Source: Salvator merianae (lineage: Eukaryota; Chordata; Lepidosauria; Squamata; Teiidae). Taken from it: DNA of 64,000 nt. The stretch lies in the NCBI GenBank assembly GCA_003586115.2, contig QVOM02000070.1, positions 2,002,293 through 2,066,292 on the forward strand, given 5' to 3'. The position numbers and the translations under genes were made by a program. Position 1 is the first letter of the stretch. Each line of letters starts with the position of its first letter. Positions 1 to 64,000 of this stretch are shown piece by piece. The notes under the pieces are model-generated. The model was not told the origin of the DNA, did no database searches, and worked only from the letters and a program-made list of their open reading frames with translations.

Positions 1-278
1 AAGCCTGGTTGACCAAATGAAATTTGTCTATTGTCTAGGGAACCAATTACTTCCGTCAATAAGAAAATGTCAACTTGTCAGGTAGAAAGTAACAGTTGAG
101 GCCAAGAGATTGGGAGCAAATTGATGTCAGAGAAAAAATTACATTTTCCTGGGGAAGAGATAAAACAGATTATATGTAAATAACCTGACAAACTCACACT
201 TAGGTAGTATTACCTTAAAATGAATTAAGACGATTGCAAAATTAACAGTAGCCACTAATCTCATATTGGCTTTTTTGC

Positions 279-299
279 AAAAAAAAAAAAAAAAAAAAA
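279..299 (+). repeat. Poly(A) run of 21
   Basis: Uninterrupted A tract, probably the tail of an old retro-insert. The flanking 1-278 shows nothing recognisable. Confidence 0.9.
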
Positions 300-1075
300 G
301 TATTTGCACTGCAAGTGCCAGAAGCTGTTTCTGGGATGTTCCGACCCTCACAGTGCGGATGGCCACTTCATCGCAGGAACTGTTCTACCTTGGAATGTTT
401 GGATTTGAGCATTCCAAGGTGGAAAGTGTGAAAAGACCCAGTGTGAGACTGTGGCCATTTCCATACTTTCCTTGAGGTGGACCACTCCAGTTGCTCCATT
501 CCTACAGGAGTAGTTCAACAGGTGGAGTAGTTTAGAGACATTTCTGGGATGATGCTCCCAAATGCTACTAGCTGTGGACCACTAAATTGTCACCCACAAC
601 AGTACTGGGAGCAGCTGGACTGCTACTGGCAAGCAGCTTTCACATCTGATTCCAGGTGCAAACACTGCAGATTGCAATGCAGCTGTGGCTTTATAGTCAC
701 ACGCTGCATCCCTGGTCACCATAGCTGTGGCCAGACACTTCCGTGGCCACTGTCATGGTGCACAGCCAGGATTCACACTGTGGGTGCTGGAAGCCCAGTT
801 CCAGGCAGGATTGCTGTAGAAAATCTGCCAAACATCAGATGTACATGAGTTTTTCCCCCAGGTTTTTCTATGGCTAGGCTAATTGGTTTGGCAATTTCTG
901 TGGCCAGCCTGGTTCAAGCTGTTTCAGCCCTCACAGTATGGATGGCCACCTGGCATCTTGCCTCATCCAGTGCAGCAGGAAAGTGCTAGGAGGGTCTGGG
1001 GCTTCTGCTATTGCACACCAGAGATTGCACACCAGAGTGCAAAGGGCAGACCCCTGGAACCTTTCTGAGCATGGA
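300..1075. repeat. Interspersed GC-richer MITE-like repeat
   Basis: Phrases such as GCTCCCAAATGCTACTAG, CTGGGAGCAGCTG and TTCACACTGTGGGTGCTGG recur in other order or strand at 8.0-8.8, 9.64-10.1, 24.06-24.53, 27.96-28.37 and 28.85-29.28 kb. The open frames inside are not genes. Confidence 0.5.
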
Positions 1076-1490
1076 CTATGTGTAAGTGTGGAAAAGTCTT
1101 GTGTTACAAAACCAAATAGAACATCAGCCTTAAAAGACAGGTGATTGCACCTCTTGCTAAAGATGCAATAATCACAGGAAATAGGCAATTGCATCTATTG
1201 CTAGAGATTGCCTCTGATTGCTAGAGGTGAATCGTCAACTAAAACAGGCTGCAGCTAACTCAGGCAGAGCATATTAACACCTTATTAAACCCAAACATTT
1301 AATACAGATGCAAATTTATGTAATCCAGACAAGTTAAGAAAATGTGGGTGGTTTTATATATATCAATTAGTGTTATAAAATTTATCTAAATTGAAAATAT
1401 TGTGATTCATTTTCATTTGATAAGCATTTGAGGAGCAAAGTAGAAAGCACAAGAGAAGAAGGTCTTTGCTGATGTGATCCAGAAGCATTA

Positions 1491-1502
1491 CTATGGCTGA
1501 TC
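1491..1502 (-). CDS. Candidate last coding exon of array 1 (Asp-Gln-Pro-stop)
   Basis: After the acceptor TTTTATTTTCTATAG the phase-0 reading is DQP then TAG. The sequence down to about 1360 is paralogous to the last exon near 21.0 kb. No AATAAA is seen downstream here, only AATAAG near 1283. A longer ATG frame over the same bases (1363-1551) starts with a hydrophobic stretch, LLLLCFLLCSSNA. Its paralogue shares only part of that frame, so I prefer the 3'-UTR reading. Confidence 0.35.
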   Translation of the reverse strand, partial: DQP

Positions 1503-1548
1503 CTATAGAAAATAAAAACATATCAATTAACAAAAGTTTTTCCAAAGA

Positions 1549-1968
1549 CAATCATAACACAAAAGGTGACTGAAGCACAATCGGTTATAGCAGAGATGGA
1601 AAGATATGGAGGAACAGACCATTCAAAAGTGGTACGATTACCCGATTGACCAATACAAGTTTGATCTTTTTATAGAAAGAAGATTAGGATATTCAGAATT
1701 AAAACAGGTCCCAACTACAATGAAATGGAGTAAATTATTGAAATATGGTGCACAACCATTTGTGAATAAAGAGTTACAAGAAGAATTGATAAGATTAAAA
1801 CAAGAGTTGGAAATTAAGTTTCTGGAAAGCTAACCACTGACAAAGGGAGGGGAAGGTTAAAAGATATAACAAAGAAAAATGTATCTGAAATGGATATGTA
1901 GTAAATACTTAATGAATTTGTGGAAATATATGGAACAATAAAATGATGTGCAAAAAAAAAAAAAAGGA
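1549..1968 (+). mobile_element. L1-like LINE 3' fragment with poly(A)
   Basis: It is flanked by TTTCCAAAGA at 1539-1548 and 1969-1978 and ends in AATAAAATGATGTGC plus A-run. Its open frame (1606-1833) reads as a basic, LINE-ORF2-tail-like end. The paralogous site near 21050 lacks it. Confidence 0.7.
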
Positions 1969-3130
1969 TTTCCAAAGAACTGGAGATAAAAATTTAAATG
2001 GGCAGATCAGGGTTTGTTTATTTGTTCATTTGTTTGGAATAAAGCTTCTGAACACCAGAATACCTAGTTATTGGGGCACTATTAGATGCAACACCACATA
2101 TCTGCTATGGATAGTCGTGTATTTGATGCAGATTTGGAGAAGGAATTCCAATAAGGCACATTACATTCCATGAAATTTAGGGCGCATGCATAACTCTCCT
2201 TCAATAGTGCCAAGGATTCCTTTATTCAGTATTTAGAAGAGGCAGTGGAAGGCAAGGAAAGGGTGCATTTGCATGATCAATGTGTCACACTGGCCTGGAA
2301 GCTGCACCACAAGGTGGGTGCAAATGTACCTTACCAGCAGGTGGCTCCTCAGGTATCTGTGATTGGAAGCAGCTGCAACCTGCTACTGGCTACTTGGGCA
2401 TCTGCAAGTGGTGGATACACATGGCTAGCAAGCATTCTTGATGCTTTCTAGGCCAACGTGTGAACAGGCACAGAATTGTTTATCAAAACAACCCCAAAAT
2501 ACCTTCATGGTCCCTGGTATATATATTGCTCACCCAACTTTCTCAAAAGGAGAAAGCAGCAAATTAAGATATTATTAGTACAGAATTTGTTGATGTGCCC
2601 CTGTGTATGTGTGCATGTGTCCATTTGCATGCTTCAATTTCAAAGAGGAAATGTTGCTGTGAGTTTGAAAATGTGTCTTCCCTTTCTGGTTACCCTTCTC
2701 TGATAGCATTCTTCAGTTACCGTTTCTGTATTGTCATTTATTGAGAATTACAAGGAGACAGTTTTAGCAAAGCCATATGGATGGCAATCATTACAAACTG
2801 TCCCATGCAAAGACGACACAAATCCTTGCAGGATTTCAGGGATGTCAACCCCATTCTAGAAAAACTATAATTGATACTTCTCAGGTGTGGATTTCTCTTC
2901 TCAATGTGTTTCCACGCAAAGTTCAGAATCTGCCCCAGTTTGGATTCAGCTCACCTCAGATACATAAAATTAAGATGGACAATCTTGACGTGTGAAAATA
3001 GCTTTAGTTGTCCTAAAGGTCCACTGATATTCTCCTGTGATGTCAACCCAGGGAAACAGGGTCCTATATTTAAACCACTAATTTACAGTTACTGTCAACC
3101 TATTATTACACAAAAAACAGCAATACTCAC

Positions 3131-3145
3131 ATTGTCAATAATTTC
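3131..3145 (-). CDS. 15-nt micro-exon, EIIDN
   Basis: Acceptor TTTAATTTAG, donor GTGAGTATTG. Acidic pentapeptide of the short class that accompanies each 30-nt exon in the left-hand units. Confidence 0.5.
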
Positions 3146-3657
3146 CTAAATTAAATAGAAAACAGAGTTACATTACTGGAAATAAGACTATGATAAGGAG
3201 CATCTCCTTTATTTTATTTTTAAAATCATGGGAATTCTTCATTTGATGTTCAATGTATGTTCTCTGAAAAAGGTGGAAATCTCATTTAAGGAGAAGAGAG
3301 AAGCAGGACCTGCATGAAACCAACAAAGGATTTTTGAAAGGCCTCCTCCCTCTGCCTTTGTTAACAATTAATGAAGTGACCATGATCAGTTCTCATAATT
3401 TTTATCCATCTACTTGTTTCACTTGAGGAGTGAGGATTGTGGAGATTTCCACTTTCCCTTCTCCTGGACAGGTCAGGTGTAATAGCAAGCTATTAATCTG
3501 AGGTCCCTTGGAAGGACTGGAAAAGTAATTCCCTCAGTAAAACCAGGTTTTCTTTTTTTCTTTTTACAACCTATCAATTCTTTTTTTTTTTTAAACCCCT
3601 TACTTAACCCAGAATAAAATAATAATTGTTGTATATCAATTCTTTAGGAATACTTAC

Positions 3658-3677
3658 TCAACATTTTCCGCTAAAAG
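3658..3677 (-). pseudogene. Damaged 30-nt-class exon, 20 nt left
   Basis: Donor GTAAGTATTC and acceptor CTCTACTTTAG are intact, but only 20 nt lie between them, so inclusion would shift the frame. Looks like a 10-nt internal deletion. A second AG inside would give 13 nt, also out of phase. Confidence 0.5.
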
Positions 3678-4099
3678 CTAAAGTAGAGAAATGAAACAGT
3701 TAGTTACTGTGAAAGATGGAAGATAATTTGTTGATTCTTATTGAAAAATACCCAACCAGTACAAGATGTCCCCAGGCAAAGATAACATGACCCTTTTAAG
3801 ATTTTTGGAATGTCAAACCCATTCTAGAAAAACAAGCATGGATACATCTCTGAGATGGCTTTCCCTTTCCAGATGTTTCCACACAAAGCTCAGAATTTGC
3901 CTCAAGCAATATTTAGCTTGCACTCTGGAAATTAGCATGCACAATTGCCTGAAATGAAATTTTCTGAAATTAAGATGCACATCTGTAACCAGGGAGAATA
4001 TCTCTCATTGTCCTGAAGACCCACTGGAAGTGATCAAATCTACATCTCATGAATAGTAATGCCACTCCTGGGAAGGAAAAAATGCAACTTATTGAAGAT

Positions 4100-5160
4100 T
4101 GACAGTAGAGAGTTTTTGTAACACACTTATAACCACCCAGAGGTGCTGCAGACAGTTGTCACATCCACATCTACCGTAGCACACAACACCATTGTAAGTT
4201 TGCAATAAACACTACATTTGCACAGCATCACAAAGATACATTTTTTTTTGCTTCAAAACCTCCATAGAGTATAATTGCCCTCACATTTTTATCCTGCCTC
4301 AGGATGTTCCTTTGGGTCAGGAGACATCCTGATTCTCAGGAATAGGGATAAATAGATCATCTGATAGGATCCACACTCACTCTTTCGCCATCAGGACACC
4401 TTCCACGTTGTCCATAATCATCGCTAGAAAACCCTAAGAACCACATTTAAATTTCCTGCTGGACTACTCTGGGATCTCTGCTGCTTGCCTTAGAGACTTG
4501 GTGATTGACTTTGAAGCAACCCCACCTTGCCTGGACTCTGAAAATTTCCAGTTTGCTGTTTTGCTAAGTTGCACTCTTACTGAACTTGGCGACTTCAAAC
4601 TATCACTTTTATGCTAACTGGATATTGTACTGGAACTATACTGTCTTTGCGGGCATGGACACTGCCGTGCTGGAGGGTGAGATGAACTGCATGATTCCCT
4701 TTTGGTCAGGGTCCTCTCTTAGTATTTAGTTGGGATTCCAGCTCCTTTAGCCTCCTAGTACAAGCTTCTTATATTTCTCCTCTCAGTGTTCACCCATTTG
4801 ATCCATTCATTCATAAAGTATAGCCTCGCTACAAGTGTATCCCATCTTGTCAAATCCCAGCACATTTAGAGGAGATCTTCTTAGCACCCTCTATAGGGAA
4901 AACCCCTATAATTGTTTTTACTTGCTTCCTGTATTCTTAGACACTAATAGCTGATTATGACAGTTCTGCCATTGTTTTTATTCCTGAGCATTTTTACTGA
5001 TATTTTAATAAGGTTTGGGCATTTTTATTGAATAATTTTTTGTCTGAGAGGTTTCCCTGTTACCTGTGTCTTACGTTTGGTGGCTCACTCCATTTGATTG
5101 GTCATTTTTAATATCACTGTCATAGTGTGTGCATGTGAGAACCTTTCCCCCCCAAAAGCG
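4100..5160. other. ~1-kb insertion of unknown type in array 1
   Basis: The unit consensus stops after the segment near 4090 and resumes near 5170. The inserted sequence has no long frame and no other copy in the window. Could be an LTR or an old LINE piece. Confidence 0.35.
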
Positions 5161-5223
5161 GTATAGTCCAGCACACAGCTCCTATCATTTTCAATCATCA
5201 CAGTGCAAAACTGTAATACTCAC

Positions 5224-5238
5224 ATTTCCTTGTTTTCG
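5224..5238 (-). CDS. 15-nt micro-exon, RKQGN
   Basis: Acceptor TTTTTTTATTTTAG, donor GTGAGTATTA. Basic pentapeptide. It lies just left of 5637 and right of the ~1-kb insertion that splits this unit. Confidence 0.5.
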
Positions 5239-5636
5239 CTAAAATAAAAAAAAGAAAAATAGAATTACATGTATTTTTGATAAATATAGAAATAAGCCAA
5301 TAAATAACTCTCCTATCAAAAATCCACATGACCTATTACTATCACTAACTATGCAATAATGCATCCAAGGGTGCATTTTCTTCAAATTGTTGTATGTACT
5401 TCAAATATTTCTAGCCTAAGAATAAGCTAAAACTTTTTTTAAAAAATGGCTATACTCCCAGAGAACCATTGAGCAGAAATGGAAATTTGCCATTGTTACA
5501 AGTTGCACAAAAAAAGCCAGAGGAAAAGCAAACAAAGCCCTCAGACCAATCCATTCTCTCTTCTTTCTTTGTATCCTCTGGTTTTTCCTTGAATAAAAGA
5601 AAAGCTATTGCATATCTATTCCTTAGTGATACTTAC

Positions 5637-5666
5637 TGCAATATTGAGCATTTCATACACTTTTTC
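5637..5666 (-). CDS. 30-nt micro-exon, EKVYEMLNIA
   Basis: Acceptor TTCTCTTCTGTAG, donor GTAAGTATCA. The decapeptide can form an amphipathic helix (V, M/L and I on one face). Flanks match those at 24744, 29885 and 32037, but the exon interior does not. Confidence 0.55.
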
Positions 5667-6299
5667 CTACAGAAGAGAAATGAACAGTTAGCTATTTGGA
5701 AGAATTGAAGGAGGTTTGGCTGATTCTTATAAAAACAACCTCAACACACCTTCATAGTCTGGATGTCTGTGTTATTTACCTAACATTCTCAATCAAAGAA
5801 AGCAACAAGTTAAAATGCAATCAACACAGATTGTGTTAATTTGTGTCTGTCCGTTAATGTTTGTGCCTGAAAGAGGAAATTAGTCTGTCTTTTCACTGTG
5901 GTTTGGCTTTTTGCACAATCTAGACTGAATCAAAGAAAATCCAGGGTCACCATTCCCTAAGAATTGCCAGAAGATAGTTTTCCTCAAATCTCATCTGTGG
6001 CAATATTTTCAGAATGTCACATGAAATGATGGTGCCATTCCTTGTAGAACTTTGAGGATGTCAAGCCCATTCTAGAAAAACAAGTATGGATATATCTCTG
6101 GGATGGCTCTCCCTTTCCAGATGTTTCCACACAATGCTCAGAATTTGCCCCAAGTAAAATTTAGCTCTGACTCTTGAAATTAGGATGCACAATTGTTAAT
6201 CAAGGGAATATCCCACAGTACCACAAAGGTCCACTGCGAGTATCCAAATCTCACCCACAGAATGCCACTCCTAGGAAGAAAAAGACGGAGCATAAATTT

Positions 6300-6633
6300 T
6301 GGTTCATGTTCAAAAATTCAATTGAACAATTCATGTTCACAGTTGTTCGCATTGAACCAAAGAAAGAGTGGTTTGCATATCCAGAAATGTGATTGAATTA
6401 AACTAGTCCCCTGCTTGTGAACATGAGCAATTCAATCATGTTTGCTGTGGTTTTGTCCTTGAAAAGGGCATTTTTAATGGGAAAATTGTATTTTTTTTTG
6501 TTTTTGAACAAGTTCAGAATTGAACACAAACAGCTGCTTGTTTCATTAAGTAGCTCGCAAGCGAACTACATAAATGGATGTTTGGTTCAACAGTGAACTG
6601 AACACATGATTTTTCTTTGTTCACACCTCTAGT
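6300..6633. mobile_element. MITE inside an array 1 unit
   Basis: Unit sequence is interrupted between GGAGCATA and GTACAGACTT. The insert ends in TTTGTTCACACCTCTAGT, typical of the hAT-like GTGCACATCCCTA group. Confidence 0.5.
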
Positions 6634-6675
6634 ACAGACTTCTCAATCATTACATTGCAAATCTGTAATACTCAC

Positions 6676-6690
6676 AAGTAGTTCCTTTTC
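6676..6690 (-). CDS. 15-nt micro-exon, EKELL
   Basis: Acceptor TTTTATTTTAG, donor GTGAGTATTA. A MITE occupies about 6300-6633 just to the left of its donor side; the splice signals are untouched. Confidence 0.5.
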
Positions 6691-6931
6691 CTAAAATAAA
6701 AAAAAGAAAAACAGAGCTATATGTATTCTCAACATGAATGCATCATTTGATAATGATCATGCAAGCCTACTGTATCTAACCATGCTGAATTTAGTAGGGG
6801 ATATTCTGGAAGTGGGATAAAGATCTGTGGAAATCAGGACAGATTCTTCATGGTTAATGCAAATATGAGATCCAATTATGGGAGTGGATGACAGAGATAA
6901 AGTCAAGAATACACTCAGTAAAACAAATAAT

Positions 6932-7098
6932 GGCCCTTTCTGCACTTGGCCTTATTCTAGATTATATCCTGTCATCTGCATGCTAGTATAAACTTTGGCA
7001 GGCCCCACCCAGGGCCTGCTGTAATGTGCACTAGCATGTGGATAGCAGGTCTCTATTCTTGGATACAATCCAGAATAAAGACTAGTGCAGACAGGGCC
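6932..7098. mobile_element. Palindromic MITE (GGCCCTTTCTGCAC ends)
   Basis: Long imperfect inverted repeat, flanked by the 3-bp repeat AAT. The uninterrupted target is present in the paralogous unit near 29310. A 3-bp duplication fits PIF/Harbinger. Confidence 0.7.
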
Positions 7099-7489
7099 AA
7101 TGTCTCAGAGTAAAGAAAAAATTGAAATGGGCAGAATACCACTCCACTGTATTTTCATTACTTCTACAACATTTTCAGGTGGGAATTTCTTCCCTTATTA
7201 ATGACTCTGTGCTGCTCTTAATATTTCACAACTATCCATTGGGACTGAGTCAATTCAAATAATTCTTCTTCCCTCCCTGTTTATTCATTTAGGCTTGAAT
7301 TTTAATACCAATAATGTAATTAAATGAACAAATGGTTGTAAATACAGAAATATTTATTTATTTAAGATATTTCTATACCACTTTCCATTAAAAAATTCAA
7401 AGCAGTTTGCAGAGCATTAAAGGGAAGGGTGAAATCAGTAAAAGCAGCAATCTAAATATGTTAAAAGCTGAGCAGGCAGCAGAGAAAGT

Positions 7490-7829
7490 AATATAGAAAT
7501 GCAAAATCCATTTTACAGTTGAACATTCAATCAAATATTTTGCATTGGTGGATATTTGAACTGAATTGAAAATGTATTTTCTCATTTTCACAGTTCAGTT
7601 GAAACAAAACAGCCTCTACCCTCACGAAAGCAGAATATTTGTTTGAATGTTTGTGTTTTTGCTATGGTTTGTGTTTTAACTCATGAAAAGAGAATTTTCA
7701 ATGTGGAAAACACTGGAAAATCTGCAAAAACCCAATTTTTTCAACGTCGTGATTCACTGATGAAGAGCATACAGATTTCCGTTTGACAGCGAATTGAAAA
7801 TGGGAATTTGGTCTGTGCACATCCCTAGA
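7490..7829. mobile_element. hAT-like MITE
   Basis: Right end reads GTGCACATCCCTAG. The interior has self-complementary tracts around TTGAAAATG and TTTTCAATT. The left end is not defined. Confidence 0.4.
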
Positions 7830-7919
7830 AACAAACGTACACTTAGGGAATGTGTTTGTAAAACGATAAATCTTTAATAGGTGTGTTTGTAAAAAGGTAA
7901 GTCTTTAATAGATGCCTAT

Positions 7920-8830
7920 AGGTTGTAAGCATAACACAAATAGCAGAGGGGAGGACATTCCATTATCCTGTTCTATGGTGGTATTGACCATGAAGTGCGG
8001 ACACCATCCACACTGCGTGGTTGTAGTAATTACCTTCAGCAGGCTACCAGTATTCGTGGTGTGAATGCTGGTAGCCTTCCTGGATCCTTGCCATGGCAGC
8101 GACTGGGAAGCATCTGGCTGCTGCCATGATGACAGGCAGCACCATGCAACACGCAGGTGTAATCATGCAATAGTGCAGGCACATTCCTTGTGTGCAGCAT
8201 GGCAGAAGCAGCAAATGCAAACACACCTTTCTAGCAGCTGACTATCAGCTCCCGGTAAGTCTGTGGAGCACTAATTTGTGCTCCATAGCTAGTTCCGATT
8301 GGGAGCAGAATTATGCTCCCAGCCACTGAGGCCTCTGCAAAGTGTGGAAGCACTTTGCTAGCAAATGTCCCTGATGCTTGCTATCACAAAGTGTGAACAG
8401 GCCCTAGGCTACAATGGTATAATTATACCATGTTAAGCAGGCAAAGACTTAGCGGTGCAGTGGACATTCAGACTGTGAGTGGCCCTGTACTGGACCTGCA
8501 GCACTCACAGTGTGGATGCAGGACTGTTTGTCAGGACAGTGGCTGTGGAAACATCTGGCCATTGCCATGATGAGCAGGACACACAGCACAACTGCACAGA
8601 CCCAGCTGGGTGGCACTGTAGCCTTGCAGCATTCACATCTGGAAGCAGATGCAAATGCTGCTGACTGGGAGTAGTCTACCTGCTCCCAATCAAGCTATGG
8701 ACAGTGTTTTAACTGTCCACAACTAGTAGCATCCAGGAGCAACGGCAGATGCTCCCAGATGCATTGTGCTTGTGAGTGTGCAGGCGCTCACTAGCAACTA
8801 AGTGCAAAAAGGAACTTTATTCCACATGCT
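7920..8830. repeat. Two adjacent MITE-like repeats
   Basis: Same family as 300-1075, with AAGTGTGAACAGGCCCTAGGC at the join near 8390-8405. No gene is seen in this stretch. Confidence 0.45.
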
Positions 8831-9040
8831 GCTGCAGACAGAGAGAGACCCTGGGTGGAGCCTCCTTTAGCCTGCATTAGCATGCAGAAGTGAGGCTCCT
8901 AGTACTATCTCTGGACTGGGGTTCCAGCCAGGGTAGAACTGTTCTTCGTTTCTTATTAGATTTAGGAAGCTTAAAAAGACTTCCCGGTCCAACTCTTACT
9001 AGTAAAGGGAGGCTTCCTAATAGAGCACAGTTGCGTTTAC

Positions 9041-9091
9041 CAAGGCACGTATTCTCAGGTATCCAATAGGCCAACTTTTTCCAATATGTTT
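9041..9091 (-). CDS. 51-nt exon class, KHIGKSWPIGYLRIRAL
   Basis: Acceptor ACCTTGTCCAG, donor GTAAACGCAA, 17 codons, phase 0. The open copies at 46695, 50444 and 57298 share the Ile-Gly...Pro/Leu-Ile-Gly core. Here only 34 nt separate its acceptor side from the donor of the 30-nt exon at 9126, which is too short for a normal intron. The two are probably alternatives, or a deletion has joined them. Confidence 0.4.
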
Positions 9092-9125
9092 CTGGACAAG
9101 GTATCAATTCATTAGCAGTACTTAC

Positions 9126-9155
9126 AATCTGGATTCCCAAAGGACCATCAACAGC
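9126..9155 (-). CDS. 30-nt micro-exon, AVDGPLGIQI
   Basis: Acceptor GGTTTCTCTACTTTAG, donor GTAAGTACTG. It is the right-most micro-exon recognised in array 1; beyond it lies repeat-rich spacer. Confidence 0.5.
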
Positions 9156-9214
9156 CTAAAGTAGAGAAACCAGCAGGTAGTTAGCACCACAATTCAAAAC
9201 TGCATTTTAGGTTC

Positions 9215-9600
9215 ATAAGAACATAACAGGAGTCTTGTGGATCAGGCCACAATCCATCTAATCCAGCATCCTCCTCTTGCAAAGTGGCTCATCAATTGCT
9301 TTGGGGCATTCTCAAGCAGAAGACAAAGGCAAAACCTTCACCTGCTCTCAACTCCCTGCAAATGGCTTTGGTAGGTATCCTGCCTGTCTCTCCAACTTTG
9401 AGGCAGTCTTTAGGCATCAGTTCTAGCAGCCATTAAGACATCTGTCCTCTATTAATTTGCCTAATCCTTTCTTAAAACTATCCAGAGTATTTGCTAGTTG
9501 ATCCATTGCCAGGTCTAGGCTCTCCTATGGGCGCACTGTTGGCAATTTTAAAGCCATTCACATAGATTTCCATGCTTGGATCTGTGTCTTTTGAAAAAAA
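9215..9600. mobile_element. Sauropsid LINE-tail repeat
   Basis: Contains CATAAGAACATAACAGG, GGATCAGGCC and TCCAGCATCC, the well-known sauropsid repeat often classed with CR1 ends. Two partial relatives lie at 36300-36720. Confidence 0.6.
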
Positions 9601-9639
9601 AAATCTAGCCCTCTTTAGTTGTAAACCATATTTGGATCA

Positions 9640-10105
9640 ATGAGCCTGTTATCACATGTTGCTAGCAAGAGTCAAAGATGCTTGCTGTCACAGTGCATCT
9701 ACACTTGGCAGAGGCCTGGGTGGCCAGGAGCAGCATAACACTGCTCCCAATCACTTCTAGCTGTGGAGCACAAATTTGTGCTCCACACCTTTACCAGAAG
9801 TTGATAGTCAGCTCCTGGTAAAGTGCATCCATACTTACCTAGTGGCACTGTGGCCGGGCCTGCGCAATCAGCCTATCATGCCTAATCACACCTGTGCACA
9901 CATGCACACTGCGCATCCCTGGTAGTCACCATGACAGTGGCTGGATGCTTCCTGGATGCTGCCATAGTAAGCATCAGGCAAGGCTACCGGCATTCAGGTA
10001 GGTAACTAGGGCCATGCAGTGCAGGCGGTGTCCATGCTGCGTGGTCAACTTCACCTTAGAATGGTATAATTATCCCATTCTAAGGTTGTAGGTGTGAAAA
10101 GGCTC
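9640..10105. repeat. MITE-like repeat
   Basis: Member of the 300-1075 family, ending near AAGGTTGTAGGTGTGAAAAGG. From 10110 to 10925 nothing is recognised. Confidence 0.45.
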
Positions 10106-10928
10106 AGAGGTTCTTAACTGTTTTTGCAAGGCATTCAGTTCCAGACAAGGAAATTTTCCATTCCAACCACTTCTTCGACATTCAAAGATCTATGTCCCAG
10201 TATAAAGATATCCGCTCATCAGGGCAGACATATGGAAAGTAAGACATGGTTCTCTCATTTTTGATAGCTGCAGGGTTTAGCAGGAAAATGTACCTACAAA
10301 ATCCACTTTCATTGGTGTTCCCATTTACCCTGACTGTTTCCATCTAGAATATCAGCTGTCAGATGTCTTATCAGAGATATTTCCACCTGATGCAATTTGC
10401 ATATGATCAAAAATTCCTGATCCATTTTCAGCAGCTTGTAGTTTCAAATAAATAATGCACCTCCTGCATCTGGGACAGGAACACTGATTCCCACCCCTTA
10501 AAGCTGACTTAGGTAAAATAACGCACAAGGTCGAATTCTGCATCACTTGCTATTTTCTTCTTGTTCACTCACATGGCACAGAATGAGTAAACAATGTGCC
10601 TTTTTTTTTCTTTGTCTGTAAAAAGTTATCAAGCAAATCGAATGATACACTTCTTGACAATATGCTTAGGGAATAAAAGCCGGGATGATTGATCCTTATT
10701 TGGGCTACTAAAAGGAAGAGGTACCTGGAGTCAAAATAGAGCTAAAGATGGATAATACAGTCCCAAAGATGCAGATTTTGTCCAACCCCACTGAGCATAG
10801 CAGATTAATTGTGTACACATTAACCAAGCTTGAATTGAAACATAACATGAAAGAAGAAAAGAGCAGACTTGGGTACTGAGCTAGCCCACTTTGTCCTTAG
10901 GGATTAGTTGCCCTTTAATTAAACTAAA

Positions 10929-11141
10929 GCTGTGATCAGATATAGTAAAAAAAAAAAAAAAAAAAATCTCTGAAGTGGCATAGAGAAGACTTTGAGATGT
11001 GATTGTTCACACACCAGTCAAACCTCTCCTGAATATCCCATGCTAGAAAAGGTGGATTAGAGAAGAGTGAGGACACAAGAGCCACACACTGTTTATCTGA
11101 GGTGCCTCTGAGGTGTCCCTTTTGTTATGTCTGATCACAGC
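10929..11141. mobile_element. MITE with GCTGTGATCAGA ends
   Basis: Inverted ends GCTGTGATCAGATATA and TATGTCTGATCACAGC match at 14 of 16 positions. Contains a 20-nt A-run (10947-10966). From 11142 to 12170 no gene is seen; the opposed open frames at 11.2-11.6 kb look like chance. Confidence 0.6.
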
Positions 11142-12170
11142 CTAAGATACAGAAGAAGCCTCAAAAATTTCATCCCTCTGGAATGAAGGAAGGTCCTGTT
11201 TTGGAGCTTACTAAATATCCTATTAAGCATTCCTGGACAACATATGGCTTCTTCAAGTACAAAAGCATGCTTACCAAAGTGCTGTCCTTTAGACAAAGGA
11301 GAATGATCCGAAGAACAGTAGCAGCAACGCGCATGTTTATCTTAGCTTCCTTTACTACAGAAGACACTCTTGAGAGAAAATAGGACACTTATATTTTTAT
11401 GGCACGGATCCTTCCAGAAATTACAGTCCGGGTTGACTAATGCCCTTTCTTTTAATAAAGAGAAAAGTAAACATTGTATTACCATATCAAATGGAAAGGG
11501 ATTATTTAATTCAAAGTCTGAGTGCAACCTGATGCCAAAGAATAACCTAGACCAAGAACTGACATCAACATTTTTAAAAAATGCTTCAGGTTGACTTGTT
11601 CCATGTTCAATAGGCTTATCAGAGTAAGAAAAATGCTTCACAATTTAGTTGAGGTAATCTTACATTCAAAAGATTACATTCTTCCTGTTCTGTTGTTGGT
11701 GGGGTGTCTTGATATTTGACATCTCACCCACCCCACTCTGTGACAAGGTGAGTAGATGTCACTTCTGCTACACATGACCTTCAAACCTTTATGGTCCAAA
11801 CCCAAAGGCCCCTCACTTTGCAGGTAAGCCTGGGGAAATGGGTCCAGATGCCTCAGAGACAGTTGCAGCAGATCACAGCATGAACACGCTCCCACAATCC
11901 ACCTGGAACTGTCCTCAGGGAAAGTGCAAAAAGGCTCATAATGACCTATGACTGCAATGCATTTGTCCTAATGTGCTTCTTTGGAGGGGTGTCCTTCTAA
12001 TTATCCAACCAGCCACCCTCAGAAATCATTTGCTAGCCTCCCTTGGGGTCATGTGGAAATATTCTGTGGAGGTGCACTTTCCATCTAGGCCAAAGTCTAG
12101 CGAATAGGGAGGGGGACACTGAAGAACTTTGCTGCCATTGCTAAATGACAAGTGAAGAACGTTTTTCAAA

Positions 12171-12350
12171 GGCCCTTTCTGCACTTGGACATATTCCAGA
12201 TTATATCTCAGAATAGGGACCTGCCATCTGCATGCTAGTGCAGACTATGGTAGACCCTGGGCAAGACCTTTCATAGTTTGCACTAGCATGTGCATAGCAG
12301 GTCCCTGTTCTGGGATATAATCCACAATAAGGCCAAGTGCAGAAAGGGCC
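12171..12350. mobile_element. Palindromic MITE, same family as 6932
   Basis: Inverted ends GGCCCTTTCTGCACTTGG, flanked by AAA on both sides. Confidence 0.7.
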
Positions 12351-12562
12351 AAAATCTCAGGAACCTTGTCTTAAAAAGTTACTTACAAAAAGTGAAAAAA
12401 TGCAAAAATCTGTATACATTTCTGTTACTTGGAACCATCACATTCTACTAAATATCGTATCAGGAGAGGGACAAAAGTGATTCATTTACTAAAAGTGAAT
12501 TAAAATAGGAACTTCTTGTATACCCCTCATTCAGAGCTGCAAGAGGAGAAAAAGTGGAACAC

Positions 12563-12742
12563 CAGTCCTTTCCTCACTGGAGCTTATTCTGGGATATATC
12601 CTGAAATAGATACCTGCTGACCCATGCTAGTACAGACTATGGCAGACCCCAGATAGGGTCTGCTGCAGTCTGCACTAGCGTGTGGATAGCAGGGCCCTCT
12701 TCTAGGATATATCCCGGAATAAGACCCAGGGTGGAAAGGGCC
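12563..12742. mobile_element. Palindromic MITE, diverged copy
   Basis: Inverted arms around GCTTATTCTGGGATATATCC with worn ends. Confidence 0.55.
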
Positions 12743-13017
12743 ACCTTTAGGAGAGGCTTCAATGTTATAAGCTTGTCAGGTTGGAAAATATATTGACATA
12801 GTAACCTAGGAAACTGTTTTAGCTGGGTCTGCACCTTGTTGTAACTCTAATGTCCTAGAATCTTCAGAATTCTTTGGTTAGACATGGGGCAAGCATGACT
12901 ATACACATCACTGGGCTGTAATGTGTAATAACAATGCATGTGGTCATGCCTGTGCCAACTCTGGGAGAAGGTAGTCAAGATACTGTGATAGCAGAATCAT
13001 ATTGGTATCACAGCTAA

Positions 13018-13503
13018 GGGCCTTTCTCCACTTACCTCGCCATGATCCCAATCAATAGCCTGGATCATGGCAAGGTTTGGACTGGATCAGTGCCATCTAC
13101 ATCGTGACGGCTGTTCCAGCCCCACCCACACACCAGTCCTGAAGTTCACACGAGCTTCAATGCCAGCCTCCAATGGCTTTGGCTAGGAACAAAAGTACTA
13201 GCCACAGAGTCCTCGCGGGACACATTTCAGTGACACACTTGGGTACATCACCAAAATGGGTCCCCCGTTAGTCCTGAAAACAAAGGTGTGCCTTTTGTAT
13301 GCCTCCATGACTCATGCTAGTATGTCAGTGGACACGTTTAATAAGGAGCCTCCTGATCTGGAATATGCTCTGCTTGGTGCAGATGGAGTATACTGGTGGT
13401 GGGTGGAGACTCTCTAGTCCTCACCAGCATGTGGGCAAAAGAGACCCTGAAGAGGACTTATGAGGTGCTCAGGTCCAGAATACAGGTAAATGCAGAAGGG
13501 CAC
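13018..13503. mobile_element. 486-bp Harbinger-like MITE with TAA duplication
   Basis: Ends GGGCCTTTCTCCACTTACC and GGTAAATGCAGAAGGGCAC, flanked by TAA at 13015-13017 and 13504-13506. No transposase. Confidence 0.65.
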
Positions 13504-14108
13504 TAAGTATGCACCCAGCAGTATACAGGGTCACATAAGTGTGCCATCTACTCCAGTAACATTTATGCTGCAGGGCAGAAGCTCTAAAGGATTCCAGGAG
13601 AGTACCTCCCCCAACCCTGCCTGGTGATTGAACATGGGACATTCTTCATACTAAACAGATGTTTTGTTCCTGAACTTCCTCGCATTCATCCTACACAAAG
13701 ATTGATGAAGCTACAAGATTTTGTATCAGTTTGTTCTGGAGATGAGCTAAACAGGTTTGGTTAGTTCAAAGTTCACATGGACAATGGGTGTTTGCATGTT
13801 CGTTCATGAGCCTGAACAGACTTGTTTGTGTTTGTGTTTTGCACGCAAACCTGAGTGGTGCGTTCAGTTCGACAGGTTTGCGGGGCCTGTATTCGCTTTT
13901 GTGTTTTGACAGTTTACTTACCACATCGATCGATAGATCATCCCCTATTGGTTACTGTGTTGCCTTCTGCAGTTGGTAACTGGAGTTTGACTGATTGCTT
14001 GCAGTAGTTGTTGGTTGGCTTTGCTGCTTGGTTTAAGTTTTGGGTGCTGGATACTATTCATTATCCCCTTTGGGGGAATCAGGAGGGAGGGGGGAGCTGA
14101 AGAGATGG

Positions 14109-14310
14109 TATAAAAAGAGAGGCTAGAACAGAGTTCTTGTTACCAAACTTCTGGATGGAGTCAGAGTTGCTTTACTTCAGAACCATGAGGGGTTTTTTTT
14201 GTGACTTGGCCGTGGTTGCGCTGATCTGGCTGGGTTCTTCCCTTTTCTTTAGGGGAAGAAGAGCCTCATTGGTGTCCTGCCCTCTGCTTGCCCTCTGCTT
14301 TTCTTTCTGA
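14109..14310 (+). other. TATA box plus 41-codon open frame
   Basis: GGTATAAAAAGAGAGG, then about 75 nt downstream an ATG (14185) opens a 41-codon frame beginning MRGFFCDLAVVALIWLGSS, hydrophobic like a signal peptide. It sits in repeat-rich DNA with a sauropsid repeat phrase at 14385-14470, so it may belong to a retroelement promoter. Confidence 0.2.
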
Positions 14311-14594
14311 TTCTGTCTCTCTTACCTGGTTTTTAATGAATCTGATGAAGCAGGCTTAGTTTAGAAACCTTACGCTACCACCCTCTTTCTCTTTGTTAAT
14401 CACTAAGGCGCTACTAGACCCTCTTGCTATGCTGATTCAGACTAACATGTCTACACTGTAATTTTACCTGGCCTTTGCTAATTTTTGCTTTAGGAATCTC
14501 ATTGTGGTGGAAGAGGGGAGTGTTACTTTAGAGGTTGGGTGTAACGGAGGGGTTGTTCTACCTTATTTTTATATGTTTATGCTTTCCTGCAGCT

Positions 14595-15250
14595 TGGTAA
14601 ATCTGGTTGATGCTTTCTAGAGGCTTGGTGTGATTTATGGAGACTGTAGCGCTACATCCTGTCCATTTGGGCGTAATTTTCATTTGCTAAATAATTGGTT
14701 GGCACTTTTCTAGAGGCATGGCTTGATTTAGGGGTAATTTAGAGGTCAGCCTGCCCATGAGGGCTTTAAATTTATTTGTTAAATAATTGGTTGGTGCTTT
14801 CTAGAGGCTTGGTGTGATTTATGTAGACTGTAGTGGTACATCCTGTTCATTTTGGCATAATTTTCATTTGGTAAATAATTGGTTGGCACTTTTTAGAGGC
14901 CTGGCATGATTTAGGGAGGATTTAGAGGTCAACCTGTCTGTTTTGGCTTTAAATTTCTTTGTTAAATGATCGGTTGGCATTTTCTAGAGACTTAACTTGA
15001 TTTAAACCTGCCCGTTGGGGGTTTAAATTTATTTATTTATTTATTTATTATTATTAATAATATTAATTATTATTATTATTATTATTTATTTATTAAATCT
15101 TTCTAGAGGTGTGACATGATTTAGAGGGACTATAGTGGTACATCCTGCCTATTTTGGCTTTAATTTTATTTGTTAAATAATTGGCTCCATTTTCTAGAGA
15201 CTTGGCATGATTTTTTGGGGGGGGCTTTACAGATGGGAAAGGTCACATTT
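14595..15250. repeat. Minisatellite, ~90-bp period, about 7 copies
   Basis: TAAATAATTGGTTGGC, CTTTCTAGAGGCTTGG and GATTTA recur roughly every 90 bp. A TTTA/TTA microsatellite lies at about 15023-15096. Confidence 0.75.
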
Positions 15251-15541
15251 GGGTCTTTTCTTTTTTCTCAGATGCTTATGTTGCTGCTTCAGGGATATTA
15301 TCCTTGCATGACATTTTTGCTTGTTTTTTGCTTATTCCTTTGTTGCAGGGATTTTTGGTGACTGGAGCTTTGGGTTTGTCTCTGCCTGAGCACTAGCACT
15401 GCTACTGACAGTGTAACTGAGCTCCAGGGCTTCCACACAAGTAGAAGTGTTGAGAAGAAGATAGCTGCTTTTAGGTGACTTTTTAAAACTTCTGTAAGGT
15501 AGGATAGGAATAAGAAATAGGCTAGGGAGAGGGATAGGAAG

Positions 15542-16665
15542 TAGGGATGTGCACGAAATTTCGAAGCAACGAAATTTCGTACGAATTTCGTTGCTTCGCA
15601 ACATTCGCATCGAATGCGAAGTGCCCTCTCTATCGCGAAAGCGAATAGCGAAAGTCACGGAGATTTTCGTCAACTTTCGTGACCTTCGCTACTCACCGCG
15701 AACGGCTATTTTTTGTCTCTTTTCGCTGCGAAAACTGTGATGCAACGAAGCTCGGTAGCTTCATAGCCTCAAGTCTCTGCCTCTAGAGGTGGAAATTGTA
15801 ATGCATCACATTAGGAAAGACGGTATTTTTTTAACTCTTTGCCTGCCTCGCAGCGATCGCACCGCATGAGGATGAGAAACTCAGATGGCTAGGAGTTAAT
15901 AAAATGTCTTTGATGGTGGTATATAGTTCTGCTTTTTGAAACGGAGGGCAAGACAAGGCGTCATTTTGCTGCTGCTCGGAAGTAGGGAGGGAGGGCAAGA
16001 CAAGGCGTCATTTTGCTGCTGCTCGGAAGTAGGGAGTTATTTCATCCTGCGGCTGCCGCCAGTCTTCTAAATTACGCGCTGAGCTGAAGGCAATTGCTTC
16101 GCGCGTCACTGACTAAGCCTGCCCGCCTCGTAGGCGAGGTAATAATTTCTGTGCCCCAAACGATCGGCACGGACGGCAGACAGCGACGAGTCGCGCCGAT
16201 AAATTAAAGGGACAGAAGTTAGCGCGCGTGCGCGCACAGACATGAGCGTCGAAAAGGCATCGAAAATGACGAAAAATCAAAGCGAAAAAAAATCCTTTGC
16301 TTGCTTTCGCTTGCTTTCGATCTGCAGTGAGGAACCCCAAATGTGTCCTTGTTGCTTTGAATCCTGCTACAAACCGGCCGCCGGTAAAAAGTAAGCTCCG
16401 TGCAATTTTTACTTTTAACGAAGCAACTCCTTAAATTAGCAACGTGGACAGTCAAATATAGAAGGGAGAGGGCAGGGGGATATACGGTGTTTGATTTTTG
16501 CTACTTATTTCATTGATTTTGCACTTCCGTTTTTTTCGCGAAAATTTTCGCTGCGAAAACGAAAATCGCCATTTTCGCGACTTCCGTTTTCGTGCGAAAA
16601 TGAAGCAACGAAGCTTCGATGCATTGCAAAACGAACAGAGAAAATTCATTTCGTGCACATCCCTA
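15542..16665. mobile_element. Complete 1124-bp non-autonomous hAT element
   Basis: Ends TAGGGATGTGCACGAAATT and AATTTCGTGCACATCCCTA (a few mismatches inside), flanked by the 8-bp duplication ATAGGAAG at 15534-15541 and 16666-16673. The interior is rich in self-complementary CGAAAATTTTCG motifs and has a ~49-bp direct repeat near 15945-16037. No transposase frame. Confidence 0.85.
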
Positions 16666-17756
16666 ATAGGAAGGGATATGACCCTACGGCTGATTAATGT
16701 GGGTTAAATCAATCCCTTTAATCAGAAAAAATAATGAGGGTCAGGGTCAGGGTTAATAGGCTAGGGTTCAGGGTAGGAGGGAGATTACAGTATATAGCAT
16801 CCCCCAAAAAACGTCCCTCTCCTTTAGATGTTTTCCACCATATTTGCTGCTCGTTGCTGCTTTCCCAAACTATATTTTAAGGTCTTCAAATTAAACCTGC
16901 TTCTTTGGGAGGGTAGGGTAATTCAATTCATCCAGATTTGTGTGTAACCGCAGCAGTGCCATAGCACTGTGATTGTGGCACACATCCAATTCAAGTAGGT
17001 CGCTCCTCCTCCTTAGGCTACACTGAGCCTTCAGGGCTTCAAGCAATCCTGTCCTCACCAGTATTAGGGACTTAGGGCTTCATTAAAATCAGAAAGATGT
17101 CTGGGAGGGATATAGGAAAAGGAAAGGCTGCTAGAGTGCCAGTCAGGAGGAAAGGAAGGGTATTGCTGGCTGTGGCAGGCAGGCATCTGAGGGGCCTGTT
17201 CCCTGAGTCCATAGTGTACAGGCTTCACTTTCCCACCTTGGGAGGTCAACCTGAGGTACCTGCTGCTTGCCATGGTTAAAGCAGCATAGCCTCTCTCATG
17301 CAGAGGAACCAGGGTTCCCCCAATAAGGGAGGAGTTGGTGGTGACGATTTCAGCTGCCAGGGCAGCGGGGCCTCCTCCAGTTCTAGAACAACCTCACAGC
17401 CCAAGACTGTGAGCCTCAGGTTGTGGGAGTGATGGTCCTTCTCCCCAGAAGGAGCCAACAGCAGCAGGACCATCACCATCTAAGAAGGGCCATCATAGTA
17501 GCCCCAATGGTATTGTGGTATAGAGTCATTTTGAGCTCTGCCATGATGCTCCAACATACGTTGCCTGCAACCGTCATAAGGCACAGGTCAGCAGGGGTCA
17601 GAACATCAAGCATCTTGGCACCAGAACACCGATGAAGGATCTGCAGAATCAGCACCGTGGTGTCCTTCCACCTGCTGATAGCACTAGGCTTGGCATGTCT
17701 GGTACTAGCTCAGCTAGTTCTAGAGCAATGATTGCAGTGTATATGGGGCAGGTGGG

Positions 17757-18110
17757 ATGATTGACTTTGATGATCAGTCACTGTCGGTGATGAACAATGC
17801 CAGCTTCTGCTGGCTGCTCCACCTGCTTGCCCAAAAATTTCAGATACCCTCCTGCACCATGTTTAGCAGGAGCACGGTGTCCTCCCTGTATGCTGCATGC
17901 AAGAAGGTTGTGCAGAAACTGATGTCACACACTGCCATCCATCACTGTCCAACCATACACTTCACTGCTTATCTATGGACCAGCAACAGTAATGAATTGC
18001 ACAGCACTTTCCTTTTCTGCACTGCACACTGGTGGAGGGAGGAAAGAAATGGTGGTGTTTCAGCCAGCACTGGTGTTGGTTCTCAAACTACTTCTCTGGT
18101 AGTGAGGTCC
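17757..18110 (+). pseudogene. hAT/ZBED-like transposase fragment
   Basis: The frame from 17757 carries the order SFCWLLHLLAQKFQIPS, SRSTVSSLY, then about 28 residues later HFTAYLWTSNSNELHSTF. This matches the hAT/ZBED core in which P-S-R is followed by a (T/A)-x-x-W-T-S motif. The frame loses similarity after about 18050 and ends in unrelated repeat. The upstream 16690-17750 has no continuous frame. Dead copy. Confidence 0.55.
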
Positions 18111-18189
18111 CTTTGGGCCCTGCTGCACGTGGGGGAGTTCAGCTCCACCCATACTGCTGACCATCTGGCAGAGATGCCTCCCCAAGCCT

Positions 18190-18420
18190 CAAACCATGTA
18201 GCTGTTCCAAAAGGATACTGTGATCAACGATATCAAAAGCCACCTAAAGATCCATGAGAACAAACAGGGTTACATTCGTCCTGTTCCTCTCCCACAAGAT
18301 GTCATCAGTCAAGATAACTAAGGTCATCTTGGTTCTGTGGCCAGGTTTGAGCCCAGATGGGAAAAAAATGACAGTTATTCAGAACTTTGGGATCTAGAGA
18401 TGTCTTCTTAAGTACTAGAC
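18190..18420 (-). pseudogene. Non-LTR reverse transcriptase fragment
   Basis: On the minus strand, after a T-x-V-T-L-F-V-L stretch, the reading is MDL, a stop, then VAFDIVDHSILL. This is the LINE (L2/CR1-like) reverse transcriptase motif with its usual DLSAAFD segment broken by the stop. Confidence 0.55.
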
Positions 18421-18879
18421 AAGCCACTGCCTCTTTCTGTGCCAGCAGAACCTCCTTCTCTTATAACAAAGCATTATTCACTCAATGTATCTATTTAGTC
18501 CACTTTCTAGGGCTAGCTTTTAGCAACCATGTTGGATAAGGGTCAAGAGAATATATGGCAGTTGGATTCCTGCAGGAAGCTTGTCCACATTATCATCAGT
18601 GAAAACCGATACCAATGGATCATAGGAGGACTTGACGGTGGGTTTGTGACCTCATCAGAAGTGCCATCGATTGTGGGGTCCAATTCCAAGTGTATTTGGG
18701 AGATGTTGCCCTCAAAGTGCCAGGCAGAGTTATCACACCAGTTCTGTGATGGGAGCAGAGGAGCCACATAGTGAACTAAACTTGTATTTTGAAGATAGTT
18801 GACATTCCTTTAAGGTATGTCCAAGTGATGTCTCCCACCCCTCCAAAATCCTTCCCTACTTTCAGACTGCTGCTTTATT

Positions 18880-18990
18880 GCGTTACTTTTATGACTTCTT
18901 CTTCTTGTTGTTGCTTTAATTGTTGTAGCGCACCCTGAGACCTTCGGGTATAGGGTGGGATAAAAATGCAAATAAATAAATAAATAATGG
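18880..18990 (+). mobile_element. LINE 3' tail with (AAAT)n
   Basis: GCGCACCCTGAGACCTTCGG, then GGTGGGATAAAAATGC and (AAAT)3. This tail is common in lizard genomes. From 18991 to 20780 no gene or repeat is recognised. Confidence 0.5.
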
Positions 18991-20783
18991 AGCCCTGGAA
19001 AAACCAAATCAATATGGAAGTGGGGTGGGATTGGGAGCCATGTACTGACAAGTATATCTTGCCAGCACTAGATAGCGATGATACTAAGCACCTATGTGGT
19101 CATTTTAAGGTCATCAAATCAGTTTGGAGTCAGAATTGTGGGAGGGGAAAAGAAAAAAAAGTAGGGCAGGACAAATGAAAGGCTGAAATCCTGAGTAGCA
19201 GCATTCCAAGCTGCAATGTTTGGCTGCAGACACCATTTGTTTATTTACCTATTATGGAAACTATAAGTGCTATTGTTCTCTAAAGGAAGAAATGAATGCG
19301 AACACTTGTGATTAGGATCTTTGTTTAGCTGTGCCCTACTTCTTTTTAAGTCCCAGTTTCATATAGATTCCTTCTACACCACTCCGTCCCCCAAAGGTCC
19401 ACAGGGGAAAAGGCGCGTAGAATGGGAGGAGATGCACATTCATTTTAGCTGAAAAGAAGGACCAGTTTGTCTTTCTAATGTACTGAGAGTTACGGAGGAG
19501 GAGCCAGTGTAACCACAAAAGCTATTGGATTGCAATTTTCACTGTCTTTCATGGCCATGCTGGATGTTGCTGATGGAAGCTGGAATCTAATAAAATCTGG
19601 AGGGATACAATTTCCCACATGTGTCATAAAGGGTAAGGATAACTTAGGAAGCAGAGTCAGAAAAATCAATATTAAGGTTCAAATGTAATTTTCATTGTCC
19701 AATCAATGGAGTTACAGTAGACTCCGAAATGGAGAAATGATTATCTGTTTTCAAGATGACCAAACGTCTTCTCCACAATTGTTGAGATTGGGGTTTAACG
19801 ACTGAACTTGTGTGATCCTGTGATTTGCGTTGAGTGGTTATCTGCATAACATCTCCACCATTTTAATGACAAGGTGATTTCATGCCAGGTTGAATAATCA
19901 CAACCCAAGCTTGGAGCATCCGTCACCTCAAGTCCTTACCTAGTTCTGTTTGCCCTTTCCACATTTCCATCACTACATAGTGTTCACGCCTTCTTCCAAA
20001 GCTTCTATGGTCCTCAGATCAGATTCATCCCATATCATCCTGGAATTACATCCCTGTGTAATTCTATGTTCTATAGCATCTCAGCAATGGAGCTGGAGAA
20101 TGTTTTGCAAGACCATTTCTTGAAAGTGTGTACCATAGTTGATGCTGGCACAATTTCTGTACAGATCTGTAGACTACCATGATGTAATGTGCTCAACATC
20201 TACAGAATATTTTTTTCCGGGTGAATGTTTGAAATGCAATTAAATAAATATTTAAATATATGCTGAAATGTTTTTACATGTTATACCAAATATAGCACAC
20301 AGTCTGATCTGGTTTTAAAGAGGAATGGCAGGATGGAGTTAAATGTTATTATTGTCACCTTATCATTTAAAATGCAAAGGACACTGTAAGACAATGCCTG
20401 TTTTCTCATGTTTCAGTTGAATACTCATTACTATTCTGATCAACATCAGTGCTACCAGATCATCAAAGATATGATGAGTGAGGTTTCCTTCTCATGTCCT
20501 CATTGAGCCTCGGATTATAGTATAAAGTTGTGCGATGAATTAGTGAACAGGTGATTATAACACCCCTTAGAGTGGATAGATTATGCCAGGCTGCGGAGCT
20601 ATCACTTGGTTTCATATTTTAAGGCAATGCTCATCGGCTATTAAAGGACCTGACTTTCCCCAAATTATTTATCCATACGCAGAGGCATAAGCAATCACAT
20701 TTATAATGTATAGTTACTTTGTATCATTGCTAATGTAAATGTGATGTCCTAACAGGGTTGTAAATTAAAAACAAGGAAAGCAA

Positions 20784-21004
20784 TTTATTGCAGTTGCATT
20801 TTTTTATTGTTGCAAAGCTTCCACCATTCGTCAAGTAAGTAATGGGTGAACAAAGGAAACACAGATCAATTGGTGCTATAAAATTTATCTAAATGCCAAT
20901 AGTTACGATTCATTTTCATTTGATTAGCTTTGGGGTATCATGTGGAAAGCACAAGAGAAGAAGGTCTTTGCTGATGAAGTCCAGGAGCATCATTATGGTG
21001 GATC
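20784..21004 (-). CDS. Candidate last exon of array 2 (Asp-Pro-Pro-stop plus 3' UTR)
   Basis: The acceptor TTTTCTATAAGCATTAAG is followed in phase 0 by DPP and TAA (coding part 20993-21004). Two AATAAA signals follow on the minus strand, at 20803-20808 and 20784-20789. The copy at 1.5 kb has the same stop position. An alternative ATG frame (MMLLDFISKDLLLLCF) resembles a signal peptide, so a first-exon role cannot be excluded. Confidence 0.4.
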
Positions 21005-21746
21005 CTTAATGCTTATAGAAAATAAATAATACCGATTAGTATAAGTATTTCCAAAGACTTGGAGATAAAAATCTTAATAGGCAGGTTTGTTGTTTGTTTG
21101 GAATAAAGCTTCTGAACACCAGAATTGCCAATTATTGGGGAAATATTAGTTGCTACACCACATATCTGCTATGGATAGTGGTCTATTTCATGCTAATTTG
21201 GAGAAGAAATTCTGACAAGGCCCATTTACACTCCATGAAATTTACAGCACATGCATAACTCCCTTCGAAATGCATAGAAATAGTTGTCTTTTTACTAGCT
21301 ATTCCCCTCTACCACAGTTTGCCCTCGCCACCATTGACAATACAAGCTTCTATTTTTCATGAGATTTATTAACTTATAACTTATATATATACTTATATAT
21401 AACTAGTTATACACTACTTATATAACTAGTATATTGATAGCAATACGAGTTTTATAATAGTAAGACTATTACAATACCAGTTCTGGCTTTGCTATATGAC
21501 AGATTAAGGGAACATGCCCTAGAACTTTCCATAGACCCTGAGAAGATTCATGGGCAACGTGTGAGTGCTTGGCTCCTCAAGGCAATGCTGCTTCCTGTTA
21601 ACATCCCTTAAAATTCATGTCCCATCTAGAGGAAACCACAGAAGGACTCCGATCACCAGTTTCCTGGCATGATGAATATTTTGACATCTGTAGTAGGAGT
21701 CATCAGGACTCCAACATACAAATAAATATATCAGTGCAAACTCTTC

Positions 21747-21761
21747 TCACTTCCACAGAAT
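21747..21761 (-). CDS. Possible alternative terminal exon, ILWK-stop
   Basis: Acceptor TTATTTGTGTGCCTAAG. It lies between the last 30-nt exon (22596) and the DPP-stop exon (20993). Confidence 0.25.
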   Translation of the reverse strand: MLWK

Positions 21762-22595
21762 CTTAGGCACACAAATAAGAGAAAGTATTGGTGATCCCTG
21801 TCTCTCCAGTTGCCTACATCGTGATTTATGGGCACAAAACCTATTGTGATAAACTAGGTGTTTTATCTACCAGAAATCATAAGTCAGGAATGCGAAGGAC
21901 TCTATACAGGCAAGAGATGGATGCTGACTAAGACATGAGGCTGCTGTGGGGGGAGTCTCAGAATGTGAGGTTAATCAGTGCCATGCAGTCATGCACTTGG
22001 TGCAGAAATGAACTTACAGGATCATAAAGAGTACCTCCCTATTACCTTGAGGACTTCACAAACCAACCAAGCAGCCAGGGATTTTTGATGCATTACTGTA
22101 TCTAGTAGTGTAGAATTCACTAAAGAGAACTATTTACTGATTACTTTTAATATTAGTGTGGACTCAAAGCCAAGCTTACTTAGGGCCTTTTCACACCTTC
22201 CAACTTAGAACAGCACTGGCTCCAAACCTGACCCAGTTTTCAGAACCAGTGGCCAGAGCTGGTACAGAATGGGTCTCCCAATGCAGACGGTGATGTCCCA
22301 CAGCAGCGGCACCCTGTCCCAGCATGAGATGTGCTGCACCCTACCCTGCCAAGCATTTCCCCCTGTTTCAGCTTTCTTATGATCAGACCAATAGCTCTAA
22401 TGGTTATTATGAGGGAACCACTGAGCAAAATCTGGCAGGGCAACCATAACTCCTAATTACTGTTAATTAAAAAAAACACACAGAGAAGGACAAACAGAAA
22501 GAAAAAGTAACCTTCAGGCCAACCAATATTCTTTCTTTTACCCCCTTAATTTTCCCTGAGTGAAAATTCTACATCAGGTCATTAGCAATACTTAC

Positions 22596-22625
22596 TCCCA
22601 GGAGTGTCTTTAGCTTATCAATGGC
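22596..22625 (-). CDS. 30-nt micro-exon, AIDKLKTLLG
   Basis: Acceptor TTTCTCTACTTTAG, donor GTAAGTATTG. Leucines and isoleucine spaced as in an amphipathic helix. It is the left-most micro-exon of array 2, nearest the candidate last exon at 21.0 kb. Confidence 0.6.
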
Positions 22626-23876
22626 CTAAAGTAGAGAAATTAGCAGTTAATTATCTTGAGGGATGGAAAGAAAACTGATTGATTCTTATTAAAACAACTT
22701 CACAGTCCATGATATTAGTGTTTCTCACCCAACCTTCTCAAGTGCAGAAAGCAGCAAGAAACAATCAGTACAGATTTTGTTAATGTTTGTGTGTCTATAC
22801 ATGTATGGACATCCTTGGTAGACTAATTATTGTTTCAAAGATGAAAAGTCAAAATTCTGACATTTTTCCCAAATAAATGTCTCAAGGCAAAACCAATGGG
22901 ACTGTGCCCTGCGAATTAGCACAGAATTTGTTAATGTGCTTGCATGCATACATATATTTGCATGTTTTTTATGACTAAAAGAGGAAATACTGCTTTGAGT
23001 GTGAAAATTCAGCTTCCTTCTCCCTGTTGTTTAGTTTTTTCAAAACCTTGACTTTTCCCAATAAAAACTCTTTGCCCTTCTCTGAGAATTGTCAGAAGAC
23101 AGTTTTATTCAAGCCACATCTATGCCAATAGTTACAGAATGTCACATGCAATGATGATGCAAACCCTTGTAGGACTTCTGAGATGGCCAACCTGTTGCAG
23201 GAAAAACAAGCGTGGATACCTTTCTGGCATGGCTTTTCTCTCCTTAGAAGCTCAATATTTGCCCTCAGAGACATTTAGCTCATGAAATTAGGGTGCACAT
23301 TTGTGAACCTGGGAATATCCTACAGTGTCCTGAAAGTCCAGTGGCAGTGTTTGAATTCTATCCTACAGTAATGTCACTCAAGGGAAAAAGAATCGTACTT
23401 TTAAACTACTAACTTAGTCAATGTCAATGGGTGCACCCAGGAAATGAAAAAATCCTTGAAAGGTAGGGATGGAGCATATTGCTGAATGACAGTGCAAACA
23501 TTTCTGTCATTAGATTGCAAAAAAAATCAAGAAAAAACCAGGAGATAGGTTTCCTCAAGCCACATCTGTGGCAATATTTACAGAATGTCCCATGTGGAAA
23601 TGACATGACCTCTTTGTAGGACTTTTTGGATGACAAGCCCATTCTGGAATGACAAGCAAAATTTGCCCCAAGAAAAATTTAAGTTGAACTCCTGAAATTA
23701 AGATGCACAATTGTGACAGGGGGGAATATCCCACAGTGTCATGAAGACCCAGTAGAAGTGACCAAATCTACATCTCATCCACAGTGATGCCACTTCTGAG
23801 AAAGAAAAGAAGGAACATATTGGAGAAGGACAGCAGAGTCTTTTCAATCATTACATTGCAAATTTGTAATACTCAC

Positions 23877-23888
23877 GTTCTCTAAATC
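23877..23888 (-). CDS. 12-nt micro-exon, DLEN
   Basis: Acceptor TTTTCATTTTAG, donor GTGAGTATTA. It corresponds to the 15-nt exons of neighbouring units, one codon shorter with phase kept. Confidence 0.55.
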
Positions 23889-24063
23889 CTAAAATGAAAA
23901 AAGAAAAACAAAGTTACAGTATGTATTCTTGACCATTGACATGAGGGTATCATTTGATAATGACACATGCAGGTCTACTGCATCTAGTAATGTAGAATTC
24001 ACTAAAGAGAACTATTTGCTGATTACTTTTAATTTTAATGTGGACTCAAAGCCAAGCTTACTT

Positions 24064-24534
24064 AGGGCCTTTTCACACCTTCCAACTTAGAACAGGATAA
24101 TTATTCAATTTTAAGTTGGAACAGACTTTGCAGCACGAAAGCCATTCGCACTGCGAGACCTGGAACGTATAGAAAACAGGCTACCAGCATTCGCAGTGTG
24201 AATGCTGGTGGCCTGTGCCATGGCAGCAAGCTGGCAAACTTCTGGCCATTGCCGTGGTGATGAGGAATGCAGTGCAACTGCACAGCCACAGCCACAGCTG
24301 CAGCCATGCCATGCCACTCTGTGTTCGGACCCGGAAGAGGGTGCAGTCGCAGTATACCAGGACCGGCCCAAACTGCTCCCAATATAGCTGTGGAGCACAA
24401 TTTTGTGCTCCACAGAAAGTAGCAATCGGGAGCAGCTGTATTCTGCTTCCAATCTCCAGGGCCTCCACATGGTGCAGATGCACTTCACTAGTGAGCGTCC
24501 TGACGCTCACTAGTGTAAAGTACGAAAAGGCCCT
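24064..24534. mobile_element. MITE with AGGGCCTTTTC ends
   Basis: Starts AGGGCCTTTTCACACC and ends GTACGAAAAGGCCCT, interrupting CTTACTTA/GTCACTGG of the unit consensus. A truncated copy at the same point of the neighbouring unit (22184) shows insertion before that duplication. Confidence 0.6.
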
Positions 24535-24743
24535 CAGTCACTGGCTAAGGTTCAGAATGTCATAAATCAGGATCAAGATCCATCCTGTGCAGATGGAGTG
24601 TACCATCTAAAGTGTGGATTGATGATGCCTAGAAGCTCACTATGTGGGCTCCTACTTTGGACTTCAGATAAGTGCAAAAAGAGCCTGACCTTTCCCAGAA
24701 TAAGATACAAGCTGTTGCATATCAATTCCTTAGCAATACTTAC

Positions 24744-24773
24744 TGGAATCTCCTGCTTTATTTGGTTCAAAAT
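24744..24773 (-). CDS. 30-nt micro-exon, ILNQIKQEIP
   Basis: Acceptor TTTTCTCTTCTATAG, donor GTAAGTATTG. Closest relative is 27044 (ILEHLKTEVP), with most differences changing amino acids. Confidence 0.6.
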
Positions 24774-25328
24774 CTATAGAAGAGAAAAGAGCAGTTAGTT
24801 ATCTTGAAGGATGGAAAGAGGATTGATTGCTTCTTATAAAAGCAACCTCATGATCCATGGTGTCTGTGTTATTCACACAACTTTCTCAAATGAAGAAAGC
24901 AGCAGATTAAGATACAGTCAACACAAATGCTGTTAATGGCTTTTTGTGCAATCATATATGTGTATATTTACATGTCAGTGTCTGAAAGAGGAGATTAATC
25001 TGTGTTTCCCCTGTAGTTTAACTTTTTTTAAAAAAAATCCAGACTTTTCCCAAAAAAGGAGGCAAAGAAAAGCCAGTGTGACCATTTCCTGATCATTGCC
25101 AGGAGATAGCCTTCTCAAGCCACATCTGTGGCAATATGTACAGAATGCCCTGTGCAAAGAGGACGTGACCCCCTCATAGGACTTTTGAATGTCAAGCCCA
25201 TTCTAGAAGGACAAGCATGGATATAGCTCTGAGATGGATAACCCTTTCCAGGTGTTTCCACAAAGCTCAAAATTTGCCCCAAGAAAAGTTTACTCGAACT
25301 TCTGAAATTAGGATGCACAATTGTGACC

Positions 25329-25345
25329 GGGGGGGGGGGGGGGGG
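25329..25345 (+). repeat. G17 run
   Basis: Seventeen G in a row in place of a short G run in sister units. Possible slippage product or assembly artefact. Confidence 0.9.
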
Positions 25346-25495
25346 ATATCCCACTGTCTCATGAAGACCCACTAGAAGTGACCAAATCTACATCTCATCC
25401 ACAGTGATGTCAATTCTGGGAAGGAAAGGTGGAACGTATTAGAAAAGGACAGTAGAGACTTTTCAATCATTACATTGCAAATCTGTAATACTCAC

Positions 25496-25507
25496 GTTCC
25501 CTAAGTC
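25496..25507 (-). CDS. 12-nt micro-exon, DLGN
   Basis: Acceptor TTTTATTTTAG, donor GTGAGTATTA. It differs from DLEN at 23877 by single bases. A CR1 insertion begins about 75 nt to the right. Confidence 0.55.
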
Positions 25508-25581
25508 CTAAAATAAAAAAAAGAAAGAAAAACAAAGTTACAGTATGTATTCTTGATCACTGACATGAGGGTATCATTTTA

Positions 25582-26160
25582 TTTTATTTATAGATATATA
25601 TATATATATTTAATTTGAAATGTTTTATTGACATTGAGAAACTGGAACAAGTTCAGAGAAGGGCGACCAAAATGGTGAGTGGTCTGCAAACCATGTCCTA
25701 CGAGGAACGGTTAAAGGACCTAGGAATGTTTAGCCTGCAGAAGAGAAGGCTGAGAGGAGACATGATAGCTGTTTTCAAGTATCTGAAGGGCTGTCACAGT
25801 GCAGAAGGATTGGCCCTATTCTCAGTTGCACAAGAAGGAAGGACTAGAAACAATGGGATGAAAATCCAAGGGAGTAGATACAGGCTAGATATTAGGAAAA
25901 ACTTTCTGACCGTAAGGGCAATCAGTCACTGGAACAGGTTACCACAGGAGGTGGTGGGCTCTCCTTCGCTGGAGGTCTTCAAGGAAAGGCTGGACGGATA
26001 TCTGTCTGGGATGCTTTAGTGGATCCTGCATTGAGCAGGGGGTTGGACTCGATGACCCTGGAGGTCCCTTCCAACTCTATGATTCTATGATTCTATTGTT
26101 GATATATTTCAGATATATAAAATTACATTCTACATTACATTCTTATATCAATAATATTGT
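25582..26160 (+). mobile_element. CR1 LINE 3' end within a unit
   Basis: The frame at 25615-26019 matches the CR1 ORF2 tail (EKLEQVQRRATKMV, LGMFSLQKRRLRGDMI). It ends with GATTCTATGATTCTAT. CATGAGGGTATCATTTTA is repeated on both sides (25564-25581 and 26161-26178), marking the insertion in a unit between DLGN and ILEHLKTEVP. Confidence 0.85.
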
Positions 26161-27043
26161 CATGAGGGTATCATTTTAGAATGACACATGCAGAATTCAG
26201 CAAAGAGAACCATTTACTGGTTGCTTTTATCTTTAGTGTGTACTCAAAGCCAAGTTTACTTAGTCACTGGTGAAGGTCGAGCGTTCCAGGTCTACAGTGC
26301 TGACTTAAAGGGAGTTTTGATCCTGCACAAAAAATCCCAGCACTAGATCTGAACATCAAACACAAGCGCTGCCTTCCCTGCAAGTTAAAGTTTTGCCTGT
26401 GAAAAACTGTCAGCCGTGTTCTCGGCCACTCCTGAAGAAACTTCTCCAGAATATGTATGAATATGTGCAGTTATTGCATCTCCTTACTTTCTTAGAACAG
26501 TAACTAAATGAAGGTGAAACTTTGGGAAGATGGGCAAATCCATTTGCAGGTGAGAAACACACAGGCTTCCTGCTATCAGAGAAGACAGGGGTATGGTGTC
26601 AAGGAGATCTCCTGGGAGTGGGTCAAAATCTGTGCAAATCAGCATGAGATTCTGCCCGATTACTGAAAATGTAAGACCCAGTGACGGGAATGGATGGCAG
26701 AGATAAAGGCAAGGGGCGCCTTGTGCAAAACAAATCATGTCTTAAAGTAAAGGAGAAAAATCAACAGCAGAGTTGAACAGCCCTGTGGTGCCACAGAGAT
26801 CCTAGGCTGCTTCCAGTTAACGAGACGAAAAAGCTAGAACTTCTTTGCATCTTGCTATTGCCTCTCACTGTCCTTGCCAAAGTCCACCCTGCACAGATGG
26901 AGTGTACCATCTAATGTGTGGATTGATGATGCCCAGAAACTCACTGGACTCCTATTTTGAACTTCAGGTAAGCGCAGAAAGGGCCTTACTTTTCCTAGAA
27001 TAAGGCAAATGCTGTTGCATATCAATTCCTTAGTAATACTTAC

Positions 27044-27073
27044 TGGAACCTCCGTCTTTAGATGTTCCAAAAT
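27044..27073 (-). CDS. 30-nt micro-exon, ILEHLKTEVP
   Basis: Acceptor TTTTCCCTTCTGCAG, donor GTAAGTATTA. Helix-like charged decapeptide. Confidence 0.6.
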
Positions 27074-27787
27074 CTGCAGAAGGGAAAAAAGCAGTTAGTA
27101 ATCTCAAAGGATAGAAGAAGGAGCGATTGCTTCTCATAAAAACAACCTCAAAACATTCTCATTATCCGTGGTGTCTGTGCTATTCCCGCAACTTTCTCAA
27201 GTGAAGAAAGTAGCAAATTAAGATACAGTTAACACAGATTTTGTTAATTTGTGCCTGTGCAATCACACATGTGTACATTTACATGCATGTGTCTGAAAGA
27301 GGAAATTAATCTGTGTTTTCTCTGTAGATTGACTTTAAAAAACCAACAGACATTTCCCTACACAAAATCAAAGAAACATCAGTGTTCCCAGCCCCTGATA
27401 ATTGCCAAAAGATAGTTTTCCTCAAGCCACCACTGTGGCAATTTTTACAGAATGTCCCATGCAAAGATGATGCGATCCCCTTTGAAGGACTTTTGGAATA
27501 TCAATCCTGTTGTAGAAAAACAAGCAGGAACACAACTCTGGGTTGGCTCTCCCTTTCCACACGAAGCTCAAAATTTGCCCCAAGTAAAATTTAGCTCAGA
27601 CGTCCGAAATTAGGATGCACAACTGTGACTGGGAGAATATCCCACAGTGTTATGAAACCCTACTGAAATTAGCCAAATCCACATCTCATCTACAGCAATG
27701 CCACTTCAGGGAAGGAATAGGTGGGGTGCGTTGGAGAAGGAAAATACAGACTTTTCAACTACCACATTGCAAATCTGTAATACTTAC

Positions 27788-27802
27788 TTCCGGAACGTTA
27801 TT
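27788..27802 (-). CDS. 15-nt micro-exon, NNVPE
   Basis: Acceptor TTTCTCATTTAG, donor GTAAGTATTA. The donor is GTAAGT rather than the GTGAGT of most short exons in this half. Confidence 0.55.
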
Positions 27803-27954
27803 CTAAATGAGAAAAAAAGAAACAGAGTTGCAGTTTCATGCATCCTTGATCGTTGACAAAAGAGCATCATTTGATGACGACACATGCAAACCTACTGTAT
27901 CTAATAATGCTGATTTCAGTAAAGATAACTATTTTCTGGGTACATTTAATGTTA

Positions 27955-28370
27955 GAGCCTGTTTGCATTTTAAGGTAGTGAGTATCAGGAATGCTCGCTA
28001 GCAAAGTGCTTCCATACTTTGCAGAGACCCTTGTGACCGGGAACAGCATATCTCTGCTCTCAATCATGGATAGCTGTGGAGTACTGATTTGTACTGGCTG
28101 ATAGCCAGCTCCCAATGAAGTGCATGCCACACTCAGTGGCTGCACCTACGCAATCGTGCCCGCACATGCCTGCATGCTGCACAGCACTGCCGGTTGCTAC
28201 TGCAGCACCCAGATGCCTCCCAGCTGCTGCGTGGTGCAGATCAAGCACACGACACCAACCTTTGCACCACAAATGCTGGTATCCTGCTGATGGTCATGAA
28301 TATGGCTAAGCAGGGTGGACAGTGCGGACAGGATGATTATCCTCTTCTGAGGTGGAAAGCGTGAAAACAC
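27955..28370. repeat. MITE-like repeat within a unit
   Basis: Same family as 300-1075; ends near GGTGGAAAGCGTGAAAAC. Confidence 0.45.
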
Positions 28371-28851
28371 CCCTCTGTGTGGACTCAAAGCCAGGCTTAC
28401 ATAGTCACTGATGAAGGTCCAGTGTTCCAGGCATTCAATGGTGCCTTAAAGAGACTTTTCATCCTGCACAAAAAATCCCAGTCCTAGCTGCTAACAAGAA
28501 GCACCAGCACTGTCTTTATTGCAAGCTAAAATTCTGCTTGCGGAAAGCAGTGAGCTGTGTTCTCAGCCATTCCTGAAATATACAGACATGTGCAGATATT
28601 GCACCTTCTTACTTTCTTAGGACAGCAAATACACCAGTAAACGAAGGTGAAAATTTGGCAAAACGGGCAAATCCACAAAGTGTCGAGAAACATTGAGGCT
28701 TGGTGCTAGATGAGAATTCAGGGTTGTGGGAAGGGTGTCAAGGGGATGTCCTGGGAGTGGGGCCAAGATCTGTGCAATTCAGCACAGATTCTGTATAATT
28801 AATGCAAATATGAAATACAATTATGGGAGTGGATGTCAGAGATACAGGCTC

Positions 28852-29283
28852 TGTTCTCACTGGCCTGCTGGTGAGCTTCCGGACAGTCACCTGACAGGCC
28901 TGTCTGCACAGCCCCACCGCTGCAGCATCCGGCTGAGTCTACAGTCATTCTTGGATGCTATGAGCCATGGACCACAAAATTGTTGTCCACAGCTTGACTG
29001 GGAGCAGCTGATTGCTCCAGGTCAGCAATGTTCACACCCCCTTCTAGGTGCAAATGCTGTGAGTGGACAGGGCTGTGATGCTATAGCTGTGGAATCGTGT
29101 GAAATGTCACGATCTCCGTGGCGGCTGCTAGACATTGTGATGGCTGCTGTCATGGCAGTTGGGTCTGACATCCATTCTTTGAGGGCGGAGCCCTTGAAGT
29201 GAGGGTGTCCGCCCTGCCATGGGGTGTTGTACAGCTCAGAATGGAATCATTATGCCATTCTAGGCTGCAAAGTACAAACAGTC
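28852..29283. repeat. MITE-like repeat within a unit
   Basis: Starts CTCTGTTCTCACTGGCC and ends AAAGTACAAACAGTCC. Shares TTCTTGGATGCTATGAGCC with units at 39.6 and 61.3 kb. Confidence 0.45.
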
Positions 29284-29884
29284 CTAAAGTAAGGGTGTAC
29301 TCAATAAAACAAATAATGTCTCAGAGTAAAGAAAAAAAATATATAAAAGGGACAAAAATCGATAGTGGAGTTGAATAGCCCTGCTGCATCACCAAGAACC
29401 TAGAAAAGAGAAAAGAGCAATCTCTTCAATGCACACTACTGCTCCACTGTATTCCCATTACTTCTACAACTTTTTCAAATGGGAATTCCCTCCCTTTTCT
29501 AAGAGGCATCATTTGTTTGGTCCTTTCTGCACTTACCTTTATACCAGAATAAGAGCTTCCAGAGGCCTCTTCTGAACCTTATCGGTCCACAAGTTAGTGT
29601 GGACTTGCGAGGCTCCGCCCCCTGCTAGTTCCCTCCATCCACAAGGGATGGAGCATGATCCCAATCAGGGATGCCCTGGCCATTCATATGGGTCTACCAG
29701 TGGACATGCGGGCCCTGGTCCAGAACACAGAGGTGTGCAGACAGCACATCTCTCATGCTTGGAACTACTGAGGAACCCATTTTGGTGGTGCACCTATCCC
29801 AGTTTAGGGTAAGTGCAGAAAGGACCTTACATGTCCTAGAATAAGACAAAAGCTGCTGAATAACACTTATTTGGTAATACTTAC

Positions 29885-29914
29885 TTGATACTCTTGCTTT
29901 AGTCTTGCCAAAAC
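29885..29914 (-). CDS. 30-nt micro-exon, VLARLKQEYQ
   Basis: Acceptor TTTTCTCTTCTGTAG, donor GTAAGTATTA. Amphipathic, with alternating basic and acidic residues. Confidence 0.6.
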
Positions 29915-30581
29915 CTACAGAAGAGAAAAGAGCAGTTAGTTATCTTGTAAAAGAAAGGAAGGTGGATTGATTCTATTTACAACAATCCCAAAACACCCTT
30001 ACAGTGCGTGGTTCTTCCGTTATTCACCCAAGCTTCTCAAGTGAGGAAAGCAGAAAGTTAAGATGTAATCGACAAGACTTTGTTAATTCGTGTCACAGCA
30101 TTCATGTATGTGTGCATTTGTATGTTTGTGTCTGTGGCCTGGCTTTTTTCAAATCTGGAGTTTACCAACAAAAGAATCCGGAAAAAACAGTGTTATCATT
30201 CCCTAAGAATTTTCAGAAAATGGTTTCCTCAAACCACATCTGTCTCATGCAAAGATGGTGTCACCCTTTGTAATACTTTTGGATGTCAAGCCCATTCTAG
30301 AAAATTCATCAGGGATTCATCCCTTGGATGGTTCTCCTGCTTCCAGTGTTTCCACACAAAGCTCAAAATTTGCCCAAAAAAAATTTAGCTCAGACTCCTG
30401 AAATTAGGAAGCAAAATTTGACATGAAGGAATATCAAACAGTGTCATGAAGACCCACTGGAAGTGACTAAATCTACATCTCAACAACAGTAATGCCATTC
30501 TTGGAAAGGAAAAGATGGAGCATATTGGAGAAGAACTGTACTGACTTTTCAATCTTTAGGTTGAAATTCTGTAATACTCAC

Positions 30582-30596
30582 AATCTTAGCTTCTTC
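30582..30596 (-). CDS. 15-nt micro-exon, EEAKI
   Basis: Acceptor TTTTTTAATTTAG, donor GTGAGTATTA. The TATA plus MKVVLLLL segment lies 270-390 nt upstream on the same strand. Confidence 0.55.
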
Positions 30597-30862
30597 CTAA
30601 ATTAAAAAAAGAAACAAAAACAGAGTTACGGTATCATGTATCCTTGATCATTGAGATGAAGACATCATTTGATAATGGCAGATGTAAGCCTACTGTATAT
30701 AATTATGCTGAATTCAGTAAAGAGACTTAAACTTTTATTTTTAGTGTGGACTCAAAGCCAAGCTTGCTTAGTCACTGGTGAACATCCAGGGTCCTAGGCA
30801 TGCAATGTTGAACTAAAGAGACTTTTGATCTGACACAAAAACTGCCATCATTAGAACCTAAC

Positions 30863-30886
30863 AAGGAGCAAAAGCACTACCTTCAT
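30863..30886 (-). CDS. Possible leader exon start, MKVVLLLL
   Basis: ATG, then eight codons typical of a signal-peptide start, then GTTAGG as a weak donor. Without splicing, a stop follows within a few codons. The copy at 33978 reads MKTVLVFL; three other copies have lost the ATG. Confidence 0.3.
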
Positions 30887-30954
30887 TGCAGACTAAAATG
30901 TTGCCTGTAGAAAATGGCCAGTCATGACTTCAGCAACTCCTGGAGCAACCTCTT

Positions 30955-30970
30955 CAGTTTATATATAGAC
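30955..30970 (-). promoter_or_regulatory. TATA-like box inside a unit
   Basis: The minus strand reads GTCTATATATAAACTG, about 75 nt upstream of the ATG at 30886. Equivalent spots in the other units are weaker (TTTATAG near 34083, TTTATAC near 33050). Confidence 0.3.
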
Positions 30971-32036
30971 ATATGCAGTGATTGCATCTTCTTACTTTTT
31001 TAGGAGATTAACTACATTTCTAAATTAAGGCGAAACCTTGGGAAAATGTGCAAATTCACATGGAGGCAAGAAACAGGCTAAATGAGAAAGCAGGGTCATG
31101 GAAATGGTGTCAAGGAGATGTCCTGGGAGTGGGGTCAGGATCTGTGCAATTCAGCACAGATTCCGCATGATTAGTGCAAATATGAGATCCAATAATGCAA
31201 ATATGAATCCCAAATTCAGCTTCCTTATTTATATATGCACGCGCTTCAAATATTTATGCCCTACTTTCCAGCCTATGGTCCCAGAGCATGTTACAACTTC
31301 TTTTAAATGGCTGTATTCCCAGAGAACCACTGGTCAGAAACGGACAGTGCAGCCATTGTTGCAACTTATGCAGAGAAAGCCAGAAGGAAAGGAAAGAAGA
31401 CCTCATATCAATCCATTCTCTACTCCTTTTATTTTTTGTTTTGCCCTCTTTGGCCTTTCCTGCTCTCAATTGTCCTTGGTCGGAACCAGTGGTCTTAACT
31501 GTCTGTAGTTGGAACTGCGTGGCCTGAAACAACTCTGTCTGCACAACGGTGCATGTCCAGACCAGTCCCCCCCCAGTCTTGAAGTATCTGTGAGCTTTGA
31601 GGCTGGGCTCCTGGAGCTCCGAGGGTTAGGAACAAAAGTTCTCAGCCTTGGAGCTTCTGGGGATCACATTTCAGTGGCATACTTAGACCTGCTGCTGAAA
31701 CAAATTGCTGATTGTCACAATCTTGGGAGGCTCGCCTTCTGCATGCTTCCCAGGTTCTGGACCAGGGCCTGCTGATCCACCAGTAAACTGGTGTAAACGG
31801 ATTTCCAGTAGTCACATTCAGAGTCTCCCTGATCAGGTTCGAGCTGCGGCCTCTGCAGACGGAACTTACCTGCTGGGGGCGGAGCCTCACGGTTCCACAC
31901 TAATGTGCGGATTGATGAGGCACAAAAGATGACTACATTGGTTCTTATTCCAGATTTAGCGTAGGTTCAGAAAGGACCTTACTTTTCCTAGAATGATACA
32001 AAAGCTGTTGCGTCTCAATTCCTTAGTAATACTTAC

Positions 32037-32066
32037 TGATAATTTTGCCTCTAGTTCATGCAAAAG
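32037..32066 (-). CDS. 30-nt micro-exon, LLHELEAKLS
   Basis: Acceptor TTTTCTCTTCTGTAG, donor GTAAGTATTA. Leucine heptad-like spacing. Confidence 0.6.
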
Positions 32067-32664
32067 CTACAGAAGAGAAAAGAGCAGTTAGTTATCTTGT
32101 AGATGAAAAGAGGATTGATTGATTCTAATTAAAACAATCCCAACAAACCCTACAGTGTGAGTGTTACTCACTCAAGCTTCCCAAGTGAAGGAAGCAGAAA
32201 GTTAGGATACAATTGATGCATATTTTGTTAATTTGTGTCTGTGCAAGCATATATGTCTGCATTTTCATGTTTGTGTCTGAAAGAGGAAATTGCACTTTCT
32301 TTTCCCTTTGCTTTTGCTTTTTCCAAATCCTGACTTGTCATAAAAAGGGAATTAAGGAAATACTAGTGTGACCATTCCCTGAGAATTGACAGAAGATAGT
32401 TTTCCTCAAGCCACATCTGTGGCAATATTTACAGAATGTCCCATGACATAACCTCCCTGTAGGACCTTTGAGGGGTCAAGTCTGTTCCAAAAAAACAAAA
32501 ACAAAAACCAAGCATGGATACCTTCATGGGGATTGCTCACCCTTTTCAGGCATTTCCACACAAAGCTCAAAATTTGTCCCAAGTAAAATTTAGCTTGATC
32601 TCATGATATCAGGATGCACAGTTATGACTTTTCAACCATTACAATGCAAATCTGTAATACTTAC

Positions 32665-32679
32665 ACTGGCAGCCTGTTC
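32665..32679 (-). CDS. 15-nt micro-exon, EQAAS
   Basis: Acceptor TTTTTAAATTTAG, donor GTAAGTATTA. Confidence 0.55.
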
Positions 32680-33691
32680 CTAAATTTAAAAAAGAAAAAC
32701 AAAATTACAGTATTATTCTTGATTGCTGACATGAGAGCATCATTCTATAATGACACATGCAAGCATACTGTATCCAATAATGCAGAATTCAGCAAAGAGA
32801 ACTATTTACTGGTTGCTTTTAATTTTAGTGTGTACGCAAAGCCAAGTTTACTTTGTCACTGGTGAAGATTCAGCGTTCCAAGCATGCAACATTGACTTAA
32901 ACAGACTTTTGATCCTAAACAAAAATCCCAGCTCTAGATCCTAACGAGAAACACAAACACTGTCTTCACTGCAAGTTAAAATTTTGCCTGTGAAAAACAG
33001 TCAGCCATGTTCTCGGCCACTCCCGAAAAAACTTCTCCAGAATATGTATAAACATATGCTGTTATTGCATCTTCTTACTTTCTTAGAAGAGTAACTATGT
33101 CTGTCCATGAAAGTGAAACTTTGGCAAAATGGGTAAATTTGCAAGACTGGGTGCTAGATGAGAATGCAGGATCCTGGAAATGGTGTCAAAGGGATGTCCT
33201 GGGAGTGGGGTCAGGATCTGAGAAAATCAGCACAGATTCTGCATGATTAATGCAAATATGAGGTCCAGTAATGCAAATATGAAACCCAAATTTAGGTTCC
33301 TCGTTTATTTATTTATGTACTTCAAATCTTTATATCCTACTTTCCAGCCTATGTTCCCAGGGTGAGTTACAACTTTTTTAAAAATGGCTGTATTCCCAAT
33401 GAACCACACGTCAGAAAATGGCAGTGCAGCCATTGTTACAACCTGCACAGAGGAAGCCAGAAGGAAAGAAAAGGATGTCCTCAGATCAATCCATTCTCTT
33501 TTCTTTTACTTATTTATTTATTTATTGCCCCCCCTTAGGCAGGGATACCTTCGTCACTACAGCTGTCCCTTTTCAGGCATTTCCACACATAGCTCGAAAT
33601 TTGCCCCAAGTAAAATTGAGCTCGATCTCATGACATCAGGATGCATAATCATGACATTTCAATTATTATATTGCAAATCTGTAATACTCAC

Positions 33692-33706
33692 CTCAGAAAG
33701 CTGTCC
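33692..33706 (-). pseudogene. 15-nt exon with lost acceptor (GQLSE)
   Basis: The reading stays open and the donor GTGAGTATTA is intact. The acceptor AG has become GG (AATTTGG), so this copy is probably no longer spliced in. Confidence 0.5.
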
Positions 33707-33977
33707 CCAAATTAAAAAAAAGAAAAAACAAAGTTACAGTATGTATTCTTGAACATTGGCATGAGGGCATCATTTTATAATGACACATGTAAGTCTACTG
33801 TATCTAATAAAGCAGAATTTGGCAAAGAGAACCATTTATTGGTTGCTTTTAATTTTAGTGTGAACGGAAAGCCAAGTTTACCTAGTCACTGGTGAAGGTT
33901 CAGCGTTCCAGGCCTACAGTGCTGACTTAAAGGGATTTTTGATCCTGCACAAAAAAATCTCAATTCTAGTTCCTAAC

Positions 33978-34001
33978 GAGAAACACAAGCACTGTCTTCA
34001 T
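33978..34001 (-). CDS. Possible leader exon start, MKTVLVFL
   Basis: Eight hydrophobic-leaning codons from ATG, then GTTAGG. The TATA-like TTTATAG lies about 80 nt upstream. Copies near 32960, 28490 and 26370 start with GTG, ATA and GGG instead. Confidence 0.3.
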
Positions 34002-34417
34002 TGCCGAGTTAAAATTTTGTCTGTGAAAATCAGTCAGCTGGGTTCTCAGCCACTCCTGAAGAAACTTCTCCAGAATGTCTATAAACATGTGCCGTTATTG
34101 CATTTTCTTACTTTCTTAGGAGAGTAACTACGTCTGTAAATGAAAGTGAAACTTTGGCAAAATGGGTAAATCTGCGAGGCTGGGTGCTAGATGAGAATGC
34201 AAGTAAAGTTGCTCCAAGTAAAATTTAGCTTGATCTCATGATATTAGTATGCACAATTGCAATCTGTGGAATATCCCACCATTTCATGAAGAAATCTACA
34301 TGACCAAATCTATGTCTCATCCACAGTATAATACACCTGGGACGGAAAATATAGAATGTATTGGAGAAGGACAATACAGACTTTTCTATCATTACATTGC
34401 AAATCTGTAATACTCGC

Positions 34418-34432
34418 TTCATTAGGGTTTAT
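34418..34432 (-). pseudogene. 15-nt exon with both splice sites altered (INPNE)
   Basis: Acceptor AG is GG and donor GT is GC (GCGAGTATTA). The frame is still open. It shares the acceptor change with the copy at 33692, so the units were probably duplicated after that mutation. Confidence 0.5.
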
Positions 34433-34847
34433 CCAAATTAAAAAAAGAAAAACAGAGTTACAGTATCATATTCTCTTTATTGTTGACATGAGGGCATCAT
34501 TTCTTAATGACACATGCAAGTCTACTATATCCCATAATGCTGAATTCAATAAAGAGAACTATTTACTGGTTAATTTTTATTTTAGGGTGGACTCAAAACC
34601 AAACTTTTCCCCCCATTTCAGCTTTCTTATGATCAGAGTGATGACTCTAGTGGTTTCTATGAGGGAACCACTGAGCAAAATCTAGCAGTGCAACCATAAC
34701 ACATAATTATTGTTAAAAAACTGTGCAGAGAAGGACAAACAGAAGGAAAATGGAACCTTGAAGCCAACTAATTCTCTTTTTCTGCCCCCTTAATTTTCCC
34801 AGAATGAAACAATAGCTATGTCATATCAATTCTTTAATAGTACTTAC

Positions 34848-34877
34848 TTGCAAGTTTCCCTGTGCAACACTACCAAG
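34848..34877 (-). CDS. 30-nt micro-exon, LGSVAQGNLQ
   Basis: Acceptor TTTCTCTTCTTTAG, donor GTAAGTACTA. Tandem sister of 35834, with an L1-like fragment between them. Confidence 0.6.
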
Positions 34878-34976
34878 CTAAAGAAGAGAAATGACCAGTT
34901 AGATATTTTGAAAGTTGGAAGGAGATTCATTGATTCTTATTAAAATATCTCTAACACCCCACACTGTCCCTCGTAT

Positions 34977-35556
34977 TTGTGTATTCAAAATATTAAAGGA
35001 ATGGTTGATAAAAGATACCATACCCTAAGTGGAGTAGGAGACAAAATAATAAGAAATATATGGAGTTTATGGAAGGAAAATCTAGAGATAGAAATTCAAG
35101 AAGTTAGAAATGAATTACAAAATATAAATAAAATCAAGCAAAATAAAGTGAAAGAATTGAGGAAAATGGTAATAGATCAACTTATTTCAGCAGCAATAAC
35201 AGTAATTGATGGTTGGAAAGATTTTCCAAAATGGTCATTACAGATGTGGAATCATTACATTATAGACCAAATCTCTTTCTAATTAATAAATGTGAATAAA
35301 GAAAAGTATAATTTACAAAAAATGGAGGGAAATCGAATGACAAAGAAGAAATGGATGAAGATTAAACAATATATGGAAACCGAGACCTGATACAGAAGAT
35401 GAATAGGATCTTCCAGTGGAATATATGATTTTTGGCAGAGTGGCAGGGTGAGGAAAAACTAATAAGGAAATGATATAATTGAGGATATTTTCTTATGTCA
35501 TCTTTGGTTATGTAATTGTATTAATATTTATAATAATAAAATTCTATACAACTAAA
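34977..35556 (+). mobile_element. L1-like LINE 3' end with poly(A)
   Basis: The frame 34977-35282 ends WKDFPKWSLQMWNHYI, like a LINE ORF2 carboxyl end. It is followed by a 3' UTR and AATAATAAAATTC plus A-run. It sits between the duplicated exons 34848 and 35834. Confidence 0.65.
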
Positions 35557-35833
35557 AAAATATATTTTAGGGTGGACTCAAAGCCAAACATTTCCCCCCA
35601 TTTCAGCTTTCTTAAGATCAGAGCAATGGCTCTAACAGTTATTACAAGGTAACCACTGAGCAAAATCTGACAGTGCAACCGTAACACATAATAACTATTA
35701 AAAAACTGCACAGAGAAGGAAAAAACAGAAGGAAAATGGATCTTTCAGGCCTACTAATTCTCTTTTTCTACCCCCTTAATTTTCCAAGAATGAAACAATA
35801 GCTATTGCACATCAATTCATTAACAGCACTTAC

Positions 35834-35863
35834 TTGCAAGTTTCCCTGTAAACCATTACCAAG
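35834..35863 (-). CDS. 30-nt micro-exon, LGNGLQGNLQ
   Basis: Acceptor TTTTTCTTCTTTAG, donor GTAAGTGCTG. It differs from 34848 at three adjacent residues; the remainder is identical. Confidence 0.6.
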
Positions 35864-36106
35864 CTAAAGAAGAAAAATGACTAGTTAGATATTTTGAAAC
35901 ATGGAAGGAGGATTCATTGATTCTTATTAAAATATTTGAACCACCCCTCTCCATCCCTGGTATTGGTGTTTCCTCGTCCAACATTCTCAAGTGCATATGT
36001 ATCTCAATTTCCCAGACATGAGAAGGTAATATTTAAAAAAAAAATAAAAATCTGCCAGCAGCAATTGGAAGGGGAAAAAAATCATCAAAGAAAATGATCA
36101 ACTTAC

Positions 36107-36133
36107 TAGGCTTCTTTTGCTTAGTGGGGATTT
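36107..36133 (-). CDS. 27-nt micro-exon, KSPLSKRSL
   Basis: Acceptor TTTTTGCTTTCCAG, donor GTAAGTTGAT. No second copy is seen in the window. Basic and serine-rich, unlike its neighbours. Confidence 0.5.
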
Positions 36134-36299
36134 CTGGAAAGCAAAAACAGTAACAGGCATTTACATTTTGTAGGGATGAACTTAGAGCTTTTGAGTACAA
36201 AAATTACTGTTCTGAAAGTTCTACAAGAAAGCTCATAGGTAACAGTTAAAGGACTGGATTTGCACATCTCTATTTTGAGACCACACATCTAATAATGTA

Positions 36300-36720
36300 A
36301 GAGAAGGCCTGGCCACAGCCCATCTAATCCAGCATCCTGTCTCACACCAATTGCTTCTGGTCACTCTCAACCAGAAGACAAAGGCAAAACCTTCACTTGC
36401 CCTCGACTCCTTGCACATGGCCTTCAGAGGAATCCTGTTGGTCTCTCTAACACGGAGGTGGTATCTGAGTATCCTTCCTAGACCTGTTCTCCATTAATTA
36501 ATAGACGCCATGCTGGATCAGGCCATTAGTCCATCTAGTCCAGCATCCTGCCTTACACAGTGGTCCATCTATTGCTTCTGGCCATTCTCAAGCGGCCAAA
36601 ACTCTTGACTCTCTGCAAATGACCTCTAGAGGCATTCTGCCTGTCTCTCCAATCTAGGCATCAATTGTAGGAGGCATTGATACTCCTATCTTCCATGAAT
36701 TTGTCTAAACTATGACAGGT
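36300..36720. mobile_element. Two partial sauropsid LINE-tail repeats
   Basis: CATCTAATCCAGCATCCTG and CATCTAGTCCAGCATCCTG occur about 230 nt apart, each with AATTGCTTCTGG-type continuation. Same family as 9215-9600. Confidence 0.6.
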
Positions 36721-37118
36721 TATGCTTCAGCTGGCTACAAATCCTTGCAGGCCAAGATGCAGGTTTACTTCAAAGCATTCTTTTCCAGAGAAGAAATTCA
36801 GTGCTCTTCCTTTGTTCAGCAATGGGTTAGCCTTCTTGCTAAATTTTAAGGGTGAAGGGGCATATAGGGAGGGACCTAACAGAGAAAACAAAATCCAGTC
36901 TCAATAACATTTCATTTATTCATTGCCAGGTCTATGTCTTTTCCATTTTCAAAAGACACAATTCCGTATTAGATTAAGGACTCATAAAGACACATCCTGC
37001 ACCAACATTTGGGGCATTTCCATCCTTTCCATGGTCGACCAAGATAATTTAAGTAGCAGATACTAATGAGGAGCATGTAACTTGTTCAGACATCTCAGAA
37101 AACATTTGTAGTACTTAC

Positions 37119-37130
37119 GCCAAGAAGACC
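37119..37130 (-). CDS. 12-nt micro-exon, GLLG
   Basis: Acceptor CCCACCCTTTAG, donor GTAAGTACTA. First of the Gly-X-X-X tetrapeptide class reading from the left. Confidence 0.55.
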
Positions 37131-37286
37131 CTAAAGGGTGGGAAAAAAAAGGTATTCACATTAGCAGATGCGCGTGTGCTACACTGACTATCAGAAAGGT
37201 ACCATTACACTAGCATAAATAGTAAATAAGCCATCGTATTTTCTTCTGATCACATCAGAGTCTGCCGGCTGTGGCCCCTTGTCTGT

Positions 37287-37325
37287 TTATTCATAGATTC
37301 CATCTGATGTTGCATATTGTGAGTA
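37287..37325 (-). CDS. Possible alternative terminal exon, YSQYATSDGIYE-stop
   Basis: Acceptor GTTTTGTCTCAG is followed in phase 0 by 12 codons and TAA. Homologous pieces near 51640, 55190, 55840 and 58490 read SQYEAADEIH and then stop a little later. No poly(A) signal was found downstream, so the role is unclear. Confidence 0.3.
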   Translation of the reverse strand, partial: YSQYATSDGIYE

Positions 37326-38485
37326 CTGAGACAAAACTATGCTTCAAAGTGTGCTTCTGTACACTCACTGGACATGCCCATCCACACAACCCTGCCATCG
37401 TGGTGTCCAGGATCATCTACAGTCTTTCTTGCACGCTATAAGCTATGGATAACAAAGTCGCGTCCTGGATCCCACATCATGCTGACAAGACAAGAACCAA
37501 ACTCCCTGGGACAACGGCTCATACTTTCTCACTAGGGCATTTTCATGCTTCTAGGCTTCCTTCTGGAACCCTTTTACAGTCACCACTGTGCTAGCAGTCT
37601 ACCACAACCCAACATACAAAAAACAACTGAAAATTGCAACCTCTTCAAAGGTGCATCTACTCTGAGGTCCACAAATATGAGACAACATGGAGGACTGCTG
37701 TAATTTCATTTTCTTATGTGCTGATCAATGGGCACCAAGCATATTATGATAAACTACACATTTCACCAGCCAGAAATGCTGAGTCAGGAGTGGGCAGGAG
37801 CGTCCATAGGCAAGGCAGACAGATTCCGTGTCCAGACGACGCTTATGTATTCTGCTATATTTGGATTATCCGGAATAAAGCATGGATATTCCGGAATACA
37901 GCGGCATACAAAAAAATCAAAAAATCAAAAACTGCGGTCTCTTCAAAGGTGCACACAGTCTGAGGTCCACAAACATGAGACAGTACGGGTGACAGCTGTC
38001 TCTTCATTTTCATACCTCGTGATCAATGGGCAGAAACTATATTGTGACAAACCACACCTTTCACCTGCTGGAAATGGCGAGGCAAGACTGTGGAAGACTG
38101 TCAATAGGCAAGGCAGATTGATTCTGACTAAAGCTGTATACAAATGTCACTTCTGTATTCCGCTTCTGTATTCCAAAATAAAGCATGAATATTCCAGAAC
38201 AAAGTGGAATACGTAAGGGACGTCTGGATGCAGCTCAAGATGTTAGGCTACTCAGGGGTGGTATCAGAATGGGAGGTTGCTCAGGGCTCTAGAATCATGC
38301 ATTTGCAGCAAAAATTAACTGACATGATCATCAAAAGTACGCCCCTACTACTCTGAGGCCTTCACCGACCAACCAAGGCTCCAGGGATTTATGAAATGAT
38401 TTAAAGCCAGAATTTACTATCAGATGCTACACGGGAATATATCGTAACTCGTTCAGACTTCTAAGGAAGCATTTGCAGTACTTAC

Positions 38486-38497
38486 GTTAAGAAGACC
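38486..38497 (-). CDS. 12-nt micro-exon, GLLN
   Basis: Acceptor CATCCCTTTAG, donor GTAAGTACTG. It lies inside the 1.2-kb duplication; its identical twin is at 42972. Confidence 0.55.
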
Positions 38498-39003
38498 CTA
38501 AAGGGATGAAAGACAAGGGAAAATAAGTTATTCACCTGTGTTTTGCTCTCAAGAACAAGAAAAAAAAGCATACATTTCTTGCATGTCCCAGAAAACCATT
38601 TGATGCAGTACTTCCTCTTTTCTCACATATGCCCATGTATGTCTCCTGCACGTCTCCCACATTCTGCATCAGGTCTACCGGTAGACCCAATTCAATGGAT
38701 CTAGCGATGATCCAGATTAAGATCCGCTTGACCTAGATCAGTTTCCATTTGAAGCAGACAGCGCTCTGCCAATGGGAGCGGGGCCTCCTTCATCCAAATC
38801 AACGTGCAGATCTGGAGGGCTATCCGTGAACTACATGAGCGTTAAATCCGTATTAAGGCCCATGCAGAAAGAATCTCAGTTATGCAGGGAATTAGAGACA
38901 GAAGGGAAAGGGAGGCCTCGGCTACCCAATCCTCTTCCTTTCTCGCCCCGAATCTTCCCAGAATAAAATAGCTGTTGTATATCTACTTATTAGCAGTATT
39001 CAC

Positions 39004-39027
39004 ATTCACGGTTTCTCCTAAACCACC
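39004..39027 (-). CDS. 24-nt micro-exon, GGLGETVN
   Basis: Acceptor CCTCTCTATTTTAG, donor GTGAATACTG (weaker than its relatives). Two codons shorter than the 30-nt class but in phase. Twin at 43490. Confidence 0.5.
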
Positions 39028-39338
39028 CTAAAATAGAGAGGAGAAGAGTTGGTCAGTGCGCAACTCTGTCAGAAGGGTCTGCTCCAACTGTCTACAGGAC
39101 CCTGACGGCCAAGACGCAGCACTGATCCAAAATATCTTTTCCAGAGGAGAAAATCCCGTCCGCCCCCTCGGCAGGGATGAGTCCTCCTCCCTGTTGAATC
39201 TTAAGGGAGATGGGAGGGATAGGAAGGGACCAAACCCTGAAACCAATTGGCAATTCTACAGGTCTATGGCATTTCCATTTATGGAGGCATAAAGACTTAA
39301 GGACATGTAGCTCCCCAACAGATCACAGCTGGGTTCAC

Positions 39339-39389
39339 CAATGCACCTATTCTCAGCTATCCAATAGGCCACTCTGTTCCCACATAACT
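39339..39389 (-). pseudogene. 51-nt exon copy with in-frame stop
   Basis: Acceptor CCTTGTCCAG and donor GTGAACCCAG are kept, but codon 11 is TAG. Included, it would end the protein early; otherwise it is dead. Confidence 0.45.
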
Positions 39390-40016
39390 CTGGACAAGGT
39401 CTTCAGTAGCCCAGTCGGACAGCTATTATCAAAGCTACTACTACCTCTCCATGAAAGTAATGGCATGATTTCTACCCTAATTTACAGAATCCCACTTTTT
39501 TATGAAATCGTCCATGATGGAAAATGCTTTATTTCATTCACGGGAAATACCCCTCTTTGTAAGAAATTAGGGAGCTTTATTCATCGGCGTGCTTCATCCC
39601 GACCGGACATCCCTGCCCACATGCTATCACAGTGTCCAGGAGCACCTGCAGCCTTTCTTGGATGCTATAAGCGACGGACAACAAAATCAGGTCCTGGCGT
39701 CCCACATCATACGGACGCAACAGAAGCCAAATTCCCTGGGACAATGGCTCATACGCTCTCACTAGGACTTTTTCATCCTTCTAGGCATCCCTCAGGAAGC
39801 GTCTCACAGCTTTTCTGTCAACTCTGTGCTAGCAGCCACGCAGACCCCAACACGCAGAAGAGTCCAAATCTTCCCAGTCTCCAGGCCTCAGTTACTCACG
39901 GAATGACAGAAACTGGGAGAAACTGAGACCTTGGCCCAAACAATACTCTTCTTTTGTTCCCCTGAGGCTTCCCAGAAAGAATAGCTGTTGCATATCTGTT
40001 CTTCCACAGTACTTAC

Positions 40017-40046
40017 CGGCAAGGCTCCTCCTGCACCACCACCACC
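40017..40046 (-). CDS. 30-nt micro-exon, GGGGAGGALP
   Basis: Acceptor TTTCTCTACTTTAG, donor GTAAGTACTG. Glycine run from repeated GGT codons, recalling elastin-like peptides in composition only. Confidence 0.6.
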
Positions 40047-41488
40047 CTAAAGTAGAGAAAGGAGCAGTTCATTAGCACAGAACCCTGTCAGAAGGGACTG
40101 CTCCCCCTGTTTAGAGTACCCTGAGGGCCAAGACATGGCTCTGCTTTAAACTATCTTTCCCAGAGAAGGAAAATCCCATCCTTCCCCTCAGCAGAGATCA
40201 GTTATCCTCCCTGTTGAATCTTAAGTGGCAAGGGAGGAAAACGAAGGGACCTAACCCTTCAACCAAATGCCAGTCCCACAAACATTGTATTTCTGCTTCC
40301 CAGGTCTATGCCATTTCCATTTACAGAGGCATGAAGACTCATCCTATCCCAGAGTTTCTTAAGAAGGAGTAGCTCCCTCACACAGCACAGCTGGATTCAA
40401 TAATGCCCTTATTCTCAGCTATCCAATAGGCCACGTTGTTCCAACGTATTTCTGGACAAGGTTTTCAATGGCCCAGTCAGAAAGGTATTATCAAAGTAAT
40501 TCCTACCTCTTCAAGAAAGTAGTGGCATGATTTCTACCCTACTTTTGGGAATTCAACTTATAGATAACGTCATCAGTGACAGAAATGGCTTCCTTTCATT
40601 TTGTGGAAGTCCCCCTTTTCGTAAGAAATTAGGGGGCTGTACGCGCTTGTGTGCTTCTGTACGTTCACTGGACATGCCCGTCCACACGCCCCTGCCATCG
40701 TGGTGTCCAGGAGCATCTACAGTCTTTCTTGCACGCTATAAGCTATGGATAACAAAGTCGCGTCCTGGATCCCACATCCTGCCGACAAGACAAGAACCAA
40801 ACTCCCTGGGACAACGGCTCATACTTTCTCACTAGGGCATTTTCAAGCTTCTAGGTTTCCTTCTGGAACTCCTTTACAGTCACCACTGTGCTAGCAGTCT
40901 ACCACAACCCAACATACAAAAAAACTGGACAACTGAAAATTGCAACCTCTTCAAAGGTGCATCTAGTCTGAGGTCCACAGATATGAGACAGTATAGAGGA
41001 TTGCTGTCTTTTCATTTTCTTATGTGACGGTCAATGGGCACCAAGCATATTGTGATAAACTACACATTTCATCTGCCAGAAATGCTGAGTCAGGAGTGTG
41101 CAGGAGCGTCCATAGGCAAGGCAGACGGATTCCGACTAAAGCTGTGTCCAGACGACGCTTATGTATTCTGCTATATTTGGATTATCCGGAATAAAGCATG
41201 GATATTCCGGAATACAGCGGCATACGTAAGGGACGTCTGGATGCACCTGAAGGCATTAGGCTGCTGAGGGGGGAGGCTCAGAATGGGAGGTTGCTCAGGG
41301 CTATGCGATCCTGCATTTATCATAGACATTAACTTACATAATCATAAAAAGGACCTTCCTACTGTTCTGGGGACTTGAGCTTCCAGTGATTTTTGAAATG
41401 ATTTAAAACCAAATTTATGTAGCAGACTCTATGGCAGGAACACAGCATTACTTGTTCAGACATCTAAGAAAGCATTTTCGGTACTTAC

Positions 41489-41500
41489 GCCAAGGGCACC
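41489..41500 (-). CDS. 12-nt micro-exon, GALG
   Basis: Acceptor CCTCCCTTTAG, donor GTAAGTACCG. Confidence 0.55.
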
Positions 41501-42026
41501 CTAAAGGGAGGAAACAAATGGGAAAATAAGTTATTCCCCTGTGTTTTGATATCCGGAACACGACAAACAGCCTACATTTCCCACATATCTCAGAAAACCA
41601 TTTTATGCAGTGCTGCATCTTCTCTCACAAAAGACGTCTCTGTTCATATATGCTCAGGTATGCCTTCTGCACGCCTCCCATGTTCTGCATCAGGTCTGCG
41701 GGTAGTCCCAATTCAATGGGTCTAGTGGTGATCCAGATTAAGACTCGCTTGACGTAGGCCAAGTTCTATTTGAAGCAGGCAGAGCTGCTCCAATGGCAGT
41801 GGAGCCTCCTAGATCCATATCAATGTGCCCTTCTGGAGGCCTACCCGTGAACTACACGGCTGCTCAGTTCGTAGTAAGGGCCCATGCAGAAAGAGTCTCA
41901 GTTACACAGGGAATTACAGATGGAAGGGAAACAGAGATCTTGGTCCACCCTTTTTTCTTCTTTTCTCCGCCTGATGCTTCCCTGAATAAAATCGCGGTTC
42001 TATATCAGCATATAGGCAGAACCTAA

Positions 42027-42056
42027 ATTAATGGCTCCTCCGAAACCACCAGCACC
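42027..42056 (-). pseudogene. 30-nt exon with lost donor (GAGGFGGAIN)
   Basis: Acceptor CTCTACCTTAG is usable and the frame open. The donor reads TTAGGT where GTAAGT is expected, so normal splicing is unlikely. Confidence 0.5.
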
Positions 42057-42971
42057 CTAAGGTAGAGAAATGGGGAGCTTTTTAGCACACAGCTCTGTCG
42101 GCCAGGTCTGCTCCAACTCTCTACAGGGCCCTGAGGGCCAAGACACGGCTCTTCTCACCCCTGCCATCACAGCAACCAGGAGCATTTACAGCTACTCTTG
42201 GGCGTGACCAACTGTCGACAACATAATTGCGTCCTCGTGTACTGCATCATGCGGACACGCCAAAAACCAAATTCCCTGGGACAACAGTTCATATTCTCTC
42301 ACTAGGGCATTCCCATGCTTCTAGGCAACCTTATAGAATCACCTTACAGCTTTTCTGTCGATGCTGTGCTAACAGTCTCCCAACACCCAACATACAAAAA
42401 AATCAAAAAATCAAAAACTGCGGTCTCTTCAAAGGTGCACACAGTCTGAGGTCCACAAACATGAGACAGTACGGGTGACAGCTGTCTCTTCATTTTCTTA
42501 CCTCGTGATCAATGGGCAGAAACTATATTGCGACAAACCACACCTTTCACCTGCCGGAAATGGCGAGGCAGGACTGTGGAAGACTGTCAATAGGCAAGGC
42601 AGATGGATTTTGACTAAAGCTGCATACAAATGTCGATTCTGTATTCCGCTTCTGTATTCCAGAATAAAGCATGAATATTCCAGAACAAAGTGGAATACGT
42701 AAGGGACGTCTGGATGCAGCTCAAGATGTTAGGCTACTCAGGGGTGGTATCAGAATGGGAGGTTGCTCAGGGCTCTAGAATCATGCATTTGCAGCAAAAA
42801 TTAACTGACATGATCATCAAAAGTACGCCCCTACTACTCTGAGGCCTTCACCGACCAACCAAGGCTCCAGGGATTTATGAAATGATTTAAAGCCAGAATT
42901 TACTATCAGATGCTACACGGGAATATATCGTAACTCGTTCAGACTTCTAAGGAAGCATTTGCAGTACTTAC

Positions 42972-42983
42972 GTTAAGAAGACC
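42972..42983 (-). CDS. 12-nt micro-exon, GLLN (duplicate)
   Basis: Same sequence and flanks as 38486, exactly 4486 nt to the right. Confidence 0.55.
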
Positions 42984-43489
42984 CTAAAGGGATGAAAGAC
43001 AAGGGAAAATAAGTTATTCACCTGTGTTTTGCTCTCAAGAACAAGAAAAAAAAGCATACATTTCTTGCATGTCCCAGAAAACCATTTGATGCAGTACTTC
43101 CTCTTTTCTCACATATGCCCATGTATGTCTCCTGCACGTCTCCCACATTCTGCATCAGGTCTACCGGTAGACCCAATTCAATGGATCTAGCGATGATCCA
43201 GATTAAGATCCGCTTGACCTAGATCAGTTTCCATTTGAAGCAGACAGCGCTCTGCCAATGGGAGCGGGGCCTCCTTCATCCAAATCAACGTGCAGATCTG
43301 GAGGGCTATCCGTGAACTACATGAGCGTTAAATCCGTATTAAGGCCCATGCAGAAAGAATCTCAGTTATGCAGGGAATTAGAGACAGAAGGGAAAGGGAG
43401 GCCTCGGCTACCCAATCCTCTTCCTTTCTCGCCCCGAATCTTCCCAGAATAAAATAGCTGTTGTATATCTACTTATTAGCAGTATTCAC

Positions 43490-43513
43490 ATTCACGGTTT
43501 CTCCTAAACCACC
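43490..43513 (-). CDS. 24-nt micro-exon, GGLGETVN (duplicate)
   Basis: Same sequence and flanks as 39004, exactly 4486 nt to the right. An hAT-like insertion begins about 230 nt to the right. Confidence 0.5.
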
Positions 43514-43744
43514 CTAAAATAGAGAGGAGAAGAGTTGGTCAGTGCGCAACTCTGTCAGAAGGGTCTGCTCCAACTGTCTACAGGACCCTGACGGCCAAGA
43601 CGCAGCACTGAATGAGTCCTCCTCCCTGCTGAATCTTACCTGGCAAGGGAGGAATACAGAGGGACCGAAGAATGCAACCAAAATGCAGCCCAACAAAGAC
43701 TTTCCTTATTCTTCGTCTTGATTTCTCTGTTTCCGATGGCGCTC

Positions 43745-44391
43745 GCCTCTCTCTCATTCCCCCCCCAGTCTGTCAGTGTGCGCGTGCGACTGACAGACTA
43801 CAGGGAATGAGAGTCAGTGAGCGGGAGAGGAGGGAACTCAACACGAAGGGAATCCCTCCCTTTGCATTGGGTTTCCTTGCTCCACTCCCGCTCGCTGCCT
43901 GATTCACCCTACTCCGTCAGCACCCGCGCTGACAGAGTAGGGTAAATCAGGCAGCCAGCGGGAGAGGAGGGAACTCAACACGAAGGGAATCCCTCCCTTT
44001 GCATTGGGTTTCCTTGCTCCACTCCCGCTCGCTGCCTGATTCACCCTACTCCGTCAGCACCCGCGCTGACAGCCTAGGGGGGTGAGACAGCGATCAGAAG
44101 AGAAGAAAAATCAACGGGAAAGGAATCCTTCCCTTCTCGTTGAGTTTTCTCCTCTTCTGTTCTCTGGCTGCCTGATTCACTCCACTCTGTCAGCACGCGC
44201 GCTGACAGACTAGGGGGATGAGACAGCGGCAAATTGCGAAGGTCCCGAAATGCAGCGAAAATTGACGGACCTTCGCAATTCGAATTTCGTGATTTCTGTT
44301 GCCCTTCGCATTCGATGCGAAGGGAACGAAATCACAAAAATCACAAAAATCGAATGAAAATCGAACGGCACGATTTCGTGCACACCCCTAA
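43745..44391. mobile_element. hAT element with internal 137-bp hairpin repeat
   Basis: Right end TTTCGTGCACACCCCTA. Two close copies of a 137-bp unit begin at 43821 and 43958 and a diverged third near 44095. Each can fold as GCGGGAGAGGAGGG with CCACTCCCGC. Confidence 0.6.
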
Positions 44392-44470
44392 TTAGGACTC
44401 ATCCTGCACCGGTGATTGCTAATAAACAGTGGCTTCCTAAAAGAGCATAATTCGGCTACTACCACGTTAC

Positions 44471-44497
44471 CATGAATGTAGTGGCATGATTTGTATA
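44471..44497 (-). CDS. Possible 27-nt exon, YTNHATTFM
   Basis: Acceptor TATAATGTAG is pyrimidine-poor; donor GTAACGTGGT. Paralogue of 45706. Weak splice context makes this tentative. Confidence 0.25.
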
Positions 44498-45175
44498 CTA
44501 CATTATATAACCCCACTTATTTCTAAGGACATCTGGAACTGAATCTGCTTTACTTCCTCCTTGGAAAGTACCCCTTTTCATTAGAAAGCGTGACTTTTCC
44601 TCCATTGCAGCTTCATTATGATAATAGCAAAGGATCTCTTGTTATCCCTGTGGAACCACTGAGCAGAAGCAGGCAACACTACTATAATGTGTAATCAATG
44701 CTACATAGGTGCACAGAGAAGAAGACAGGCAGGAAAGCAGATTCACCGGGGAACCGCTGGGGAACCGCTGAGCAGACGCTGGCAGTGCAGCATGAGATTC
44801 CTCTTTTAAGGCACTTTCTACACTTATCAGCAGTTGGCCAGGATCTGTGAGTCTGGAAGAGCAAGGCCTTCTGCATGTCTCCCGTATTCTGGATCTCGTC
44901 TGTCACTAGACCCTATTAAATGGATCTACTAGTGATCCAGATTGAGGCATCCTTAATCTAGATCCGTGTCAACATGCATATCTGGAGGTCTGTCTGAGAA
45001 CTACATGGGCCTTTATTTTGTATTAGGGGCTCAGGCAGATCAGGTCTCAGTTGCACAGGGAATGGAAGAAACAGGGGAAACGGAGGCCTCGGCCCAAGCA
45101 ATTCTCTTCCTTTCTCCCCCTGGTGATCCCCAGAGTAAAATAGCTGCTGTATATCAATTAAGTTGCAGTACTTAC

Positions 45176-45205
45176 CGGCAAACTACCTGGAACACCGGGA
45201 GCTTG
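45176..45205 (-). CDS. 30-nt micro-exon, QAPGVPGSLP
   Basis: Acceptor TTTCTCTGCTTTAG, donor GTAAGTACTG. Pro/Gly-rich. Confidence 0.6.
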
Positions 45206-45594
45206 CTAAAGCAGAGAAATGAGAAGACTGTTAGTGCACAACTCTGCCACCAGGGTCTGCTCCAACTGTCCACAATACTCTGAGGGCCAAGACACAGCTC
45301 TGCTCCAAAATATCTTGTCCAGAGGAAAGGAGGGGAAATATCTTTTCCTTCCTCTTGACAGAGTTGGGTTATCCTCCCGGCTGAATCTTACAAGTCAAGG
45401 GAGGGTTAGGGAGGGACCAAACCCTGCAACCAAAATACAGTCCCAGAAATGTGGTTTGTCTTCCTTCCAGGTCTTTGCCTTTCCCATTCTCAAACAATAT
45501 AGTTGCCTATTAGATTAAGGAGGCATTAGGACTCATCCTACACTGGTGATTGCGAATAAACAGTGACTTCCTAAACAAGCATAATTCGGCTTTC

Positions 45595-45644
45595 CAATGC
45601 ACTTATTCTCCAGTATGGAACGGGTCAATTTTTTGTAATGTATT
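45595..45644 (-). pseudogene. 51-nt class exon, 50 nt with stop and lost donor
   Basis: Acceptor GTTGTCCAG remains. Codon 6 is TGA, one base is missing, and the donor reads GAAAGC. Confidence 0.45.
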
Positions 45645-45705
45645 TCTGGACAACGTTTTTCTTGGAACAACCAGAAAGGCATTACCAAAGCTACTACCAC
45701 TTTAC

Positions 45706-45729
45706 CATGAATGTAGTGGCATGATTTCT
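45706..45729 (-). CDS. Possible 24-nt exon, RNHATTFM
   Basis: Acceptor AATGTAGTAG (pyrimidine-poor), donor GTAAAGTGGT. Flanked on the left by the 51-nt class copy. Relatives at 44471 and 49418. Confidence 0.3.
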
Positions 45730-46465
45730 CTACTACATTATATAACCCCACTTATTTATAAGGACATCTGGGACTGAATCTGCTTTATTTCATCCTTGGA
45801 AAGTACCCCTTTTCATTAGAAAGCGTGACTTTTCCTCCATTGCAGCTTCATTATGATAATAGCAAAGGATCTCTTGTTATCGCTGCGGAACCACTGAGCA
45901 GAAGCGGGCAACACTACTATAATGTGTAATCAGTGCTACATAGGTGCACAGAGAAGAAGATATGGGAGGAAAGCAGATTCACCGATTCCTTGCCGGGTCT
46001 CTTCTTAACGCTGGGGAACCACTGAGCAGACGCTGGCAGTCCTCCTATATAGGGACAGTTGGTCAGGATCCATGGGTCTGGAATTGCCAGACCCACTGAT
46101 CACAACTCCAGGGAGGTGTGGACAATTCAGTATAATTAGCACCTGTTGTGCTAATCCAGTCCAGCACACACCCTGGACTCAGAAGCTCCCCGCCGAGAAT
46201 TGGAACAAATGTTCCTAGTCTCGAGGACTCAGTTACTCACAGAATGACACAAATAGAGAGAAATTGAGACCTTGGCCCAAACTATTCTCTTCTTTTGTTC
46301 CCCTGATGCTTCCCAGAATAAAATAGCTGTTGCATATCTGTTCTTCCATAGTACTTCCTCACAGCTCGTGAGGAAAAGGTCTCATTTACACAGGGAATGA
46401 TGGAAATGGAGGAAAACAGACACCTGAACCCAGATGTTGCATATCTGTTCTTTCACAGTACTTAC

Positions 46466-46492
46466 AGGCAAGCCTCCTACACCGGCAGGAAT
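46466..46492 (-). CDS. 27-nt micro-exon, IPAGVGGLP
   Basis: Acceptor TCTTTACTTTAG, donor GTAAGTACTG. It resembles the neighbouring Gly/Pro exons but lacks one codon. Confidence 0.6.
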
Positions 46493-46525
46493 CTAAAGTA
46501 AAGAAAGGAGCAGTTCATTAGCACA

Positions 46526-46687
46526 GAATAGGGCGTGCACGAAGCTTCGTGCCGTTCGATTTTTGTTCGAATTTCATGATTTCGTTCCCTTCGCATTGAA
46601 TGCAAAGGGCAACAGAAATCACGAAATTCAAATTGCGAAGGTCCCTCAATTTTCGCTGCATTTCGGGACCTTCGCAATTTGCCGCTG
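46526..46687. mobile_element. Truncated hAT fragment
   Basis: Starts AGGGCGTGCACGAAGCTTCG. The remainder is the inverse of 44225-44391. It abuts the 51-nt exon copy at 46695. Confidence 0.6.
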
Positions 46688-46694
46688 GGTTCAC

Positions 46695-46745
46695 CAATGC
46701 ACTTATTCTCAGGTATCCAATCAGCCAATTTGCTCCAATGTATTT
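46695..46745 (-). CDS. 51-nt exon class, KYIGANWLIGYLRISAL
   Basis: Acceptor AAAAATTGCCAG, donor GTGAACCCAG, 17 codons open in phase 0. More hydrophobic than the 12-30-nt exons. An hAT fragment (46526-46687) abuts its donor side. Confidence 0.4.
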
Positions 46746-47545
46746 CTGGCAATTTTTTGATGGCACAATCAGAAAGGCTTTATCAAGAACATTATCAGTG
46801 CGATAGATTTTTTTTTCTTCATTTTTTTTCTAATCTCAAAAAAATATTTCTTCTGATCACAACGTGAATGACAGTAAAAGGATTCAATATTTCCCAATGG
46901 CAGATACAGACACAGTACCTCGATTATTTGCAAATGCATCAATTAAACTAGCATAAATCATAAATATGTCATCATGTTTCCTTTTTATTACATCAAAGCC
47001 TGCAGTGTGTGGCCCCTTGTCTCCTTATATGAGGATCCTGGTGGCAGTCTATGGATCCCATCTGTAGTTTCATACTTTGCCTACTGCGAGTGAAACCTAG
47101 ACCTCAAAATGCTGGGCTCCCACTGTGCAACATCATAAAGATTATTCAAAAAACTCAAAGTTAATTCAGAATAAGTTCACTGTGGCTGTAGCTGAACTAG
47201 TCATTACCCAAAATTAGAAACATCATCATATTTTACCTATTGTTCATCGGTACCATAAACCTGGGCAGTGTTTCCTTTTGTTACAATAATAGCCAAAATT
47301 TTCTCAGCCTGCACATCCATTTCAGAGTTGCTTCAACAAACTCCCCCCATTCTTACATCCTGTTGGCCTGTAAATTCCGGGAGTGAAATATAGTATGTAG
47401 ATTATTCTGGAAATTTTGCTGCTTTATAACAGATGGCATGGATGATTGGAATTTATTTATTGGCATTTGGCACATTTTTGTTTTATTAATTTTGTTTACA
47501 GATATATTAAGCTTGTATTTTCTTTTGAGCTTATGTAAAAGAAAA

Positions 47546-47548
<3 letters not shown>

Positions 47549-47594
<46 letters not shown>
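47549..47594 (+). repeat. (GAAA)n microsatellite
   Basis: About 11 GAAA repeats. The minus strand gives the serine/phenylalanine/leucine frame at 47353-47598, which is not a gene. Confidence 0.9.
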
Positions 47595-47621
47595 ACATTA
47601 AAACTGATTTATAATACTCAC

Positions 47622-47636
47622 TAGGTTGTCAAGACC
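47622..47636 (-). CDS. 15-nt micro-exon, GLDNL
   Basis: Acceptor TTTAAAAATTTAG, donor GTGAGTATTA. It takes the place of the 18-nt exon in the 30-12-18 cassette. A (GAAA)n run lies just left. Confidence 0.55.
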
Positions 47637-47907
47637 CTAAATTTTTAAAAAGAGAGGAGAAAAATCTATTATTCTACAACATTTCATATAACCATAGTAA
47701 AAATTTCATGTCCTTCACCATATCAGTGTGCAATACATATACCTTGTGCTACTTCCATGCTGATTCACATTCAAAACAGGATTTGGGACAAAACTCAGAT
47801 AAATATTTTATTGGGTCAAGGACAGCACACTTTGAATTTTCTATACTTTAGTGATAGCCTAACTAAAATATATTTTATCATGTGTTCTTGATAGGACATG
47901 ATTGGCA

Positions 47908-47949
47908 TCATAAGGAGATCAAATCAGTGTTTTCAAATTTCCCTAGAAT
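47908..47949 (-). CDS. Possible alternative terminal exon, ILGKFENTDLISL-stop
   Basis: Acceptor ATTTGTGGGACTCAG, then 13 codons and TGA in phase 0. Homologous to the ILWK-stop segments at 21747, 53557 and 62570. Confidence 0.3.
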   Translation of the reverse strand: MLGKFENTDLISL

Positions 47950-49417
47950 CTGAGTCCCACAAATATGGGACAATATTGGTGATCCCAGTCACTTGGATTT
48001 CCAATGTTGTGATCTATAAGCATAAAGAATATTATGATAAAATAGGTATTTCACCCACCAGAATGGTTAGTCAGGTGTGCAGTGAGCTGTTCACCATCCA
48101 CTGGTGCACTCCATCCACAAAGGGTGGAGTGCGATCCTGACTGGGAGACCCTCATTGAAATTTCTGTTAGATCTCAACGTCGAGGTCTACCGTCAGATCA
48201 CTGGGCAGTGCTCCGGAACACAGAGGCATGTAGAAGGCGCGCTTCCCATGTTTGGGACTCCAGGGGACCCATTTTAGTATTGGACCAAAGCACGCCATGA
48301 AATGGGTCCCCCAGAGGCTCCAAAGCTATCCCTCAGAACCTTCGGGTTCTGACCGCAAAGCTTTTGCCAGGTCTGGGGTGAGGGAAGGTTTTGATTAGTG
48401 CCATCATGGCACTACTTGGCATGGTCCACACCAGAGGGCCTGATCAGTGCAGATCCACTGGGTCAGGCCACAGAGAGATAAGTGCAGAAAACTCTGCAGT
48501 GTCTTGTGGAAATATATACACAGATCACTTTGTCAACCCAGACAGGACCTCATATTATTTGCCAAAAAGTGCAATAGTCTAAAGACTGAATATGACATCA
48601 TGACCTGCTGGGTGTGGCCCCTTCACTACTTATATGGAAACCCTCACTGTACCCCATTGGTTCCATTTGCTGCTTCATACTCTCTCACTCTCTCAAATTG
48701 AACCTCTCTAAAGGTGCATGAAATCTGAGGTTCACAAATATGAGATAGTATTCATAAATCTCTCTCTCTTGATTTTCTTATGCGGTGATCAATGGGCATA
48801 AAGTACCTTGTGCGAAACTACATGTTTCACCTGATGGAAATAGTCGGACAAGGGTATGGAGGACCATCAATAGGCAAGGCAGGTGGATTCTGACTAAAGC
48901 TGCATCCAGACATTGCTTACGTATTCCACGATATTTGGATATTCCACAATAAAGCATGGATATTCTGGAATGTCCATGCTTTATTCTGGAATATCCAATA
49001 TAATGGAGTAAGTAAGAGACATTTGGATGCACCTTAAGGCATTAGGCTGCTGAGGGTGGGTTCAGAATGGAAGATTGCTCTGGGTTCTGCACTTCGAATA
49101 GAGATAAAATAACCTGGCTATAAAGAGAACCTCTCTACAATGCAAAAATGCAACAAAAATACAGTCCCATAAGCATTGTATTTATTATCTCCAGGTCAAC
49201 GACTTTTCCATTCCCAAACAGTATACTTCCTTACTAGATTAAGGAGACATGCAGACTCATCCTGCACCAACGATTCTTAATAAAGCGTAGCTTCCTTATT
49301 GTTTGCCAATATATTTATTCTTCAGTCTCCAATGGGCCAATTTATTCTAACGTATTCCTGGACAAGGTTTTCGATGGAACAATCAGAAAGGCATTATCAA
49401 AGCTACTACTACCTTAC

Positions 49418-49447
49418 CATGAATGCAGTGAAATAATTTCTACACAA
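49418..49447 (-). CDS. Possible 30-nt exon, LCRNYFTAFM
   Basis: Acceptor ATTATCTAGAG (poor), donor GTAAGGTAGT (good). Paralogue of 45706. The copies near 50560 and 57400 have lost the donor. Confidence 0.3.
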
Positions 49448-49696
49448 CTCTAGATAATCCCATTTATTTATAAAGTAATCTGTGACTGAATCTGCATTAT
49501 TTCATTTTTGTGATGCACCTGAAGACATTAGGCTGCTTGGGGGGGTCTCAAAATCGGAGGTTGCTCACAGCTATGCAGCCAACCAAGCAACCAGGTATTT
49601 TTGAAAAGTTTTAAAGCCAAATTTACGTAGCAAATGCTATGGAGGGAATCTAGCATAAATCATTCAGAAAATTTAGAAAGCATTTTCAGTACTTAC

Positions 49697-49708
49697 ATGA
49701 AGTTGACC
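49697..49708 (-). CDS. 12-nt micro-exon, GQLH
   Basis: Acceptor TTTCCTCTCCTTAG, donor GTAAGTACTG. Confidence 0.55.
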
Positions 49709-50042
49709 CTAAGGAGAGGAAACATTTGGAAAAAATAAGTTATTCACCTGTGTTTTCCCTTCAAGAACATGACAACAGCATACATTTCTTACAAATCCCA
49801 GAAAACTATTTTATGTGGTACTTCCACGTCTTTCACAAAATGCGCAGATCTGGAGGGCTATTCACGAATTATACAGGCCCTTAATCCATATTAAGGGCCC
49901 ATGCAGAAAGCATCTCAGTTACACAGGGAATTACAGACAGAAGGGAAACAGAGACCTCAGTCGAAACAGTTCTCTTCTTTTCTGTCCTTAATGTTCCCAG
50001 AATAAAATAGCTGCTATATATAAATTTAGTAATAGCACTTAC

Positions 50043-50072
50043 TCTCAAAATGTCTTGTAGAACAGCAGAATC
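50043..50072 (-). CDS. 30-nt micro-exon, DSAVLQDILR
   Basis: Acceptor TTCCTCTATTTTAG, donor GTAAGTGCTA. First of the (N/D)(P/S)(A/G)V class, with relatives at 54520, 56994 and 59880. Confidence 0.6.
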
Positions 50073-50443
50073 CTAAAATAGAGGAATGAGAAGTCTGTTA
50101 GGATGCAACACAGTTGGCAGGGTCTGCTCCAGCTCTCTACAGGACCCTGAGGGCCAAGACATAACTCTCCTCCAAAATATCTTTTCCAGAGGAGAAATTT
50201 CACGTCATTCTCCTTGGCAGAGATGGGTTATCCTCCCTGCTGAATTTTACGTGGCAAGGGAGGAATATGGAGGGACTTAACAATGCAACCAAAATACAGG
50301 CCAATAAACATTTTACTTATTCTTACCACTTTTCCATTCCCAAACAATATACTTCCTTGCTATATTAAGGAGGCATAAAGACTCATCCAACCCTGTGCAT
50401 CTTAAGATAAAGTGGCTTCCTAATAGAGCCCAGTTGGGTTTAC

Positions 50444-50494
50444 CAATGCGCTTATTCTCATGTCTCCAATGGGTTGATTTGTTCCTATGTATTT
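50444..50494 (-). CDS. 51-nt exon class, KYIGTNQPIGDMRISAL
   Basis: Acceptor AACCTCCTTCAG, donor GTAAACCCAA. Frame open for 17 codons. It differs from 57298 mainly by Tyr to Asp at position 11. Confidence 0.4.
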
Positions 50495-51487
50495 CTGAAG
50501 GAGGTTTCCAATGAAACAACCAGAAAGGCATGATCAAAGCGACTATGACATTGCCATTGATGCAGTGGCAGGGTTTCTACACAACTTTATATAATCCCAT
50601 TTATTTATAAAGTTATCAATGGGTGAATCAGCTTTATATCATTTTCAGGAAGAAACCCTTTTGGATAGAAAGTGCGACTTTTCCTTCATTTCAGTTTGCC
50701 TATGGTCATAACAATGGCACTCTTATTATCACTCAGGAACCACTGAGCAGAAGGAGGCAGTACTACTATAATATGTAATTACTGCTACATCGCTGCACAG
50801 AGGGGGACATATGGAAAGAAAATGGATTCATTGATTCCTTGCCAGGTCTCCTGCTAAAACTGGGAAACCAATGAGCAGATGTTGGCAGTACAGCATATAA
50901 TTCCTGTTATATAGGCCCTTTCTGCACTAACCAACAGTCGGTCAGGATTCATGGGGTCGGAAAAGCCAGACCCACTGATCCCAACTCCAGGAAGATGCGG
51001 GCGAGATCAGCATCATGAGCACCAACTGATCAGTTCAGCACACACCATGGCCTCACAAGCTCACCTCCGAGAGCTACAAATAAATCTTCCTAGCCCCGAG
51101 GCCTCTGGGGATGTATTTCAGGAGGGCATGGCATTCCACAGAAACAGGGATCCAAATGTCCAAAACACAGGAGGGCATGCCTTCTGTACGCCTCCCTTGT
51201 TCTGGATCAGGTCTGCTGGTAGACCTGATTAAATGGGTCTAGCAGTGATCCAGATTAAGGCATCCTTAATCTAGATCCCTATGAGCATGCAGATCTGGGA
51301 ACCTAACTGCAAGCCTCACAGGCCTTTGTTCCGCATTAAGGACTCATGCAGAAAGGGTCCCAGTTACAAAGGGAATGATGGAAATGTAGGGAAATGAGAC
51401 CTTGGCCAAACAAATTCTCTTCTTTTGTCCCCCTGATGCTTCCCAGAATAGATAGCTCTTGAATATCAATTCATTCGTAGTACTTGC

Positions 51488-51501
51488 TGGCAAGGCTCCT
51501 C
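51488..51501 (-). pseudogene. Truncated 30-nt-class exon, 14 nt left, GC donor
   Basis: Only the 3' part of a Gly-Ala-Leu-Pro type exon remains. Its 5' part is replaced by a junction containing TTTGCAAATAATATGG. Donor is GCAAGT. Inclusion would break phase. Confidence 0.45.
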
Positions 51502-51828
51502 CTCAAGGACCATATTATTTGCAAAGGCACTAATTGCAATAGCCCTAATATTAAAAATGTCATCAAGCCTGCTGGGTGTGGCCCCCTTCCTGCTTACCTG
51601 GAGACCCTCATGGTACTGCATGGATTTCATCTGCTGCTTCATATTGTGACTACTGAGGGACAAAACTAGCCTTCAAAATTCTAGGCTCCCTCATTCCAGC
51701 TTCTTAGAGAAGATTCAGAAAATTCTAATTCCACCAATATATAAATTCACATTATTCTTTTCTTTAATAATAATAACAATCAATAAAATTTTAAAAAATA
51801 AAATTCAAAAATGGTTTATGATACTCAC

Positions 51829-51846
51829 ATTTTGGCCTTGAAGTCT
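51829..51846 (-). CDS. 18-nt micro-exon, RLQGQN
   Basis: Acceptor TCTAAAATTTAG, donor GTGAGTATCA. Sister of 58690 (ELQGQT). Confidence 0.55.
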
Positions 51847-52677
51847 CTAAATTTTAGAAGGGGAGAAGAAAAATCAATTATTCCACCCTATTTGCTCACA
51901 TAATCATGGGAAATGCATCATGTTTTTAGCAATTTCGGAAGGCAATACTTAAGCTCCAGGCCACTTCTGCTCAGATTCCAGTTCAAAGCAAGATCTATGA
52001 CAACACTCAGAGTAAATATTTTATTGCAACTAGGACAATAGTAATCAGCAGCTTCCTTATAAGACAGGGATATGCACATGTGAGCCAGCAGTCAGAGGCA
52101 TTGCTATTCCTGCCATCTACATCCCATCACAGACACACAGGGAGAAAAAGAGGTGAGAGTTCCAGATTTTGCATTCTCTGAACTCCTTGGCCGGGCTTCC
52201 AGCTTGGGTGCCCTAAGACCCTGGTCACCAGCAAAGCTGAAGAGAAGAGCATGCAACTGTAACAGCCAGATTTCTGGCATGACGAAAGATTGTCTTTACA
52301 GCCATAGATCATGCCATTCAGCCATAAAAGAGCATGCAGTGTAACCAGAAATCACAGCCACACCATGCCTGTGTATCAGAGCCAGGGACGTCACCTGTTT
52401 TAGGGGTCAGAGGTTCACACACTCTGGCCAAAGTGCCATCTTGCCATAGCTCAGCAGACTTTGGACTTTCTGTACTCTTAAAGGTGCTGATAGGATTAAC
52501 TCAAATAGAAAACATGGAATCATGAATACTGATCAATATAAAATATCATAAACACATTTAATATTTCAAATTGCTGGATACAGTCAACTTGCTGAATCTA
52601 TGGTTCTCCCGAATAATAACTTTTTGACTCACATTCCTATTTTTCAGCTAGTTAAGAAAGGTCACTCTGCCTTCTAT

Positions 52678-53222
52678 GGGTCTGTTTGCACTTACCTTTG
52701 CAGAACGATCTAATTAGTAGGCTTCAGACCGGAGAGGTTGGAGTCTGCTGGGTGCTATACGCACTTACCAGCCAGGGAAACGGACTCCAAGCTAATCAGC
52801 AGAGGGAGCGGTGCGGATGGGAATCCGCTAGACAGGAAATGAGGTCTTGAATCATAGATGCACGGATGCCAAGATAGGTCTAGTAATCCGAACCATAGAG
52901 TACTGCTTCGAAGCTAGAGGGGCTCCTTTTGGAGCTGTCTTTGAAATGGCAGCCAGGCTGCGAAGCCCAAAGGGCAAACTGGGTTGCGAAGCAGCGGACC
53001 GCGCCTGCCCCTCCCCACCGCCATTTCAAGCCAGAAAGCAGTGCGAAGGCTTCACTCGATTGCGCAGGTCGGAATCAAGACAAGTAATTGCCTTCCCCAG
53101 CATCAGGTATATATCGGGCGAGGCTCGGTTTGGTTCGGGAGAGGCGCGCGCCCGCAGTAGTACGAAACCTCCATTCCAGTGAGCACTTAGGAATGGTCTA
53201 CCGTGGTAGTGCGAACAGGCCC
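52678..53222. mobile_element. 545-bp GC-rich Harbinger-like MITE
   Basis: Ends GGGTCTGTTTGCACTTACC and GGTAGTGCGAACAGGCCC, flanked by TAT at 52675-52677 and 53223-53225. The 111-codon frame at 52847 lies inside and has no transposase motif. Confidence 0.65.
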
Positions 53223-53556
53223 TATGTTCAAGGACTCTATGCTCAGATAAAATGTTTCAAAGATCAACCCATAGGTAAGAAAGCTGCTTTCCTGGTATGC
53301 TTTCAAAGGGAGGGAACATGAAAGACTACGGGAAAATGCCCTAGAATGTTCCCTAGACCCTGAGGAGATTCATGGGCAACATGTGAGTGCTTGATTCCTC
53401 AAGGCACTGCTGCTTCCTGCAACATCCCTTGAAATTCTTAAGGAAACCACTGGAGGACACATATCACCAATTCCCTGATATGATGTACTTCTCAGCTCTG
53501 TTCTAGGTTTCAGGTGGACCCCAAAATACAAATAAATATATCAATGGAACCTCTTC

Positions 53557-53571
53557 TCACTTCCACTGAAT
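53557..53571 (-). CDS. Possible alternative terminal exon, IQWK-stop
   Basis: Acceptor TTATCTGTGTGCCTCAG is a strong pyrimidine-rich match. Same frame and stop as 62570. Confidence 0.25.
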   Translation of the reverse strand: MQWK

Positions 53572-53985
53572 CTGAGGCACACAGATAAGAGAAAGTATGT
53601 GAGATCACTGTCGCTCAGGTTCCCTATATCGTGATTTATCCGCACAAAGCCTAATGTGATAAACAAGGTCGCTTATCTGCCAGAAATGGTAAGTCAGGAA
53701 TGTGGAGGGCTCTGTATAAACAGGGCAGATGGCTGCTGACTAAGACTTTAGGCGGGGACGTCTCAGAATGGGAGGGTGCTCAGGGCTCTGCAGTCACGCA
53801 CTTGGTACAGAGATAAATTTACGTGATCATAAAGAGTATCTCCCTATTAAACTGAGGACTGCACCAAACAACCAAGCAGCCGGGGATTTCTTAAAAGATT
53901 TAAAGCCAAAGTTAAATAACAAATACTATGGAGGAAACATAGCATAACTTGTTTAGAACTCTTAGAAAGCATTTTCTATACTTAC

Positions 53986-53997
53986 GTCAATAATATG
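53986..53997 (-). CDS. 12-nt micro-exon, HIID
   Basis: Acceptor TCTTCTCTCTATAG, donor GTAAGTATAG. It occupies the GLLG position of the cassette but is unrelated in sequence inside. Confidence 0.55.
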
Positions 53998-54519
53998 CTA
54001 TAGAGAGAAGACAAATGGAAAAATAAGTTATTCACCTGTGTTTTGCTCTCAAGAACATGACAAAGAACCTACATTTCTTATCTATCCCAGAAAACCATTT
54101 TATGCAGTACTTCCTCTTTTCTCCCAAAAGTCATCTCTGTTCATATATGCTCATGTATGCCTTTTGCATGCCTCCCATGTTCTGCATCAAGTCTACGGGT
54201 ACACACTATTAAAGGAGCCTACCAATGATCCAGATTAAGACCCCCTTACTCTAGATCAGGTTCCTTTTAAAGCAGACAGAGCTGCATCAAAGGGAGCAGG
54301 GTCATCTAGATCCATATCAATGTGCAGATCTGGACGCCTCTCCACAAACTACTCAGGTGCTCAATCAGTATTAAGAGTCCATGCAGAAAGGGTATCAGTT
54401 ACACAGGGAATTGCAGGCAGAAAGAAAACTGAGACCTTGGCCCACCCAATTCTCTTCTTTTCCCTGATGCTTCCCAACATAAAATGACTGCTGTATAGAA
54501 ACTTAGTAATAGCACTTAC

Positions 54520-54549
54520 TGTCAGGGCTTCTCGTATAACACCAGGATT
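54520..54549 (-). CDS. 30-nt micro-exon, NPGVIREALT
   Basis: Acceptor TTCCTCTATTTTAG, donor GTAAGTGCTA. Confidence 0.6.
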
Positions 54550-55060
54550 CTAAAATAGAGGAAGGAGAAGTCTGTTAGCACGCAACATAGTTGGCAGGGT
54601 CTGCTCCAGTTCTCTACAGGGCCCTGAGGGCCAAGACACATCTCTGCTCCAAAATATCTTTTCCAGGGGATAAATTTCACATCCTGTCTCTCGACAGAGT
54701 TGGATCCTCCTCCCTGCTGAATCTTACGTGGCAAGGGAGGAATACGGGGGGACATAACAATGCCACCAAAATACAGGCCAACAAACATTTTATTTATTCT
54801 TATGCGTTTTCCATTCCCAAGCAATATACTTCCTTGTTCGATTAAGGAGGCATAAAGATTCAACCTGCCCCATGCATCTTAAGAAAAAGTGGCTTCCTAA
54901 TGGAGCCCAGTTGGCTCGTGCCACAAGGGTTTCAGTTTCACAGGGAGTGACAGACAGAAGGGAAATTGAGGCCTTGTCCCAACGAACCATCTTCTTTTGT
55001 TGCCTTGATGCTTCCTGGGATAAAATAGCTGTTCTATATCAATTTATTAGCAGTACATAC

Positions 55061-55074
55061 GGGCAAGGTTCCTT
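55061..55074 (-). pseudogene. Truncated 30-nt-class exon, 14 nt left
   Basis: Same junction as at 51488. Donor GTATGTACTG is usable; 14 nt is out of phase. Confidence 0.45.
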
Positions 55075-55408
55075 CTAAGGGACCATGTTATTTGCAAAGG
55101 AACTAACTGCAATAGAATTTGATATCATAGCCTGCTGGGTGTGTTCCTTTCTCTGCTTATATGGAAATCCTCATACTGTATGGATTTCATCTGCTGCTTC
55201 ATACTGTGACTACTGAGGGACAAAACTAGGCTGTAAAAATTCAAGGCTTCCTCAGTACAGCATCTTATAGACGATGCAGAAAATTCAAATTCCACAAATT
55301 TGTAATTCACATTTACATTTTCTGCGATAATAATAATAATATTAATAATAATAATATTTTAACTGAATTTTTAAAAAAGGAAATTCAAAAATGGTTTCTG
55401 ATACTCAC

Positions 55409-55426
55409 GCTGATGGCCCCATTTTG
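55409..55426 (-). CDS. 18-nt micro-exon, QNGAIS
   Basis: Acceptor CCTAAAATTTAG, donor GTGAGTATCA. Sits in a ~630-nt tandem duplicate with 56043. Confidence 0.55.
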
Positions 55427-55685
55427 CTAAATTTTAGGAGAAAAGAAACATCAGTTATCCCAACCTACTTGCTGACATAATCATGGGAAATGCATCGTGT
55501 TTTTAGCAATTTCGGAAGGCAATACTTAAGCTCCAGGCCACTTCCGCTCAGATTCCGGTTCAAAGCAAGATCTATGACAACACTCAGGATAAACATTTTA
55601 TTGCAACTAGGACAATAGCAATCAGCAGCTTCCTTATAAGACTGCAGTCACGTACTTGGTATATCAATTTATTAGCAGTACATAT

Positions 55686-55699
55686 GGGCAAGGTTCCTT
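55686..55699 (-). pseudogene. Truncated 30-nt-class exon, 14 nt, donor lost
   Basis: Tandem copy of 55061; the donor is now ATATGT. Confidence 0.45.
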
Positions 55700-56042
55700 C
55701 TAAAGGACCATGTTATTTGCAAAGGAACTAACTGCAATAGAATTTGATATCATAGCCTGCTGGGTGTGTTCCCTTCTCTGCTTATATGGAAATCCTCATG
55801 GTACTGCATGGATTTCATCTGCTGCTTCATACTGTGACTACTGAGGGACAAAACTAGGCTGTAAAAATTCATGGCTTCCTCAGTACAGCATCTTATAGAA
55901 GATGCAGAAAATTCAAATCCCACAAAATTGTAATTCACATTTACGTTTTCTGCAATAATCATAATCATAATATTAATAATAATAATAATTTTTAAACTGA
56001 ATTTTTAAAAAAGAAAATTCAAAAATGGTTTCTGATACTCAC

Positions 56043-56060
56043 GTCGATGACCCCAAGTTG
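56043..56060 (-). CDS. 18-nt micro-exon, QLGVID
   Basis: Acceptor CCTACAATTTAG, donor GTGAGTATCA. The flanks are nearly the same as those of 55409, yet four of the six residues differ. Confidence 0.55.
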
Positions 56061-56473
56061 CTAAATTGTAGGAGAAAAGAAAAATCAGTTTTTCCAACCT
56101 ACTTGCTTACATAATCATGGGAAATGCATCATGTTTTTAGCAATTTTGAAAGGCAATACATAAGCTCCAGGCCACTTCCGGTCAGATTCTGGTTCAAAGC
56201 AAGATCTATGACAACACTCAGGATAAACATTTTATTGCAACTAGGACAATAGCAATCAGCAGCTTCCTTATAAGACTGCAGTCACACACTTGGTACAGAG
56301 ATAAACTTACGTGATCATAAAGAATACCTCCCTATTACTCGCAGGACCTCACCAAGCAACCAGACAATGAGGGATTTTTGAAAAAAATTAAAGCCAAAGT
56401 TAAGTAGTATATGCTACAGAAGGAAAATAGCGTAACTTATTCAGACATCTTAGAAAGCATTTTCAGTACTTAC

Positions 56474-56485
56474 TTTATACAGATT
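56474..56485 (-). CDS. 12-nt micro-exon, NLYK
   Basis: Acceptor TTTCCTCCTTTAG, donor GTAAGTACTG. Confidence 0.55.
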
Positions 56486-56993
56486 CTAAAGGAGGAAACA
56501 AAAGAAAAAAAATAAGATATTCACCTGTGTTTTCCCTTCAAGGACATGACAAACAGTATACATTTCTCACAAATCCCAGAAAACCATTTTATGCAGTACT
56601 TCCTCTTTTCTCACAAAAGATGCCTCTATTCATAAATGCTCATGTATGCCTTCTACAAGCCTCCTGTCTTCTGCATCAGGTCTGCAGGTAGACCCAATTA
56701 AATGCATCTACCCGTGATCCAGATTAAGATCAGGGTGCATTCAAAGCAGACAGAGCTATACCATTAGGAGTAGGGCCTCCTTAATCCATATCAACACACA
56801 GATTGAGGAGCCTATCTGTGAACTAGAAAGGCCCTTCATCCTTGGTTAAGAGCCCATGGAGAAAGGGTCTCCGTTACACAGGGAATTACAGACAGAAGGG
56901 AAATGGAGACCTCGGCCCACCCATTCTTTTCTTTTCCCTGATGCTTCCCAGCATAAAATAGCTGCTGTATAGAAACTTAGTAATAGCACTTAC

Positions 56994-57023
56994 TGTCAGG
57001 ACACCTCGTAGAACAGCAGGATT
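56994..57023 (-). CDS. 30-nt micro-exon, NPAVLRGVLT
   Basis: Acceptor TTTCTCTATTTTAG, donor GTAAGTGCTA. Confidence 0.6.
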
Positions 57024-57297
57024 CTAAAATAGAGAAATGAGACGTCTGTTAGCACATAACACTGTTGGCAGGGTCTGCTCCAACCCTCTACATTACCCTG
57101 TAGGCCAAGACACAGTTGTGCTCCAAAATATCTTTCATGTTCTTGCCTTTGGCAGAGATGGGTTATCCTCCCTGCTGAATCTTACATGGCAAGGGAGGAA
57201 TACGGGGGGACCTAACGATGCAACCAAACTACAGGCCAACCCTGTCCCGTGCATCTTAAGAAAAAGTGGCTTCCTAATAGAGCCCAGTTGGGTTTAC

Positions 57298-57348
57298 CAA
57301 TGCGCTTATTCTCATGTATCCAATGGGTTGATTTGTTCCTATGTATTT
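57298..57348 (-). CDS. 51-nt exon class, KYIGTNQPIGYMRISAL
   Basis: Acceptor expected from the pattern is weakened here (AACCTTGTCCAG), donor GTAAACCCAA. Open for 17 codons. Confidence 0.4.
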
Positions 57349-58347
57349 CTGGACAAGGTTTCTGATAGAACAACCAGAAAGGCATGATCAAAGCGACTAT
57401 GACATTGCCATTGATGCAGTGACAGGGTTTCTACACAACTTTATATAATCCCATTTATTTCTAAAGTCATCAATGAGTGAATCAGCTTTATTTCATTTTT
57501 GGGAAGCAACTCTTTTGCATAGAAAGTATGACTTTTCCTCCATTTCTGTTTGATTATGGTCATAGCAGTGGTGCTCTTGTTATCACTGGGGAACCACTGA
57601 AGAGAAGACGGAGTACTACTATAATGTGTAATCACTGCTACATAGTTGGACAGAAGGAGCAAATGGAAGAAAAGCAGATTCATTGGTTCCTTGCCAGGTC
57701 TCTTGTTAACACTGAGGAACCTAGAGCAGACGCTGGCAGTGCAGCACATAATTCCTGTTACAGAGGCCCTTTCTGCACTAACCAGCAGTTGGTCAGGATC
57801 CGTGGGTCCAGAATAGCCAGACCCACAGATCCCAAATCCAGGAAGATGCGGTCGATATCAGAATAGTCAGCACCGATGATGCTAATCCAGTTCAGCACAC
57901 ACCATGGCCCACAAGCTCCCCTCCGGAAGCTACGAAGAAATGTTCCTAACCTCTAGGCCTCTCGGGGTGCATTTCAGCAGGACATTATGGCATTCCACAG
58001 AAATTGGAGGCCTTATGTACAAAACACGGGAGGGCCTGCCTTTTACCCCTCTTACGTGTTCTCAATGTGTTCTGCTGGTAGAACCTATTCAATGGGTCTA
58101 GCAGGGATCCAGATAATGCCTCCCAAATTTAGATCCATATCAACATGTGGATCTGGAGGTCTATCTGAGAACTACACAGGCTCTTAATCCATAATAAGGT
58201 CTCATGCAGAAAGGGTATCAGTTACACATGGAATGATAGAAAGAGAGGGAAATGGAGACGACGGCCAAGCCAATTCTCTTTTTTTCTACCCCTAATGCTT
58301 CCCAGAATAAAAGAGCTGTTGTGTATCAATTCATTTGCAGTACTTAC

Positions 58348-58361
58348 TGGCAAGGCTCCTC
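58348..58361 (-). pseudogene. Truncated 30-nt-class exon, 14 nt left
   Basis: Donor GTAAGTACTG is perfect. The 5' half was lost at the same junction as at 51488 and 55061. Out of phase if spliced at the nearby CTGAG. Confidence 0.45.
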
Positions 58362-58689
58362 CTCAGGAACTATATTATTTGCAAAGGCGCTAATTGCAAA
58401 AGTCTAAATATTAAAATATGTCATCAGGTCTGCTGGGTGTGGCCCCTTTTCTGCTTATCTGGAGACCCTCGTGGTACTGCATGGATTTCATCTGCTGCTT
58501 CATACTGTGACTACTGAGGGACAAATCTAGCCTTCAAAATTCCAGGTTCCCTCATTCCAGCATCTTAGAGAAGATTCAGAAAATTCAAATTCCACCAATA
58601 TGTGAATTCACATTATTCTTTTCTTCAATAATAATAACCATAAATAGAATATTAAAAAAGAAAATTCAGAAATGGTGTATGATACTCAC

Positions 58690-58707
58690 AGTTTGGCCTT
58701 GAAGTTC
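58690..58707 (-). CDS. 18-nt micro-exon, ELQGQT
   Basis: Acceptor TTTTAAAATTTAG, donor GTGAGTATCA. Confidence 0.55.
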
Positions 58708-59400
58708 CTAAATTTTAAAAGGGGAGAAGAAAAATCAGTTATTCCACCCTATTTGCTCACATAATCATGGGAAATGCATCATGTTTTTAGCAATTTCGGA
58801 AGGCAATACTTAAGCTCCAGGCCACTTCCGCTCAGATTCTGGTTCAAAGCAAGATCTATGACAACACTCAGGGTAAATATTTTATTGCAACTAGGACAAT
58901 AGTAATCAGCAGCTTCCTTATAAGACAAGTGTATGCACATGTGAGCCAGGGGTCAGAGACGTTACTATTCCTGCCATCACAAAGACACAGGAAGAAAAAG
59001 AGGCAAGAGTTCCGGATTTTGCATTCTCTGAACTCATATCATGATGTATCCGCACAAAGCCTATTGTGATAAACAAGGTGTCTTATCTGCCAGCAATGGT
59101 AAGTCACGAATGTGGTGGGCTCTATATAAACAGGGCAGATGACTGCTGACTAAGACATTAGGCTGCTGGGAGGCATCTCAGAATGGGAGGTTGCTCAGGG
59201 CTCTGCAGTCACGCACTTGGTACAGAAATAAACTTGCGTGATCATAAAGAGTACTTCCCTATTACTCGCAGGACCTCACCAAGCAACTAAGCAACCAGGG
59301 ATTTTTGAAAAGATTTGAAGCCAAAGTTAAGTAACAAATGCTATGGAGGGAACATAGCATAACTCATTCAGACATCTTAGAGAGCACTTTTGTTACTTAC

Positions 59401-59412
59401 AGGAAGAAGAGT
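59401..59412 (-). CDS. 12-nt micro-exon, TLLP
   Basis: Acceptor TTTCCTCTTTTTAG, donor GTAAGTAACA. Confidence 0.55.
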
Positions 59413-59879
59413 CTAAAAAGAGGAAACAAAAGGAAAAATAAGTTATGCACCTGTGTTTTGCTATCAAGAGCACGACAAACAGCATATATTTCCTACACAT
59501 CCAATATGCTCATGTATGCTTTCTGCATGCCTCCCGCGTTCCCCATCAGGTCTGCAGGTAGACACAATTTAATCGCTCTACCTGTGATCCAGATTAAGAC
59601 CCCCCCTAATCTAGATCAGCTTCCATTTAAAGCAGAGAGAGCTATACCGATGGGAGCGGGGGCTCCTTGATCCATATCCATGTGCAGATCTGGAGGGCTA
59701 TCTGTGAACTACGTGGGCCCTTAATCTGTTTTAAAAGCCCATGCAGAATGGGAATTACACAGGGAATTACAGACGGAAGGGAAACAGAGACTTCGGCCTG
59801 CCCAGTTCTCTACTTTTGTCCTCCTGATGCGTCCTGGAATCAAACAGCTGTTGTATAGAAATTTAGTCACAACACTTAC

Positions 59880-59909
59880 TGTCAAGGCTTGTTCTATAAC
59901 AGCAGAATT
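59880..59909 (-). CDS. 30-nt micro-exon, NSAVIEQALT
   Basis: Acceptor TTCCTCTGTTTTAG, donor GTAAGTGTTG. Confidence 0.6.
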
Positions 59910-60858
59910 CTAAAACAGAGGAATGAGAAGTCTGTTAGCACACATCAGTGTCAGCAGGGTCTGCTTCAGCTGTCTACAGACCTGGGGCACCAAGGCACAG
60001 TTCTGCTTCCAAATATGTTTTCCAGATGAAAAATTTCACATCCTGTCTCTCACCAGAGTTGGGTCCTCCTCCCTGCTGAATCTTACATGGCAAGAGAGGA
60101 ATATGGGGGGACCTAAAAATGCAACCAAAATACAGGCCAACAAACATTTTATTTATATTTTCCGGTCTATGCCTTTTCCATTCCCAAACAATATAGTGTC
60201 TTATTAGATTAAGGAGGCATAAGGACTCATCCTGCGCCAGTGCCTCTTAATGAAATGTGGCTTCCCAATAGAGCACCATTGGGTTCACCAATGCATTTAT
60301 GCTTCTGGAAAGCTATGGGCCAAATTGTTCCAACCTGTTTCTGGACAAGGTTTTCAATAGAACAATCAGAAAGGCATTATCAAAGCTACTGCTACCTTAC
60401 CAAGAATGTAGTGAGATGATTTAATCCCACATATTTAAAATCATCAGTGACTCAAACAGCTTTATTTCAGCTTTTGGAAGTACTCCTTTTTGTTAGATAG
60501 TGTGACTTTTCCTCCATTTCAGCTTGCTTATGATCATGGCAATGGTGCTCTTGTTATCACCAGGAAACCACTGGATCTGGTCTGCCGCTAGACCCTATTA
60601 AATGGATCTACCGGCGGTCCAGATTGAGGCATCCTTAATCTAGATCCTTATCAACATGCAGATCTGGAGGCCTGTCTGAGAACTACTTTGGCCTTTATTC
60701 TGCATTAGGGGCTCGTGCAGAAAGGGTCTCATTTACACAGGGAATGGAAGAAACAGAGGGAAACGGAGGCCTCGGCCCAAGCACTTCTCTTCTTTTCTCC
60801 CCCCGATGATCCCCAGAGTAAAATAGCTCCTGTATATCAATTAACGTGCAGCACTTAC

Positions 60859-60876
60859 GGGAACAGCAGGAACAGG
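60859..60876 (-). CDS. 18-nt micro-exon, PVPAVP
   Basis: Acceptor TTTCTCTTCTTTAG, donor GTAAGTGCTG. It occupies a 30-nt-class position but has only six codons; Pro/Val repeat. Confidence 0.55.
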
Positions 60877-62049
60877 CTAAAGAAGAGAAATGAGAAGACT
60901 GTTAGTGCACCACTCTGCCACCAGGGTCTGCTCCAACTGTCCACAATACTCTGAGGGCCAAGTCACGGCTCTGCTCCAAAATATCTTGTCCAGAGGAAAA
61001 GAAGGAAGATATCTTTTCTTTCCTCTTGACAGAGTTGGGTTATCCTCCCTGATGAATCTTACAAGTCAAGGGAGGGTTAGGGAGGGACCTAAAGTAGTGG
61101 CATCATTTCTGCCCTACCTTATATAATCCCACTTATTTATAAAGTCAGCAATGACAGAAAGGGCTTTATTTTGTTTTAGGAAGTTCCCCTCTTCATAAAA
61201 AATTGTGGCCCTGTTCCCACTGGTCTGCTGCTGGGTTTCCTGAGATTCACTGGACAGCCTTGTCCACACAAGTCTGTCACCACAGTGTCCAGGAGCACCT
61301 ACAGGCTTTCCTGAACATTGCTAGCTGGGGAGAACAAAATCAAGTGCTAGAGGGCCTCATCAAGACAAAAGCCAAATTCCCTGGAACAACATTCATACTC
61401 TCACTAGGGCATTCTCATGCTTCTAGGCATCCTTCCAGAACTACCTTACAGCTTTTCTGTCAAGTCTGCGCTAGCACTCACCCAGACCCATATATATATA
61501 AATTAAAAATGTATAATCTGAGGTCCACAGATACGAGAAAGTATGGCTGATTGCTGTCTCTTGATTTCCTTATGTGGTGATTTATGGGCACAAAGTGTAT
61601 TGTGATAAACTAAATGTTTCACCTGCCAGAAATGGGAAGTCAGGAGTGTGGAGGACCGTCAAAGCTGCATCCAGACGTCACTTACTTCTTCTGATATATT
61701 TGAATATTCCAGAATATCCATGGAATATCCATGCTTTATTCTAGAATATCAAAATATAGTGGAATAAGTAAGAGACGTCTTGATGTACCTTAAGATATTA
61801 GGCTGCTGAGGGGAGTCTCAGAATAGGAGGTTGCTCAGGACTCTGCAGTCATGCCCTTGGAATACAATTAAAGGTATGTGGCCATAAAGAGAAGCTTTCT
61901 ATCACTCTGTGGGCTTCAGCCACGAACCAACCAACCAAGCAACCAGTGATTTTTTGAAAAGATTTAAAGCCAAATTTGAGTAGCAGCTGGTACTTAGGGA
62001 ATCTGTCATAATGCATTCAGACGTCTCAGAAAGCATTTGCAGTACTTAC

Positions 62050-62061
62050 ACCGACAAGGCC
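62050..62061 (-). CDS. 12-nt micro-exon, GLVG (left copy)
   Basis: Acceptor TTTCCTCCCTTTAG, donor GTAAGTACTG. Confidence 0.55.
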
Positions 62062-62569
62062 CTAAAGGGAGGAAACAAATGGAAAAATAAGTTATTCACA
62101 ATTTCAGACACACACATGCTACTTTGATTATCAGAAAGGGAACTTATTACACTAGCTTAAATAGTAAATATGTCATTGTATTTTCTTTTGATCACATCAG
62201 AGCCTGCAGGGTGTGGCCCCTTGTCTGCTTAAATGGGGACACTCACGATACACTATGGATTCCATATGCTGTGCATACTTTGAGCACGGAGACAAAACTC
62301 TGCTTCAAAGACTTTTGTGTTGCTGCTGTTTTGAGGTATCGAACCATGGCCAACTTCTGATTGAGTGCATGGGCAGCTTTTTGCATTTGGTTGGCCACTG
62401 CCTTCTCAAAACGCTGCTGTGTTAATATCCCTTGAAATTCATGTCCAGTCTAGAGACAAGCTCTGAAAGACTCATATCACCACTTTCTTGACTTATGAAC
62501 TTTTTGACCTCTGTTCTAGGAGTAAGCCAGAGCCAAAATACAGATAAAAAAAATAAATGCAACCTCTTC

Positions 62570-62584
62570 TCACTTCCACAGAAT
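62570..62584 (-). CDS. Possible alternative terminal exon, ILWK-stop
   Basis: Acceptor GATGCGTGCCTCAG, then ATT CTG TGG AAG TGA. It lies between two GLVG exons. Confidence 0.25.
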   Translation of the reverse strand: MLWK

Positions 62585-63003
62585 CTGAGGCACGCATCTA
62601 AGAGAACGTATGGGTGCTGCTTATCTCCCAGGTTTCCTATGCTGTGATTTACAGGTACAAAGCCTATTGTAATAAACTAGGAGTTTTATCTGGCAGCAAT
62701 GGTAAGTTGGGAATTATAATGGGCTCTATATAAGCAAGGCAGATGGATGTTGACAAAGACATTAGGTTGCTGAGGGGAGTCTCAGAATGGGAGGTTGCTC
62801 AGGGTCCTGCAGTCATGCACTTGGAATAGAAATAAAATTACATGGCCATAAAAAGAACCTCCCTATTACTCTGTGGATTTCAACCAACCAACCAACCAAC
62901 CCACAACTTTTTGAAAAGATTTAAAGCCAAATTTATGTAGCAGATGGTACTTAGGGAGCATATAATTCATTCAGACATCTCAGAAAGCATTTGAAGTACT
63001 TAC

Positions 63004-63015
63004 GCCAACTAGACC
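63004..63015 (-). CDS. 12-nt micro-exon, GLVG (right copy)
   Basis: Acceptor TTTCTTCTCTTTAG, donor GTAAGTACTT. Same peptide as 62050 from partly different codons; units ~950 nt apart. Confidence 0.55.
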
Positions 63016-63512
63016 CTAAAGAGAAGAAACAAATGGAAAAATAAGTTATTCACAATAGCAGATGCACACGTGCTACCTTGATTATCAGAAAGAGTACCAA
63101 TGACACCAGCATAAACAGTAAATGTGTCATTGTATTTTCTTTTGATCACATCAAAGACTGCAGGGTGTGGCCCCTTGTCTGCTTAAATGGGGACATTCAC
63201 GATACACTATGGATTCCATATGCTGTGCATACTTTGAGCACTGAGGCAAAACTCTGCTTCAAAGCCTTTTGTGTTGCTGCTGTTTTGAGGCATCATCGAG
63301 TCATGGCCAACTTCTGATCGAGTGCATGGGCAGCTTTATGTATTTGTTTGCCATTGCCTATCTCTAGGAAGATGCTACACATGGAAGCCGTAACCCTCTG
63401 CTTTCCAGGCAGTTTGTTTACAACTGAGCCACTCCCCTTAAAATTCTAGGCTCCCTCAATATAGCATCTTAGAGACTATTCTGAAAATTCAAACATGATC
63501 TCCAATACTCAG

Positions 63513-63530
63513 TTTTTCACCTGTAAGTCT
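63513..63530 (-). pseudogene. 18-nt exon with lost donor (RLTGEK)
   Basis: Acceptor TTCTAAAATTTAG is intact; the donor reads CTGAGT instead of GTGAGT. Right-most recognised member of the array. Confidence 0.5.
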
Positions 63531-64000
63531 CTAAATTTTAGAAGGGAAAAGAAAAACCAATTATTCCACCATAATTGTGTACATAATCATGGTAAGTGCA
63601 TCATGATGTTTATAACTTTCTATGGCAATATTAAGGCCCATGCCACTTCGGCTCAGATATCAGGTTCAAAGCAAGATTTATGACAACACTCTGGGTAGAC
63701 ATTTTCTTGCAACTAGGGCAATAGTGATCAGGCAGCTTCCGTATAAGACAGGGCTATGTACATGTGAATTAGGATCAGAGACGTAGCTATTCCTGGCACC
63801 TATGTCCCATCACAGAGACTCAGGTAGAACAGGGCAGTGAGAGTTCTGGATTTTGCATTCTCTGAACTCCTTGGCAGGGCTTCCAGTTTGTTGTGTTGGA
63901 TTGGGTACCACGTAACTCCTGTTACTGGCAAAGCTAAAGAGAAGGGCATGCCACTGAAATATGTTTTCATCATAATTTATGGCTGTCTTGGTGGCCCTAG

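Follow-up and report, generated by a model that had tools for sequence, protein, structure and literature searches.

A minus-strand array of symmetrical micro-exons in a vertebrate-type genome that may encode a rapidly diversifying secreted protein

Genes built from many tiny exons have been described chiefly in parasitic flatworms and in aphids. The locus analysed here, a 64,000-nt stretch of DNA (hereafter, the window), raises the question of whether such a design is also found in a vertebrate. We consider it likely that the window contains the central part of a single gene on the minus strand, whose product would be secreted, Leu/Gly-rich and rapidly diversifying and whose architecture resembles that of flatworm micro-exon genes (MEGs).

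The micro-exon array of the window

The curated list comprised 43 phase-0 micro-exons of 12–30 nt on the minus strand, totalling 879 nt or 293 stop-free codons (Table 1). In agreement with the first-pass annotation, 38 were located within positions 20784..63530 and five at 3.1–9.2 kb; that annotation gave about 297 codons, likewise without a stop. An additional exon, PVSCLH (31077–31060), was present in a first list of 44 and was removed because it belonged to no paralogue class and the helix signal described below rose without it.

We scanned the window mechanically for a polypyrimidine tract of ≥13/17 before YAG and a GTRAGT donor with 6–60 nt between them. The minus strand yielded 45 intervals, of which 40 were multiples of three, all 40 stop-free, and five were not multiples of three. 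The plus strand yielded four intervals, with one multiple of three and one stop-free. When the minus strand was resampled 200 times in 2-kb blocks under a first-order Markov model, the mean numbers of intervals, multiples of three and stop-free intervals were 2.4, 0.7 and 0.4, and the maxima were eight, five and three. With a looser tract (≥12), the respective counts were 50, 42 and 41 for the minus strand vs. seven, two and two for the plus strand. The minus-strand micro-exon array was thus confirmed as a real observation.

Some details of the initial description needed adjustment. Good acceptors and strong donors had been reported for every exon, but the exons at 43513 and 39027, kept in the list, use the weaker donor GTGAAT. 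All 43 curated lengths were multiples of three as claimed, but a class D copy with both splice sites intact (3677–3658) measures 20 nt, the one exception. Neither 20784 nor 63530, the proposed ends of the span, was an exon in the scans: the outermost exons were at 63015 and, within 20784..63530, at 22596, and the copy at 63530 has no donor.

The introns of exon copies were similar over long stretches. Copies differed at 2% of donor, 11% of tract and 20% of intron positions, the conservation of donors and tracts being partly built in because the exons were found by those same motifs. About eleven copies in the window were decayed or partial, including one that breaks the frame. The sequence is sufficient to establish that blocks of exon plus intron were repeatedly duplicated in tandem, enlarging the array, and that some copies decayed.

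Table 1. Micro-exons and selected decayed or exceptional copies in the window (all on the minus strand)
Position	Feature	Length (nt)	Peptide	Class	Remarks
63004..63015	micro-exon	12	GLVG	A	
62050..62061	micro-exon	12	GLVG	A	4 synonymous changes vs. 63015
60859..60876	micro-exon	18	PVPAVP	B	
59880..59909	micro-exon	30	NSAVIEQALT	B	
59401..59412	micro-exon	12	TLLP	A	
58690..58707	micro-exon	18	ELQGQT	C	
56994..57023	micro-exon	30	NPAVLRGVLT	B	
56474..56485	micro-exon	12	NLYK	A	
56043..56060	micro-exon	18	QLGVID	C	
55409..55426	micro-exon	18	QNGAIS	C	
54520..54549	micro-exon	30	NPGVIREALT	B	
53986..53997	micro-exon	12	HIID	A	
51829..51846	micro-exon	18	RLQGQN	C	
50043..50072	micro-exon	30	DSAVLQDILR	B	
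49697..49708	micro-exon	12	GQLH	A	
47622..47636	micro-exon	15	GLDNL	C	
46466..46492	micro-exon	27	IPAGVGGLP	B	
45176..45205	micro-exon	30	QAPGVPGSLP	B	
43496..43513	micro-exon	18	GGLGET	B	donor GTGAAT
42972..42983	micro-exon	12	GLLN	A	
41489..41500	micro-exon	12	GALG	A	
40017..40046	micro-exon	30	GGGGAGGALP	B	
39010..39027	micro-exon	18	GGLGET		recent duplicate of 43513; donor GTGAAT
38486..38497	micro-exon	12	GLLN		recent duplicate of 42983
37119..37130	micro-exon	12	GLLG	A	
36107..36133	micro-exon	27	KSPLSKRSL	unclassed	dibasic KR inside
35834..35863	micro-exon	30	LGNGLQGNLQ	D	
34848..34877	micro-exon	30	LGSVAQGNLQ	D	
32665..32679	micro-exon	15	EQAAS	E	
32037..32066	micro-exon	30	LLHELEAKLS	D	
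30582..30596	micro-exon	15	EEAKI	E	
29885..29914	micro-exon	30	VLARLKQEYQ	D	
27788..27802	micro-exon	15	NNVPE	E	
27044..27073	micro-exon	30	ILEHLKTEVP	D	
25496..25507	micro-exon	12	DLGN	E	
24744..24773	micro-exon	30	ILNQIKQEIP	D	
23877..23888	micro-exon	12	DLEN	E	
22596..22625	micro-exon	30	AIDKLKTLLG	D	
9126..9155	micro-exon	30	AVDGPLGIQI	D	
6676..6690	micro-exon	15	EKELL	E	
5637..5666	micro-exon	30	EKVYEMLNIA	D	
5224..5238	micro-exon	15	RKQGN	E	
3131..3145	micro-exon	15	EIIDN	E	
63483..63572	decayed copy			C	at 63530; no GTRAGT donor
41997..42100	decayed copy			B	donor lost
34384..34470	decayed copy			E	acceptor AG lost
33658..33751	decayed copy			E	acceptor AG lost; donor intact
3658..3677	copy	20		D	splice sites intact; not a multiple of three

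Extent of the array and the predicted protein

Scanning of the flanking DNA from the same 2.05-Gb genome revealed that the array reaches past the window, with matching exons downstream as far as about 41 kb past it. In total, 62 exons with at least 468 codons were predicted over 113 kb, with the 3′ end of the gene missing; the initial estimate of some 280 residues was therefore too small. All but one of the predicted exons (61/62) were micro-exons of 12–36 nt forming one run. Between −45 and 72 kb, there were 62 phase-0 stop-free micro-exons on the array strand vs. none on the other. It was not possible to assign a terminal exon, a stop codon or a polyadenylation site.

A candidate signal-peptide exon, MQLQVVATVFLVLLLSPKEGLSA, lies upstream at a distance of 7.5 kb from the window; it immediately precedes the first array exon and ends in phase 0. 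A TATAAA motif 77 nt before its ATG suggests that it is the first exon. This exon was chosen by eye and hydrophobicity, and two stricter scans missed it; the final scan gave 14 rows (12 donor sites) for the minus and 13 rows for the plus strand, meaning that such candidates were not in excess by count. Together with its TATA box, the exon is probably the signal-peptide exon that starts the gene, which favours the earlier suggestion of a secreted product. Also upstream, we detected a second micro-exon series, Pro/Gln-rich with an acidic Ser stretch, and a second probable signal-peptide exon, likewise ending in phase 0.

The upstream series bears on the possibility that the array is a secretory calcium-binding phosphoprotein (SCPP) gene with amplified exons. 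SCPP genes, a family of the tooth, milk or saliva type, have small exons and introns in phase 0; they are linked to the ameloblastin–enamelin cluster and carry an untranslated exon 1 and the signal peptide in exon 2. Because of the Pro/Gln-rich series, this family is the most natural known home for the locus, and the phase-0 ends of both candidate signal-peptide exons and of all predicted internal exons (selected as such; the 20-nt copy at 3677 excepted) fit it as well. However, the window peptide is Leu/Gly-rich, neither Pro/Gln-rich nor acidic, and the position of the TATA box suggests that there is hardly space for an untranslated exon ahead of the signal-peptide exon. Both Amelin (ameloblastin) matches over the cut-off in the genome were at 73.2 Mb on contig C1402 rather than on the window's contig, C1668, although the two contigs may be joined in one scaffold. 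Taken together, we find an SCPP origin unlikely.

Two LBP_BPI_CETP matches in the genome reached or just exceeded the cut-off; these and the Amelin matches, all elsewhere in the genome, support a vertebrate source. A BPIF/PLUNC-type gene in which micro-exon duplication enlarged the Leu/Gly-rich leader would explain the likeness to such leaders in composition. Nevertheless, among the 10 LBP_BPI_CETP matches listed by a six-frame search without introns, which could overlook a copy, nine were on contig C117, one on C102 and none on C1668, and the joined peptides had no Pfam match over the cut-off, no PDB match and no homologue found; we consider this origin scarcely credible. A search for KRTDAP, a neighbour in the KRTDAP/dermokine cluster, gave no match in the genome and none in the controls either.

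The curated joined peptide contains no cysteine. The prediction that it forms a helix was supported for the 3′ half, where a 100-degree hydrophobic (alpha-helical) periodicity runs across exon borders (exon-order shuffles: p-value 0.0097 with PVSCLH, 0.0033 without it and 0.0013 when starting at EQAAS; within-exon shuffles: no more than 1/3000), but not for the 5′ half, where the signal was not significant; the halves were chosen afterwards. The strongest period over the whole window peptide was 76 rather than 100 degrees, and a phase test of the helix exons against random spacers gave a p-value of 0.17.

In the single-gene reading that we prefer, the mature part would be encoded almost wholly by 12–36-nt exons, each beginning and ending between codons and presumably joined in genomic order into one mRNA. 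Since the frame would survive the skipping of any listed exon, the gene could give rise to a set of related proteins through alternative splicing and through the gain or loss of exons. The 3′ half would consist of pairs of a 10-residue and a 4–5-residue exon, i.e., 14–15 residues or about four helical turns, and may fold as an amphipathic helix of variable length. The most likely role would be that of a secretory epithelium product (oral, skin, cloacal or reproductive gland), for which direct sequence support reaches the secretion step only.

Substitution in the duplicated exons

We compared exon and intron divergence in 23 disjoint paralogue pairs. A total of 174 out of 495 exon sites differed, whereas the intron windows predicted 93 (sd 8), an excess reached in 0 of 20,000 draws. 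Amino-acid-changing sites changed about 2.5 times faster than introns (dN/dI 2.46, CI 1.89–3.15), with a dS/dI of 1.41 (CI 0.80–2.24, an interval including 1) and a dN/dS of 1.74 (CI 1.11–2.9). Changes at codon positions 1, 2 and 3 (66, 62 and 46) followed the expected direction, which alone was not significant. The duplicated exons thus demonstrably carry an excess of amino-acid-changing substitution. That these sites outpace both introns and synonymous sites, along with the candidate signal-peptide exon and its TATA box, supports the first-pass proposal of coding micro-exons.

Instead of selection on the protein, the exon excess could also reflect conversion that makes the introns more uniform, or exons that mutate at a higher rate. 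The long intron similarity between copies and the dS/dI point estimate are compatible with this, although the interval of the latter spans 1; the dN/dS above 1 speaks against it. Furthermore, the upstream Pro/Gln-rich series, which has the same design, showed no exon excess (57 vs. 48), though its dN/dS of 1.43 (0.79–2.6) overlaps the interval of the array. We regard this explanation as distinctly unlikely. Finally, the array might be dead or unexpressed, i.e., an old, segmentally duplicated and decaying micro-exon gene with the intact exons as survivors. The decayed copies would fit such a history, but 43 exons are intact, and the nonsynonymous excess combined with a synonymous rate compatible with introns indicates selection on the protein until recently; we judge a dead array highly improbable. 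Under the preferred reading, diversifying selection could be explained by a product that is membrane- or lipid-active or that faces rapidly changing partners.

If expressed, the array would mean that a micro-exon gene design reported as apparently confined to flatworms (PMC4350168) also arose in a vertebrate, and did so together with diversifying selection, as in some flatworm MEGs. Some sixty consecutive exons of 12–36 nt would also be a test case for the vertebrate splicing machinery. Gene finding and read mapping are described as struggling with micro-exons (PMC7653826), and the array is therefore likely absent from annotations. More broadly, we see an even chance that the locus is a vertebrate micro-exon gene cluster that evolved independently of both flatworm MEGs and the bicycle genes of aphids, where dozens of symmetrical 4–12-codon exons are combined into secreted proteins, and exon birth, death, alternative splicing and positive selection yield a hypervariable amphipathic peptide pool; it would include at least two such adjoining genes, one with clear acceleration.

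Comparison with known systems

In snake venom gene families, the coding parts of duplicates change faster than their introns do, as in the array; there, whole genes are duplicated, whereas here the units are single micro-exons within one gene. Tetrapod SCPP genes (caseins, enamel and salivary proteins) share small phase-0 exons and a signal-peptide exon with the array, but have far fewer exons and a composition unlike that of the window gene; the ameloblastin match is on another contig.

Schistosome and tapeworm MEGs are described as encoding a signal peptide followed by exons that are for the most part very small, symmetrical and a multiple of three in length (PMC4350168, PMC7653826), features shared by the array, where the signal peptide is a candidate. 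The first-pass likening to schistosome MEGs thus stands: under a published operational rule (≥7 exons, at least half of them micro-exons of <70 nt divisible by three, in runs of ≥4; PMC7653826), 61 of the 62 predicted exons count as micro-exons and form a single run. MEG products are reported to vary through alternative splicing of micro-exons (PMC4350168). Raised dN/dS is reported for flatworm MEGs, exceeding 1 in the mature portions of three MEGs (PMC4350168, PMC7653826); the high value for the array comes from paralogous exons, whereas that in PMC4350168 comes from orthologues. MEGs are described there as apparently confined to platyhelminths. The array, with its predicted exons, showed no sequence relation to them, and as its genome is of vertebrate type, judging by the Amelin and LBP_BPI_CETP matches, it would be MEG-like in its working but not a MEG by descent.

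Aphid bicycle genes, many of which are reported as secreted and expressed in salivary glands, also have many micro-exons of uniform phase, over 100 in the megacycle gene (PMC9168663). They are insect genes with exons almost all in phase 2 rather than phase 0, and a CYC motif is impossible in the array, as the curated peptide has no cysteine. Amphibian skin peptide genes (caerulein, magainin) share with the array the tandem duplication of exons within vertebrate secreted-protein genes; their duplicated peptide-coding exons are described as showing almost no divergence (PMC3731216), whereas the exons of the array diverge faster than their introns.

Extent of the micro-exon array

Micro-exons were counted with a mechanical scan for a polypyrimidine tract (at least 13/17), YAG, an interval of 6–60 nt and a GTRAGT donor. 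In the window, the minus strand yielded 45 intervals, 40 of them multiples of three in length and all 40 of these stop-free, versus four on the plus strand (one multiple of three, one stop-free). None of 200 first-order Markov resamples gave more than three phase-0 stop-free intervals, compared to the 40 observed on the minus strand. Lengths on the minus strand were 30 nt (n = 15), 12 nt (n = 12), 15 nt (n = 6), 18 nt (n = 5) and 27 nt (n = 2), plus five singletons, none divisible by three. The curated window list comprised 43 exons (879 nt), the same count as the 38 and five micro-exons proposed in the first-pass annotation. The interval PVSCLH (31077–31060) was removed from an initial list of 44: it lies outside all paralogue classes and has a weak donor (GTGAAT, also present in two retained exons), and the helix moment rises from 0.330 to 0.346 without it.

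The source genome spans 2.05 Gb in 1816 contigs, with the window at 2002293–2066292 of its contig; joining flanks to the window gave 334 kb in total, interrupted by runs of N at −63, 78.5 and 133 kb and elsewhere. Exons matching the array persist on the same strand in the flanking DNA (see table) and reach about −41 kb downstream (window coordinates). In all, 62 exons make up the curated gene, including 61 micro-exons with a mean length of 21.9 nt; it comprises 1404 coding nt with a median intron of 1173 nt. A terminal exon was searched for, and no convincing candidate was found. The exon encoding MQLQVVATVFLVLLLSPKEGLSA is a probable signal-peptide exon on account of its position, its textbook look and a TATA box (TATAAA, 77 nt 5′ of the ATG). 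Both this exon and its counterpart in a second series upstream (MKFLVAVAVLLVSVHAQ) were missed by stricter scans and recovered once the acceptor requirement was removed.

Positions and properties of predicted exons, exon classes and exon copies (window coordinates)
Feature	Position	Strand	Length	Details
Probable signal-peptide exon MQLQVVATVFLVLLLSPKEGLSA	71494–71426	minus		ends in phase 0
SLLG	68493	minus		upstream array exon
GSGVPGTGP	66770	minus		upstream array exon
GLVG	66228	minus		upstream array exon
Probable signal-peptide exon MKFLVAVAVLLVSVHAQ	ATG at 205447	minus		heads second series
Class A			12 nt	e.g., GLVG; flank similarity
Class B			18–30 nt	e.g., NPAVLRGVLT; flank similarity
Class C			15–18 nt	LQGQ-like; flank similarity
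Class D			30 nt	e.g., ILEHLKTEVP; flank similarity
Class E			12–15 nt	e.g., DLEN; flank similarity
Decayed copies, donor lost	63.5 and 42.1 kb	minus		profile search
Decayed copies, acceptor lost	34.4 and 33.7 kb	minus		profile search
Partial exon copies	58.4, 55.7, 55.1, 51.5, 46.4 and 29.4 kb			profile search
Copy with intact splice sites	3677–3658	minus	20 nt	exception to multiple-of-three rule; profile search

The second series, at 92–206 kb, contained 70 phase-0 stop-free intervals on the minus strand versus two on the plus strand. It includes Pro/Gln-rich exons, such as copies of PPPPGPYFP, and other classes of 15, 21 and 30 nt (GKNGGGS, NPLAALS, KLPTGTGSAP). One 21-nt exon, QRKKRSS (110418–110398), resembles a furin-type cleavage site. 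Between the series (72–92 kb), the minus strand gave four scan intervals, one of them phase-0; beyond the two series, phase-0 stop-free counts at −100 to −45 kb and at 206 to 234 kb were one and zero on the minus strand and one and one on the plus strand. Inspection by eye revealed no conserved neighbour genes in open frames at −100 to −82 kb, or in spliced frames at −100 to −45, 72 to 92 and 206 to 234 kb. Two further signal-peptide-like exon ends, MMLFPLLATLLLVVSTHSL (about −94148, minus) and MKTHILLVASLFAVVSAQQW (about −89276, plus), perhaps belong to other secreted-protein genes adjoining the cluster.

Exon duplication and selection

Nearly all exons fell into five classes (A–E), assigned by eye from flank similarity. 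Self-alignment (alignments of at least 250 bp) revealed repeated duplication of exon-plus-intron blocks at 67–99% identity. The most recent duplicate, 1221 bp with two micro-exons and 99.2% identity (37905–39125 versus 42391–43611), represents either a duplication of very recent date or an artefact of the assembly. An intronic 137-bp tandem repeat is present in three copies at 43820–44227, and sequence resembling it by eye occurs near −22 and −42 kb. A plus-strand open frame at 25594–26019 resembles the end of a CR1-type retrotransposon; Pfam gave no support for this CR1-like frame. Across the window, every Rfam family stayed below its cut-off.

Profile searches also recovered decayed and partial exon copies. 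It is very improbable, in our estimate, that the whole is an old micro-exon gene, duplicated and now decaying. In classes B, C and E, intact exons differed in length by multiples of three only. In the flanks of pairs from both the main gene and the second series, 46 of 212 intron gaps were divisible by three; the contrast with exons is weaker than at first sight because the proportion among gaps of at least 3 nt was 46/94.

Between related copies, exons have diverged more than introns. For 17 hand-picked disjoint pairs, exons differed at 129/351 sites (37%) versus 20% for introns; the low differences in polypyrimidine tracts (11%) and donors (2%) are partly built in, as the exons were located by those motifs. 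Across 300 random disjoint matchings, the exon/intron difference ratio was 1.65–2.47. Automated pairing over the whole main gene excluded pairs with a flank difference <2%, flank identity <68% or gaps >25%, and nested exons with a common donor were merged before counting. The resulting 23 pairs showed 174/495 exon differences versus 93 (sd 8) from intron windows, a value reached in 0/20000 draws. By simple counting over short exons and copies of shared ancestry, dN was 0.541, dS 0.310 and the intron rate 0.219, giving dN/dI of 2.46 (1.89–3.15), dS/dI of 1.41 (0.80–2.24) and dN/dS of 1.74 (1.11–2.9). Changes at codon positions one, two and three (66, 62 and 46) were not significant alone. Synonymous sites thus changed at a pace consistent with that of introns, whereas amino-acid-changing sites changed faster, a signature of diversifying selection in the predicted reading frame. 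For the second series, the same automated pairing gave 19 pairs with 57/426 differences versus 48 (sd 6) from intron windows, an excess equalled in 1668/20000 draws, with no significant acceleration (dN/dS 1.43, 0.79–2.6; dN/dI 1.23, 0.62–1.98).

Helical periodicity across exon borders

The window peptide, with PVSCLH still listed, contained 18% Leu and 15% Gly. The strongest hydrophobic period was 100 degrees in the 3′ half, 94 in the 5′ half and 76 in the whole peptide. In parts picked after inspection, exon-order shuffles of the stretch starting at LGNGLQGNLQ gave p-values of 0.0097 if PVSCLH was included and 0.0033 if it was left out, and those of the stretch starting at EQAAS gave 0.0013; within-exon shuffles of the three exon sets equalled the observed moment 0, 1 and 0 times in 3000. 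Taken together, the two kinds of shuffle indicate that the helical phase of the 3′ part spans splice borders in genomic order, which supports the joining of the exons. A pair of D and E exons amounts to 14–15 residues, about four turns. The signal was not significant in the 5′ half (p = 0.10 and 0.19), nor were helix-exon phases against random spacers (p = 0.17).

Identity and comparison with micro-exon genes

The 299-residue peptide of the 44-exon list gave nothing at E ≤ 10 against a large protein collection, in which the 7993 candidates with the most words in common with the query and 0.55–1.75 times its length were scored. No Pfam family exceeded its cut-off for this peptide (best E 0.01), and the best E against PDB was 2.1. 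The best Pfam match of the 468-residue peptide of the curated gene was coiled-coil-like (SKA1, E 0.0029, 17.9 bits, below the cut-off of 29.6); no Pfam match was obtained for the initial portion of the second series. Genome searches that ignore introns, so that absence is not proof, found Amelin (ameloblastin) twice, at 33.8 and 27.4 bits against a cut-off of 25 and with stops in the frame of one match, and LBP_BPI_CETP at 29.0 bits at best (cut-off 28.8), with none of the 10 LBP_BPI_CETP matches listed on the window's contig. Judging by these matches, the source is probably a toothed amniote. An origin of the main gene among secretory calcium-binding phosphoproteins is weakened by these results, as the Amelin matches lie on a different contig.

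The best explanation, which we consider likely, is a predicted gene for a rapidly diversifying secreted protein with an architecture like that of micro-exon genes (MEGs); we go no further, given that signal-peptide-like candidates are about equally frequent on the plus strand (13 rows) and the minus strand (14 rows at 12 donor sites). Every listed exon keeps frame, and any could therefore be skipped. Duplication and loss of exons would alter repeat number, modules of these frame-keeping predicted exons could be mixed by alternative splicing, and selection would alter residues inside each exon. The dibasic exon KSPLSKRSL sits between the Gly/Leu-rich and helical parts and may, speculatively, be a processing site. 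The protein would most likely be a gland or epithelial product that acts on membranes, lipids, microbes or mates.

Searches of one open-access library listed no vertebrate gene of such design. The main gene differs from flatworm MEGs in not being of flatworm descent, but its predicted exons come under the operational MEG rule of PMC7653826, and it shares with flatworm MEGs, as described in PMC4350168, a probable signal peptide and a high dN/dS.
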